Part shown: positions 1 to 32,235 of the stretch, piece after piece
How positions within the stretch are numbered: the stretch's first letter is position 1
Layout: each line of letters opens with the position of its first letter
DNA from: a virus
IMG/VR virus record: IMGVR_UViG_3300023174_000443
Span: 1 to 32,235 of that record
Strand: one strand, 5' to 3'
DNA: 32,235 bases
The notes under the pieces: generated by a model
What the model was told of the DNA's origin: nothing
The model's database searches: none
The model's input: the letters and a program-made list of their open reading frames with translations, nothing else
Translations under genes and position numbers: made by a program

Positions 1-59
1 ACTAGTAGTTTAGTTCTGTCACCGCAAAGCAAGACAAGTATTAAAGACTGGAGGCTACT

Positions 60-632
60 ATGCCAATATTAGGAACGGTAGCCTCTCAGTTCGCAGGGAA
101 GCCTTTTAGCTCATTTGAGTCTATTGCAACATATACAGTAGGCGCGGGTGGTGAATCAGAAGTAGAATTTGCTTCTATACCTTCAACCTTTACACACTTG
201 CAGTTAAGAGGTGTTGTTAGAACAAATAGAAATGACCCAAGAGACGCTTTATATTTTAGGTACAATGGAGACACTGGAAGCAACTATTCTTGGCATTGGA
301 TGCACGCAAACGGAGCAGGATACGCCGGTGGAGGCTCTGACATAAACGTTGCGCCAACAACGTGTTGGACAATTGTAACCTCAGCATCTCAAGCAACTGG
401 TGGAGTCTTTGCCAACTTTGTTGTTGACATTTTAGACTATAAAAATACTAATAAAAATAAAGTTACTAGATCTATGACAGGATTTGAACCAAATTCTGGA
501 GATGGTCGTAGTTGGTTTATTTCTACCTTGTGGAAAGACACAAGTGCAATATCAAATATATACATTAAATCTCCTTATGGTGGAACAATGCAACAGCACT
601 CACAAATTGCTTTATATGGAATAAGGGGATAA
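60..632 (+). CDS. Tail-fibre-like virion protein, type A copy 1
   Basis: 190-residue protein opening with MPILGTVASQF and ending in a LYGIRG motif. It has the shared layout of this cluster: an N-terminal beta-rich part (TYTVGAGG, then SIPSTFTHLQLRG), a central FRYNGDTGSNYS-type motif, a DILDYKNTNKNK motif, and a C-terminal part of W, T-A-I, I and LYGI. The start has a good RBS (ctggaggctactATG). It is followed 4 bp later by the type B gene and closely resembles the type A copy at 1668. No catalytic motif is seen. The short Gly/Ser/Asn-rich beta-type sequence and tandem paralogy suggest a tail fibre, baseplate decoration or receptor-binding protein. The function is inferred from context; the paralogy is visible directly. 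Codons are markedly more AT-rich than in the rest of the window. Confidence 0.88.
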   Translation: MPILGTVASQFAGKPFSSFESIATYTVGAGGESEVEFASIPSTFTHLQLRGVVRTNRNDPRDALYFRYNGDTGSNYSWHWMHANGAGYAGGGSDINVAPTTCWTIVTSASQATGGVFANFVVDILDYKNTNKNKVTRSMTGFEPNSGDGRSWFISTLWKDTSAISNIYIKSPYGGTMQQHSQIALYGIRG

Positions 633-636
633 TAAA

Positions 637-1143
637 ATGGCAGCAGGCGCAACCTATGAACCAATACAAACTACAACCTTAAACAGTGATATAAACTCAG
701 TTACTCTTAGCTCTATTAGCAATTCCTACACTGATTTAATTTTAGTTGGGTATATTCAACAAGATCAATCATATGATACGCCAAATATAAGATTTAATGG
801 AGACACAGGTGCAAATTATTCAACATTAATATTTAGTGGAAGCACTTCTATAATTGCATCTGTTAGAGGTAGCAATGAAACTTTTATATATGGTGGTTAT
901 TATGCAGTACCTCCAATACCAGATAACTTTGGAACTACAATTCTTCATATTAACAACTATGCAAATACCAACATTAAAAAAACAGTAATAGTTAAGTCTG
1001 GTAGAGACACTGGTGGAATTGATTTGCACCAAGGATATTGGAACTCAACTGCTGCTATAAACTCAATAACTCTTTTTATGAGTCAAAATACAAAATGGGC
1101 AGCGGGCTCGGTCTTTACTTTGTACGGAATAAAGGCAGCATAA
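637..1143 (+). CDS. Tail-fibre-like virion protein, type B copy 1
   Basis: 168-residue protein starting MAAGATYEPIQTTTL and ending FTLYGIKAA. It shares with its neighbours the SISNSYTDLILV strand, the RFNGDTGANYS motif, an INNYANTNIKK motif and the closing W-STAAINSI ... FTLYGI block. It begins 4 bp after the type A gene and its TAA stop overlaps the ATG of the type C gene (taATGG), so the three are probably translated together. It is the counterpart of the type B copy at 2276. The role is probably in the tail fibre or tail tip, by context. No enzyme motif is visible. Confidence 0.88.
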   Translation: MAAGATYEPIQTTTLNSDINSVTLSSISNSYTDLILVGYIQQDQSYDTPNIRFNGDTGANYSTLIFSGSTSIIASVRGSNETFIYGGYYAVPPIPDNFGTTILHINNYANTNIKKTVIVKSGRDTGGIDLHQGYWNSTAAINSITLFMSQNTKWAAGSVFTLYGIKAA

Positions 1144-1661
1144 TGGCTAATACATATACCTTAATAACAAGTGCAACTGTAGGAAGTAACGGAGCTTCCT
1201 CTATAGAGTTTACATCAATACCTAACACGTTTAACGATTTGCACTTAGTCTATAGTTTAAGAGATGATAGTACAATAGCAAATAATGATGGAATTTTAAC
1301 AATAAATGGTTCTGATTCTAGTTTTGCTAGAAATTATATTTATAGCTACACGGGTGGCACTTTTGCAGACAATCAGGCTAATAACAACTATATTTATGCA
1401 AATACATCTATTTCACGTTCTTCTACTTTTACTAGTGGAAGTTTATACATTCCTAGTTATACATCAAATACAAGAAAAGCAATTTTATTAGATAATGTTG
1501 CAGAAGACGATTCTACTACTCGCTTTGGGTTACTATTATTAGCAGGAGCATGGAATGCAACTCCTGCCGCAATAACATCTTTAAAGTTTACACCTAGCGG
1601 TAGTGGTATTAAGTATGTTCAATATTCAAACTTTCACCTATACGGAATTAAGAACTCCTAG
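1143..1661 (+). CDS. Tail-fibre-like virion protein, type C copy 1
   Basis: 172 residues from the ATG at 1143, which overlaps the stop of the preceding gene. The frame is open further upstream, but that part overlaps the type B gene and has no counterpart in the second type C copy, which also begins MANTYTLI. Shared features are IEFTSIPNTFNDLHL, TINGSDSSFARNYI (a divergent form of the NGDTGxNYS motif), a YIPSYTSNTRK segment and the C-terminal FHLYGIKNS. The product is probably a tail-fibre or tail-tip component. Function is inferred from the array, not from a recognised catalytic or binding motif. Confidence 0.87.
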   Translation: MANTYTLITSATVGSNGASSIEFTSIPNTFNDLHLVYSLRDDSTIANNDGILTINGSDSSFARNYIYSYTGGTFADNQANNNYIYANTSISRSSTFTSGSLYIPSYTSNTRKAILLDNVAEDDSTTRFGLLLLAGAWNATPAAITSLKFTPSGSGIKYVQYSNFHLYGIKNS

Positions 1662-1667
1662 GTAAAC

Positions 1668-2273
1668 ATGCCAATACTTGGAACAGTTGCGTCCCAGTTT
1701 TCAGGGAAGCCTAGCAACTCTTTTGAATCTATTGCAACAGTAACAGTAGGCGCGGGTGGTCAATCAACTATTACCTTTAGTTCAATACCACAAACTTTTA
1801 TGCATCTGCAGATAAGAGGGATATTGCAAGGTAGTAGACCAGGTCCAGTACCAAGTGGATATGCAGCTCTTAGATTTAACAGTGATACAACCTCAAACTA
1901 TATAGACCATATTTTAGGATCTAGTATTAACGATTCTCCCCCTCGTGCATATGCTGCTACAGAGGGGTTAGGAACTTTTCTTTATTTAAGTGGCATACCA
2001 GGTGTTGCCGCTGCACCATTTTTTAGTATATTTATTACAGAAATTTTAGATTATTGCTCTACAAATAAAAATAAAGTTCTTAGAACTGTAGAAGGAATAG
2101 AAACAAATGCAAACACAATTAATGGTTACAACGCTTCAAGCGTATCATTTAAGTCTGGCCTATGGATGAACAGCGCCAATGCTATAACCTCTATAACTAT
2201 AGAAGCACTTGGTACTTCATCACCTTTCAAACAATACTCACAACTTGCCCTCTACGGAATTAAGGGGGCATAG
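1668..2273 (+). CDS. Tail-fibre-like virion protein, type A copy 2
   Basis: 201-residue paralogue of the protein at 60: MPILGTVASQFSGKP, then SFESIATVTVGAGGQS, SIPQTFMHLQIRG, LRFNSDTTSNYI, EILDYCSTNKNKV and a terminal LALYGIKGA. The N-terminal 40 residues are nearly the same as in copy 1, while the middle has diverged and carries insertions. This is the pattern expected if the N-terminus docks to a common virion partner and the middle is exposed and varies. It lies 6 bp after the first ABC triplet and starts the second. A tail-fibre or receptor-binding role is an inference. Confidence 0.88.
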   Translation: MPILGTVASQFSGKPSNSFESIATVTVGAGGQSTITFSSIPQTFMHLQIRGILQGSRPGPVPSGYAALRFNSDTTSNYIDHILGSSINDSPPRAYAATEGLGTFLYLSGIPGVAAAPFFSIFITEILDYCSTNKNKVLRTVEGIETNANTINGYNASSVSFKSGLWMNSANAITSITIEALGTSSPFKQYSQLALYGIKGA

Positions 2274-2275
2274 CA

Positions 2276-2779
2276 ATGGCCGCAGGTCCAACATACTCAC
2301 CAATAGCAACAACCACCGCAACTGGTTCATCAACCAATGTTACGTTTAATAGCATTAGCGGAAGTTATACTGACTTAGTGTTAGTCATTGCTAATGTTAC
2401 TGCTCAAATAGACAATGTGGGTATTACCCTAAATAGTGATACTGGAAGTAACTACAGCCGAGTAATTCTTCAGGGTAATGGGTCTACTGCTTCATCAAAC
2501 AAAAACAGCAATCAAACATATCTCTACACAATGTATAAAGATACCGCAGGTGGCGACCCAGTAATGTCTACTACCCAATTTCTAAATTACAGCAATAGCA
2601 CTACCTACAAATCAGTTTTTACAAGACAAGAAACTAATTCAAGTGGCACTAAAGCCGTACAGGCTATTGCGAGTGTGTGGCGTTCAACTTCTGCTATTAC
2701 ATCTATATCAATCAATAGTGGTAACGCTAATTTTAACTCAGGCGCAACATTTACACTCTACGGAATAGCGGCGGCATAA
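2276..2779 (+). CDS. Tail-fibre-like virion protein, type B copy 2
   Basis: 167-residue paralogue of the type B gene at 637: MAAGPTYSPIATTTA, NVTFNSISGSYTDLVLV, LNSDTGSNYSRVI, FLNYSNSTTYKS, and a terminal FTLYGIAAA. It starts 2 bp after the type A stop, and its TAA overlaps the next ATG exactly as in the first triplet. Gene order and junction style are thus both conserved between triplets. Probable tail-fibre component; no enzymatic motif is seen. Confidence 0.88.
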   Translation: MAAGPTYSPIATTTATGSSTNVTFNSISGSYTDLVLVIANVTAQIDNVGITLNSDTGSNYSRVILQGNGSTASSNKNSNQTYLYTMYKDTAGGDPVMSTTQFLNYSNSTTYKSVFTRQETNSSGTKAVQAIASVWRSTSAITSISINSGNANFNSGATFTLYGIAAA

Positions 2780-3303
2780 TGGCAAATACATATACTTTAA
2801 TTGAGGGTAAAACTCTTACTACAACTGCTGCTAGTGTCATATTTACTTCAATACCGCAGACTTATACAGATTTGCTTATCAAATTCTCGGCTCGTTCAAC
2901 TTCTACTGCTGGAGTAGATATTTATGCAAATCTAAGGGTTCAATTTAATTCTGATACGGGTAATAATTACAATGGAATTTTACTTTTTGCTAATCTTGGA
3001 AGTCCTGGAAGTGGTAGTTATACTAGTCTATCAGGCAACGCATTTAGTTATGCTAATGGTAATGTTACCACCGCAAGCACTTTTTCTAATATGGAAATAT
3101 ACATTCCAAATTATACTGGCAGTAATAAAAAAACATCTTCTGTTGATGGTGTTGTTGAAAACAATGCTAGTAATGGTTTTGTAGAAATGGCCGCAGAAAT
3201 ATGGACAGGCACAAGTGCTATTACTACTATTGATCTTGTGTCTATTTACGGTTCACACACTGCTGATTCAACCTTTTACCTGTACGGAATTAAGAACTCA
3301 TAG
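2779..3303 (+). CDS. Tail-fibre-like virion protein, type C copy 2
   Basis: 174-residue paralogue of the gene at 1143: MANTYTLIEGKTL, VIFTSIPQTYTDLLIKFSAR, VQFNSDTGNNYN, a YIPNYTGSNKKT segment and a terminal FYLYGIKNS. It is the last gene of the plus-strand array. The next gene is convergent on the minus strand and begins its stop codon about 20 bp away. No clear terminator hairpin is visible between them. Likely a virion adhesin or tail-fibre subunit by context. Confidence 0.88.
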   Translation: MANTYTLIEGKTLTTTAASVIFTSIPQTYTDLLIKFSARSTSTAGVDIYANLRVQFNSDTGNNYNGILLFANLGSPGSGSYTSLSGNAFSYANGNVTTASTFSNMEIYIPNYTGSNKKTSSVDGVVENNASNGFVEMAAEIWTGTSAITTIDLVSIYGSHTADSTFYLYGIKNS

Positions 3304-3324
3304 CAAGATGAAGGTAGACTTAGC

Positions 3325-3531
3325 CTAATGCTTTGGCGGGAGAATATCTGAGCGATCATAGATTGCCTGGGCATTCTCCCAAATTATTTCACTGTTCACG
3401 AAGGCGTGTAGGTCGCAAAATAAAACCACTCGTCCTTCGAAGAACAAAACCTTCACCGCAGCGTAAAACCCACAGATTACACAGATATCACCAGGCTCTA
3501 TGGATGAGATCTCACCATAGACCATTGCCAT
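3325..3531 (-). CDS. Small zinc-binding protein, DUF7455-like
   Basis: 68 residues with a CVICG knuckle near residue 18 and a LFCDLH knuckle near residue 40. This C-x2-C ... F-C-x2-H layout matches two plus-strand proteins in the window (20915 and 22760) and the actinobacterial DUF7455 pattern. Like the 20915 product it continues into an IYDxxD segment. It probably binds one zinc ion; its target is unknown. It converges with the tail array. No SD is visible just before the ATG, but a TATAAT box lies about 13 bp upstream, suggesting a very short leader. Confidence 0.75.
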   Translation of the reverse strand: MAMVYGEISSIEPGDICVICGFYAAVKVLFFEGRVVLFCDLHAFVNSEIIWENAQAIYDRSDILPPKH

Positions 3532-3543
3532 ATAGGTAACTAT

Positions 3544-3555
3544 ATTATAGGAGCA
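3544..3555 (-). promoter_or_regulatory. Putative promoter of the DUF7455-like gene
   Basis: Read on the minus strand the sequence is ctccTATAATatag. The hexamer is a perfect -10 box whose expected start site is about 6 nt before the ATG at 3531, giving a nearly leaderless mRNA. No -35 box is evident. Confidence 0.4.
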
Positions 3556-3607
3556 GTTTTATGACTTGCTCAGGTCACCGCTGCAAGTAACCAGATGTGG
3601 TGGTAGG

Positions 3608-3865
3608 TTACTCGCGCGTATCCGACGGACGCGTTCTCGTCGGAAGCTTTATAACGTTACTTATCTCCTGCCTTGCCTTAGAGAGATTAACATCGGTGTC
3701 TACCTCAAGCTTGGTGTTTAGGGCAATCACCGCGGAGATCCTGCACGCGCAGCCGCAGGTGATCCCGGTCTTAGAGCACTCGCAGTTTTCCCTGCATGAC
3801 TCATATATCGCGTTTGCAATAAGCTCGCGCTGCTCCCTAAGATATATCTCAAGTGTCTTCTGCAT
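3608..3865 (-). CDS. Cysteine-cluster small protein, unknown function
   Basis: 85 residues beginning MQKTLEIYLREQ. I chose the ATG at 3865 because AAGGAG precedes it at good spacing. The open frame continues upstream, but that part is covered by two other small genes with their own RBSs. The product has a helical N-terminus, then a dense cysteine cluster (CRENCECSKTGITCGCACR, residues about 24-42), then a helix. The cluster could bind a metal; I do not recognise the family. Its ATG overlaps the TGA of the upstream microprotein by one base, so it is probably translationally coupled. It is last in a minus-strand operon. Confidence 0.65.
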   Translation of the reverse strand: MQKTLEIYLREQRELIANAIYESCRENCECSKTGITCGCACRISAVIALNTKLEVDTDVNLSKARQEISNVIKLPTRTRPSDTRE

Positions 3866-3951
3866 CACCACTCCTTCATCGAGGCGATCACCGCGGATAC
3901 TGCAAGAACACCTCCGGCGATCATACCTAAAAGCATAAAGAACGACTCCAC
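3865..3951 (-). CDS. 28-residue single-pass membrane microprotein
   Basis: GTG start at 3951 giving MESFFMLLGMIAGGVLAVSA and ending MKEW. It is almost entirely one hydrophobic helix. AGGAGG lies 4 nt before the GTG, inside the end of the upstream gene, whose TAG overlaps the GTG by one base. Its TGA overlaps the next ATG by one base. Such overlaps at both ends and a strong RBS make it a credible gene despite its size. Function is unknown; several similar one-helix peptides occur in this window. Confidence 0.55.
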   Translation of the reverse strand: MESFFMLLGMIAGGVLAVSAVIASMKEW

Positions 3952-4100
3952 TACTCCTCCTTCTCTGCAACAAGCCTGTCCCAGCAACCGGTGCATAGGT
4001 AGCCGTTTTTCTCCTTATCGTACAGATATGTGTACCTATACCTAACCTGTCCGCCACAGACTAGGCACGCGTAGCGGTAGAAGTTCTTAGATCCTGGCAC
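3951..4100 (-). CDS. 49-residue zinc-ribbon protein
   Basis: GTG start at 4100. The product begins MPGSKNFYRYACLVCGG and holds CLVC near residue 12 and CTGC near residue 36, a standard two-knuckle zinc ribbon. It sits 5 bp after the HTH gene and overlaps the next start by one base, so it is part of the minus-strand operon. No strong SD precedes the GTG, which lowers certainty about the exact start. Function is unknown; a nucleic-acid or protein-binding role is typical of such ribbons. Confidence 0.55.
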   Translation of the reverse strand: MPGSKNFYRYACLVCGGQVRYRYTYLYDKEKNGYLCTGCWDRLVAEKEE

Positions 4101-4105
4101 GGTTT

Positions 4106-4573
4106 TTATTTATCTGCCTTTCTCATCTCCTCGCGTTGAACAGCGTAGTACAGCGGAGCTGAGGACGAAAGATCAAGACCCTTTGCGATCGCCGCGAGGG
4201 AGATCCCTGCGTGGTAAGCCTTATATAGCTCGCGGTGGTAACTCTCGGTTGACGTATCTCGTGCCTTGGTAACCCTCTCGAGCGTCTTATTAAGGGTAGT
4301 CTCGTTGGTCTGTGAGCGTGGTTTTCTCGCCGCGGGTGGTACCTTTGACGAAAATATACGACGTCGCATTCCGGAATAGTTTACACCTAGTCTATTAGAT
4401 AGGGAAACGAGTGATCCGCCCTTTGCGTAGTACTCCTTTAAAAGTTGGGTGTACTTGTCACTTGCCTTGTGCGCGGGAGTCTTTTGTCCGCGCAGGCCGT
4501 ACGCCTTCTTGGCAAGATCAATGATAGGCTCAATCTTCACCGCGTACTGCTCTGTTAACTTGTCATTCTTCAC
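4106..4573 (-). CDS. Double helix-turn-helix DNA-binding protein
   Basis: 155 residues with two HTH-like segments: one near residues 48-73 (GGSLVSLSNRLGVNYSGMRR) and one near 122-147 (GISLAAIAKGLDLSSS). They are joined by a basic Pro/Arg/Thr linker. The first resembles the C-terminal HTH of the 21715 product. The start overlaps the upstream stop (ATGA). It is probably a transcriptional regulator, perhaps of this operon or of the early/late switch; that role is inferred. No dimerisation or ligand domain is evident. Confidence 0.75.
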   Translation of the reverse strand: MKNDKLTEQYAVKIEPIIDLAKKAYGLRGQKTPAHKASDKYTQLLKEYYAKGGSLVSLSNRLGVNYSGMRRRIFSSKVPPAARKPRSQTNETTLNKTLERVTKARDTSTESYHRELYKAYHAGISLAAIAKGLDLSSSAPLYYAVQREEMRKADK

Positions 4574-4878
4574 TTAGATTCTCCAGTTTCTGTCAGTACC
4601 TTCACGGTACTTACGTTCCATAGTTGCGCCTTAATTAGGGACTGCATTAAATCCTGAAGACCTTTGGACGCGTTTTTATTCTGCTCAGCCTCGACGAGGA
4701 TGTAGCTATACTTAAACGTTGCAGTAACACCGCGATAGTCGTCATGTGGCTCGACGACAACGCTCTTGGGATTTATGGTTATGATGTTAAGAGCGTTGAC
4801 AGCGTCAATCGCTCGCAGAAATGCCTTCTCTGCTAGATCCTCATCAACGTTAATGATGTAGGCATCAAGTCTCTTCAT
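4570..4878 (-). CDS. Conserved-type hypothetical protein, first gene of the minus operon
   Basis: 102 residues with a mixed alpha/beta pattern: a long N-terminal helix (EDLAEKAFLRAIDAVNAL), two beta strands (SVVVEPHDDY and GVTATFKYSYILVEA), then a helix and a final strand. No motif is recognised. A good AGGGAGA RBS precedes the ATG. It overlaps the HTH gene by 4 bp and is the first gene after the promoter flanked by an inverted repeat at 4887-4949. It may act with the HTH regulator, but this is only positional. Confidence 0.7.
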   Translation of the reverse strand: MKRLDAYIINVDEDLAEKAFLRAIDAVNALNIITINPKSVVVEPHDDYRGVTATFKYSYILVEAEQNKNASKGLQDLMQSLIKAQLWNVSTVKVLTETGESK

Positions 4879-4886
4879 AATCTCTC

Positions 4887-4949
4887 CCTGCGTTAGTTAC
4901 AGGATCGATTATATACAGGAAGTTGATATAACTGATAATCTAACGCAGG
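4887..4949 (-). promoter_or_regulatory. Promoter flanked by a perfect 10-bp inverted repeat
   Basis: CCTGCGTTAG at 4887-4896 is the exact inverse of CTAACGCAGG at 4940-4949. Between them, on the minus strand, lies CCTGTATATAAT (4919-4908), a variant of the promoter used across the window. It would start transcription about 20 nt before the operon ATG at 4878. The arms could be repressor half-sites or form a stem. Confidence 0.5.
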
Positions 4950-4971
4950 AGGATAAAACTAAATGTAAAGC

Positions 4972-5160
4972 TTAATCTTCTTCCTTTTCAGCTCTCTCGC
5001 GGATGCCGATGGTTAAAAACCAAAGTGCGATTGACGCGAGTGTTACATATCCAACGACGGTCTTAGCGCTTCCCTCAAGTACAACCCAGGCTACGAAGAA
5101 ACCTAGGAAGGTGAAGTTCTCGCTGATGACCGCGATTGTTCTTTTCTTTATCCAGTTCAT
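4972..5160 (-). CDS. Two-TM small membrane protein, holin candidate
   Basis: 62 residues: a basic N-terminus (MNWIKKRT), two hydrophobic segments at about 16-31 and 36-52 joined by a short turn (EGSAKTVVG), and a charged tail (RERAEKEED). This resembles small phage holins, but the family is not firmly recognised. It begins 22 bp after the stop of the large surface protein, with weak purine-rich sequence (ggaagataggg) upstream, so it is probably co-transcribed with it. It could instead be a membrane partner of that protein. Confidence 0.65.
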   Translation of the reverse strand: MNWIKKRTIAVISENFTFLGFFVAWVVLEGSAKTVVGYVTLASIALWFLTIGIRERAEKEED

Positions 5161-5182
5161 GTGTATATTCTACCCTATCTTC

Positions 5183-8182
5183 CTATCCGCGTATTCTTAG
5201 TATTGAGCTACCAAGAATTACCTGTCCAACTAGCACCGCTGCTACTAGAACTTCCTTAGCCTTTTGTCTTTCCTGTGGTGACATGTCCGCACCGATGTTT
5301 GCAAGCGCCTTAAGCACCTCGCACTGTTGCTCCTCGGTTAAACCTTCAATTGCCTGCTCGGGATTAAAGCAACCGGAGATCGCGCCGATCAACGCCGCAG
5401 GAGACTCGAGAGTTAACAACGCTGACGCAACCTCTGCGGTAATAACAACCGGGTTTCCGTTAAGGTCCTCGCGAACCTCAACCGGAATGGCCGGAGGCAG
5501 ATCTCGGTATTCAAGACCCGCCGCCTCGATGTTTGCCGCGGTAACCGGTGCACCTTCAGCGGACAAGACAAGCACATCAGCAACAAGGTCCTTCTCCGCG
5601 AGTGTAAACTTTCCATCAGCAGTAAGTGCGTCCGCTAGATTTGTGACCTCACTGATCGTGATCTCTCCGTCAGCGGAAAGAGCATCAACGACAAGCTCCG
5701 CCTCGGCGGAGGACAGTCCGCCCTCGGAGACAAGCTCTATAACGAGCGCGGTAACCTCCGCGTTTGTAACCTCACCGTCTGCGGACAGTGCGTCAAGAAT
5801 TAACTCTGCCTCGTTTGCAGTGATGCCTCCGTCTGTTAGGTTAGACGCAAGATCTGAGATCTCGGATACGGATATATCGCCGTCAGATAAGAGTGCGTCA
5901 AGCACTGCCTCCGCGTCTGCGTCGGTAAGAGCTCCGTCGTTTATAAGATCCTCAACGGCCTGCTGTACCTCCTCGGCTGACATGTCGGTTGTATTCTCAT
6001 CAGCAGTCGTATCGGTATTATCAGATGTATCAGTCGTATCAGATGTATCAGTCGTATCGGTAGTGGTCGTATCTGTCGTATCTGTTGATGTTGTATCTGT
6101 TGATGTTGTGTCAACCGGAGCATCAAAGGTAAGGTCAGGTGCAGTTACGTATGAAGGCTGCGACGGAGCTTGAACTACCTCATCGGCTGGAATAATAACA
6201 ACAACCTCGGAGTACTGGCTTACAGGACCGGACCAGTTTGCAACGCGTATCGTATATGTTGCTCCCTCGGTTAAACCTGTTAGTTGAATTGAGTCAGGTG
6301 CGCCGTCGGTGTTGTAGGTTCCTCCTGCGTACGGGTTCACCGCGTCTGGGTCATCGGTGATGACCTGGTAGAACCAGGTGTTTGCGTTATATCCTGTTGG
6401 AAGCTCGGGAGATATCGTGACGGTAGTTCCCTCAACGACCGGCTCCGCGAGTATCGGCGCAGGTGTCGGAACGTTGTCGTTTATCGCCTGGGTAAGAGTT
6501 GTTGCGCGCCCGTTAAGAAGAGTCTGCAGGTTGTTCTTGTTGTTCGTCGCGGAGTTAAGGGCTCCGGTCAGTGTGTTGTTCTGTGACTGCAGGGTTGATA
6601 GGGCGGAGTTGTTCACCGCGTTTTGTGCTACCACCGGAGTCAGACTTGAGTTCAACTGAGCGATGGTTGCGTTTGCCGCGTCAACCGCTGCCTGCACTCC
6701 GGAGATACTTGAGTCAACCATCGGAACAAAGTCCGCTCCTTGACTTATCTGTCCGGCAAAGCCGGCGCCTGGGTTTGTGTCGGTGATGCTTGTAACTGCT
6801 CCGTTGGTTGTCTGGCGGTAGTTAAATCTTGCCTGGTTTGGAATCGGTCCGATCGCGGATACGCTGGCCTTCCACGCTCCGTCGGTTGGGTTAACGTCCG
6901 CGTTGAAGCGAATCTGCACCATCTGGGTTGATGCGTCCTGCTGCGGATATGGACGAACGTCCCACGCGATGTCTAAACTTGACGCGGTGGTTGCGTAAGT
7001 AATTCCTGTGCCCGTGCTCCACGTAGTCCAGTCCCATCCCGCGATGGACACGGAGGGAGCGTTTGGAGTTTGGTAGTAGATCCAGCCTTCGTTAACGCCA
7101 AAGGTAATCGTCGCGTTTGATCCAACGTATACGTTGTTATATAAGGTACCGCCCATCTGAAGGTTGAACGGCAGGTTCATGCGTACGCCCGCGTCGTCAA
7201 CACCCGCAAGTACGTTCGTGCTTGCTCCAATGGTTGCCTGCAGCGCGTTCACCGCGTTCTGCGCGTTGTCGATCGCGATGTTTGCCTGGGTTAGCTCTGT
7301 CTGCGCGGTTGCCTGCGCGGTAACCGCCTCGGTGCGTGCGGTTGAAAGTTGGGTAACCTCGGTCTGCGCGGTGGAGATAAGCGCGGTGGTCGTGTCAATT
7401 GCCGCCTGCGCGTCGGTGACGGTTAACTTCGCGTCGGAGACAACCTGCGAGGACTGGTCGATCGGAGTCACCGCGAGGTCAACGTTGTTAATTGTCGTGA
7501 TCGCGGTTTGCACCTCATTTACCTTTGAGGTTGAAAGCGTAACGGATGAGGTTGCGTTTGAGACGGCGGACTGTGCGTCGGCGCGCTCCGCCTGCGCCTG
7601 CGAGATCTCGGTAGTTGCGTTCGCGGTGGCGTCAACAGCCTGTTGAACCTCGGTGGTTGCAAGAGCGAGCGCGTCGTTAACCGCCTGCTGCTGCGGAGAG
7701 ACAACAACCTGCTCCTGCGATGTTCCGTCGGTGGCGTAGGCAACGTCCTGGCCAACGACAAATATGAGCGCGGATATAAATAGGCTTCCAATAAAAACCC
7801 TGGCGACGGAGGCTACCCTAGAAAAAAGTGTGTTATTATATCTACAGGTACTAGAGACGAAGGGAGACGTAGATGGATTGGATGAGCTTTGCGCTTGGTT
7901 TCTTTGTAAACTTTGCGGTAATTGGAGTTGTGGCCGTTGCTGTTGCGGCGAAAACAGCGGGGAAGAAGTAGGAGATGCCTCGTAGGAAGAGGACGTTGCT
8001 TGTTTTGGTCGGGCTGGTGCTTGCCGTGTTCGCGGGGCACCTTGCTCTGAGGGAGTTGTTTCGTCGGTCTGTTTTACAGGACGGCGAGGACGCCCAGGAC
8101 GTGTTTGGTTCTTAGTCCGGACGTTATTACTGCTGTCATTTAGTGTCTCGTGCTCTCCCCCACGGTGAGCTTTACGGGGCAC
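5183..8182 (-). CDS. Giant secreted or surface multidomain coiled-coil protein; 5' end uncertain
   Basis: Up to 999 residues from the GTG at 8182. In order: a Pro/Gln/Ser-rich segment (1-110); a hydrophobic signal or anchor segment at about 127-149 ending in VAYA, a plausible signal-peptidase site; an Ala/Gln/Thr coiled coil to about 330; a beta-rich domain at about 340-490 (NVYVGSNATITFG, AGWDWTTWSTG); a second coiled coil; a fibronectin-III-like domain at about 570-670; a Thr/Asp-rich linker at 690-730; seven DG-x-[IVLF]-T/S units about 19-20 residues apart at about 735-865; and a hydrophobic C-terminus. The units resemble EF-hand loops, but positions 1 and 3 are mostly not acidic. The first 110 codons use mainly CAA for Gln and are unbiased, while the rest uses CAG almost throughout, so the true start may lie near 7800. 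The product is probably exported to the host envelope or is a fibre; function is unknown. Confidence 0.75.
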   Translation of the reverse strand: MPRKAHRGGEHETLNDSSNNVRTKNQTRPGRPRRPVKQTDETTPSEQGAPRTRQAPARPKQATSSSYEASPTSSPLFSPQQQRPQLQLPQSLQRNQAQSSSNPSTSPFVSSTCRYNNTLFSRVASVARVFIGSLFISALIFVVGQDVAYATDGTSQEQVVVSPQQQAVNDALALATTEVQQAVDATANATTEISQAQAERADAQSAVSNATSSVTLSTSKVNEVQTAITTINNVDLAVTPIDQSSQVVSDAKLTVTDAQAAIDTTTALISTAQTEVTQLSTARTEAVTAQATAQTELTQANIAIDNAQNAVNALQATIGASTNVLAGVDDAGVRMNLPFNLQMGGTLYNNVYVGSNATITFGVNEGWIYYQTPNAPSVSIAGWDWTTWSTGTGITYATTASSLDIAWDVRPYPQQDASTQMVQIRFNADVNPTDGAWKASVSAIGPIPNQARFNYRQTTNGAVTSITDTNPGAGFAGQISQGADFVPMVDSSISGVQAAVDAANATIAQLNSSLTPVVAQNAVNNSALSTLQSQNNTLTGALNSATNNKNNLQTLLNGRATTLTQAINDNVPTPAPILAEPVVEGTTVTISPELPTGYNANTWFYQVITDDPDAVNPYAGGTYNTDGAPDSIQLTGLTEGATYTIRVANWSGPVSQYSEVVVIIPADEVVQAPSQPSYVTAPDLTFDAPVDTTSTDTTSTDTTDTTTTDTTDTSDTTDTSDNTDTTADENTTDMSAEEVQQAVEDLINDGALTDADAEAVLDALLSDGDISVSEISDLASNLTDGGITANEAELILDALSADGEVTNAEVTALVIELVSEGGLSSAEAELVVDALSADGEITISEVTNLADALTADGKFTLAEKDLVADVLVLSAEGAPVTAANIEAAGLEYRDLPPAIPVEVREDLNGNPVVITAEVASALLTLESPAALIGAISGCFNPEQAIEGLTEEQQCEVLKALANIGADMSPQERQKAKEVLVAAVLVGQVILGSSILRIRG
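7835..7848 (-). promoter_or_regulatory. Candidate promoter for the giant surface protein
   Basis: On the minus strand CCTGTAGATATAAT resembles the window's promoter motif and includes a perfect TATAAT. It sits inside the long open frame, just upstream of the signal-peptide codons. If active, it would mean the protein starts near 7800-7830. However, no ATG, GTG or TTG is in frame there. Confidence 0.35.
7873..7971 (+). CDS. 32-residue membrane microprotein antisense to the surface-protein 5' end
   Basis: It begins MDWMSFALGFFVNFAVIGVV and ends KTAGKK: one hydrophobic helix followed by a basic tail. AGGGAG lies 7 nt before the ATG, and codon use matches genuine small membrane proteins of the window (GCG, GTT, AAC). 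It lies wholly antisense to the proposed N-terminus of the 5183-8182 gene, so at most one is likely to be used there. The following ORF has the same style, which supports a two-gene unit. Confidence 0.42.
   Translation: MDWMSFALGFFVNFAVIGVVAVAVAAKTAGKK
7975..8115 (+). CDS. 46-residue membrane microprotein, second of the antisense pair
   Basis: It begins MPRRKRTLLVLVGLVLAVFA: a basic N-terminus, one TM helix, then an acidic tail (LQDGEDAQDVFGS). This is a normal small membrane-protein layout. It starts 3 bp after the preceding TAG with GGAG immediately before the ATG, which is tight spacing. A hairpin plus T-tract lies about 35 bp downstream. Function is unknown; spanin- or holin-accessory roles are conceivable but unsupported. 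Confidence 0.4.
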   Translation: MPRRKRTLLVLVGLVLAVFAGHLALRELFRRSVLQDGEDAQDVFGS

Positions 8183-8190
8183 TCTTTTTT
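8150..8190 (+). terminator. Candidate terminator after the antisense small genes
   Basis: CCCC at 8157-8160 pairs with GGGG at 8176-8179, and flanking GTG/CAC extends the stem across a bulge. TCTTTTTT follows. The stem is modest, but the T-tract on the plus strand fits a transcript ending here and supports a plus-strand unit from 7873. Confidence 0.4.
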
Positions 8191-8193
8191 ATA

Positions 8194-8439
8194 TTACCTC
8201 TCGGTATCTGTAGATGACGGGTGTGATCTTGCGTCAAGTTCGTTCCAGGTCATGTGACCTAGGATCTGGTTTAGGCGGCTAACCTCCTGGAGTAACTCCT
8301 CGGAGGCGATAAGAAGATCCGCGCGCTTGTCTGGGTCCAGTGGATCCTGAAGCTCGGCGATTAAGACCTTGGCGGTAAACAGGCAGGCGGACATCCGGTT
8401 AAGACTGCGGAGGTGCGAGGACTGCGACTCGAATATCAT
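8194..8439 (-). CDS. Helical hypothetical protein
   Basis: 81 residues, nearly all alpha-helical and leucine-rich (CLFTAKVLIAELQDPLDPDK, then EELLQEVSRLNQILGHM), probably a coiled-coil or dimeric helical protein. It is not a family I recognise. No SD precedes the ATG at 8439. A TAAGAT hexamer lies exactly 6 nt before the ATG, compatible with a leaderless mRNA. An internal ATG 15 codons on is an alternative start. It is the first minus-strand gene left of the divergent region. Confidence 0.6.
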   Translation of the reverse strand: MIFESQSSHLRSLNRMSACLFTAKVLIAELQDPLDPDKRADLLIASEELLQEVSRLNQILGHMTWNELDARSHPSSTDTER

Positions 8440-8833
8440 GGGCTAATCTTAACGTGAATCTTCAGCCGCGATTATGGAAGAAACACCGGAAGAAGAGGAG
8501 AAGGAGAGAAAAAGGAAAGAGGAGATACTAGGTGAGAAAGAGAGTAGAGAAGAGAGAAAAGGACCTAGTACTGAAGCAGAGGCTTACTAGGTAGGGAAAA
8601 TAAAACTAAAGTTGCGTTTGTACCTAGTATCACCATTTTTAGTATTTTTAGTATACCCTTGATACTTTAATTCTTAACTATATTTCTAATACGCGTATGT
8701 GTGTACACCAGGGGGCTACGAGAAACATAGTTGAGAATCGAAGAATCAGAAAGAATTGTTAACAATTGAGAACAATTGTTGAATTTTTATGATAATATCT
8801 GCCTAAGAGATCCACTAGGTTAGGAGAGAAAGT
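8440..8833. other. Divergent intergenic control region, possible origin
   Basis: This gap separates minus-strand and plus-strand genes. From 8474 to about 8560 the plus strand is almost pure A/G. The 10-mer GATACTAGGT (8524-8533) is exactly inverted at 8622-8631, and nested within it ACCTAGTA (8563-8570) is inverted at 8585-8592. These make four copies of TACTAGGT in alternating orientation. Next come AT-rich DNA with AGTAT repeats, the palindrome AATTGTTAACAATT (8754-8767), and AACAATTGTT (8771-8780). TGATAATAT near 8789 may be the promoter for the gene at 8834. The layout suits a replication origin or a major regulatory switch. Confidence 0.55.
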
Positions 8834-8995
8834 ATGTTAGCTGGAGATTTTTTAGCGCTTTTAATAGCGACATTTGGAGCTGGAGTTGTGGTCTACTACG
8901 CGCAGGATGAGCCACGCATGAGGATTGCTACTCGGATTCTCATCACGGTAGTCATCTTCCTGTGGGTTGGGTTTGGTCTGCTATGGCTGAGCTAG
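8834..8995 (+). CDS. 53-residue two-TM membrane protein
   Basis: It begins MLAGDFLALLIATFGAGVVV, has a short polar loop (YYAQDEPRMRIATR), and ends in a second hydrophobic segment (ILITVVIFLWVGFGLLW). TAGGAGAGAAAGT precedes the ATG, a good RBS. It is the first plus-strand gene after the divergent region, and its end overlaps the next gene by 13 bp. Size and topology would suit a holin or antiholin, but no family was recognised. Confidence 0.65.
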   Translation: MLAGDFLALLIATFGAGVVVYYAQDEPRMRIATRILITVVIFLWVGFGLLWLS

Positions 8996-9453
8996 ATCCA
9001 CTTGCGGCGATGGGAATATCCCTTGAGGAGGCTCTCGCGGCTGATAAGAAAATTACCGACAAGACGCGAAAGGGAGTTCGTGATCGCCGGATCTGTATCT
9101 GCGGTCACCCTGTGGCTCGTCATGCGGAGTACGCCGGAATTCTTACGTGCAAGCCGACGGCGATGCGCTGTCCCTGCAAGAAGGTAAACACGGTTCTTGA
9201 GGCCGACGACATTAGAACGTTTTTAAGAAAGACCGAAGGATCAGGAATGATGCACGCGTTGACCCGAGGAATTGCTGCGTCGGTTAGCTCCGGCAAGAAG
9301 GTAGAGTGGGTAGTTCCGCTCAAGTGTGATCGGTGCGGTGAGTCAGAGGGACGAAAGGTTATGCCTTCGGTTGTGACCCAGGGCGGACAGATGACGAACA
9401 ACGCAACAGGCTATGACGTGCTGCTCTGCGATGTATGCAGGAAGGGAGTATAG
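8983..9453 (+). CDS. Zinc-finger protein with CxCGHxxxxH and zinc-ribbon motifs
   Basis: 156 residues from the ATG at 8983 (MAELDPLAAMG), which overlaps the preceding gene. A GTG at 8962 is an alternative. An N-terminal module at about 42-68 has CICGHPVARH then C and CPC, a layout I associate with actinobacterial and actinophage zinc proteins. A C-terminal ribbon pairs CDRCG with CDVC. It may bind nucleic acid or protein; function is unknown. Next in line is another zinc-ribbon gene starting at the very next base. Confidence 0.8.
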   Translation: MAELDPLAAMGISLEEALAADKKITDKTRKGVRDRRICICGHPVARHAEYAGILTCKPTAMRCPCKKVNTVLEADDIRTFLRKTEGSGMMHALTRGIAASVSSGKKVEWVVPLKCDRCGESEGRKVMPSVVTQGGQMTNNATGYDVLLCDVCRKGV

Positions 9454-9594
9454 ATGTTTAAGTTAAGAAGCCCGATTGTTTTTGTGCGTAAGGAACCTAA
9501 GCTAATCAAGGTAGGTTGTTTTTCCTGCGCGGCTGATATCTGGCTAACCCAGGAAAACGTGCGTGTTATCAACTACTGCGCGAGCTGCAGATGA
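9454..9594 (+). CDS. 46-residue zinc-ribbon protein
   Basis: MFKLRSPIVFVRKEPKLIKV followed by CFSC and, near the C-terminus, CASC: a minimal two-knuckle zinc ribbon. GGAAGGGAG precedes the ATG at good spacing, and the ATG directly abuts the stop of the previous gene. Function is unknown. It belongs to the same small-gene run as its neighbours. Confidence 0.65.
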   Translation: MFKLRSPIVFVRKEPKLIKVGCFSCAADIWLTQENVRVINYCASCR

Positions 9595-9607
9595 GGAGGG
9601 GGTAACA

Positions 9608-9745
9608 GTGCGAAAGGTATTTAACGTAAGAAGTCACTGGCTGGAGTTTGGATTCGGTCTAAACCAATTTTGCCTAGGCATTACCGTGAACAGGTATCAG
9701 ATGTCGCTTGATCTTGGATTTTGCTGGATTGCGGTTGAGTTTTGA
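9608..9745 (+). CDS. 45-residue hypothetical protein
   Basis: GTG start at 9608 preceded by GAGGAGGGGG, one of the strongest RBSs in the region. The product begins MRKVFNVRSHWLEFGFGLNQ and continues with alternating hydrophobic residues (FCLGITVNRYQMSLDLGFCW), suggesting a small beta sheet. The TGA overlaps the TTG start of the glycosyltransferase-like gene, so it may serve its translational coupling. Not a family I recognise. Confidence 0.6.
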   Translation: MRKVFNVRSHWLEFGFGLNQFCLGITVNRYQMSLDLGFCWIAVEF

Positions 9746-10404
9746 TTCCACACTATAACGTGGTGTTCATGACTCCTGGATCCTCCTTTGTCTCGGCGTA
9801 TGTGAAGAGCTTGGTTGAGACCACCAAGGTTCTTAACGAGCGAGGGATCTCGTACCATTTTGTCTCAAGGTACTCGTCCTTCGTTCCTACGGCTAGGGAG
9901 TTGACGGCACTTGATTATCCTTCACATGACTTTGCGGCGAAGGAAATAGCCCAGGGTAGATTTACGTACGACAAGTTGATGTGGATCGACTCCGACATTG
10001 AGTGGACGCCCGAGGACTTCCTACGACTGTACGAGTCAGAGCTTGACATCGTCTCCGGACTTTATGCACTTGACCAGGCAGGAACGGTTGCCGCCCAGCT
10101 TCCAGATACCCGCGGTGTTCCTACCAGGATGAACAAGGTTGAGTTTATACTTCATGATGAACCTGTTGAGGTTGGCGGTGTCGGTTTTGGTTTTGTCTGT
10201 ATCAAGAACGGTGTGTTTGAAAATATACCTCGCCCTTGGTTCCTTATTGGGAAGATCAAGTGGAGTGAAACGTCAGAGATGAGAGTTAACGTAGGTGAGG
10301 ACTACTCCTGGTGTGGAAACGCGCAGCGGGCTGGATTTAAGATCTGGATTGATCCTAAGGTTAAGCTACTTCACCACAAGTCAACTGTGTACAGAATAGA
10401 ATAA
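9742..10404 (+). CDS. GT-A fold glycosyltransferase-like protein
   Basis: 220 residues from a TTG that overlaps the previous stop. This start keeps the first beta strand (YNVVFMTPG). A D-S-D motif at 83-85 (MWIDSDIEW) matches the metal and sugar-nucleotide binding DxD of GT-A enzymes. Later come a GFGFVCIKNGVF segment, an acidic GEDYSWC near residue 190 (possible catalytic base region) and a late LLHH histidine pair that often completes the metal site. Phages use such enzymes to glycosylate virion proteins, DNA bases or host surface sugars; the substrate cannot be told here. No signal peptide, so it acts in the cytoplasm. Confidence 0.75.
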   Translation: MIPHYNVVFMTPGSSFVSAYVKSLVETTKVLNERGISYHFVSRYSSFVPTARELTALDYPSHDFAAKEIAQGRFTYDKLMWIDSDIEWTPEDFLRLYESELDIVSGLYALDQAGTVAAQLPDTRGVPTRMNKVEFILHDEPVEVGGVGFGFVCIKNGVFENIPRPWFLIGKIKWSETSEMRVNVGEDYSWCGNAQRAGFKIWIDPKVKLLHHKSTVYRIE

Positions 10405-10413
10405 CAGTACTGT

Positions 10414-10701
10414 ATGGCTAGAGAGACAAATGACCCGGATGAGTGGACAGGAACAAGAACGGTCCTTCCCGCGCCTGCCTGTGGATTCTGTAGCACGAAG
10501 GATCACAACCTGTGCCCCCGCGAGATCCCCTGGTTTGATAAGCTTTGGATCTGCGGTTGCGACTGTAACAAGTCATGGAAGCCTAAGGACGTGACCGTTA
10601 AGGAAAGTAACAAGAGCAAGTGGAATAAGCCTATTGTAAAAGCAGTTTCACAATCTGTTTCTGAAGAGGCCAGTCTAGGGGCTATTTCTCCCCTCACTTG
10701 A
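10414..10701 (+). CDS. Cysteine-rich putative zinc protein
   Basis: 95 residues. The core CGFCSTKDHNLCPREI followed by WICGCDCN carries six cysteines and one histidine, enough for one or two zinc sites. The rest is Lys/Ser-rich and looks unstructured. The ATG at 10414 has no clear SD. It follows the glycosyltransferase-like gene by 9 bp. Comparable proteins occur in actinophages as hypotheticals; no activity is known to me. Confidence 0.75.
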   Translation: MARETNDPDEWTGTRTVLPAPACGFCSTKDHNLCPREIPWFDKLWICGCDCNKSWKPKDVTVKESNKSKWNKPIVKAVSQSVSEEASLGAISPLT

Positions 10702-10718
10702 AATAAACTTTCAAAATA

Positions 10719-10752
10719 GGTATATTATTTCCCTACGGAGTCGAATGACTCC
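10719..10752 (+). promoter_or_regulatory. Promoter and 5'-terminal hairpin before the holin candidate
   Basis: TATTAT at 10723-10728 would start transcription near 10735. Directly after it a perfect hairpin forms: GGAGTC (10737-10742), loop GAAT, GACTCC (10747-10752). It stands just before the AAGGAG RBS, so it would cap the mRNA 5' end and could stabilise it or tune translation. Confidence 0.45.
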
Positions 10753-10766
10753 ACAAGGAGAAACAC

Positions 10767-10952
10767 ATGTCAAAAGAACTAAAGGCTATGGCAGCATCAT
10801 GGGCTCGCTCATTTCTTGCAGCCGGCATCGCAGTATACATGGCAGGCGTAACAGATCCAGCGGATATCGCAAAGGCAGGCATTGCCGCGGTACTTCCTGT
10901 AATTCTGCGCTACCTAAATCCAAACGACACGGCGTTCGGCAGAAAAGCCTAG
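10767..10952 (+). CDS. Holin-like small membrane protein
   Basis: 61 residues: a basic/helical start (MSKELKAMAASWARSFLAAG), a hydrophobic segment (IAVYMAGV), an amphipathic helix (DIAKAGIAAVLPVILRYL) and a terminal NPNDTAFGR. The LNPND-AFGR ending recurs in small actinophage and cyanophage proteins often annotated as holins. The RBS is strong (AAGGAGAAACACATG). As a holin it would form membrane lesions for the lysins at 12279 or 31383. The family link is from memory, so the function is tentative. Confidence 0.75.
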   Translation: MSKELKAMAASWARSFLAAGIAVYMAGVTDPADIAKAGIAAVLPVILRYLNPNDTAFGRKA

Positions 10953-10960
10953 AGGAGAAC

Positions 10961-11083
10961 ATGACCACAAAAAAGACAAAGGCGACGGTAAAAAAGAAGA
11001 CCGCCGCTAGGAAACCCGCGGCCGAGGCGAAGGTCCCGACCCCAAAGAAGAAATCTCTACTGAAGAGACTGATTCGCAAGTAA
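10961..11083 (+). CDS. Lys/Ala-rich basic peptide, histone-H1-like composition
   Basis: 40 residues, about two-fifths Lys/Arg, with a KKK/AARKPAAEAKVPTPKKK pattern typical of nucleic-acid-compacting tails. GAGGAG lies 3 nt before the ATG. A strong terminator hairpin follows. It probably binds DNA or RNA nonspecifically, perhaps in packaging or nucleoid remodelling, which is an inference from composition only. Confidence 0.6.
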   Translation: MTTKKTKATVKKKTAARKPAAEAKVPTPKKKSLLKRLIRK

Positions 11084-11107
11084 CCTCGCAAGTCTTCACC
11101 TTAGAAC

Positions 11108-11163
11108 GAGACAGGCTCCGCCGGCAAGACCTCTCCCCATGCCGCGGGGTCTGTCTCCTTTTA
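11108..11163 (+). terminator. Strong rho-independent terminator
   Basis: A 14-bp stem (with wobble pairs) forms between GAGACAGGCTCCGC at 11108-11121 and the segment ending GGGGTCTGTCTC at 11157, followed by CTTTT. It separates the holin unit from the terminase unit. Confidence 0.75.
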
Positions 11164-11179
11164 TGTACAAGTGTACAAT
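11164..11179 (+). promoter_or_regulatory. TGTAC-N4-GTACA operator with overlapping -10 box
   Basis: TGTACAAGTGTACA (11164-11177) is a perfect inverted repeat. The hexamer TACAAT (11174-11179) overlaps its right arm and is followed by exactly 6 nt before the ATG at 11186, placing the expected start site on the A of the start codon. The same palindrome precedes the large terminase. Confidence 0.6.
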
Positions 11180-11185
11180 TGAAAC

Positions 11186-12079
11186 ATGCTAGAGATAACA
11201 CCGCCCGACGAGCCAGCTCCAGAGATCCAGGTTGACGAGCCGGTAAACCTTCGACCTGATCTTTCAGAGTACGGGATCGTTGAGGTTGAACGCGGCATCT
11301 GTGAGGATACCTTTGAGAACCGCTCGCTGCTTCGCAAGGCGAACATGGGGTGGGACGCGGTGTACTCGACGAACGGCGTGCCGACCGGCCTGATCCAGGG
11401 ACGGTCCCGCGACATGGCCACGGCCGGACGACTCCTGTCGCTCGCCGAGAAGAAGCCGGTTCTTGTAAAACCTGACGACGTTAACTCCGACTACCTGACG
11501 GGCTTTGATCTTTTGATCGAGCCGTCCGCCGAGCGAATAGTTCCGGCGTGGGTAATGGGAGCTACCAAGATGTGGCGAAAGGAACAGAACGATCCGATCG
11601 TCTCCGAGAAGAGAAAACCTACGTATCTCCCTCACCGCTGCAACACCATCAAGGATGACGGCATCCGCTGCATGCTTTGGAGTAGCGGGCGTCCGAAGGA
11701 CGACGGACTCTGCCGGGTACACCTCCGACACATCTCCAAGAAGCCAGGCGAGGACATTGAGAGAGCTCGAAAGAAAATTATGCAGGCAGCGCCGTACGCG
11801 GTTGACATGCTTGAGGACCTGATGCAGAACGCCGTGTCAGAGCCGGTAAAACTTAAGGCGTCCACGGAGATTCTAGACCGCGCCGGAATACGCGGCGGTG
11901 TAGAGTTAGACGCAAGTGTTTCGGTTCACGACGCGCGCCCTGCGGCGCAGATCATCTCCGAGCGGCTTGCCCGGCTTAAGGAGAACGCGATTGACGTCGC
12001 GGTTGAGCTTACGAACGACGGAGTTAATGACGCCCAGGCAATACAGGAAGCTACCGTTGTTGAGGAGAAACCGGAATGA
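11186..12079 (+). CDS. terS: Putative terminase small subunit
   Basis: 297 residues. The C-terminal third (ARKKIMQAAPYAVDMLEDLM, then KLKASTEILDRAGIRGG) matches the A-x-A-x3-L ... K-A-x-x-I-L-D-R-A-G pattern of phage small terminase proteins. A central knuckle (HRCNTIKDDGIRC then CRVHL, about residues 150-178) resembles the zinc motif seen in several phage packaging proteins. It would recognise phage DNA and load the large subunit, whose gene lies 16 kb away at 27616. No SD is present; the promoter geometry suggests a leaderless mRNA. The assignment rests on pattern, so moderate confidence. Confidence 0.7.
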   Translation: MLEITPPDEPAPEIQVDEPVNLRPDLSEYGIVEVERGICEDTFENRSLLRKANMGWDAVYSTNGVPTGLIQGRSRDMATAGRLLSLAEKKPVLVKPDDVNSDYLTGFDLLIEPSAERIVPAWVMGATKMWRKEQNDPIVSEKRKPTYLPHRCNTIKDDGIRCMLWSSGRPKDDGLCRVHLRHISKKPGEDIERARKKIMQAAPYAVDMLEDLMQNAVSEPVKLKASTEILDRAGIRGGVELDASVSVHDARPAAQIISERLARLKENAIDVAVELTNDGVNDAQAIQEATVVEEKPE

Positions 12080-12270
12080 TAAACGAGCTTGAGGAAATCG
12101 CATTTAGGATCAGGGAGCATGCAGCCTCGCTGTTAAACGACGTCGAGCTGGCGGCAACGCGCGAGGAGCACATCCGGCTTACGGCACGGGCTAACGAGGC
12201 GGAGGCTTTAAGTGATACCATTCAACGGCTACTGATATCGGAGCTTGACAGGCAGCACAAGGCGAGCTAG
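12076..12270 (+). CDS. Small helical hypothetical protein coupled to the small terminase gene
   Basis: 64 residues, all-helical and rich in Glu/Arg/Ala (ELEEIAFRIREHAASLLNDV), likely a helical hairpin or oligomer. Its ATG overlaps the terS stop (ATGATAA), implying coupled translation and perhaps a packaging-related or structural role. No motif recognised. Confidence 0.7.
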   Translation: MINELEEIAFRIREHAASLLNDVELAATREEHIRLTARANEAEALSDTIQRLLISELDRQHKAS

Positions 12271-12278
12271 GAGTTTTA

Positions 12279-13037
12279 GTGACGGATAACGTTAGGGCTG
12301 TTGTTGATGAGGCGGAGCGCTGGTTAGGCTTCAGGCCTGCCGGTAACATGTCAACGCCGTTCGGCGAGCTGTCCGGGTACAACGGGCAGACCTGGGCAGG
12401 CATGTTCGTCGACTATGTATTTTTTAAGGCGGGCGTGGTTATACCAAGCTGCGGTTACTCGCCGACAGGCCTGGCGGAGTTTGTACGACAGAGACGGCTG
12501 TATAAAAAACCAAGGCCTGGGGACGTCGTGTTCTTCTCGTTTTCGGTGACGGGTGAAAACTACGGCATGCCGCATGTCGGCCTGGTAAAGGCAACGGACC
12601 GGTGGAGCGCTGACGGGTTGATAAAAACCATCGAGGGAAATATTAGTTCAGGCCTGCCTAAGGGAGACCCAGGCTTGGCGGGTGTGTTTGAGCGGGTACG
12701 GTCACGGCATGAGGTTCTTGGATTTGGCAGGCCTGCCTTCCGGCCTGCGATATTAAGACGGACAGGCTTGGCGGGCAAGGGAATCGTAGACGGTGAGACG
12801 GTAAGGCCTGGTCGTCGTAATAAATCAATCGGGCTTGTTCAAGCAGGCTTGGTAAAAACCGTAGGCCTGGGCAAGGTGACGGTCGACATGTTCGACGGTG
12901 AGACAGAACGCGCATACGCGCATTGGCAACGGATGCTAGGATACGTCGGACCGGATGCAAGGGGCATCCCAGATCTTAGAAGCCTTCGAGCTTTGGGAGA
13001 AAGAACCGGACTGTTTACGGTGGAGGAAACGAAATGA
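12279..13037 (+). CDS. CHAP-like endolysin or tail lysin lacking the usual catalytic Cys, with C-terminal wall-binding domain
   Basis: 252 residues from a GTG. Residues about 5-140 follow a CHAP/NlpC-like layout: NGQTWAGMFVDYVFFKAGV, then RPGDVVFFSF, then GMPHVGLV and IEGN. Where CHAP enzymes have Cys after Trp, this protein has W39-A-G41; His99 is kept. A lone Cys58 lies nearby. Some actinophage proteins share this W-[AS]-G variant, as far as I recall, so catalysis may be altered or lost. The C-terminal MFDGETERAYAHWQRMLGYV ... LRALGERTGLF fits a peptidoglycan-binding domain. The gene is full of AGGCCTG, unlike its neighbours. It acts on or binds the host wall. Confidence 0.75.
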   Translation: MTDNVRAVVDEAERWLGFRPAGNMSTPFGELSGYNGQTWAGMFVDYVFFKAGVVIPSCGYSPTGLAEFVRQRRLYKKPRPGDVVFFSFSVTGENYGMPHVGLVKATDRWSADGLIKTIEGNISSGLPKGDPGLAGVFERVRSRHEVLGFGRPAFRPAILRRTGLAGKGIVDGETVRPGRRNKSIGLVQAGLVKTVGLGKVTVDMFDGETERAYAHWQRMLGYVGPDARGIPDLRSLRALGERTGLFTVEETK

Positions 13038-13183
13038 GCAAGCACAAGGGGACAAGTAAGACAAAACACCCGTTCAACAAGACCGTAATTAAAAACGGCC
13101 GGATCGTCGTGATTCGCAAGGATGGAAGAATTAAGGCAGACCTAGGTCCGTATGGAAGTAAAAAACCAGCTGCTAGCCGCTAG
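13034..13183 (+). CDS. 49-residue basic hypothetical protein
   Basis: MSKHKGTSKTKHPFNKTVIK, then NGRIVVIRKDGRIKADLGPY and a short basic tail. The middle looks like a beta hairpin; the overall charge is strongly positive. Its ATG overlaps the lysin stop (ATGA). It may bind nucleic acid or act as a small virion protein; no family recognised. A hairpin follows. Confidence 0.65.
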   Translation: MSKHKGTSKTKHPFNKTVIKNGRIVVIRKDGRIKADLGPYGSKKPAASR

Positions 13184-13193
13184 GAGCTAGACC

Positions 13194-13226
13194 ACTTCTT
13201 AGTGGGACCTCTTACCAAGAAGTTTA
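13194..13226 (+). terminator. Hairpin at the end of the terS-lysin unit
   Basis: ACTTCTT (13194-13200) pairs with AAGAAGT (13217-13223), followed by TTTAAG. The stem is 7 bp with a 16-nt loop and a short T run, so it is a weaker terminator than others here. Confidence 0.5.
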
Positions 13227-13282
13227 AGCTCGATGCCTGTTCAAAAACTCCCCAAGCTACCTGTGGTTCAAAATAACAATTT

Positions 13283-13296
13283 CCTGTTATAATTAA
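13283..13296 (+). promoter_or_regulatory. Extended -10 promoter cassette
   Basis: CCTGTTATAATTAA: TG, one base, then a TATAAT-type -10 box. Transcription would begin near 13300, followed by the ATGACGAAAGGAG leader that holds the RBS of the gene at 13330. Confidence 0.7.
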
Positions 13297-13329
13297 ACTC
13301 CAATGACGAAAGGAGACAATAAAAACAAT

Positions 13330-13992
13330 ATGCCAAACATACTACAGGTGGCACGTTTTACGACACCCGTAAAGCTGCCAACGCAGGCTGGCCCTGCACA
13401 AAGTGCGCCAGAAGCTAAGACCCTCGAGTTAAACAATCACCACAGGCTGGTGCTTGCAGCTCTAGGATCTACGTCACAGCCCATGGCTGCGAGCGAGATC
13501 ATCGCGTTCCTAAACAGCAAGTCAGAGCGTAAAAAGTATGCCGACGGAAACGTGCGGCCTTTTATACTCGAGCTTGTTGGAGCAGGAAAGGTTTTCTCTC
13601 GGATGGAGGAGTCACACGAACGTCAGGTTCGCGCAGGTGGTGGAACGTTCCGCAAGAACATGTCCGCAACCTTGTACTCAACTTCAAACCCAGTTCCGAC
13701 CCGCACGATTACCGAGATCGTTCCAGGAGTTATCCTAGTAGATAACACCGGAATCCCTTGGTCAAAGACCAAGCCGTGGTCAAAGAAGAAAAAAGAAAAG
13801 CAGTCTTCCAAGGTAGAACTTATCGAGGTAGATGAGCCAAGATCTTCCCACCCAGGGTCGAGCAACAACGAGATGGTGGATTATTTAATTCAAAGGATCG
13901 TTGCTGAGCGTACCGCTGAAATTCAAAAGGAGCTAGACTCCACGAAGGCCGAGCTAAATCGCCTACGTGATTTCCTTAAGTCAGCTATCTAA
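13330..13992 (+). CDS. Winged-helix-like DNA-binding protein with C-terminal coiled coil
   Basis: 220 residues starting MPNILQVARFTTPV. An ATG 27 bp upstream is in frame but belongs to the conserved ACGAAAGGAG leader, so I take the later ATG. Residues about 33-90 look like a winged helix: HHRLVLAALGSTSQPMAASE, then FLNSKSERK and FILELVGAGKVF. The middle is basic (KTKPWSKKKKEKQSSK), and the C-terminus is a coiled coil (EIQKELDSTKAELNRLRDFL). It is likely a dimeric transcription regulator; its target is unknown. It has its own early-type promoter. Confidence 0.75.
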   Translation: MPNILQVARFTTPVKLPTQAGPAQSAPEAKTLELNNHHRLVLAALGSTSQPMAASEIIAFLNSKSERKKYADGNVRPFILELVGAGKVFSRMEESHERQVRAGGGTFRKNMSATLYSTSNPVPTRTITEIVPGVILVDNTGIPWSKTKPWSKKKKEKQSSKVELIEVDEPRSSHPGSSNNEMVDYLIQRIVAERTAEIQKELDSTKAELNRLRDFLKSAI

Positions 13993-14013
13993 TTTTAGTT
14001 TACGGTTGCGCCC

Positions 14014-14244
14014 ATGGCAACCTACCAGCTTTACGTAGTAAACTCTCTTGATCAGGCTCGGCGTCTTGAGGACGAGGAGCCTGTGGAGTTTTTACAGGAC
14101 GACGATCAATGCTCTTCCTGCGGCGACGAAATTGGAGTTGTCGGTAATAAGCTAATCCCCTGCGTTGTCTGTATAGATGAGGCAGATGACTACTGGCTTG
14201 TCTGCGCCGAGTGCGCGTCTAACGTAATTACCCCCGGACAATAG
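14014..14244 (+). CDS. Acidic zinc-ribbon protein
   Basis: 76 residues with CSSCG near residue 33, CVVC near 50 and CAEC near 66, enough for a zinc ribbon or a small two-site fold, embedded in an acidic context (RRLEDEEPVEFLQDDDQ). No SD is seen before the ATG. It follows the winged-helix gene by 21 bp and is probably co-transcribed. Function unknown. Confidence 0.7.
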   Translation: MATYQLYVVNSLDQARRLEDEEPVEFLQDDDQCSSCGDEIGVVGNKLIPCVVCIDEADDYWLVCAECASNVITPGQ

Positions 14245-14257
14245 ATTTTATTTTTTT

Positions 14258-14410
14258 ATGAGAAAAATAAAGATAGGTGTCTTACTTAATTTTTGTATAG
14301 TAGTCCTAGCACTTACTTATATAAGCAAGCAGGCAATGCAGGAAATTCAAGTAGATTTTTTTATAAAATATCCAGAACTGAATCCAGCTAATGGAGGCCC
14401 CTCGCGTTAG
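14258..14410 (+). CDS. 50-residue single-TM protein
   Basis: It begins MRKIKIGVLLNFCIVVLALT: a basic start and one hydrophobic helix, followed by a polar tail exposed on one side (QEIQVDFFIKYPELNPANGG). No SD is visible before the ATG. The TAG lies inside the loop of the terminator hairpin that follows. Could be a membrane-targeted host-interaction peptide; no family recognised. Confidence 0.5.
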   Translation: MRKIKIGVLLNFCIVVLALTYISKQAMQEIQVDFFIKYPELNPANGGPSR

Positions 14411-14433
14411 CGAGGAGCCTCTTAAGTTTTACT
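14396..14433 (+). terminator. Rho-independent terminator
   Basis: CCTCGC (14400-14405), loop GTTA, GCGAGG (14410-14415), with outer GGC/GCC pairs and single-base bulges, then TCTTAAGTTTT. It ends the plus-strand unit just before the convergent gene at 14436. Confidence 0.75.
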
Positions 14434-14435
14434 GA

Positions 14436-14768
14436 TTACTCAGCGTCTACGATTGTGTACTCGGTTGAAACCAAGGACGCCTCGTAGGCTTCAGGATATG
14501 CAGCCTGAAGAATCTTGCGATCAACTTTAGTTAGGGTGCGATCTTTGATCTCAACGCGCTTTACGCCGTCGATGAATCCAAGCTTTGCATCTCCAAGTAG
14601 TTGCCGAATTATTTCCTCGGCAGCTTTCTTTTTAGCCTCAAGGACCTTTATGTCCTCCTTGGCCTTAGCGAACTCCTTGATAACTGCGTCTGCAGATTGA
14701 TCAAGATGAGCTACGGTGTGTGACACCACGATTTCCGTGGTTGTGGTTCTAACTGCGGTGCTGGTCAT
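14436..14768 (-). CDS. Coiled-coil protein resembling the accessory tail of phage recombination nucleases
   Basis: 110 residues from the ATG at 14768 (MTSTAVRTTTTEIVV). The upstream in-frame ATG lies in the ATGACGAAGGGAAGG leader. A long helix (AKAKEDIKVLEAKKKAAEEI) leads into LLGDAKLGFIDGVKRVEIKD and a final K-V-D-R-K-I-L-x-x-A-Y-P-E-A-Y segment. That L-G-D-A ... D ... L-x-x-x-Y-P-E-x-Y pattern resembles the C-terminal extension I know from YqaJ-type recombination exonucleases and from stand-alone phage proteins. Its nuclease partner, if any, is outside this window. It is the only minus-strand gene between 8834 and the window end and has its own divergent promoter. Confidence 0.75.
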   Translation of the reverse strand: MTSTAVRTTTTEIVVSHTVAHLDQSADAVIKEFAKAKEDIKVLEAKKKAAEEIIRQLLGDAKLGFIDGVKRVEIKDRTLTKVDRKILQAAYPEAYEASLVSTEYTIVDAE

Positions 14769-14815
14769 TTGGACCCTTCCCTTCGTCATTTATGCCACCC
14801 GGTTGGTTGCATGGA

Positions 14816-14843
14816 TTAATTATATCAGGTAATACGATATAAT
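14816..14843. promoter_or_regulatory. Back-to-back divergent promoters
   Basis: TTAATTATATCAGG at 14816-14829 is the consensus promoter cassette on the minus strand and drives the 14436 gene. ACGATATAAT ending at 14843 puts a plus-strand TATAAT only 14 bp away. The two -10 boxes share this short segment, so binding at one probably affects the other. Confidence 0.6.
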
Positions 14844-14891
14844 AGACTCTAAACACCCAGGGAGTTGGAGTTGTTAGGAGTCGCCTAGATT

Positions 14892-14905
14892 CCTGATATA
14901 ATTGA
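14892..14905 (+). promoter_or_regulatory. Extended -10 promoter cassette
   Basis: CCTGATATAATTGA, followed by the AACGACGAAAGGA leader and the ATG at 14933. A second plus-strand TATAAT lies about 55 bp upstream, giving tandem promoters. Confidence 0.75.
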
Positions 14906-14932
14906 TCCTACCCAAACGACGAAAGGATAAAC

Positions 14933-15391
14933 ATGGCTGAAAAAGACAAGGTCATTGGTAAGGCGCTCTACACAGAGTATCGCTCTGGTTCACAGACCTA
15001 CCAGTTGATGATCACACCGGACGGAGTTAACTCCGGCGGTAAATATGTACCGGCGATGGTGTACCGACGCCAGGTATCATCGAGCAGACCACGTAGGGCA
15101 TGGAAGAGCTACAGCCTTCCATCACTCAACGTAAACGAGTTCGGAGCATTTACAACGATGCCTAAGGATCAAGCAATTGATTCTGCCAAGCGCAGACTTG
15201 AATTTATGCTAACAACAATCAACCAGATGGTGGGATACAAGTATCAACTGTATAAGCTACCTATCATAGTTGAGGTTGCCTCAGAGGATCTGGACGGAAT
15301 TCGCCTTGGCAAGACGCCTTACAAGGTACTAGGTCGAATTACTAGAGTTCGCAAGGCTCTAGGTTTCAGTGACGAATTATTTGCAAGCTAA
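14933..15391 (+). CDS. Hypothetical protein upstream of the MoxR-vWA pair
   Basis: 152 residues with a beta-rich N-terminus (ALYTEYRSGSQTYQLMITPD and PAMVYRRQV), a central helix (AIDSAKRRLEFMLTTINQMV) and a basic C-terminus. No motif is recognised. The leader is the standard CGACGAAAGGA RBS cassette. It lies directly ahead of the AAA+ ATPase with 30 bp between them, and the pair share the same leader style, so a functional link to the ATPase is possible but unproven. Confidence 0.75.
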   Translation: MAEKDKVIGKALYTEYRSGSQTYQLMITPDGVNSGGKYVPAMVYRRQVSSSRPRRAWKSYSLPSLNVNEFGAFTTMPKDQAIDSAKRRLEFMLTTINQMVGYKYQLYKLPIIVEVASEDLDGIRLGKTPYKVLGRITRVRKALGFSDELFAS

Positions 15392-15421
15392 TATCACACC
15401 CAAAACGACGAAAGGAACAAA

Positions 15422-16426
15422 ATGACGACATCACTACTAGAGTCATCGTTAGATGCTCTATACACAGACTCAGCTACCCCGTTGAGTAAGACATTTATTG
15501 ATATAGTTGCCCAGCAACTGGATCCATCAGTATCAGCAGAACTCGATACACAGGTTATCGCTCAGGGTAAGGTTGGCAATCGTCCAACCGCCAAGACGAA
15601 GGTTATTCCGGTGATATCAGCAGACGCAATCGTAGGAGAATCATCTACCTACAAACGCCCTAATGGCGACGTGTACCACGCACGCAAGTGGGGTGAGCAC
15701 GATGACGTTATGGTGCTGCGCACTGCACGTGAAAACAACCAGTACATTCTTCTGTATGGAGCTCCAGGCTGTGGAAAGACTGCGCTTGTCGAGGCTGCGT
15801 TCAATGATGTGTACACGGTACTTGGCACAGGTGATACTGAGTTATCAGACTTCATTGGTGGATACGTACAAACACCATCAGGTGGATTCATCTGGGAAGA
15901 TGGGCCGCTTGTAAAAGCTGCGGACCAAGGTAAACCATTCTTTATCGATGAGGTAGGTCTTGTCGATCCTAAGGTTATGGCCGGTGTCTACGGACTTATG
16001 GATGGACGTGGTGAACTTACAATCACTGCAAATCCAGAGCGTGGTACCGTAAAAGCTAAGGAAGGGTTCTACGTAATTGCAGCAACCAATCCAAACGCTC
16101 CTGGAGTTCGGTTGTCAGAAGCACTTCTATCTCGCTTTATCGTTCAGGCAGAGATGACAACAGACTACCTACTTGCTAAAAAGCTTGGTGCACCACAACA
16201 GATCGTGACAGTTGCGCAGAACTTATCTCGTCGTCAACTTTCAGGTGAGTGTGGCTGGGCACCTCAGATGCGTGAACTACTTGCGTTCCGCGACATTGCA
16301 AAAACCTTTGGCACGAAGTTCGCAGTAGCGAACATCATTGCCGCAGCCCCAGAACTCGATCGCCCCGTCGTGGCGGATGTGTTCACTCGGGTCTACGGTG
16401 AAGGTTGCCAATCAGCCAAGATCTAA
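15422..16426 (+). CDS. MoxR-type AAA+ ATPase
   Basis: 334 residues. Walker A GAPGCGKT at 113-120, Walker B FFIDE at 173-177, sensor-1 region VIAATNPN near 218-225 and the LLSRF arginine at about 238 place it in the MoxR/CobS/AAA_5 group. The segment after Walker A (GTGDTELSDFIGGYVQTPSG) matches the substrate-side loop of that family. MoxR ATPases work as hexameric chaperones with a vWA partner, which here is the next gene. In a phage they could remodel host or virion complexes. The RBS is ACGAAAGGAACAAAATG. Cytoplasmic. Confidence 0.9.
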   Translation: MTTSLLESSLDALYTDSATPLSKTFIDIVAQQLDPSVSAELDTQVIAQGKVGNRPTAKTKVIPVISADAIVGESSTYKRPNGDVYHARKWGEHDDVMVLRTARENNQYILLYGAPGCGKTALVEAAFNDVYTVLGTGDTELSDFIGGYVQTPSGGFIWEDGPLVKAADQGKPFFIDEVGLVDPKVMAGVYGLMDGRGELTITANPERGTVKAKEGFYVIAATNPNAPGVRLSEALLSRFIVQAEMTTDYLLAKKLGAPQQIVTVAQNLSRRQLSGECGWAPQMRELLAFRDIAKTFGTKFAVANIIAAAPELDRPVVADVFTRVYGEGCQSAKI

Positions 16427-16446
16427 TTCCCCTTGGCGCAAGGTAG

Positions 16447-16471
16447 GGTCCTGGATAGGGTGTCCAGGACC
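16447..16471 (+). terminator. Perfect 9-bp hairpin between the ATPase and vWA genes
   Basis: GGTCCTGGA (16447-16455) pairs with TCCAGGACC (16463-16471) across a 7-nt loop. Only a weak T run follows (TTACCATTT), so it may act as a partial terminator or as an mRNA 3'-end stabiliser just before the next promoter. Confidence 0.55.
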
Positions 16472-16481
16472 TTACCATTTA

Positions 16482-16495
16482 CCTGATATAATTAA
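16482..16495 (+). promoter_or_regulatory. Extended -10 promoter cassette
   Basis: CCTGATATAATTAA, exact consensus. The downstream leader AAATGACGGAAGGAAATAAAA leads to the GTG at 16520. Confidence 0.78.
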
Positions 16496-16519
16496 CCTAA
16501 ATGACGGAAGGAAATAAAA

Positions 16520-18346
16520 GTGGGACACATAAAGGTATCCGCAACTCGTGCGGAACGTACACCTTCAGAGTGGCTGCCAACTGGCGCACGCATTGGTGAA
16601 CTAGTAAACACCTGGGCAGGACGCTCAGATATTGTTGCATACGTTGGACCCGGAGCTGGTGGACCAACCCCAGCCTGTTTTAATCCAATATGCGCCGAGG
16701 TTGAGATTAACATTGACGCTGCCTTTGGTAAAGGCATCACACCTGAGATGATTGGTGATCTAACCAATCGTGATAACTTATTCGAGTGGCCTAGAGCTTC
16801 CGGTGCAATATTCCATGAAGCGCTACACGCACGCTACTCACGCTATTCCCTTGAGGCTGCACAAAAAGAACTTTCAAAGTATGAGTTCCAGGCATTCATG
16901 TCCCTTGAGGAGTCTCGTATTGAAAAGCATGGAGTTGATAACTTCCCAGCTAATCGAGTCTTCCTACGCGCCTGCGCATTGGAAATAGTTCTACATGATA
17001 TTCAAGAGCAAGCAGAGCAACACCTTGCGCATGGAGTTCGTTCCATCGCAGGTCTTGCCGCACTTACCTGTGCTCGTGTTGATGCTGGTTCTCTTGATAC
17101 AGAAGACATTGAAGAGATTAAGGCAATTGTAATTGAGCACCTAGGTCAAGATGTCTACGATTCAATTCGTCAGATCTGGATCAAGTTCCAATCTCATGAC
17201 AACCATACAGATCCAAGGTACCTATACGAACTTGCACGCGAGTGGGAGAAGATTCTCTCTCAGCTTGCCAAGGAGACCGGCGAGCAACCTGAGGTTGGCA
17301 TGCCTGCAGATAAAGGAATCTTAATTCTTATTGACGCAGTGATGGAAGATCTAAAGGAAGCTATTAAGGAGGCAGCGTCTAACGTTGCGATTGCCACAGG
17401 TGATGAGGTCCAGGATCAAGAACAAAAGGAAGATTGGCAGAAGGTTGTTGATCTACGTAGCAAGGCTGCGCGTCAACAACGTGATCACGAGCAGGTAGCT
17501 CATGATGTGTTCTCTAAGTCTACCACAGAGATTAGCTCTACAGGTAGTGGATCATTACTTAAGGAGACTCGTTCTCCAACTCCTGCTGAGCGAGCTGCCG
17601 CCGTCAAGATTGCTCAACTACTTGAGAAGGCTAAGTACCGTGAGCGCGATGAGACTGAGATTCAGTCTATACTTCCTCCTGGACGTCTACGCACTCGCGC
17701 AGTAGTTCAACAGGCTGCCTACAAGGCACAGGGCTCAATGATGAACGCAGAACCTTGGAGACGTACAGTGCGCAAGCACACTGATGATCCAACACTGAAG
17801 GTCGGTGTGATGGTCGACATCTCCGGATCTATGAGTGCAGCAATGGAACCTATGGCAGCAACTGCCTGGGCGATGAGTGAAGCTGCTCGTCGTGTTCAAG
17901 GTCGTTGCGCGATGGTCTACTATGGTTCAGGTGTGTTCCCTACTCTTAAGCCAGGGCAACATCTTGATCAGGTAAACGTCTACACTGCTCCTGACGCTAC
18001 CGAGAAGTTTGATAAGGCATTCAAGTCTCTTGATGGTTCTCTTGGTCTACTACAAAGTACCGGCGCTCGTCTACTTGTGGTAGTGAGTGATGGTGTCTAT
18101 ACTGAAACCGAGCTTGATAACGCTAAGCACTGGGTTCGTGAGTGTGAACGTAATGGAGTTGCAGTCCTATGGTTATCATACGAGAATGAAGGGTACAACC
18201 CTCATCGTGGATACCTTGAAAAGATTACTGAAGGTACAGCAACAGTTGTACTAAATAATCTAAAGGATCCAGCAGCTGCCGCGCTACAGATTGGTCAGTC
18301 AGCAGCAAAAGCTCTAGAAAAGATTGGCAGAAAGAACGCTGCCTAA
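16520..18346 (+). CDS. vWA-domain protein with HEXXH motif, CobT-like partner of the MoxR ATPase
   Basis: 608 residues from a GTG correctly spaced after GGAAGGA. Residues 99-103 read HEALH, a zinc-metalloprotease-type HEXXH, followed about 30 residues later by a LEESRIEKHG segment that could supply the third ligand. A long helical middle follows, then a C-terminal vWA domain with a MIDAS motif DISGSMS at about 433-439 and a later VVVSDGVYTE near 520. MoxR plus vWA pairs form chaperone-like machines, as in cobaltochelatase CobS-CobT and RavA-ViaA. HEXXH together with vWA is also known in phage and bacterial homologues. Whether the HEXXH is catalytic is unknown. Confidence 0.85.
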   Translation: MGHIKVSATRAERTPSEWLPTGARIGELVNTWAGRSDIVAYVGPGAGGPTPACFNPICAEVEINIDAAFGKGITPEMIGDLTNRDNLFEWPRASGAIFHEALHARYSRYSLEAAQKELSKYEFQAFMSLEESRIEKHGVDNFPANRVFLRACALEIVLHDIQEQAEQHLAHGVRSIAGLAALTCARVDAGSLDTEDIEEIKAIVIEHLGQDVYDSIRQIWIKFQSHDNHTDPRYLYELAREWEKILSQLAKETGEQPEVGMPADKGILILIDAVMEDLKEAIKEAASNVAIATGDEVQDQEQKEDWQKVVDLRSKAARQQRDHEQVAHDVFSKSTTEISSTGSGSLLKETRSPTPAERAAAVKIAQLLEKAKYRERDETEIQSILPPGRLRTRAVVQQAAYKAQGSMMNAEPWRRTVRKHTDDPTLKVGVMVDISGSMSAAMEPMAATAWAMSEAARRVQGRCAMVYYGSGVFPTLKPGQHLDQVNVYTAPDATEKFDKAFKSLDGSLGLLQSTGARLLVVVSDGVYTETELDNAKHWVRECERNGVAVLWLSYENEGYNPHRGYLEKITEGTATVVLNNLKDPAAAALQIGQSAAKALEKIGRKNAA

Positions 18347-18352
18347 GTTATT

Positions 18353-18400
18353 CGGTGTGGGTGGGAAACCTTCCGTCAGATTGTCTCGCCACTCGCACCG
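18353..18400 (+). terminator. Long hairpin after the vWA gene
   Basis: CGGTGTGGGTGG (18353-18364) pairs with CCACTCGCACCG (18389-18400): 12 bp including two wobble pairs. No T-tract follows; instead GATCTAATTAAC resembles a decayed copy of the promoter motif leading to the protease gene. Confidence 0.5.
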
Positions 18401-18444
18401 GATCTAATTAACAAACCAAAATGACAAAAAGAAAGAAGGACAAC

Positions 18445-19365
18445 ATGAAGAACAAGATAATCGTTGCGGCGATAGCCTCAATGTTAATAGCTGGGCTAGC
18501 AGGTCCGGTAAGTGCTACACCACAAAAAACCTTGGTCATTATTGACTCAGGAGTTAACTCTCAGCTTGACTGGGTAAAGAATGCACTTGTTGATGAGGCA
18601 TGCTTTATTGAGTTCGGCAAGTGTCCAAATGGACAACAGTCAATGACTGGCCCAGGAGCTGCAACACTTGCGGCGACTGACGCAGCCAAGGACAAAACGT
18701 TCAGCCACGGAACGCAGATGGCTTCAGTTGCAGTTGCGGTTAACCCTGGAGTTAAGATAGCTGCGGTTCGTGTCGTAGGTATGTCTGACAAGGGCTTTGC
18801 CAATACCTACAGAACTAACTCGTTGGCTCCAGCTCTCGATTGGGTTATTGCAAATGCTGCACGACTAAACGTCGGCGCGGTGTCGATCTCGCTTGGACGT
18901 TCGTACTCAGAAGCTACGTGTCCGGTTGAGGCTCCGCTGCAATCTCAAATTATTGCGTTGAAGCAAAACAACATCGGCGTGTTTATCGCTGCCGGCAACG
19001 GGTCAAATCCAACCAAGGTTGACTATCCGGCGTGTATACCTGAGGCAATAGCTGTCGGAGCAACGGACACACAATATTCATTGCGCGGTGTGACCGGATG
19101 GATATATCCTGTGATGCGTATCTCAAACGGTGGCGCGGATCTAGATCTATATGCCCTGGGCAAGTACACCACGATCGGTCTAGACGGTAAACCTGTCGTA
19201 GCCATTGGTACCTCCGCGGCAACAGCTGCGGTAGCCTCCAAGTGGACTCAGGCGATCGGACAAGGCGGCACGTATGATTCCGTATGGACATCATTCACAG
19301 CCGGGCTAGGAAACGCGTATCGGTCATTAACCGATGTGGTTGCCAAGCAATTCATAATATCCTGA
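18445..19365 (+). CDS. Secreted subtilisin-like (S8) serine protease
   Basis: 306 residues from the ATG after AGAAGGACAAC. Starting at the upstream ATG (18421) would add eight mostly basic residues. A signal peptide (MKNKIIVAAIASMLIAGLAG, then PVSA) probably cleaves after residue 24. The catalytic set is complete: Asp34 in VIIDSGVN, His88 in SHGTQMAS, the oxyanion Asn185 in AAGNGS, and Ser257 in GTSAATAA. At about 280 mature residues with no clear prodomain it is compact for the family. It acts outside the cytoplasm, perhaps on host surface proteins or on phage tail proteins. Subtilases are uncommon in phages. Confidence 0.9.
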   Translation: MKNKIIVAAIASMLIAGLAGPVSATPQKTLVIIDSGVNSQLDWVKNALVDEACFIEFGKCPNGQQSMTGPGAATLAATDAAKDKTFSHGTQMASVAVAVNPGVKIAAVRVVGMSDKGFANTYRTNSLAPALDWVIANAARLNVGAVSISLGRSYSEATCPVEAPLQSQIIALKQNNIGVFIAAGNGSNPTKVDYPACIPEAIAVGATDTQYSLRGVTGWIYPVMRISNGGADLDLYALGKYTTIGLDGKPVVAIGTSAATAAVASKWTQAIGQGGTYDSVWTSFTAGLGNAYRSLTDVVAKQFIIS

Positions 19366-19374
19366 TATAATAGA
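19361..19374 (+). promoter_or_regulatory. Extended -10 promoter overlapping the protease stop codon
   Basis: CCTGATATAATAGA. The TGA at 19363-19365 is at once the stop codon of the protease gene and the TGn element of the promoter. Confidence 0.75.
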
Positions 19375-19380
19375 TACTAA

Positions 19381-19458
19381 CGCGGCGAGGCTTCACTGGT
19401 GGTCAAACGAAAACCTCGAAACCTGCAGGGGGTCGAAACAATCCCAGCACTCGCCGCG
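19381..19458 (+). ncRNA. Structured 5' leader RNA, unknown class
   Basis: Transcription from the promoter at 19361 would begin about 3-5 nt before a perfect 9-bp stem, CGCGGCGAG (19381-19389) with CTCGCCGCG (19450-19458), enclosing about 60 nt with a repeated TCGAAAC and a CCTGCAGG palindrome. The RBS (ACGGAGGGAAACC) follows 15-20 nt later. Other cassettes here have leaders of only 20-30 nt, so this insertion is exceptional. It could be a riboswitch, protein-binding leader or stabiliser; I recognise no known class. Confidence 0.5.
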
Positions 19459-19483
19459 TCTACAAAACGACGGAGGGAAACCA

Positions 19484-19690
19484 ATGGCTAGATACACTTT
19501 TAGATTCGATGAGATCGCATCAAACCAGGTTTGGTTTGAGGCTGATGATCTACATCATGCAACAGAACTAATGAGACAGGTAGAGAACGAAGAGATAAAT
19601 GTCTCTGACCTTCCACGCGCGGAGGAACGCAACCGCGGAATCCAAATGGACTTCAGTGTTTCAATGCTCGAGTCTGACTCTGTTTCCTGA
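19484..19690 (+). CDS. Hypothetical protein behind a structured leader
   Basis: 68 residues, MARYTFRFDEIASNQVWFEA then a helix (LHHATELMRQVENEEINVSD) and a strand-like end (GIQMDFSVSML): a small alpha/beta protein, strongly acidic. ACGGAGGGA precedes the ATG. The TGA stop is shared with the next promoter. Unknown function; notable for the structured RNA ahead of it. Confidence 0.75.
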   Translation: MARYTFRFDEIASNQVWFEADDLHHATELMRQVENEEINVSDLPRAEERNRGIQMDFSVSMLESDSVS

Positions 19691-19699
19691 TATAATTAA
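19686..19699 (+). promoter_or_regulatory. Extended -10 promoter overlapping a stop codon
   Basis: CCTGATATAATTAA, exact consensus, with the upstream gene's TGA (19688-19690) inside it. ACGACGGAAGGA follows ahead of the ATG at 19724. Confidence 0.78.
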
Positions 19700-19723
19700 A
19701 CCAACAACGACGGAAGGAATACC

Positions 19724-19807
19724 ATGAGCATAGTATGTTCAAGTTGTATGATAACAGGCAACAATGTCTGCTACCATATCTCTGTGGGTGATGGTGAAGA
19801 ACAATGA
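19724..19807 (+). CDS. 27-residue Cys/His peptide
   Basis: MSIVCSSCMITGNNVCYHIS followed by VGDGEEQ. CSSC plus C and H could hold a zinc ion even at this size. It follows a consensus promoter and CGACGGAAGGA RBS, and its stop overlaps the next ATG (ATGA), so it is a convincing gene despite being tiny. Function unknown. Confidence 0.6.
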   Translation: MSIVCSSCMITGNNVCYHISVGDGEEQ

Positions 19808-19959
19808 CAACAAAACAAGAATTAAAGTATATCTACGTTAATGGCAATAAGTTCTGTGCCACTAACGAACAACATGACTATGTCCATGAGTATGACCCTA
19901 CGTCAATCCTCGGCGACGCGTACTACTGTGTCAACTGTGATGATTTCCAGGTAGGTTAA
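19804..19959 (+). CDS. 51-residue small Cys/His protein
   Basis: It begins MTTKQELKYIYVNGNKFCAT and has a C-terminal CVNC with two His in the middle (EQHDYVHEYD), compatible with a single zinc site. The start overlaps the stop of the 27-residue gene. Function unknown; probably co-expressed with its neighbours. Confidence 0.6.
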   Translation: MTTKQELKYIYVNGNKFCATNEQHDYVHEYDPTSILGDAYYCVNCDDFQVG

Positions 19960-19961
19960 CC

Positions 19962-20156
19962 ATGAGTCTATACATTGCGAATGAAAATGGAGATTGGTGG
20001 GAGTTTAACCCAGGCGACGTGCTATACATCATGCGGCCGGAGGACTGTCCTGCGGACGAATCACCGGACAATGACAAGTTTGAGTCTGTTATCATGGAGA
20101 ACGGAATCGAGGTTCAGGAACTTTACCAGGACCTAACCAAGCTTCTTAATGCATAA
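19962..20156 (+). CDS. Acidic hypothetical protein
   Basis: 64 residues starting MSLYIANENGDWWEFNPGDV. The N-terminal half looks like a beta hairpin with aromatic residues; the C-terminal half is an acidic helix (VQELYQDLTKLLNA). It starts 2 bp after the preceding stop. The TAA directly abuts the next promoter. No family recognised. Confidence 0.7.
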   Translation: MSLYIANENGDWWEFNPGDVLYIMRPEDCPADESPDNDKFESVIMENGIEVQELYQDLTKLLNA

Positions 20157-20170
20157 CCTGATATAATTAA
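20157..20170 (+). promoter_or_regulatory. Extended -10 promoter cassette
   Basis: CCTGATATAATTAA, exact consensus, beginning at the base after the upstream stop codon; ACGACGGAGGGA follows before the ATG at 20196. Confidence 0.78.
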
Positions 20171-20195
20171 CTCTATAACGACGGAGGGAAAACAC

Positions 20196-20378
20196 ATGGC
20201 AATCAAACTTACAGATGGAAATGCCTTCGCCATAATTGGCGCAGGGCGACGCGAGCTAGAGAAGCTAGGACGCGATGATGAGGTTGCAGCCTTTACCGCT
20301 GAGATGACCTCAGGCAACTATGACCACCTTCTTCAAACTATGTTGAAGTGGTTTCCTGATGCGGAGGTAACAAACTAA
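20196..20378 (+). CDS. Hypothetical protein, conserved phage small-protein type
   Basis: 60 residues: MAIKLTDGNAFAIIGAGRRE, then a helix (LEKLGRDDEVAAFTAEM) and a KWF segment. The DGNAFAIIG start with R near residue 18 and the W-F close is a pattern I have seen in uncharacterised phage proteins, but I know no function for it. Its last base overlaps the start of the DUF3846-like gene (TAATG). Confidence 0.72.
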   Translation: MAIKLTDGNAFAIIGAGRRELEKLGRDDEVAAFTAEMTSGNYDHLLQTMLKWFPDAEVTN

Positions 20379-20743
20379 TGCAAACTCTTCATGTACTAAC
20401 TGACTGTTCATTTAACAACTCTCTTGAGGACACCGAACTTGAAACTCTTCAGGACGCGGTAGGCGGCCTCATCCAGGCCGTTGACCTTACACCTAGCCTA
20501 ACCATGTGGTGCAACGAGGAAGGCAAGCTAATAGGTTTACCTGTTAATCCTGTCGCCACGGCAATGTGGACACGATACTTCGGCGAGACAGATGTCATCG
20601 TCGGCAATGTGGTATTTACCGGTGGCTGCGATGAGGACGGCAACACCACTTCTCTTCTTCAGGAGGATGCGGACAAGATTGAGAAGCTATGCTCAACCTA
20701 CGTCGGCGCGCTTGAGGGAGGATTCAAAATTGTCGAACTCTAA
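20378..20743 (+). CDS. DUF3846-like protein
   Basis: 121 residues matching the DUF3846 pattern: LETLQDAVGGLIQAVDL, MWCNEEGKLIGLPVNPVAT, and DVIVGNVVFTGG. DUF3846 proteins are small cytoplasmic proteins common in actinobacterial phages and mobile elements; their role is unknown to me. The start overlaps the previous stop, and the 3' end overlaps the TTG of the next gene by 14 bp. Confidence 0.82.
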   Translation: MQTLHVLTDCSFNNSLEDTELETLQDAVGGLIQAVDLTPSLTMWCNEEGKLIGLPVNPVATAMWTRYFGETDVIVGNVVFTGGCDEDGNTTSLLQEDADKIEKLCSTYVGALEGGFKIVEL

Positions 20744-20912
20744 GCTTGCGGCAGGCATCTGGGAAATTAAGGATGTCCATACCGGAGAGCGAATCTCAAA
20801 GTTTAGGGCGCGCAAGCGTGCGGACGTTGACCGGATGCTGCAGATGGCTTCCATCGGGCTAAAGCGTCCACTGTCTGATTTTGAAGCTGTATACCTAACA
20901 GATTGGGAATAA
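20730..20912 (+). CDS. 60-residue hypothetical protein
   Basis: TTG start at 20730 with GGGAGG 8 nt upstream, inside the end of the DUF3846-like gene. The product begins MSNSKLAAGIWEIKDVHTGE, then a basic helix (KFRARKRADVDRMLQMA) and SDFEAVYLTDWE. The W-E-I-x-D-x-x-T-G-E opening suggests a small beta hairpin, and the KFRARKRAD segment could contact nucleic acid. Function unknown. Confidence 0.62.
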   Translation: MSNSKLAAGIWEIKDVHTGERISKFRARKRADVDRMLQMASIGLKRPLSDFEAVYLTDWE

Positions 20913-20914
20913 CC

Positions 20915-21139
20915 TTGAAGGACGGCATGGAATTAGTCCTAACCGACCGGTGTGACCGGTGTGGCTCGCAGGCACAGGTGCGTGCTACGACGTCGATGGG
21001 CATGCTTTTATTTTGTGGTTATCACGCTCGTAAACATTCATCAGCCTTATCAAATCAAACAACTACGATCTATGACCCCAACGATAGCATGGTGTCATAC
21101 GCGTACCTAATGAGGGGGCGCAATAAACCTCCAGATTAG
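20915..21139 (+). CDS. DUF7455-like zinc protein
   Basis: 74 residues from the TTG at 20915, which lies 2 bp after the upstream stop. A TTG at 20903 and an ATG at 20927 (behind AAGGAC) are alternatives. CDRCGSQAQVRA and LLFCGYHARKHSS give the C-x2-C ... C-x2-H zinc site of the DUF7455 family, with an IYDPND continuation like the 3325 gene. It is the best family match of the three paralogues here. Small size and Zn site suggest a regulatory partner role, not established. Confidence 0.8.
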   Translation: MKDGMELVLTDRCDRCGSQAQVRATTSMGMLLFCGYHARKHSSALSNQTTTIYDPNDSMVSYAYLMRGRNKPPD

Positions 21140-21145
21140 GAATAA

Positions 21146-21159
21146 CCTGATATAATTCA
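21146..21159 (+). promoter_or_regulatory. Extended -10 promoter of the noncoding RNA
   Basis: CCTGATATAATTCA. No ACGACGAAAGGA leader and no coding gene follow for 335 bp; instead a structured RNA ends at a terminator near 21438. Confidence 0.72.
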
Positions 21160-21162
21160 ACT

Positions 21163-21440
21163 ATAACTAAATAAAAGGATTGGACTAACCAAGCTCGAAG
21201 GTGTAAGGGTTCCACATGGTGGAGTACTCCCGATAAGCTAGTACGGTGCGGAAAGGGTAGCAACTGTATGTCATAAGACCGCTGCATTGCTCAGTGTTAT
21301 CCGTAGAGACTCTACCAAGACAGGACAAGGTCGTAAGACTAAGGTTCTTGAGGTCGGACCAAAGAGTTGAGGGAGAGACGCCTGTCCAGTAGTTGTGGGA
21401 TCAGTTTTCATTCGACATGGGCTGGTCCCACTCTTATTTT
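21163..21440 (+). ncRNA. Structured noncoding RNA of about 280 nt, unknown class
   Basis: A dedicated promoter at 21146 and a 10-bp terminator stem at 21395-21431 bound a region with no plausible gene. Helices visible by eye are CCAC-ATG-GTGG (21212-21222), GTACT/AGTAC (21224-21228 with 21240-21244), GCGG/CCGC (21248-21251 with 21279-21282), GTAGA/TCTAC (21303-21315), and GACAGG/CCTGTC (21319-21324 with 21381-21386). The last encloses a stem capped by a GTAA tetraloop (21333-21336) and a GGTTC/GGACC stem. I tested it by eye against RNase P RNA, tmRNA, SRP RNA and group I intron signatures and found none. Size and structure suggest a regulatory RNA, decoy or scaffold. Confidence 0.75.
21395..21438 (+). 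terminator. Terminator of the noncoding RNA
   Basis: GTGGGATCAG (21395-21404) pairs with CTGGTCCCAC (21422-21431), ten base pairs with one wobble, followed by TCTTATTTT. Confidence 0.82.
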
Positions 21441-21456
21441 ACTTTATGGAAGAAAA

Positions 21457-21470
21457 CCTGATATAATTAA
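21457..21470 (+). promoter_or_regulatory. Extended -10 promoter cassette
   Basis: CCTGATATAATTAA, exact consensus; ACAACGACGAAAGGA follows before the ATG at 21495. Confidence 0.78.
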
Positions 21471-21494
21471 CCTTACAACGACGAAAGGATGAAC

Positions 21495-21722
21495 ATGAAG
21501 GTATCAGAAGCGATTAAGGCTCTTCAAGGATATGACCTTGATGAGGAGATAATGATTCAGTGGTACGCCAAGGAACACTCAGAATACATGGAGGACGATG
21601 AAACTCCTGTTAACGTGTGGAACCGTGCGGTTGAACTTTTTGAAGCTGACCCATGCGACGCCGAGTCATTCGGTTTTGTTGACTGCCTTGATAAGGCAAG
21701 AGACGAAGTAGAAAATGGCTAA
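21495..21722 (+). CDS. Acidic hypothetical protein
   Basis: 75 residues starting MKVSEAIKALQGYDLDEEIM. An in-frame ATG 6 bp upstream is too close to the AAAGGA RBS. The opening V-S-E-A-I-x-x-L-x-x-x-D-x-D-E-x-I pattern occurs in many small phage proteins of unknown role; the body is acidic (EHSEYMEDDETPVNVW). It overlaps the start of the sigma-like gene by 8 bp and is probably coupled to it. Confidence 0.75.
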   Translation: MKVSEAIKALQGYDLDEEIMIQWYAKEHSEYMEDDETPVNVWNRAVELFEADPCDAESFGFVDCLDKARDEVENG

Positions 21723-22317
21723 AAAGAAAATTGTAAGACACTCTGTCCCCATGAAAAGTGGACTGTCACTTCCTGCGGAGGTTGTGGTTGCGCTGCACCT
21801 GTTCCCAAAGAATCAGTTGCACCTGCGCGATGCGTACATCTATATTCTTCGCATGAAGGGTTGGACGCTCGAGTCCGTGGGGCAAGCTCTTGACCTTACG
21901 CGCGAGCGTATTCGCCAACTTGAGAGTAAGGCTAAACCACTTGACGCGATAACAATTCTTTCTAGTCCAGGGTCATATCCTGTCCCTGAGGTTCCAACAA
22001 GAATCGTTGAGGAGGAGATAGTTGTGTACGCGGAGCCTTCACCGGAGACACTTGCTCGTCTTCTTGAGCTACGGCCTATTGCCGAGAAGGTAAGATCTAA
22101 TAGTCCACTTGGTCGTGAGGCCGCGGAAGAGTACTCAAGACTAATTAACCACGCGCACGTGGTTGAGGAAGTTCCTCTGTACCGTCTAGCCAAGCGCATA
22201 GGCGTGACCCACGGAGCCTTGCGGTTTAGACTCGTTCGCTACGGGTATCTAGAGACTAAGAACGGTAAAAGTAGATGCTACAAGAAGATCATTGACAAGA
22301 ACAGGTTTTCAAGATGA
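21715..22317 (+). CDS. Sigma-region-4-like DNA-binding protein with a second HTH
   Basis: 200 residues. Residues about 44-74 (YILRMKGWTLESVGQALDLT then RERIRQLESKA) closely follow sigma-70 region 4.2, where the T-R-E-R-I-R-Q-[IL]-E helix reads the -35 element. A flexible middle is followed by a C-terminal HTH near 150-175 (PLYRLAKRIGVTHGALRFRL). There is no region 2, so it is not a complete sigma factor. It may be an anti-sigma or appropriator-like protein, or a transcription activator that contacts RNA polymerase; this is inference. Overlaps genes on both sides, so it is embedded in an operon. Confidence 0.8.
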   Translation: MAKKKIVRHSVPMKSGLSLPAEVVVALHLFPKNQLHLRDAYIYILRMKGWTLESVGQALDLTRERIRQLESKAKPLDAITILSSPGSYPVPEVPTRIVEEEIVVYAEPSPETLARLLELRPIAEKVRSNSPLGREAAEEYSRLINHAHVVEEVPLYRLAKRIGVTHGALRFRLVRYGYLETKNGKSRCYKKIIDKNRFSR

Positions 22318-22472
22318 GTACCCTATATGATCTTGTAAACGTGTTTGACGGAGACACGTGGCTTGGCCAGTTCATGGATATTGATACGGCAAAGGCATGG
22401 ATAAAGAAAAACGGATACGATATGTCCAAGCTAGAGATCAGCCAGAGGAGACCGGAAAGGAAGACACCATGA
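22314..22472 (+). CDS. 52-residue hypothetical protein
   Basis: MSTLYDLVNVFDGDTWLGQF, then a helix (DIDTAKAWIKKNGYDMSKLE) and a basic tail (SQRRPERKTP). Both ends overlap neighbours by 4 bp (ATGA), typical of coupled translation. Possibly a small alpha/beta protein with a basic tail; no family recognised. Confidence 0.65.
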   Translation: MSTLYDLVNVFDGDTWLGQFMDIDTAKAWIKKNGYDMSKLEISQRRPERKTP

Positions 22473-22750
22473 AGTTTGATCCAAACCTACTACAGATAGT
22501 TGATTCAGACTACCATCGCAACGGCGTTGGTGGAACTGGATTTCACGTGGCGTTGGTCGATGATCCAAACGACGGAGATGCCAAGCTTGTAATCATGTTC
22601 CCTGGTGAAGGAAACACCGCCGTTCTCTCATTGAACAAGTTAATGGAGGAGGACATCTCGTTCGGCTCAAACTCCTATCGCGGAGACATCTACGATGCAG
22701 CGTTGCGTCCGGAGCTGTTTGACGAAGACACCGACGAAGAACAAGAGTAA
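22469..22750 (+). CDS. Acidic hypothetical protein
   Basis: 93 residues from the ATG at 22469, where GGAAAGGAAG gives the RBS and the ATG overlaps the previous stop. Beta strands dominate (GTGFHVALVDDP and AKLVIMFPGEGNTAVLSL), with a very acidic C-terminus (FDEDTDEEQE). The acidic tail could mimic DNA or bind a basic partner, which is speculative. Confidence 0.75.
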   Translation: MKFDPNLLQIVDSDYHRNGVGGTGFHVALVDDPNDGDAKLVIMFPGEGNTAVLSLNKLMEEDISFGSNSYRGDIYDAALRPELFDEDTDEEQE

Positions 22751-22759
22751 GATTAGCCT

Positions 22760-22978
22760 ATGGATACCGGTGTAAAGGAACAGGTTGAGGTAAGAGATCC
22801 CTCGTTTACCGAGTGGATCCAGTGTGACTCATGTAGCGTTGCTCGCGCCACCTGGAAGATTATTGGAGATTCCGGTGAGCTATTTCTATGCGGCCATCAC
22901 AAGACCCGCCATGAGGCTGGGCTTACCCAGTGGGCAAAGGAATTTGTTGAACTGGAGCTAAAGACTTCAAAGTCCTGA
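22760..22978 (+). CDS. DUF7455-like zinc protein, second plus-strand copy
   Basis: 72 residues with CDSCSVARATW and LFLCGHHKTRHEAGL: the same C-x2-C ... C-x2-H arrangement as the 20915 and 3325 products. The N-terminus differs (VKEQVEVRDPSFTEWI). The TGA stop is shared with the next promoter. Retaining three related copies suggests distinct partners for each. Confidence 0.78.
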   Translation: MDTGVKEQVEVRDPSFTEWIQCDSCSVARATWKIIGDSGELFLCGHHKTRHEAGLTQWAKEFVELELKTSKS

Positions 22979-22987
22979 TATAATTAA
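22974..22987 (+). promoter_or_regulatory. Extended -10 promoter overlapping a stop codon
   Basis: CCTGATATAATTAA, exact consensus, containing the TGA (22976-22978) of the upstream gene. The leader here is AACAAAGGGAGAGATT, a variant of the usual RBS. Confidence 0.78.
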
Positions 22988-23008
22988 ACCCTAACAAAGG
23001 GAGAGATT

Positions 23009-23140
23009 ATGGACTACGTTATTAAGGTCAGCGAGGAAGAGCTACAACTTATTCTTATCGCTCTTGAGGGAAACAAGAACCTTCAAAAAAATATCAAGGA
23101 TCAAGCCTGGGAACAGGTTCTATCAGCCTACCTTTCCTGA
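23009..23140 (+). CDS. 43-residue helical hypothetical protein
   Basis: MDYVIKVSEEELQLILIALE, followed by KNLQKNIKDQAWEQVLSAYL and a final S. Two amphipathic helices with an S-E-E-E-L-Q-x-I-L-x-A-L-E pattern as in small phage proteins. AAAGGGAGAGATT precedes the ATG. The stop TGA is part of the next promoter. Function unknown. Confidence 0.68.
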   Translation: MDYVIKVSEEELQLILIALEGNKNLQKNIKDQAWEQVLSAYLS

Positions 23141-23149
23141 TATAATTAA
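23136..23149 (+). promoter_or_regulatory. Extended -10 promoter overlapping a stop codon
   Basis: CCTGATATAATTAA, exact consensus, containing the TGA (23138-23140) of the upstream gene. ATGACGAAAGGA follows before the ATG at 23172. Confidence 0.78.
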
Positions 23150-23171
23150 CTTAATGACGAAAGGAACCAAG

Positions 23172-23486
23172 ATGGAATTTTACGCGAGTCATGACATCAA
23201 TGCTTCAGGCACATCACTTCAAGGATACATCACTACTACCCAAAGTGATTTAATCGACACTTTTGGAGAACCAATTCGCTTCGATGAGGATACCGATAAG
23301 GTTACCCTTGAGTGGATAATTCAATTTGTAAACAATGAGATCGCGACGATCTACGACTGGAAGCGCTACGAGCTTGGAACTCCAGGAATGGATGAGGTGT
23401 GCGAGTATCACATCGGAGGAAACTCCAAAGATGTAGTTTCACTGATCAAGGAAGCAATGCACCCTAACTTTAAGGTTCTCTCTTGA
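23172..23486 (+). CDS. Conserved-type phage hypothetical protein
   Basis: 104 residues starting MEFYASHDINASGTSLQGYI. The ATG at 23154 is in frame, but it lies in the conserved leader. Pattern: LIDTFGEPIRFDEDTDKVTL, EWIIQF, IATIYDWKRYELG and a H-I-G-G-N-S segment. The F-G-E-P ... D-K-V-T-x-E-W ... I-Y-D-W-K layout is familiar from uncharacterised phage proteins. It is probably a compact alpha/beta protein; no activity known. A TTG-started gene overlaps its stop. Confidence 0.78.
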   Translation: MEFYASHDINASGTSLQGYITTTQSDLIDTFGEPIRFDEDTDKVTLEWIIQFVNNEIATIYDWKRYELGTPGMDEVCEYHIGGNSKDVVSLIKEAMHPNFKVLS

Positions 23487-23671
23487 GTTGCGAGTACTGC
23501 TCTCAGACTCCAGATGAGCATAAGCAAAGTCATATTGATACTTTGACTGACCTTGCCGCTCTCATCGAACTTGGAGCAAAGAATCCTGAGTACAAGGATC
23601 TTCTTGACAGGTTAACTAGGGACTGGCGTACCCACGCCCTTCCTCCCTGCAACGACTTTGCCCACAATTAA
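23483..23671 (+). CDS. 62-residue hypothetical protein with CEYC motif
   Basis: TTG start overlapping the previous TGA (TTGA). The product begins MSCEYCSQTPDEHKQSHIDT, then a helix (LTDLAALIELGAKNPEYKDL) and C and H near the end. CEYC with the later Cys/His residues could hold a metal. Translation is presumably coupled to the upstream gene, as no independent SD is obvious. Confidence 0.6.
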   Translation: MSCEYCSQTPDEHKQSHIDTLTDLAALIELGAKNPEYKDLLDRLTRDWRTHALPPCNDFAHN

Positions 23672-23694
23672 ACCGTTGTACAGAACTTCAACTA

Positions 23695-23708
23695 CCTAAT
23701 ATAATTAA
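23695..23708 (+). promoter_or_regulatory. Variant extended -10 promoter
   Basis: CCTAATATAATTAA: the TG of the extended -10 is changed to TA, so it may be weaker. ATGACGAAAGGACGAGC follows before the ATG at 23746. Confidence 0.6.
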
Positions 23709-23745
23709 AGAGTTGGCAACCGCCAGCAATGACGAAAGGACGAGC

Positions 23746-24036
23746 ATGGCAACAAAAACTGCCAAGCCCGTAGCCAAACCTGCGCGAATAAAGCCAGGGA
23801 CTCGAGTAGAAACTCTTCCCTCTTTGTCACGTGGAGTTAAGCTACCAACAGGTTATACACCGGCGTATTTCCGTAAGCGTAAAACGCTTGCAGTATTACG
23901 TGCAGTGAATAGCTCACACTACCTAGTGTTTAACACCTCAACAGGTGAAAAACTCCAGGTCGCTTCTACGAAGGAGGCTTCTCGCTTCATGAGCCAAGTT
24001 CGTAAAGGAACTAAAAAGTTCCCAAAAACAAAGTAA
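23746..24036 (+). CDS. Basic hypothetical protein
   Basis: 96 residues from the ATG at 23746; in-frame upstream codons lie within the leader. Lys/Arg-rich start (MATKTAKPVAKPARIKPGTR) and end (MSQVRKGTKKFPKTK), with a central beta-rich core (TLAVLRAVNSSHYLVFNTST). Net strong positive charge suggests nucleic-acid or ribosome binding. No family recognised. Confidence 0.72.
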   Translation: MATKTAKPVAKPARIKPGTRVETLPSLSRGVKLPTGYTPAYFRKRKTLAVLRAVNSSHYLVFNTSTGEKLQVASTKEASRFMSQVRKGTKKFPKTK

Positions 24037-24052
24037 GTTAAAACTCGGGTAT

Positions 24053-24076
24053 GGCGCCTAAGGAGAAGTAGGCGCC
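24053..24076 (+). terminator. Hairpin before a promoter
   Basis: GGCGCCTA (24053-24060) pairs exactly with TAGGCGCC (24069-24076) around an 8-nt loop. No T run follows; the next promoter begins 4 bp later. It probably marks a 3' end or insulates the next unit. Confidence 0.5.
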
Positions 24077-24079
24077 CTA

Positions 24080-24093
24080 CCTGATATAATTAG
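24080..24093 (+). promoter_or_regulatory. Extended -10 promoter cassette
   Basis: CCTGATATAATTAG, followed by AGACGGAAGGA and the ATG at 24116. Confidence 0.75.
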
Positions 24094-24115
24094 CTCAAGA
24101 GACGGAAGGATACAA

Positions 24116-24274
24116 ATGAAAATCTGTAAAACATATAACTGTAAAAACACAGAGCTGGTGTATTCCGGAATCGATGCGGTTGTGCTTGAGGTGACTCCTG
24201 ACACGTACTGTTATCCTTGTGCAAATATCTACGCGCAAATTAAGCGCGACATGAATTCACTGGTTAAAAGCTAA
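24116..24274 (+). CDS. 52-residue zinc-binding-type protein
   Basis: MKICKTYNCKNTELVYSGID, then VVLEVTPDTYCYPCANIYAQ and a basic end. Four well-placed cysteines (C4, C9, C-Y-P-C near 33-36) fit one zinc site. The stop TAA overlaps the next ATG. It has its own cassette promoter. Function unknown. Confidence 0.68.
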   Translation: MKICKTYNCKNTELVYSGIDAVVLEVTPDTYCYPCANIYAQIKRDMNSLVKS

Positions 24275-24498
24275 TGAGTAATTATCCAGAGGGTTCAATG
24301 ATGGGCTCAGGCATCTACAGCGAAGAGATAACCCTTGAGGTTGTCTGCCGTGAAAGATGTGATGGCTGTGATGGTGGACAACCTTGCAACAGTGTGTGGG
24401 ATGAAGACTTTACCACAGATGACTGGGGAAACGTAGATCAAGAAGTGACTTGTGAGCTTTGCAATCATAAGTACACAATAAAACTAGAAAGAGAGTAA
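24274..24498 (+). CDS. Acidic cysteine-rich protein
   Basis: 74 residues: CRERCDGCDGGQPC, an acidic middle (VWDEDFTTDDWGNVDQE) and a closing CELCNHKYTIKL. Seven cysteines could hold one or two zinc ions. It overlaps the preceding gene by one base. Unknown function. Confidence 0.7.
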   Translation: MSNYPEGSMMGSGIYSEEITLEVVCRERCDGCDGGQPCNSVWDEDFTTDDWGNVDQEVTCELCNHKYTIKLERE

Positions 24499-24503
24499 TA
24501 CCA

Positions 24504-24749
24504 ATGAGTATAACAGCAACCCTATTAAAAAATAAGGCGCCACAGGCAGCATGGCTTGTGACAGTTAAGGATGCGGCTTCCGGTGAGGTTCGCCATGCGG
24601 CCCACACCTCGTTAGGCGCGGCAAAGAAGACCGCGGTTATTTTTGCAAATAGTTTAGGAGACCTAAACCGTACCCGTCTACCTTGGACCCAGGATGAATC
24701 CCAAAAGGAAGAGGGAATCCAGTACTTTAGAGCAGAGGTTGACTCCTAA
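24504..24749 (+). CDS. Hypothetical protein
   Basis: 81 residues: MSITATLLKNKAPQAAWLVT, VKDAASGEVRHAAHTSLG, a helix (AAKKTAVIFANSLGDL), and EGIQYFRAEV. The layout is that of a small alpha/beta protein. Six bases separate it from the previous gene. No motif recognised. The stop directly abuts the next promoter. Confidence 0.7.
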   Translation: MSITATLLKNKAPQAAWLVTVKDAASGEVRHAAHTSLGAAKKTAVIFANSLGDLNRTRLPWTQDESQKEEGIQYFRAEVDS

Positions 24750-24763
24750 CCTGATATAATAGT
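24750..24763 (+). promoter_or_regulatory. Extended -10 promoter cassette
   Basis: CCTGATATAATAGT starting at the base after the upstream stop; ACGACGAAAGGAAGGT precedes the ATG at 24788. Confidence 0.78.
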
Positions 24764-24787
24764 ACCTAACGACGAAAGGAAGGTACT

Positions 24788-25120
24788 ATGAGTATCGAGA
24801 CACTTTTATCTGAGATATCCTCAGGTGCCCATGACTCCTCCCTCGGGAAGATCAATGAGGCAGTTGCCCAACGCCTAAAGGCAGTTCGTAAGGAACGTAC
24901 CATCAACGACTATAACATCGGTGATAAGGTCAAGTTCAACGAGCAAACAGGCACCAGGTACATGGTAGGCGAAACCGCCACCATAGTTTCAAAGAACCGT
25001 ACGAAGGTTGTGGTTCGTTTGGATAATCCAACAGGAAGGTTTGCCAGGATAAACCCTGTCACCCGTCAGGTTGAGTCCTCAAACGTGACCTGCCCAGTAG
25101 GAATCCTGGACCTAGTATAA
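24788..25120 (+). CDS. SH3/KOW-like small beta-barrel protein
   Basis: 110 residues. A helical N-terminus (INEAVAQRLKAVRKERTIND) precedes a beta-barrel-like stretch at about 43-80: YNIGDKVKFNEQTGTRYMVG, ETATIVSKNRTKVVVRLDNP. The G-D-x-V-x-F ... G-x-x-A-x-I-V-x-K-N-x-x-K-V-x-V layout resembles SH3/KOW-type nucleic-acid or protein binders. It may associate with ribosomes, RNA or RNA polymerase; inference only. A strong hairpin follows. Confidence 0.75.
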   Translation: MSIETLLSEISSGAHDSSLGKINEAVAQRLKAVRKERTINDYNIGDKVKFNEQTGTRYMVGETATIVSKNRTKVVVRLDNPTGRFARINPVTRQVESSNVTCPVGILDLV

Positions 25121-25132
25121 GACGTAGTCCTG

Positions 25133-25160
25133 GCGCGTAGGATACAGTTGTCCTACGCGC
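25133..25160 (+). terminator. Perfect 10-bp hairpin
   Basis: GCGCGTAGGA (25133-25142) pairs exactly with TCCTACGCGC (25151-25160). Only TTAGGATTTG follows, a weak T stretch. It could terminate the upstream unit or serve as a 5' structure for the protease gene that starts 20 bp later. Confidence 0.6.
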
Positions 25161-25180
25161 TTAGGATTTGTGGGGGAACT

Positions 25181-25744
25181 ATGACTACTCTTGCGGCCAT
25201 ACAAGGTGATGGCTGGTGCACGATCGGTGCGGACAGTCAAGCTAGCGATGAATCTGGTTTCATGATGCAGATTGTCACAGGCAAAACATTTAAGAACGGA
25301 CCTACGCTAATCGCAGGTGCAGGTGCGGTGCGTGGAATCAACATACTTCAGTTTGGTTGGTCAGCACCTCGCTTCGCCGGCAGGTCTACAGACGAATACA
25401 TGACAAAGGTATTTATACCTAGCATGCGACAGGCGTTTATTAAATCTGGATACGACATGAAGGACGATGGAGACGTAGCGTACAACGACAACAACTTCAT
25501 CGTTGCGGTTAAGGGAAATCTTTACAGCATTGCCGAGGATTACTCGTGGGAAAGATGTAAGCGTGGACTCTACGTTGCCGGTTCAGGAGGCAAGTACGCT
25601 CTTGGAGCTCTCGGAGCTCTACAGGCTGAAAAAGCTAAGAACGTTGAGGAGGCTGAGAAGCTGCTGCGAAAGGCAATTGAGGTTTCTATACGGTGGGATG
25701 CCTACTCAGGTGGAGAGATAACGATCATGTCTCAGAGAGGCTAG
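25181..25744 (+). CDS. Proteasome-beta / HslV-like Ntn-hydrolase
   Basis: 187 residues from the ATG at 25181 (GGGGGAACT before it). After Met removal the protein starts Thr-Thr (TTLAAIQGDGWCTIGADSQA), the classical N-terminal nucleophile arrangement of the T1 family, with Asp at position 18. GKTFKNGPTLIAGAGAVRG supplies the expected Lys and glycine-rich turn, and GLYVAGSGGKYALGALGAL matches the later G-S-G-x-x-x-A-x-G-A segment. It needs no propeptide cleavage beyond Met. No regulatory ATPase of HslU or Mpa type is in the window. It could form its own chamber or mix with host proteasome subunits, an inference that depends on host. Confidence 0.85.
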   Translation: MTTLAAIQGDGWCTIGADSQASDESGFMMQIVTGKTFKNGPTLIAGAGAVRGINILQFGWSAPRFAGRSTDEYMTKVFIPSMRQAFIKSGYDMKDDGDVAYNDNNFIVAVKGNLYSIAEDYSWERCKRGLYVAGSGGKYALGALGALQAEKAKNVEEAEKLLRKAIEVSIRWDAYSGGEITIMSQRG

Positions 25745-25748
25745 AAAA

Positions 25749-25762
25749 CCTGATATAATAGA
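25749..25762 (+). promoter_or_regulatory. Extended -10 promoter cassette
   Basis: CCTGATATAATAGA, followed by GTGACGAAAGGAC and the ATG at 25789. Drives the phosphatase and deacetylase genes downstream. Confidence 0.77.
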
Positions 25763-25788
25763 CCTATTAAGTGACGAAAGGACAAATT

Positions 25789-26016
25789 ATGGACGTAAAA
25801 AACATGACGTACGTAGTTCAAACACCTACCTGCCGACTTTGCAACAAAACCGGTACGGTTGAGATTCCAGCCGATGGTTTCTTTAAGTGGAACTTTGGCA
25901 TGTTAATTCAAGACGCGCTACCTGATTTGGACAAATCACTACGAGAACAAATGATGACCGGAACTCACCCGAGTTGCTGGGAACTAATGATGCACGATGA
26001 AGAGGACAACGAGTAA
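25789..26016 (+). CDS. Hypothetical zinc-motif protein, first gene of the phosphatase-deacetylase operon
   Basis: 75 residues from the ATG at 25789; the GTG 18 bp upstream is in the leader. CRLCNKTGTVEIPADG followed by FKWNFGMLIQDALPDL, REQMMTGTHPSCW: a C-x2-C knuckle plus a later H-P-S-C that may complete a zinc site. The C-x2-C-x-x-T ... W ... I-Q-x-A-x-P ... G-x-H-x-x-C-W pattern resembles a common actinophage hypothetical. It overlaps the phosphatase ATG by one base. Confidence 0.78.
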   Translation: MDVKNMTYVVQTPTCRLCNKTGTVEIPADGFFKWNFGMLIQDALPDLDKSLREQMMTGTHPSCWELMMHDEEDNE

Positions 26017-26537
26017 TGGAAATTGTAGAGGACAAAAACTTATACGCACCAGTTCACGATATTGGCTGGGACTTCCCCCTATGGAGTGAGATCCTCCCAG
26101 GTTTATGGCTTGGTGGTACGGATGACAATGACACGATTGAAACCGGTGTCAATGCGTACTTGCCACGTGTAATTACAAAGAATGAATTTGATACGGTGGT
26201 CACACTTTACTCATGGGCTCAACCTGTTGACTGGTTGGTCGAGGAGGCACGCTATGGATTCTACGATTCAGAGATCAGTCACATCGATTTTGATGCGGTT
26301 GAGAGAGCTGCAGAGTTTGCGTACAACGCCTGGAAGTCTGGTAAGCGTGTGTTAGTTCGCTGTCAGGCTGGAATAAATCGCTCAGGTCTTGTCATGGCTC
26401 ATGTTCTGATGAAGGACGGATACACGGCAAAGGGCGCGATAAATCTTATGCGGGAAAAAAGAAGTAAGGCTGTTTTATTAAACAACCACTTCGTTGATTA
26501 TTTAGTTATGTCCGAGGAGGTACCTAGTGCAAGATAA
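26016..26537 (+). CDS. Dual-specificity protein phosphatase-like
   Basis: 173 residues. The signature VRCQAGINRSG (C116, R122) is the C-x5-R-[ST] loop of cysteine-dependent phosphatases; the usual His before Cys is Arg here. EILPGLWLGG near the N-terminus is the standard opening strand of the family, and VVTLYSWAQP matches the next. An Asp in the YDSEISHIDFD stretch could be the general acid. Compact dual-specificity phosphatases occur in mycobacteria and their phages. Substrates might be host phosphoproteins or nucleotides. Cytoplasmic. The end overlaps the deacetylase start by 11 bp. Confidence 0.85.
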   Translation: MEIVEDKNLYAPVHDIGWDFPLWSEILPGLWLGGTDDNDTIETGVNAYLPRVITKNEFDTVVTLYSWAQPVDWLVEEARYGFYDSEISHIDFDAVERAAEFAYNAWKSGKRVLVRCQAGINRSGLVMAHVLMKDGYTAKGAINLMREKRSKAVLLNNHFVDYLVMSEEVPSAR

Positions 26538-27465
26538 GATACATGTAGCGTATGACGACGTGTACCTTGATTGGAAGCTAGGTGGTAGGACAACAGATTC
26601 ACATCCTACTAATCCTGTGCGTGCCAAGTACGCGACGCAACTTCTTTCTAACGATCATGAGCTTGTTATCGTAAAACCAGATATTCAAGAAGGCGATCGA
26701 GCTAGAGTTGAATCTATCCACGACAAGGACTATGTTTCTAGAGTTCTTGACGATGGCCATTGCGGCGAGTGGTACCCAGACCAGGTTGAGCTTGGAAAGG
26801 TTGCCCTTCACATGTTTGCCGGAACAGTTCGGTTAACAGAGAAGATGATTGCCGACGAGCTAAGGATTGGCTTTAATCCTCAGGGAGCTAAGCATCACGC
26901 TCAGTACGATCATAGCTCTGGCTTCTGCGTGTTTAACGACATGGCTTGGGCTGCAAAGGAATTTCAGAAAAATGGCATGAAGGTTATGTACATTGACTGG
27001 GACGCACATCACGGCGATGGCGTTGAAAACCTTTTGGCAGATGATCCTGATCTTGTGACGTGTTCTATTCACGACTCGGCTATCTTCCCTGGCACAGGAC
27101 TAAAAGGTCACTCGCCGAAAAAAGGAATATACAACTGGGCACTTGATCCAGCCAGCGGTGACGATACCTTTATGGCTGCCATGGGTGAGATTGAAACACT
27201 TGCCGATAAGATCAAGCCGGACGTAGTTCTGCTAGCTACCGGAGCCGATGCACATCGCACCGATCCGCTGTCTACGCTTAACTTTGACTACTACGGATAT
27301 GACTTTGCGGCTCGCACTGTTGGCCGAATTGCATCTTCCTACTCTCAAGGAAGAGTGCTCATCGGAGGAGCTGGTGGATACCAGCCGTTCGATCATACTC
27401 CTGCGATCTGGGCAAAGGTCGTAGACGCGGTCTACGAGGAGGTTTCACTTTTCGCAAGAAAGTGA
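26527..27465 (+). CDS. Histone-deacetylase-fold (AcuC / acetylpolyamine amidohydrolase-like) enzyme
   Basis: 312 residues from a GTG behind GAGGAGGTACCTA. All arginase/HDAC-fold catalytic elements are present: tandem His123-His124 (AKHHAQYDHSSGFC), zinc ligands Asp159 and His161 in IDWDAHHGDG, third ligand Asp241 in TGADAHRTDPL, and the transition-state Tyr285 in GGAGGYQP. A N-terminal HPTNPVRAK resembles the H-P-E-x-P-x-R of HDACs. The predicted reaction is Zn-dependent removal of acetyl groups from lysines, polyamines or similar amines. In bacteria AcuC reactivates acetyl-CoA synthetase. In a phage it may reverse host acetylation or salvage acetate; this is inference. Phage-borne copies are rare to my knowledge. 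Confidence 0.9.
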   Translation: MQDKIHVAYDDVYLDWKLGGRTTDSHPTNPVRAKYATQLLSNDHELVIVKPDIQEGDRARVESIHDKDYVSRVLDDGHCGEWYPDQVELGKVALHMFAGTVRLTEKMIADELRIGFNPQGAKHHAQYDHSSGFCVFNDMAWAAKEFQKNGMKVMYIDWDAHHGDGVENLLADDPDLVTCSIHDSAIFPGTGLKGHSPKKGIYNWALDPASGDDTFMAAMGEIETLADKIKPDVVLLATGADAHRTDPLSTLNFDYYGYDFAARTVGRIASSYSQGRVLIGGAGGYQPFDHTPAIWAKVVDAVYEEVSLFARK

Positions 27466-27561
27466 TACAGTATTACTAACCGCAAGGTCCGTTCATACCT
27501 ACGCGGGGGTCTCCTTGGTGAGCCTCCAATCCCACCAGGTTGAGACATCCTTTAGGAGTAG
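27466..27561 (+). other. Intergenic segment before the large terminase, possible small RNA
   Basis: No ORF with an RBS is visible. The GGGGGTCTCC and GGTGAGCCTCC runs, with a pairing GGT/ACC around GAGCCTCCAATCCC, hint at structure ending in the strong terminator that follows. Only a weak promoter candidate (gtgatacagtattact) precedes it. It could equally be the untranslated 3' end of the deacetylase mRNA. Confidence 0.35.
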
Positions 27562-27598
27562 AAGCTAGGCGACCTATCCGCCTAGCTTTTACTTTTTT
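27562..27598 (+). terminator. Strong rho-independent terminator
   Basis: AAGCTAGGCG (27562-27571) pairs exactly with CGCCTAGCTT (27579-27588), followed by TTACTTTTTT. It isolates the large terminase from the early-type genes upstream. Confidence 0.85.
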
Positions 27599-27600
27599 AA

Positions 27601-27614
27601 TGTACTATAGTACA
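27601..27614 (+). promoter_or_regulatory. TGTAC-N4-GTACA operator before the large terminase
   Basis: TGTACTATAGTACA is a perfect palindrome 1 bp before the ATG. TATAGT or TACTAT inside it can serve as a -10 box and would start transcription at or next to the ATG, so the mRNA is leaderless or nearly so. The half-sites are identical to those before the small terminase (11164-11177). Confidence 0.62.
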
Positions 27615-27615
27615 C

Positions 27616-29010
27616 ATGGCAAAGAGCATGATGGAAAAGTTAGCTCTCCTCTCTGAGGAGGAGAAGCAGGCCGTGCTTGCAGGATTCGATGCCGATCAAC
27701 TTCTTTGGGACTGGTCCGTGTGGGGTCGGCCTGAACAGCAGGCGCCTGAGGGCGATTGGTCAATCTGGCTTTACATGGCTGGTCGCGGAGCTGGTAAGAC
27801 TCGCACTGCAGCCGAGTGGGTAAGAACGGAAGCGCGCGATTCAAGCAAAGGACAGAAGCGTTTTGCACTCGTAGCTCGAACTGCCGCTGACGTACGTGAC
27901 GTTATCGTTGAGGGTGAGTCAGGAATCATTAACGTGACTCCTCCTAGCGAGCGCCCGTTGTACGAACCGTCAAAGCGAAGACTAACCTGGCCAAACGGAA
28001 ACACAGCTACTTGTTTCACAGCTGATGAGCCGGATTCCCTCCGTGGTCCACAATTTACTCACGCCTGGGGCGATGAGGTTGCAGCCTGGAGGCAAACTCC
28101 CGATGCGGCAGGTATGACCGCGTTCGATAACCTTCGCGTCGGTACTCGTCTTGGAGCTAATCCAAAGATCATGGTGACGACAACTCCTAAGCGTGTTCCG
28201 CTGCTCTACCAGCTGATGGCTGAGGCGACCAAGACAGGGCGTGTGGTAATTACACGTGGTTCAACCATGGACAACACCGGAAATCTTTCTAAAACCTATC
28301 TAGACGCCATTCTTGGCGTGTACGAGGGTACTCGTCTAGCAAGTCAGGAGCTATACGGTGAGATGCTCTCGGACGTCGAGGGAGCTCTGTGGACACAGGA
28401 ACTTATCGATAAGGGACGTGACATGCAGTATCCGATCGGAACTCCGCTACGCTGCATCGGTGTAGATCCTTCCGTAGCTGAAAATCCACGAGACGAGTGC
28501 GGCATAGTTGTCGTAGCCTCAACCGGTGAACGAGATCTTTACAAGCGTCAGAGCTGGGTACTTGAGGACGCGTCCATTCACGGCTCGCCCGACGTGTGGG
28601 CAAACCGAGTAGTTCAGATGGCTCGCAAGTGGGGCTGTCCTGTCGTGGCTGAGGTTAACCAAGGTGGTGCGCTTGTTCGCAACGCCATAAACACGATTGA
28701 CCCAACGGTAAAGGTTCTTGAGGTACACTCCAAGTACGGCAAGGCACTTCGCGCCGAGCCGATAACCCTTGCCTACGAGCAAACCCGCGTTCATCACGTG
28801 GGCTACCTTGGAGACCTAGAGTCTCAGATGTGTGCCTGGATTCCTGGCGAGGGTAAATCCCCCGACCGAGTCGACGCGCTGGTCCATGCCCTTACGGCGC
28901 TGCTGATCAAGCCACCCTCCGGCTTCATGGGCGGAAAGATCAAGGCCAAATCTCCAGCTCACCGAAAGATCCCGAGTTTCAGGGGCAGAGGCGGGTTCTC
29001 TGTCAGGTAG
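27616..29010 (+). CDS. terL: Terminase large subunit
   Basis: 464 residues. Walker A AGRGAGKT at 55-62, Walker B THAWGDE near 147-153 with the catalytic Glu, a motif-III-like MVTTTPK, and a C-terminal RNase-H-like nuclease with Asp in CIGVDPS near 280-286 and the late SPDRVDALVHA near 415-424. Length and motifs fit a complete TerL. It translocates DNA into proheads and cuts it. Unusually, the small subunit gene is 16 kb upstream, and no portal gene follows. The start lacks an SD and is covered by an operator palindrome, which suggests timed late expression. Confidence 0.95.
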   Translation: MAKSMMEKLALLSEEEKQAVLAGFDADQLLWDWSVWGRPEQQAPEGDWSIWLYMAGRGAGKTRTAAEWVRTEARDSSKGQKRFALVARTAADVRDVIVEGESGIINVTPPSERPLYEPSKRRLTWPNGNTATCFTADEPDSLRGPQFTHAWGDEVAAWRQTPDAAGMTAFDNLRVGTRLGANPKIMVTTTPKRVPLLYQLMAEATKTGRVVITRGSTMDNTGNLSKTYLDAILGVYEGTRLASQELYGEMLSDVEGALWTQELIDKGRDMQYPIGTPLRCIGVDPSVAENPRDECGIVVVASTGERDLYKRQSWVLEDASIHGSPDVWANRVVQMARKWGCPVVAEVNQGGALVRNAINTIDPTVKVLEVHSKYGKALRAEPITLAYEQTRVHHVGYLGDLESQMCAWIPGEGKSPDRVDALVHALTALLIKPPSGFMGGKIKAKSPAHRKIPSFRGRGGFSVR

Positions 29011-29012
29011 AT

Positions 29013-29026
29013 CCTGATATAATAGT
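29013..29026 (+). promoter_or_regulatory. Extended -10 promoter cassette
   Basis: CCTGATATAATAGT, followed by a hairpin AAGGCA-ACAA-TGCCTT (29033-29048) and then AACGACGAAAAGGAC before the ATG at 29070. The extra stem is absent from most other cassettes. Confidence 0.76.
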
Positions 29027-29069
29027 TCTTACAAGGCAACAATGCCTTAACGACGAAAAGGACACCCAT

Positions 29070-29138
29070 ATGTTAGTACTAGTTGCATTTCCAATACTCA
29101 TGCTTGGTACACTTTTATTTGTGGCATTTAGCCTATAA
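29070..29138 (+). CDS. 22-residue hydrophobic microprotein
   Basis: MLVLVAFPILMLGTLLFVAF followed by SL. One membrane helix and nothing else. A consensus promoter, the CGACGAAAAGGA RBS and a dedicated strong terminator bracket it, so the peptide is probably real. It would sit in the host membrane; its role is unknown. Confidence 0.62.
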   Translation: MLVLVAFPILMLGTLLFVAFSL

Positions 29139-29151
29139 TACAGACGTAAGC

Positions 29152-29187
29152 AAAAAACCCTGGAACTAATCTTCCAGGGTTTTTTAC
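29152..29187. terminator. Bidirectional terminator
   Basis: AAAAAACCCTGGAA (29152-29165) pairs exactly with TTCCAGGGTTTTTT (29172-29185). A-tract and T-tract on the two sides make it work on both strands. Confidence 0.9.
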
Positions 29188-29199
29188 TTTCCTGATCTT

Positions 29200-29213
29200 C
29201 CTGATATAATTAA
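29200..29213 (+). promoter_or_regulatory. Extended -10 promoter cassette
   Basis: CCTGATATAATTAA, exact consensus. The leader here (CATCAACGGATTGGAGATCCAAG) has GGAG in place of the usual AAAGGA. Confidence 0.77.
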
Positions 29214-29238
29214 ACCATCAACGGATTGGAGATCCAAG

Positions 29239-29412
29239 ATGGCTAAGTACGAGGCTGGAAATCAAACGTGCTACGTATATACCTTTAATGACCCTTCACT
29301 AAGCAACATACTTCAATATTGCCGTAGCTACGCCGAGGCTGAGTCCTGGGCACAGACCTACAGAAGCATGGGACTTGCAAGCTGGGGTGAAAGAAACACC
29401 GTATCAAGATAA
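29239..29412 (+). CDS. 57-residue hypothetical protein
   Basis: MAKYEAGNQTCYVYTFNDPS, then SNILQYCRSYAEAESWAQTY and a short Arg/Ser end. A beta hairpin followed by a helix. TTGGAGATCCAAG precedes the ATG. No family recognised; two cysteines seem insufficient for a metal site. Confidence 0.66.
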   Translation: MAKYEAGNQTCYVYTFNDPSLSNILQYCRSYAEAESWAQTYRSMGLASWGERNTVSR

Positions 29413-29430
29413 TTCAATTATCCTGACCTT

Positions 29431-29444
29431 CCTGTTATAATTAA
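29431..29444 (+). promoter_or_regulatory. Extended -10 promoter cassette
   Basis: CCTGTTATAATTAA, identical to the one at 13283, with AAAACGACGAAAGGAC before the ATG at 29476. Confidence 0.75.
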
Positions 29445-29475
29445 CCCAAGGACAAAACGACGAAAGGACTTCCCC

Positions 29476-29709
29476 ATGAAAATCAAGATAAATAACTTTA
29501 GAGGTTATCGGTACCGTAGGTACGCGGTTGCAATGAAGTTCGTTGCCACTGCCTGGGTTATCTACTCAGCGATGTTCTTCTTTGCAGGTGAAAGCCTGCT
29601 AACGTTCGTTGGCGCAGTTATCATGGGAGTTCTGGGATTCTTCCCAGCCATGCTTCTTGCCGCGGCAATGGATGACATTGCGAACACCGAGTTCGCAAAC
29701 CGAAAATAA
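29476..29709 (+). CDS. Two-TM membrane protein
   Basis: 77 residues: a basic N-terminus (MKIKINNFRGYRYRRYAVAM), TM1 at about 22-37 (VATAWVIYSAMFFFAG), TM2 at about 42-64 (LTFVGAVIMGVLGFFPAMLL) and a polar end. By the positive-inside rule the N-terminus is cytoplasmic. It might be a membrane-targeted phage effector or holin-like. Another membrane protein follows 10 bp later. Confidence 0.72.
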   Translation: MKIKINNFRGYRYRRYAVAMKFVATAWVIYSAMFFFAGESLLTFVGAVIMGVLGFFPAMLLAAAMDDIANTEFANRK

Positions 29710-29719
29710 GGAGATAGTC

Positions 29720-29920
29720 ATGGATCCACTTTTTAGCATTGAAACCTATGAGCAATTTCTATCGATCTACGTAAGAGATCTGATAGCACTTGACGTAAAC
29801 ATGTTTTTAATCCTTGCGGCTGCCTTGGTTGGCATCGCCGTAAAGATCTACCGCTACAGGAAGAACACCGTAAAGGTTGAACCCTTGCTTGGCGTCGTAG
29901 GTCCAAGAAAAAAGAAATAA
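29720..29920 (+). CDS. Single-TM membrane protein
   Basis: 66 residues from the ATG at 29720, with AAGGAG 7 nt upstream. An acidic N-terminus (MDPLFSIETYEQFLSIYVRD) is followed by one TM (MFLILAAALVGIAVKIY) and a basic tail (RYRKN ... GPRKKK). The topology is N-out, C-in. Co-transcribed with the two-TM protein upstream and possibly paired with it. Function unknown. Confidence 0.7.
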   Translation: MDPLFSIETYEQFLSIYVRDLIALDVNMFLILAAALVGIAVKIYRYRKNTVKVEPLLGVVGPRKKK

Positions 29921-29929
29921 GGAGTAAAT

Positions 29930-30196
29930 ATGAAAACTACAAGAGACACATCTAAAGAAATCGTGGCAAGTGAGTGTAAGTGTATCGTTTATCATCCGCC
30001 TGTAGGTGGAACACACTGGACACAGCTGGTCCGCGAGTTCAAGCAAACAGGAAATATTCTAATCGGATATCAAGTGTGGGGTAAATGCGAGGCAAGAGAT
30101 GAAGAACAACTTCAGCCTGGTGAACGCATGTGGGGTCCACAACTTACCGGACAGGTAAGGGAATATAAAGATGAGGATTTACAAGAAGAGGAATAA
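29930..30196 (+). CDS. Acidic hypothetical protein
   Basis: 88 residues: MKTTRDTSKEIVASECKCIV, YHPPVGGTHWTQLVREFKQT, NILIGYQVWGKCEARDEEQL and an acidic tail. AAGGAGTAAAT precedes the ATG. A possible C/H metal site (CKC, H and a later C) is weak. No family recognised. Confidence 0.68.
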   Translation: MKTTRDTSKEIVASECKCIVYHPPVGGTHWTQLVREFKQTGNILIGYQVWGKCEARDEEQLQPGERMWGPQLTGQVREYKDEDLQEEE

Positions 30197-30242
30197 GGAA
30201 TATATTCTTCCCAAGGACGAATACGGAGGACCAACATGCTAG
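30171..30242 (+). CDS. Possible 23-residue basic peptide
   Basis: MRIYKKRNKEYILPKDEYGG followed by PTC. It overlaps the end of the preceding gene by 26 bp and the start of the next by 7 bp, bridging the only gap between them. Only a weak GGGAA lies upstream. The basic start looks gene-like, but chance is not excluded. Confidence 0.3.
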   Translation: MRIYKKRNKEYILPKDEYGGPTC

Positions 30243-30685
30243 GCACAAACCAGCGCGAACAACGCTACGTCTATGATGCCTGTTCCTTGTGCGGTGACGC
30301 AAACGTACTCGTCTACCAACTTGATGAGAAGCTTATGTGTGCTAGTGACTATAAAAAGTTAACTGCAAACATTCGCTTCGTCCAGCACTGTGATCAGTGT
30401 GATAGTCCGAGTGCTGTTCGGGATCCTTCCCACCGGCGCAACGAGTATCTATGCGGTTCATGTCACGAGAAAAATGGATTTCTAGTTAGAACAAGTATCA
30501 CAAAGAAAGCTCTAGTATCTCTTACCTCGATCCTGAGGAAGACCGAGAAGCTTGAGTGCTACGCCGCTAACTACGGAACCGAGTGTGACAACAACCTAAA
30601 ACCTAGGTCTGCCTGGGGCGGAAAGGTACTATGCAACAAGCATGGGAAAACTCCTCCTAAGCCGGAAAAAGGTAAGAAATCTTGA
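30236..30685 (+). CDS. Triple zinc-knuckle protein
   Basis: 149 residues with three successive zinc-type modules: CSLCGDANVLVYQLDEKLMC (about 16-35), CDQCDSPSAVRD leading to LCGSCHEKNG (about 52-80), and CYAANYGTEC leading to LCNKHGK (about 108-137). The C-x2-C ... L-C-x2-[CHD] spacing resembles the DUF7455-like proteins, so it may have arisen by repetition of that module. CGGAGGACCAAC precedes the ATG. Probably a nucleic-acid or protein adaptor; function unknown. Confidence 0.75.
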   Translation: MLGTNQREQRYVYDACSLCGDANVLVYQLDEKLMCASDYKKLTANIRFVQHCDQCDSPSAVRDPSHRRNEYLCGSCHEKNGFLVRTSITKKALVSLTSILRKTEKLECYAANYGTECDNNLKPRSAWGGKVLCNKHGKTPPKPEKGKKS

Positions 30686-30783
30686 GCAGTACCACTTTGC
30701 TCAATATGACAGGCGAGCTAATCGCGCGTTCACCTGCCTAGCTATTACAGCGCGAAAACGAAGAAACTACGAAAGGAAGACCA

Positions 30784-30963
30784 GTGTCAACAATTACACC
30801 TACGCAGGCTGCGTCACTGTACACATCGGGTAAGTCCGTGGTGGAGGTAGCCCAGGAGCTTGGAATTACATACGGCAAGGCCCGTAAGCTAATACAGGAA
30901 TCAGGCACCGATATCCGCAACACCTCCGATAGACTTAAGGGTAAGACCCGAAAGGCTAAGTAA
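30784..30963 (+). CDS. Small HTH DNA-binding protein
   Basis: 59 residues from a GTG behind ACGAAAGGAAGACCA. A resolvase/Hin-type HTH spans about 8-40: AASLYTSGKSVVEVAQELGI then TYGKARKLIQESG. The tail is basic (LKGKTRKAK). Small proteins of this build occur in actinophages as putative regulators. The start carries the same leader style as the promoter cassettes, but I see no matching -10 box upstream. The stop overlaps the holin candidate start. Confidence 0.75.
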   Translation: MSTITPTQAASLYTSGKSVVEVAQELGITYGKARKLIQESGTDIRNTSDRLKGKTRKAK

Positions 30964-31133
30964 TGAATAACCTGCTACTTGTCCTGCGGGAGCTAGCCTG
31001 GCCAGCCATAATCTCGGCTGGGTCATCTAGTATCGCCGTGTTGGTGGCACTCAGTTCCCCTGAGAAGGGTACCTTGATCCTAGCCCTAGGGTTAACCTCG
31101 GTATCATCGGCGTTGCTGGCTCTAAGGAGCTAG
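30963..31133 (+). CDS. Two-TM holin-like protein
   Basis: 56 residues: MNNLLLVLRELAWPAIISAG, a hydrophobic run (SSIAVLVALSS), a short polar turn (PEKG) and a second hydrophobic run (TLILALGLTSVSSALLAL), ending RS. It overlaps the HTH stop by one base. It precedes the exported lysozyme-like gene by 249 bp, so a holin role is plausible from both topology and position. No family motif is seen. Confidence 0.65.
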   Translation: MNNLLLVLRELAWPAIISAGSSSIAVLVALSSPEKGTLILALGLTSVSSALLALRS

Positions 31134-31188
31134 GACCCAACATACTTGGAGAAATGGGTACCTACGGGTGCCTATTTCGCCTTTGCTA

Positions 31189-31197
31189 TGGTATAGT
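31189..31197 (+). promoter_or_regulatory. Extended -10 promoter of the lysozyme-like gene
   Basis: TGGTATAGT is a TGn plus -10 box. The -10 region sits within the inverted repeat GGTATAGTTATACC (31190-31203), which could bind a regulator. Confidence 0.5.
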
Positions 31198-31203
31198 TAT
31201 ACC

Positions 31204-31382
31204 CAATGGGCAAACAGCCCAACTACGGAGAGACGGAGGACCGACATTGTCATCCCTTTTTATCTCCGGCCCTATGCAAGCGGTAGAGGACAGGCGCAAG
31301 CTTGAGAAGCATAGCGGTAGCAAGAAGCTTAGTGGATATTCACTAGGTTGTCCCATCCCTAACCTAAGGAGGCGAACTAGCG
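31204..31382 (+). promoter_or_regulatory. Long, possibly structured leader of the lysozyme-like gene
   Basis: About 180 nt separate the predicted start site from the TTG at 31383. CTATGCAAGC at 31273-31282 can pair with GCTT and GCATAG near 31299-31313 around a GAGAA bulge. CGGAG/CTCCG forms another stem upstream, and AGCGGTAG occurs twice. A cyclic-di-AMP riboswitch was considered, since these precede wall hydrolases in actinobacteria, but its core is not recognisable. Confidence 0.4.
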
Positions 31383-31958
31383 TTGCAAAAACTCACAATA
31401 CGTGGAATAGCAATGTCGACAGCGGCCTATATTACGGCACTAACGATCGGCGTGTTCATGGTAGTAAACATGAACGCAAGCTCGGCACTATCAAACATAA
31501 CCATTGAGCCGATGTCTACCCCTGCGGTAGTCGTTGACCCACTAGTTAAGTACAAGGGAGTTAAGTCCCTTGAGAACGACCAGCTCATCGAGCTTCTCGA
31601 TGCGGTAGGCTTTAAGGGCAATGCACTAAAGGTTGCCTGGGCCGTCACCAAGAAGGAATCAGGTGGACGTCCTATAGCCCACAACAAGAACGTCAGCACC
31701 GGTGATAACTCATACGGGTTGTTTCAGATCAACATGATCGGAGACCTAGGTGTGGCACGGCGTGACAAGTTCAACATAACAACCAACGACCAGCTCTTCG
31801 ACCCTGTCACAAATGCGCAGGTTGCGTTTCACATGACAGACGGTGGTAAGGACTGGGGTGCATGGGGTCTAGGACCAAATGCCTACGACGGTACCTCGCA
31901 TGAGGGTAAGATCAGCGAGCTTATGAAGGAATTCCCTAAGTCGTCTGGAAAGGTTTAG
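31383..31958 (+). CDS. Exported lysozyme / lytic-transglycosylase-like protein
   Basis: 191 residues from a TTG with AAGGAGG 10 nt upstream. A signal or anchor helix covers about 11-34 (AYITALTIGVFMVVNM). The catalytic domain starts near 60: DAVGFKGNALKVAWAVTKKE, SGGRPIAHN, then DNSYGLFQINMIG. The E-S-G-G with Y-G-L-x-Q-I-N pattern is that of lysozyme-like transglycosylases, with Glu92 as the catalytic acid. It would cleave peptidoglycan glycan strands after Sec export, or from a membrane-tethered position. It follows a holin candidate. Confidence 0.85.
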   Translation: MQKLTIRGIAMSTAAYITALTIGVFMVVNMNASSALSNITIEPMSTPAVVVDPLVKYKGVKSLENDQLIELLDAVGFKGNALKVAWAVTKKESGGRPIAHNKNVSTGDNSYGLFQINMIGDLGVARRDKFNITTNDQLFDPVTNAQVAFHMTDGGKDWGAWGLGPNAYDGTSHEGKISELMKEFPKSSGKV

Positions 31959-31972
31959 AATAAAATAAACCT

Positions 31973-32235
31973 ATGGACCAAGAAAACTTAGACACAGATA
32001 ATATCCCTGCGGTAGTCGATGAAGCCCCTGCGGTAGTCATTGACATCCCTGCGGCACCAGCTCCTGAACCTGTAGAGGTTGAGGAACCTAAGCCTGTTGC
32101 AGTTGAGGAACCTGAACCTGAACCTGAACCTGAACCTGTTGTTGTTCCTGAGATTGTTCCTACCCTAGTGATAGATACACCTGCAGAGAAACACGTCGTC
32201 GGTACAGGCGACACAGACGATGTATACCTAGCCAA
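31973..32235 (+). CDS. Pro/Glu/Val-rich protein, 3' part beyond the window
   Basis: The first 87 codons of a protein that begins MDQENLDTDNIPAVVDEAPA. An extended acidic, Pro-rich linker with PEPEPEPEP follows, then a folded domain opening HVVGTGDTDDVYLA. The G-D-T-D-x-V-Y-L opening is like that of C-terminal wall-binding modules I recall in actinophage lysins, so a second lysis or tail protein is likely. Weak SD. The window ends inside the gene. Confidence 0.7.
   Translation, partial: MDQENLDTDNIPAVVDEAPAVVIDIPAAPAPEPVEVEEPKPVAVEEPEPEPEPEPVVVPEIVPTLVIDTPAEKHVVGTGDTDDVYLA

Follow-up and report, generated by a model that had tools for sequence, protein, structure and literature searches.

The question raised by this locus is what a near-identical sequence, repeated in front of gene after gene, does there and what reads it. 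The window, which is the whole 32,235-nt stretch of viral DNA that was analysed, contains 18 cassettes on the plus strand and one on the minus strand (Table 1). Matches to CCTGATATAATTAA with up to three mismatches numbered 21 against 2.55 expected (maximum of 100 shuffles, 6), and the exact sequence occurs seven times on the plus strand and once on the minus strand, with zero matches for the reversed-pattern control. With one mismatch at most, CCTGATATAAT gives 17 plus sites (13283 to 29431) and one minus site (14829-14816); the plus site at 18398 (CCGGATCTAATTAA) has a weaker core and an unchanged layout. These counts agree with the first-pass annotation, which had listed at least 16 plus sites and one exact minus site and had proposed a separate start for every one to four genes; about one predicted extended -10 promoter per two genes is found. 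The cassette network is real, and both -35-less extended -10 promoters and the SAS of cluster K phages are known kinds of element.

The window cassettes are intergenic and oriented with the genes, and their flanks are unrelated. A start codon lies within 40 nt of the predicted transcription start site (TSS) at 16 of the 18 plus sites, the two exceptions being 19361, with a 106-nt leader, and 21146, with no gene. All other leaders measure 15-40 nt. An A stands exactly at the predicted TSS in nine of the 18 plus sites.

Table 1. Cassettes and associated features in the window
Feature	Position	Strand	Associated elements
Core CCTGTTATAATTAA	13283..13296	+	Predicted promoter of gene 13330-13992
Core, exact	14816..14829	-	Gene 14436-14768; divergent to the 14892 cassette
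Gene	14436-14768	-	Partial match to RecE-like exonuclease family
Core	14892..14905	+	SD 14916-14927; gene 14933-15391
Core, exact	16482..16495	+	Gene 16520-18346 (weak VWA match); strong hairpin immediately 5'
Weak core CCGGATCTAATTAA	18398..18411	+	Gene 18445-19365 (subtilase)
Core	19361..19374	+	106-nt leader to gene 19484-19690
Core, exact	19686..19699	+	SD 19707-19718; 27-aa short ORF from 19724
Core, exact	20157..20170	+	Gene 20196-20378, next DUF3846 gene 20378-20743
Core without SD	21146..21159	+	Predicted promoter of noncoding RNA
Structured noncoding RNA, conserved	21163..21445	+	Terminator-like hairpin 21395-21431 and T-rich tail
Core, exact	21457..21470	+	SD 21478-21489; gene 21495-21722, then region-4-like gene
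Region-4-like protein gene, 200 aa	21715..22317	+	Candidate transcription factor
Core, exact	22974..22987	+	SD AAAGGGAG; gene 23009-23140
Core, exact	23136..23149	+	Gene 23172-23486
Core CCTAATATAATTAA	23695..23708	+	Leader hairpin; gene 23746-24036
Core	24080..24093	+	ORF 24116-24274
Core CCTGATATAATAGT	24750..24763	+	Gene 24788-25120
Core	25749..25762	+	Gene 25789-26016, then 26016-26537 and 26527-27465
Core CCTGATATAATAGT	29013..29026	+	Leader hairpin AAGGCAACAATGCCTT; SD 29050-29061
Core, exact	29200..29213	+	Immediately 3' of terminator-like hairpin; gene 29239-29412
Core CCTGTTATAATTAA	29431..29444	+	SD 29457-29468; gene 29476-29709

The predicted promoter core in the window and its relatives

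The same cassette is present in relatives of the window virus. Of 415 distinct sites, 205 remained after filtering for flank similarity, and they give the consensus ACCTG(A/t)TATAAT with no -35; the records are related, so the site counts are not independent. Across the 205 sites, TGnTATAAT is near-invariant, an A preceded by a pyrimidine lies 7 nt after the -10 in 79%, and no column beyond 10 nt upstream of TATAAT exceeds 0.19 bits. Agreement with TTGACA is only slightly above that of shifted windows, and five of its six bases occur at 10 of the 205 sites, compared with 1-5 in shifted windows, which makes a weak -35 possible in a few sites.

A further box bears on this reading. After reduction of 356 sites to 183 by flank similarity, with SD-like sequence required downstream, T[TG]TA[CT]TT was found at 15 of 36 sites in which CATG replaces CCTG and at 15 of 147 others (p 3.4e-5). 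Of 32 such boxes, 21 lie at -23 relative to TATAAT, as expected of a canonical -35. The box probably compensates for the CATG core, which is counted in favour of the promoter reading. The earlier description of the cassette as having no clear -35 holds for the window and most relatives; it fails for the subset with this box at the canonical -35 position.

The position of the sites relative to genes was determined with matches of at least 15 bits, because at a cut-off of 9 bits the count of 28 in one relative (G002) was equalled by one or more of 30 column-shuffled matrices. In seven records, whose genes were called with a simple caller that misses small genes, a same-strand start follows 5-60 nt downstream of 79 of 123 sites, compared with 3.2% of random positions. 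An opposite-strand start was found for none of the 123, and four lie inside a called gene. We explain the 44 sites with no called same-strand start in this range by longer leaders, missed small genes and RNA genes. The network is restricted to 16-19 kb of about 130 kb in three long relatives (G001-G003); a second shared promoter motif sought outside the module yielded only diffuse AT-rich patterns. The TGnTATAAT network was not found in relatives such as G005; the cassette is therefore not shared by the whole family.

The near identity of the copies might be taken for that of a mobile or recombining repeat which spreads without regulatory selection. This is extremely improbable, since the copies have unrelated flanks, nearby starts and a single orientation relative to genes, and are conserved in relatives whose region-4-like proteins have half diverged. 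Identity between sites is.89 in the core and.28 in the flanks, which argues against recent copying.

The sequence itself shows the core with its orientation and position, the conserved base at the predicted start, the conservation across relatives and the tie to the SD. The cassette is very probably a -35-independent extended -10 promoter of the sigma-70/sigma-A type. RNA polymerase with a primary-type sigma factor would melt the extended -10 (CC-TG-n-TATAAT) with no need for a -35, and transcription would begin at the A about 7 nt downstream of the -10. The product would usually be a short-leader mRNA with the strong extended SD ACGACGAAAGGA adjoining the start codon. Many units begin directly 3' of a hairpin that belongs to the unit before them, and the module thus appears to consist of small units in series, each with its own start, that together make up one expression class. 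Upstream folding had a mean z of -1.09 (-1.58 in DSL-LC01), compared with -0.15 to -0.26 at random positions.

We infer reading by the host RNA polymerase, and the timing of expression. The host is probably an actinobacterium, as judged from WhiB, the SD type and cultured TerL relatives on Microbacterium and Gordonia. A scan of a genome collection gave a single cassette match, inside a coding ORF of 1041 aa (presumably an isoleucyl-tRNA synthetase), which was taken as chance.

Lineage-specific boxes and candidate factors

The upstream part of the cassette differs by lineage, being CC, GATTCTAAAG, TGTGCAG or T(T/G)TACTT. Actinomycetia phage DSL-LC01 (OQ999401.1) resembles the window virus in its TerL (79% identical), its module, its TGTTATAAT core and its SD. 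It differs in that GATTCTAAAG replaces CC at its 32 sites, which keep TGnTATAAT and SD, in a GATTCT/AGAATC dyad that flanks the -10, and in a region-4-like homolog that is only weak. Its network is limited to one module, and its annotated structural genes are without sites. The core is thus constant and the upstream part lineage-specific in the sequences compared, as in cluster K SAS/ESAS. This suggests that specificity in each lineage is set by something additional to the core, which could be a phage factor or differing host sigma.

Such a factor could be a phage repressor or activator whose lineage-specific binding site overlaps the promoter; the ESAS inverted repeats might be bound in this way. 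The dyad of DSL-LC01, the subcluster-specific inverted repeats known for ESAS from the accessible text of PMC3203893, and a second CCTGA at -14 from TATAAT in 18 of the 183 non-redundant sites are consistent with this. The window lineage has no evident dyad, and arm covariation was not above chance, which makes an operator quite unlikely. Arm pairing around the -10 as a cruciform or RNA hairpin, visually striking in DSL-LC01 and the relative G004, was rejected on the same covariation result (largest z 2.5 among hundreds of tests).

Within or beside the cassette module lies the gene of a 200-aa protein that has two helix-turn-helices, one resembling sigma-70 region 4 and the other C-terminal. 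PF04545 matched all ten family records, seven of them over the cut-off, and PF04542 (sigma region 2) matched none of the ten, several of which are fragments. The protein is confidently modelled (pLDDT 91), and its RERxRQ motif is conserved. WhiB was found in seven of 12 records, among them every record above 50 kb other than G005, itself without the network. Both proteins are candidate factors for the cassettes.

In T4, AsiA and MotA redirect the host polymerase. A comparable appropriation of sigma, in which the region-4-like protein, or a WhiB protein that binds region 4 of sigma-A, blocks or replaces -35 reading and redirects the host polymerase, is conceivable and on the unlikely side. Its support comes from the distribution of the two proteins, from the region-4-like model with its conserved motif, and from a -10 that stays constant while the upstream boxes change among lineages. 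Against it, region-4-like homologs occur in five records with 0-1 cassette sites each (L125, L128, L130, L132 and L133) and in Microbacterium phages, whose examined parts contain no cassette sites; presence of the protein is therefore no predictor of the motif. The C-terminal helix-turn-helix of the protein stays conserved among lineages with different promoters, and fold searches gave weak matches only, none outstanding. In 12 records, several of them fragments, no AsiA was found over the cut-off (two weak short matches contain internal stops) and no MotA, in searches that matched no control genome either; RbpA was found in none of the 12. Sigma appropriation would be a step added to the promoter explanation and not its opposite.

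The region-4-like protein as sole specificity factor was rejected, since records that lack the network have it too. It may have a packaging role, since its gene often lies directly upstream of TerL; in DSL-LC01 the gene annotated as small terminase is located elsewhere. A broader scenario is rather speculative and, as a whole, unlikely: in a switch of freshwater actinophages, the region-4-like protein and/or WhiB would take sigma-A off the -35, lineage boxes beside the constant extended -10 would select the phage whose genes are read and so insulate co-infecting relatives, and the RNA of the network might act on the polymerase or on shared leaders.

Relation to known phage systems

Cluster K phages such as TM4 and Adephagia carry the SAS, a repeated SD-containing element that is restricted to non-structural genes according to the accessible text of PMC3203893. 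It lies by the starts of many genes, mostly in one orientation, and about half of the copies have an extended upstream element that is subcluster-specific and holds a promoter (PMC3203893 and PMC11373665, as far as their text was accessible). The cassette is similar in that its SD repeat is conserved beyond anti-SD pairing and stands on non-structural genes. In contrast, the ESAS, which contains SigA-like promoters in the available part of PMC11373665, combines hexamers at -35 and -10 with an inverted repeat of 15-17 bp, whereas the window lineage shows neither -35 nor inverted repeat and DSL-LC01 has a shorter dyad. The 13-mer GGGATAGGAGCCC has no match in the window at up to two mismatches; the parallel drawn earlier, in idea and not in sequence, is an apt one.

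Late promoters of Kayvirus (Staphylococcus phage vB_SauM-515A1) share a phage-wide, TG-containing long -10 with no -35, for which the authors infer a phage-specific sigma (accessible part of PMC7698491). There the consensus is TGTTATATTA, with a G-enriched initiator 6 nt downstream; the cassette, unlike these promoters, has TGnTATAAT, an A at 7 nt, a preceding CC and an SD link, and sigma region 2 was not found by PF04542. T4 middle promoters also have an excellent, often extended -10 with no canonical -35 (PMC6755090, in the part available), and some cassette lineages likewise have an upstream box. Unlike T4, AsiA over the cut-off and MotA were missing in the searches described above, which had no positive controls, and upstream of the core only CC is conserved in the window lineage. 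Literature searches with the cassette letters returned only unrelated fields, judged by paper titles, and no actinophage promoter paper on the family of the window virus, judged by listings.

TerL of the window type matched 462 viral contig stretches, and with the consensus the genes of one expression class can be recognised in a large family of uncultured actinophages from fresh water.

The Shine-Dalgarno link and the structured RNA

On its own, ACGACGAAAGGA is mildly enriched in the window (45 observed vs 27 expected, up to three mismatches). As the first-pass annotation had indicated, most cassettes have an SD leader: GACG[AG]A[AG]GG lies 3' of 12 of the 18 plus sites, or 13 if GACGAAAAGG at 29052 is included. 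In a comparison that omitted genes without a recognisable SD, the extended form GACGRARRG precedes 60 of 74 cassette genes and 23 of 158 other spaced genes (Fisher 4.6e-23). In DSL-LC01 it precedes 17 of 26 cassette genes, none of 27 spaced genes and none of 21 tight genes. The extended SD is, by these gene counts, tied to the cassette promoter, and its ACGAC extension reaches beyond the anti-SD match. The role of such a link between a transcription signal and a particular SD form is left open in the accessible text of the 2011 and 2024 cluster K papers. The upstream half diverges while core and SD persist, and together with the SD-promoter tie this offers a directly testable case of promoter-factor co-evolution.

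Conservation of ACGACGAAAGGA past the anti-SD match, and its tie to cassette genes, would also be expected if the repeat worked at the mRNA level and gave an RNA-binding protein or a processing enzyme a handle. This is very improbable, because the core is an exact extended -10 with an initiator at promoter spacing, the leader from TSS to SD varies in length and sequence, and one cassette without SD stands in front of a noncoding RNA. The first-pass annotation had proposed a common 5' end: shared sequence does exist, but leaders vary and the sharing follows the SD rather than the TSS. Its suggestion that the leader serves as a handle for an RNA-binding factor found nothing in its favour; the conserved leader includes the SD and lies at the start codon.

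The SD-less cassette at 21146 precedes a conserved, structured RNA of about 280 nt with its own terminator, and is predicted to drive it. No plausible Rfam match was found for this RNA, and nothing in the window reached a gathering score. This conserved member of the network offers a concrete new target. In two records (L014 and L029), the RNA body is absent and the promoter abuts the terminator.

Cassette core as a predicted promoter

The window carries 17 plus-strand copies and one minus-strand copy of CCTGATATAAT at up to one mismatch, besides a weaker cassette copy at 18398. The repeated near-identical motif reported in the first-pass annotation is real and far above chance. Among the 17 plus-strand sites, mean identity is.89 in the cores and.28 in the 40 nt upstream, the latter no higher than in unrelated DNA, suggesting that the copies are kept similar by selection and not by recent duplication. 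The element GACG[AG]A[AG]GG lies downstream of 12 of the 18 plus-strand sites, and at 16 of them a start codon stands no more than 40 nt from the predicted start of transcription. At 14816-14905, two cassettes diverge, with a third -10-like sequence, CGATATAAT, between them (near 14834, plus strand).

A sample of 415 distinct sites scoring at least 15 bits on the cassette motif matrix, reduced to 205 once similar flanks were removed, gave the profile (A/T)(A)CC TG(A/t) TATAAT (T/A)(A/G)(A/T). An A, preceded by a pyrimidine, is found exactly 7 nt past the last T of the -10 in 79% of these 205, which would be the position and base type expected of a transcription start. Seven records contribute 123 sites. 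Of these, 79 are followed at 5-60 nt by a start on the same strand, against 3.2% of random positions put to the same test; none has an opposite-strand start there, and four lie inside genes. These features point to the cassette core being a promoter.

The earlier reading of no clear -35 also holds: TTGACA at 15-19 nt spacing is matched about as well as in shifted windows. A -35-like box occurs in a subset of the relatives' sites. This box, T[TG]TA[CT]TT, is commoner where CATG replaces CCTG (15/36 versus 15/147), and 21 of the 32 boxes in the set stand where a -35 would usually be, at -23 relative to TATAAT. Promoter logic predicts such an arrangement, with a -35-like box making up for a weaker extended -10. 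Window sites 21457 and 29200 have a similar box, placed by eye within about one base of that position. In relatives, 18 of the 183 non-redundant sites carry an additional CCTGA, 9 nt ahead of the one in the core and lacking a TATAAT of its own. Kayvirus late promoters, as described in excerpts of PMC7698491, form another TG-containing network without a -35, like the cassettes, and T4 middle promoters provide a model for replacement of the -35 reading (PMC6755090, in excerpt).

Shine-Dalgarno element and leader

GACGRARRG was counted in those genes of seven records that have a recognisable SD: it is present in 60 of the 74 cassette genes, in 23 of the 158 non-cassette genes that have a gap of at least 35 nt upstream, and in 7 of the 120 genes that are tightly packed. 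The corresponding counts in Actinomycetia phage DSL-LC01 (OQ999401.1), a relative with its own cassette network, are 17/26, 0/27 and 0/21. Within the element, GAAAGGA can base-pair with the anti-SD of actinobacteria, and the ACGAC ahead of it cannot lengthen this pairing. Between start site and SD element, leaders vary in length and sequence; the shared element thus belongs to translation initiation and not to the 5' end. Of the proposed common 5' end, only the SD-type element is retained, and a shared leader serving as an RNA handle found no positive support.

Directly upstream of the cores, the DNA forms more stable folds than random windows do (mean z -1.09; DSL-LC01, -1.58; random, -0.15 to -0.26), which suggests that many units start directly behind a hairpin of the previous one. 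Read most simply, the network would reflect nothing more than a preference of the host for extended -10 promoters. Overall, the cassettes are best seen as a class-wide set of extended -10 promoters that work independently of a -35 and go together with a dedicated form of SD.

One module in diverging lineages

The window corresponds to an entire IMG/VR record (32,235 bases) and is read as a fragment of a tailed phage. Its content includes endolysin, phosphatase, many small genes, and a CobS-like AAA ATPase, behind which lies a gene that matches VWA weakly. No near match was found among 50,697 phage records. Viral contigs yielded TerL relatives, of which the 80 retained are 82-100% identical, and the nearest named records by TerL are DSL-LC01 (79%) and Microbacterium phages (about 61%); we infer an actinobacterial host. 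Six successive plus-strand ORFs at 60-3303 (167-201 aa, at a low GC of 37%) align as paralogs, with 22-49% identity to the first and LYGI common at the C-terminus; they are perhaps virion surface proteins.

Features of the window
Feature	Coordinates	Remark
Subtilase	18445-19365	same module as histone-deacetylase-family gene
Conserved structured noncoding RNA	21163-21445	own cassette promoter (predicted) and terminator
Region-4-like protein	21715-22317	behind a cassette
HslV-like protease	25148-25744	same module as histone-deacetylase-family gene
Histone-deacetylase-family protein	26527-27465	Pfam E 2e-54
Large terminase (TerL)	27616-29010	

The cassette network marks one module. Three long relatives have at least 85% of their sites inside 16-19 kb of 130-136 kb records. 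All 32 sites of the DSL-LC01 motif (against 1 in a reversed-sequence control) lie at 22.6-43.3 kb, in the small-gene region before TerL, and none lies in its annotated head, tail or replication genes.

Lineages diverge upstream of the core and not within it. The DSL-LC01 cassette is GATTCTAAAG(A/T)TGTTATA(A/G)T plus GACGAAAGGA, with a GATTCT/AGAATC dyad around the -10 and AGAATC behind the core. Relatives G004 and G006 have CCTGTTATAAT with TGTGCAG upstream, the -35-like box is frequent in G003 and G008, and the G009 motif ends in TTAT. The TGnTATAAT network is absent from G005 (L172-L176) and several other loci (L125, L128, L130, L133). At about 58-70 kb, G005 has another repeated upstream pattern, noted by eye, that combines TTGCGAAATGTC with a TAGTNT-like -10; the leader is ACGAAAGGAAA / CGAAAGGAAA. 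The suggested parallel with start-associated sequences of cluster K mycobacteriophages is borne out in this respect: their extended form (ESAS) varies between subclusters, according to excerpts of PMC3203893, as the upstream parts vary between lineages here. ESAS were later interpreted as containing SigA-like promoters (PMC11373665, in excerpt).

Noncoding RNA and candidate factors

The cassette at 21146 has neither SD nor gene. The roughly 280 nt behind it end in a terminator-like hairpin at 21395-21431 and a T-rich tail. Identity of this stretch is 91.8% with G001 (over 377 nt) and 99% with L046, and the adjoining region-4-like proteins are 54% and 63% identical, respectively, to that of the window. 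That the RNA is more alike than its neighbouring protein could be due to exchange between phages or to strong constraint. An alignment of 11 sequences, including more distant copies, has 38 predicted pairs with 97.6% of cells paired. Sixteen pairs changed on both sides (shuffles 9.6, 0/500 as high; slid structures at most 4), the structure itself having come from this alignment. Folded singly, the window copy is no more than moderately stable (z -1.62). A model of the first 117 positions was found in 4/53, 9/49 and 8/76 loci searched, several records overlapping, and had no match in the stretches of G002, G004-G007, G009 and DSL-LC01. The RNA body is missing in L014 and L029, where the promoter abuts the terminator. 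No Rfam family fits the RNA.

A protein of about 200 aa with a sigma region-4-like helix-turn-helix and without region 2 is present in 10 of 10 records. In an alignment of 38 sequences, identity to the window protein ranges over 41-82% for the others; its structure model is confident, and fold searches give weak matches. It also occurs where the cassette network is missing, and is therefore at most part of the answer. A second, weak and shorter homolog (about 163 aa) is found in many records (L134, L144, L149 and others), and Microbacterium phages each have a region-4-like homolog in two places.

WhiB genes occur in 7 of 12 records, with three each in G001-G003 and DSL-LC01, and none in G005 or the records below 50 kb. 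WhiB proteins can bind sigma-A region 4, and titles of solved structures from the fold search name WhiB-sigma-A region 4 complexes. The Nanopelagicales freshwater phages E7 and F5 are described, in excerpts of PMC10202952, as having WhiB together with a sigma-70 factor.

What the first reader, a model, noticed from the sequence alone, without database searches (positions are those of the whole stretch)
21146..21440. Independent, structured noncoding RNA of about 280 nt
The segment has its own promoter, no coding frame of merit, several helices including a GNRA-type tetraloop stem inside a long-range GACAGG/CCTGTC pairing, and a clean terminator. It lacks the marks of RNase P, tmRNA, SRP RNA or group I introns, and is much shorter than the GOLLD or ROOL phage RNAs. 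Among small early genes, it may regulate host or phage mRNAs or act as an anti-defence RNA. Best candidate here for an undescribed element.
Basis: partly seen in the sequence, partly recalled or inferred. Interest (0 to 1): 0.82.

Follow-up and report, generated by a model that had tools for sequence, protein, structure and literature searches.

The report
New structured phage RNA gene
A group of uncultured actinobacterial phages, known from metagenomes, carries a stand-alone gene for a folded RNA of about 280 bases that matches no catalogued RNA family and whose fold has been kept by compensating mutations across 23 diverged versions, so it is a real and previously undescribed RNA whose job in infection is still unknown.

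Summary
The finding holds: window 21148-21441 is an independent structured non-coding RNA gene of a new family. I found 23 distinct sequences in about 33 phage contigs, in five subtypes, none matching Rfam. A covariance model built only from subtype B finds the window at 21180-21390 (E 5e-6 in 507 kb). A model built only from subtypes C and D finds it again (E 6e-5 in 180 kb).
Shared fold: closing helix P1 (UUGGAC/GUCCAG), P2, and a P3 arm (P3a, a UAA/GAN-like internal loop, P3b, P3c). Every P1-P3 helix shows double-sided base changes. The 3' domain diverges towards background between subtypes.
Twenty of 22 members checked have a TATAAT 4-25 nt upstream. A strong terminator follows P1, and the next gene has its own promoter and differs between phages, which argues against a riboswitch. 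A tiny ORF, retron, intron or known RNA is not supported. Two relatives lost the RNA body but keep promoter and terminator.
Best guess for function (inferred, about 35%): a trans-acting accessory RNA that engages a host factor through the conserved 5' domain. No transcript has been seen.

The parts
21148..21156 (+). extended -10 promoter TGATATAAT of the RNA gene; expected transcript start about 21163
   Evidence: one of 17 TGNTATAAT sites against 1.1 expected; TATAAT lies 4-25 nt upstream of P1 in all 19 members and in L093
21180..21389 (+). RNA body, from P1 5' strand to P1 3' strand
   Evidence: R1, built from subtype B only: 21180-21390, 29.4 bits, E 5e-6; R3, built from subtypes C and D only: 21179-21389, 21.1 bits, E 6e-5
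21180..21185 (+). P1 5' strand UUGGAC
   Evidence: pairs with GUCCAG 21384-21389; varies to UGGGC/GCCCA, UUGGAAC/GUUCCAA and UUGAAC/GUUCAA in relatives
21189..21195 (+). P2 5' strand CCAAGCU (weak in the window: 5 of 7 pairs)
   Evidence: P2 is 6-7 bp with strong covariation in subtypes B, C, D and in L074
21200..21239 (+). P3 arm: P3a GGU/GCU, UAA/GAN-like internal loop GUAA/GAUAA, P3b GGG/CCC, P3c UCCAC-AUG-GUGGA
   Evidence: most conserved block; R2 (5' domain; the window is in its training set) gives 61.4 bits here; P3b changes to UGG/CCA and CGG/CCG and P3c to ACCGC/GCGGU, GCCAC/GUGGC and UCUGCC/GGCAGA
21245..21251 (+). P2 3' strand GGUGCGG, followed by the conserved AAAG joiner
   Evidence: alignment A5 and hand pairing
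21254..21258 (+). proposed P4 5' strand AGGGU, closing the 3' domain with ACGCCU 21378-21383
   Evidence: by position only in the window; P4 covaries in subtypes A and B
21259..21377 (+). variable 3' domain, including the lineage-specific GUC-GUAA-GAC hairpin 21330-21339
   Evidence: identity to other subtypes 28-42% against 28-29% shuffled
21384..21389 (+). P1 3' strand GUCCAG
21395..21441 (+). intrinsic terminator hairpin and U-rich tail
   Evidence: -19.4 kcal/mol; a terminator-like hairpin follows P1 in all 19 members

Best explanation
SHOWN BY SEQUENCE: window 21148-21441 is a stand-alone gene for a structured, non-coding RNA of a new family found in related uncultured actinobacterial phages; by its arrangement it must act in trans. 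Its own extended -10 promoter would start a transcript of about 275 nt, helix P1 clamps the two ends, and an intrinsic terminator follows. The fold has two parts: a conserved 5' domain (P2 and the P3 arm, with a UAA/GAN-like internal loop and a small P3c hairpin) and a fast-evolving 3' domain (P4-P8 in subtypes A and B). INFERRED (about 35%): the phage makes it to act on the host. The constant 5' domain is the handle for one conserved host factor (a protein or RNP), and the variable 3' domain shields, redirects or blocks it, as in a decoy or counter-defence RNA. This fits its dispensability, its loss in close relatives and its modular divergence. No target, expression or activity has been shown. 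The confidence below is for the shown part.
For: Homology across subtypes: R1 built from ten subtype-B sequences finds subtypes A (58-94 bits) and W (29-33 bits, window E 5e-6) and a new subtype C. R3 built from C and D finds the window, L067, L071, L076 and L085. Covariation: in the MAFFT alignment A2, 13 of 56 pairs have double-sided changes, 30 cells against 8.9 shuffled and 0-2 when the partner is slid; in A5, across subtypes, 24 cells against 6.3 shuffled and 0-6 slid. RNAalifold on C and D alone recovers P1, P2, P3a, P3b and P3c unprompted, 17 pairs with double-sided changes. Gene autonomy: a TATAAT 4-25 nt upstream and a terminator downstream in all 19 members; the next gene has its own -10 and differs between phages. 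Restriction: a signature scan of 84,980 bacterial and archaeal genomes gave two false hits in coding genes. Dispensability: L068/L053 and L070 join promoter to terminator with the body missing. Modularity: B against W is 52% in the 5' domain and 28% in the 3' domain (shuffled 30 and 28); A against C is 52% and 30%.
Against: No transcript data. The window's own P2 is weak (5 of 7 pairs) and its P4 is supported only by position; the window scores far lower than subtypes A and B. Alignment A4 was fitted to the model, so its larger counts lean towards it. In subtype D, L095 and L106 lack a TATAAT just upstream. The host-factor step rests only on pattern: no partner gene co-occurs consistently and no complement to phage genes beyond chance was found.
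Confidence: 0.88

Rival explanations
1. RNA-only assembly or scaffold in the manner of GOLLD and ROOL: the RNA folds into an ordered particle, perhaps a homo-oligomer, that holds or sequesters something during infection.
For: Phage-encoded, own promoter and terminator, multi-helix fold with a proposed loop pseudoknot in subtype B (AGGG/CCCU, AGAG/CUCU), a constant part and a variable part. GOLLD likewise has a conserved and a less conserved region (PMC12286853).
Against: Far smaller than either; no Rfam match; GOLLD and ROOL often lie near tRNA islands, whereas here there are only one or two tRNAs per genome, kilobases away. Nothing tests oligomerisation.
Confidence: 0.2
2. Antisense regulator: exposed loops pair with phage or host mRNAs to control translation or decay.
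For: Stand-alone RNA with its own promoter and terminator.
Against: The longest perfect complement to the window's + strand is 11 nt, the commonest value for shuffled RNA. Conserved positions lie mostly in helices and internal loops rather than in a free seed. The host transcriptome is unknown.
Confidence: 0.2
3. Ribozyme or RNA enzyme: the compact fold is catalytic, for example self-processing.
For: Complex fold; conserved internal loop in which UAA/GA changed jointly to UAC/AA in two lineages, L071 and L092.
Against: No match to any catalytic family; no obvious active site; in L076 P1 starts only 4 nt after TATAAT, leaving little room for 5' processing.
Confidence: 0.1
4. Dual-function or leader RNA that translates a tiny ORF from the AUG in the P3c loop (UAAGGG about 6 nt before AUG).
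For: AUG or GUG sits at the same place in subtypes A, B, C and W; peptides such as MGTLLPIS or MVEYSR.
Against: The peptide is not conserved between subtypes, the frame after the loop shifts, L092 loses the stop, L071 and L092 lose the AAGG, and subtype D has loop ACU or UUCUG with no start codon.
Confidence: 0.03
5. Riboswitch or attenuator of the downstream gene.
For: A structured RNA followed by a terminator and then a gene.
Against: The next gene has its own promoter after the terminator and differs between phages.
Confidence: 0.03

Closest known systems
GOLLD RNA (phage and prophage large ornate RNA)
   Same: phage-encoded, stand-alone, elaborate conserved fold, one constant and one variable region, unknown function
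   Different: many exceed 800 nt, often near tRNA islands, own Rfam model that does not match; here about 275 nt
ROOL RNA
   Same: phage-encoded structured RNA without a known protein partner
   Different: much larger (linker numbered 414-464 in the solved structure), forms an octameric cage, no covariance match here
Racr RNA anti-CRISPRs (PMC10651486)
   Same: phage ncRNA; a decoy logic would fit the guess made here
   Different: Racrs mimic CRISPR repeats; repeat mimicry was not tested here because the host and its arrays are unknown
Type III toxin-antitoxin RNA and phage RNA-based mimicry of it (PMC3475682)
   Same: an RNA that could neutralise a host protein
   Different: ToxI-type antitoxins are short tandem repeats (own knowledge); none seen here

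Membership tests
Any Rfam 15 family (RNase P, tmRNA, SRP, 6S, group I/II intron, riboswitches, ROOL, GOLLD, raiA) | match at or near the family's covariance score | tested here: not met
   window and members of subtypes A, B, C, D: nothing near a gathering score at E up to 10; 15 loci at gathering score gave only one tRNA
tRNA/tmRNA | ARAGORN call | tested here: not met
   none in the window; none at the RNA in the genome pieces scanned
GOLLD/ROOL-like ornate phage RNA | large size (hundreds of nt more than here) and tRNA-island neighbourhood | tested here: not met
   about 275 nt; one or two tRNAs per genome, kilobases away
GOLLD/ROOL-like ornate phage RNA | homo-oligomeric RNA particle | not testable with these tools
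   needs native gel, mass photometry or cryo-EM
Riboswitch or attenuator | controls the gene downstream in the same transcript | tested here: not met
   downstream gene differs between phages and has its own promoter
Retron msr-msd RNA | reverse transcriptase in the same genome, adjacent | tested here: not met
   no RVT_1 in four RNA-bearing records; the control search rings
Self-splicing intron | interrupts a gene; removal restores the exons; group I or II core | tested here: not met
   lies between genes with its own promoter and terminator; Rfam empty; losses leave promoter joined to terminator, not exons
Racr anti-CRISPR RNA | mimics a CRISPR repeat of the host | not tested
   host and its arrays unknown

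The most novel reading that the evidence does not exclude
A new functional class of phage RNA: a modular, host-directed RNA with a constant 5' docking domain and a fast-changing effector domain, acting as an RNA-based counter-defence or host-takeover factor in actinobacterial phages, or as a small ordered RNA particle.
Probability: 0.3. Interest if true: 0.85.

Novelty: new variant of a known kind. Interest (0 to 1): 0.66.

Why it matters
Phage structured RNAs larger than tRNAs are few (GOLLD, ROOL), and their functions are open. This family is compact, has five subtypes with strong covariation, sits in large uncultured phages, can be lost, and has recognisable empty sites. That makes comparison of RNA-bearing and RNA-lacking phages, SHAPE, pull-down and cryo-EM practical. 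Its split into a constant and a variable domain gives a directly testable idea about what is docked and what is varied.

Tried and rejected
Phage-collection DNA similarity: nothing useful. A 15-base exact pattern: 41 hits, mostly chance, one near-identical contig. Signature scan of bacterial and archaeal genomes: two false hits in coding genes (an oxidoreductase-like and a urease-like frame, judged by eye). Pattern hits L060, L062-L065, L109, L114, L123, L124, L136 and L139-L143 read by eye and rejected. Group I intron: suspected from eye-resemblance to the P, Q, R and S elements; not supported by Rfam. RNase P resemblance (GGAAAG, GUAAGGGU): not supported. Partner-gene search over four RNA-bearing and three apparently RNA-lacking genomes: an 82-aa and a 52-aa protein looked linked at first, but the 82-aa one is missing from the window and present in RNA-lacking L088, and one 'lacking' genome (L106) was later found to hold subtype D. 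Antisense targets in the window: no better than chance. Named phages DSL-LC01, Bricole, Typha, Pumpernickel, Sixama and GodonK: no convincing match with R1, R2 or R3. One model search of the window with filters off listed 57 matches; only the first is meaningful.

Full report
WHAT IS THERE. The window is a 32,235-base IMG/VR virus record. Between a small DUF7455 gene (20903-21139) and the small gene at 21489-21722 lies a non-coding stretch with an extended -10 promoter (TGATATAAT, 21148-21156), a body (21180-21389) and an intrinsic terminator (21395-21441). TGNTATAAT occurs 17 times in the window against 1.1 expected, 16 times on the + strand, so it is very likely a real promoter type of this phage. 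Single-sequence folding is not decisive (z = -1.57), and Rfam has nothing for it.

FINDING RELATIVES. The large protein at 16520-18346 (similar to phage genes annotated as AAA-ATPase or cobalamin biosynthesis; no Pfam hit) gave relatives at 64-99% protein identity. One of them, L051, held a diverged copy of the RNA. A signature from the two copies, GTAAGGGT...CTCCCGAYAAGC, found more. The small gene upstream (..VYLTDWE) gave 41 loci, in about half of which the RNA stands just downstream of it. In all I count 23 distinct sequences on about 33 contigs, in five subtypes: W (the window), A, B, C and D.

THE FOLD. Ten subtype-B sequences aligned by MAFFT without structure (A2) support a hand-made structure: 13 of 56 pairs change on both sides, 30 cells against 8.9 in shuffles and 0-2 when partners are slid. 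A model from these ten alone, R1, finds all A members tested, the W members including the window (29.4 bits, E 5e-6 over 507 kb) and a new subtype C. A model of the 5' domain, R2, then found subtype D in three records that had looked empty. RNAalifold on C and D alone returned the same P1, P2, P3a, P3b and P3c without being told, and the model made from it, R3, again finds the window (21.1 bits, E 6e-5). Two models that never saw a W sequence therefore converge on the same bases. E-values from these models are rough, because calibration was short.

HELIX BY HELIX. P1: UUGGAC/GUCCAG, UGGGC/GCCCA, UUGGAAC/GUUCCAA, UUGAAC/GUUCAA. P2: CUAAGUC/GACUUAG, CUGAAUC/GGUUCAG, CUAGACC/GGUCUAG, UCCAGC/GCUGGA, UCCUGA/UCAGGA. 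P3a: AGC/GCU, GGC/GCC, CC/GG. P3b: GGG/CCC, UGG/CCA, CGG/CCG. P3c: UCCC/GGGA, UCUC/GAGA, UCCAC/GUGGA, ACCGC/GCGGU, UCUGCC/GGCAGA. Between P3a and P3b lies an internal loop, RUAA on one side and GANAA on the other in most members, that looks like a UAA/GAN motif (named from memory); UAA/GA changes jointly to UAC/AA in L071 and L092. In subtypes A and B the 3' domain has P4, P6, P7 and P8 with double-sided changes and, in B, a proposed loop pseudoknot AGGG/CCCU changing to AGAG/CUCU. The window's 3' domain cannot be aligned to these with confidence; its P4 is placed by position only.

A SEPARATE GENE. All 19 members have TATAAT 4-25 nt before P1 and a strong hairpin with a U-rich tail directly after it; in L076 P1 begins only 4 nt after TATAAT. 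The next gene starts after its own -10 and is of many kinds. This argues against an RNA switch for one gene. In L068/L053 and L070 the body is gone while promoter and terminator remain: the unit is dispensable. Exceptions: L095 and L106 (subtype D) have no TATAAT directly upstream.

NOT CODING. No frame is shared. A tempting AUG in the P3c loop with UAAGGG upstream gives short peptides that differ between subtypes, and subtype D has no start codon there.

WHERE IT OCCURS. One copy per record where found; the five largest RNA-bearing records are 100-132 kb. It is absent, as far as these models see, from L052 (136 kb), from Actinomycetia phage DSL-LC01 and from five named actinophages. DSL-LC01 is a lake metagenome assembly (PMC10611076); that and the hosts of the more distant relatives suggest actinobacterial hosts, but the host of the window's phage is not shown.

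HOW IT MAY WORK. The 5' domain stays recognisable between subtypes (44-69% identity, shuffled 23-36%) while the 3' domain falls to or near background (26-43%, shuffled 24-32%). Inference: the 5' domain docks on something conserved, probably a host protein or RNP, and the 3' domain carries a changing function. A decoy or counter-defence role fits the gain and loss, but no test here separates it from an ordered RNA particle, an antisense regulator or a ribozyme. Function remains open; I put about 35% on the host-factor reading.

The GACAGG/CCTGTC pairing overlaps P1 and is lost in L071, as is the GTAA hairpin. The rest of the reading stands.

LIMITS. No expression data; one genome scan; no metagenome scan; alignment A4 is fitted to its model; several contigs are near-duplicates from related samples, so 33 contigs are not 33 independent events.

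Noticed in passing
L068 5181-5260 (=L053 6975-7048), L070 2122-2200: RNA body missing, yet the promoter and the terminator hairpin with its 16-17 nt loop TTTTCATTCGACATGG are kept almost unchanged; the short stub may itself be transcribed.
   Followed up: partly
window, 17 sites listed: A repeated extended -10 promoter TGNTATAAT before many small genes, 17 against 1.1 expected, 16 on the + strand.
   Followed up: yes
window 26527-27465: A phage-encoded histone-deacetylase-fold protein (Pfam PF00850, E 2e-54), next to a dual-specificity phosphatase-like protein at 26016-26537.
   Followed up: partly
window 25148-25744: A proteasome/HslV-like peptidase encoded by the phage; the same kind of gene is annotated in Actinomycetia phage DSL-LC01.
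   Followed up: no
window 18421-19365: A subtilase (Peptidase_S8, E 2.7e-12) with a signal-peptide-like start in a phage genome.
   Followed up: no
window 20903-21139 and 22760-22978: Two small proteins that both match phrog_1720; the first also matches DUF7455 and is itself absent from close relatives L002 and L053.
   Followed up: partly
L079 and L080, small hairpin inside P2: Two near-identical RNAs differ by a compensatory A-U to G-C change (GCACC/GGUAGC against GCGCC/GGCAGC).
   Followed up: yes
L095 2851-2970 and L106 2892-3011: Upstream of the subtype D RNA there is no TATAAT but another terminator-like hairpin, so these may use a different promoter or read-through.
   Followed up: no
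window 5183-8182, - strand: A 999-aa protein with long Thr/Asp- and Ala-rich low-complexity stretches on the opposite strand to most genes.
   Followed up: no
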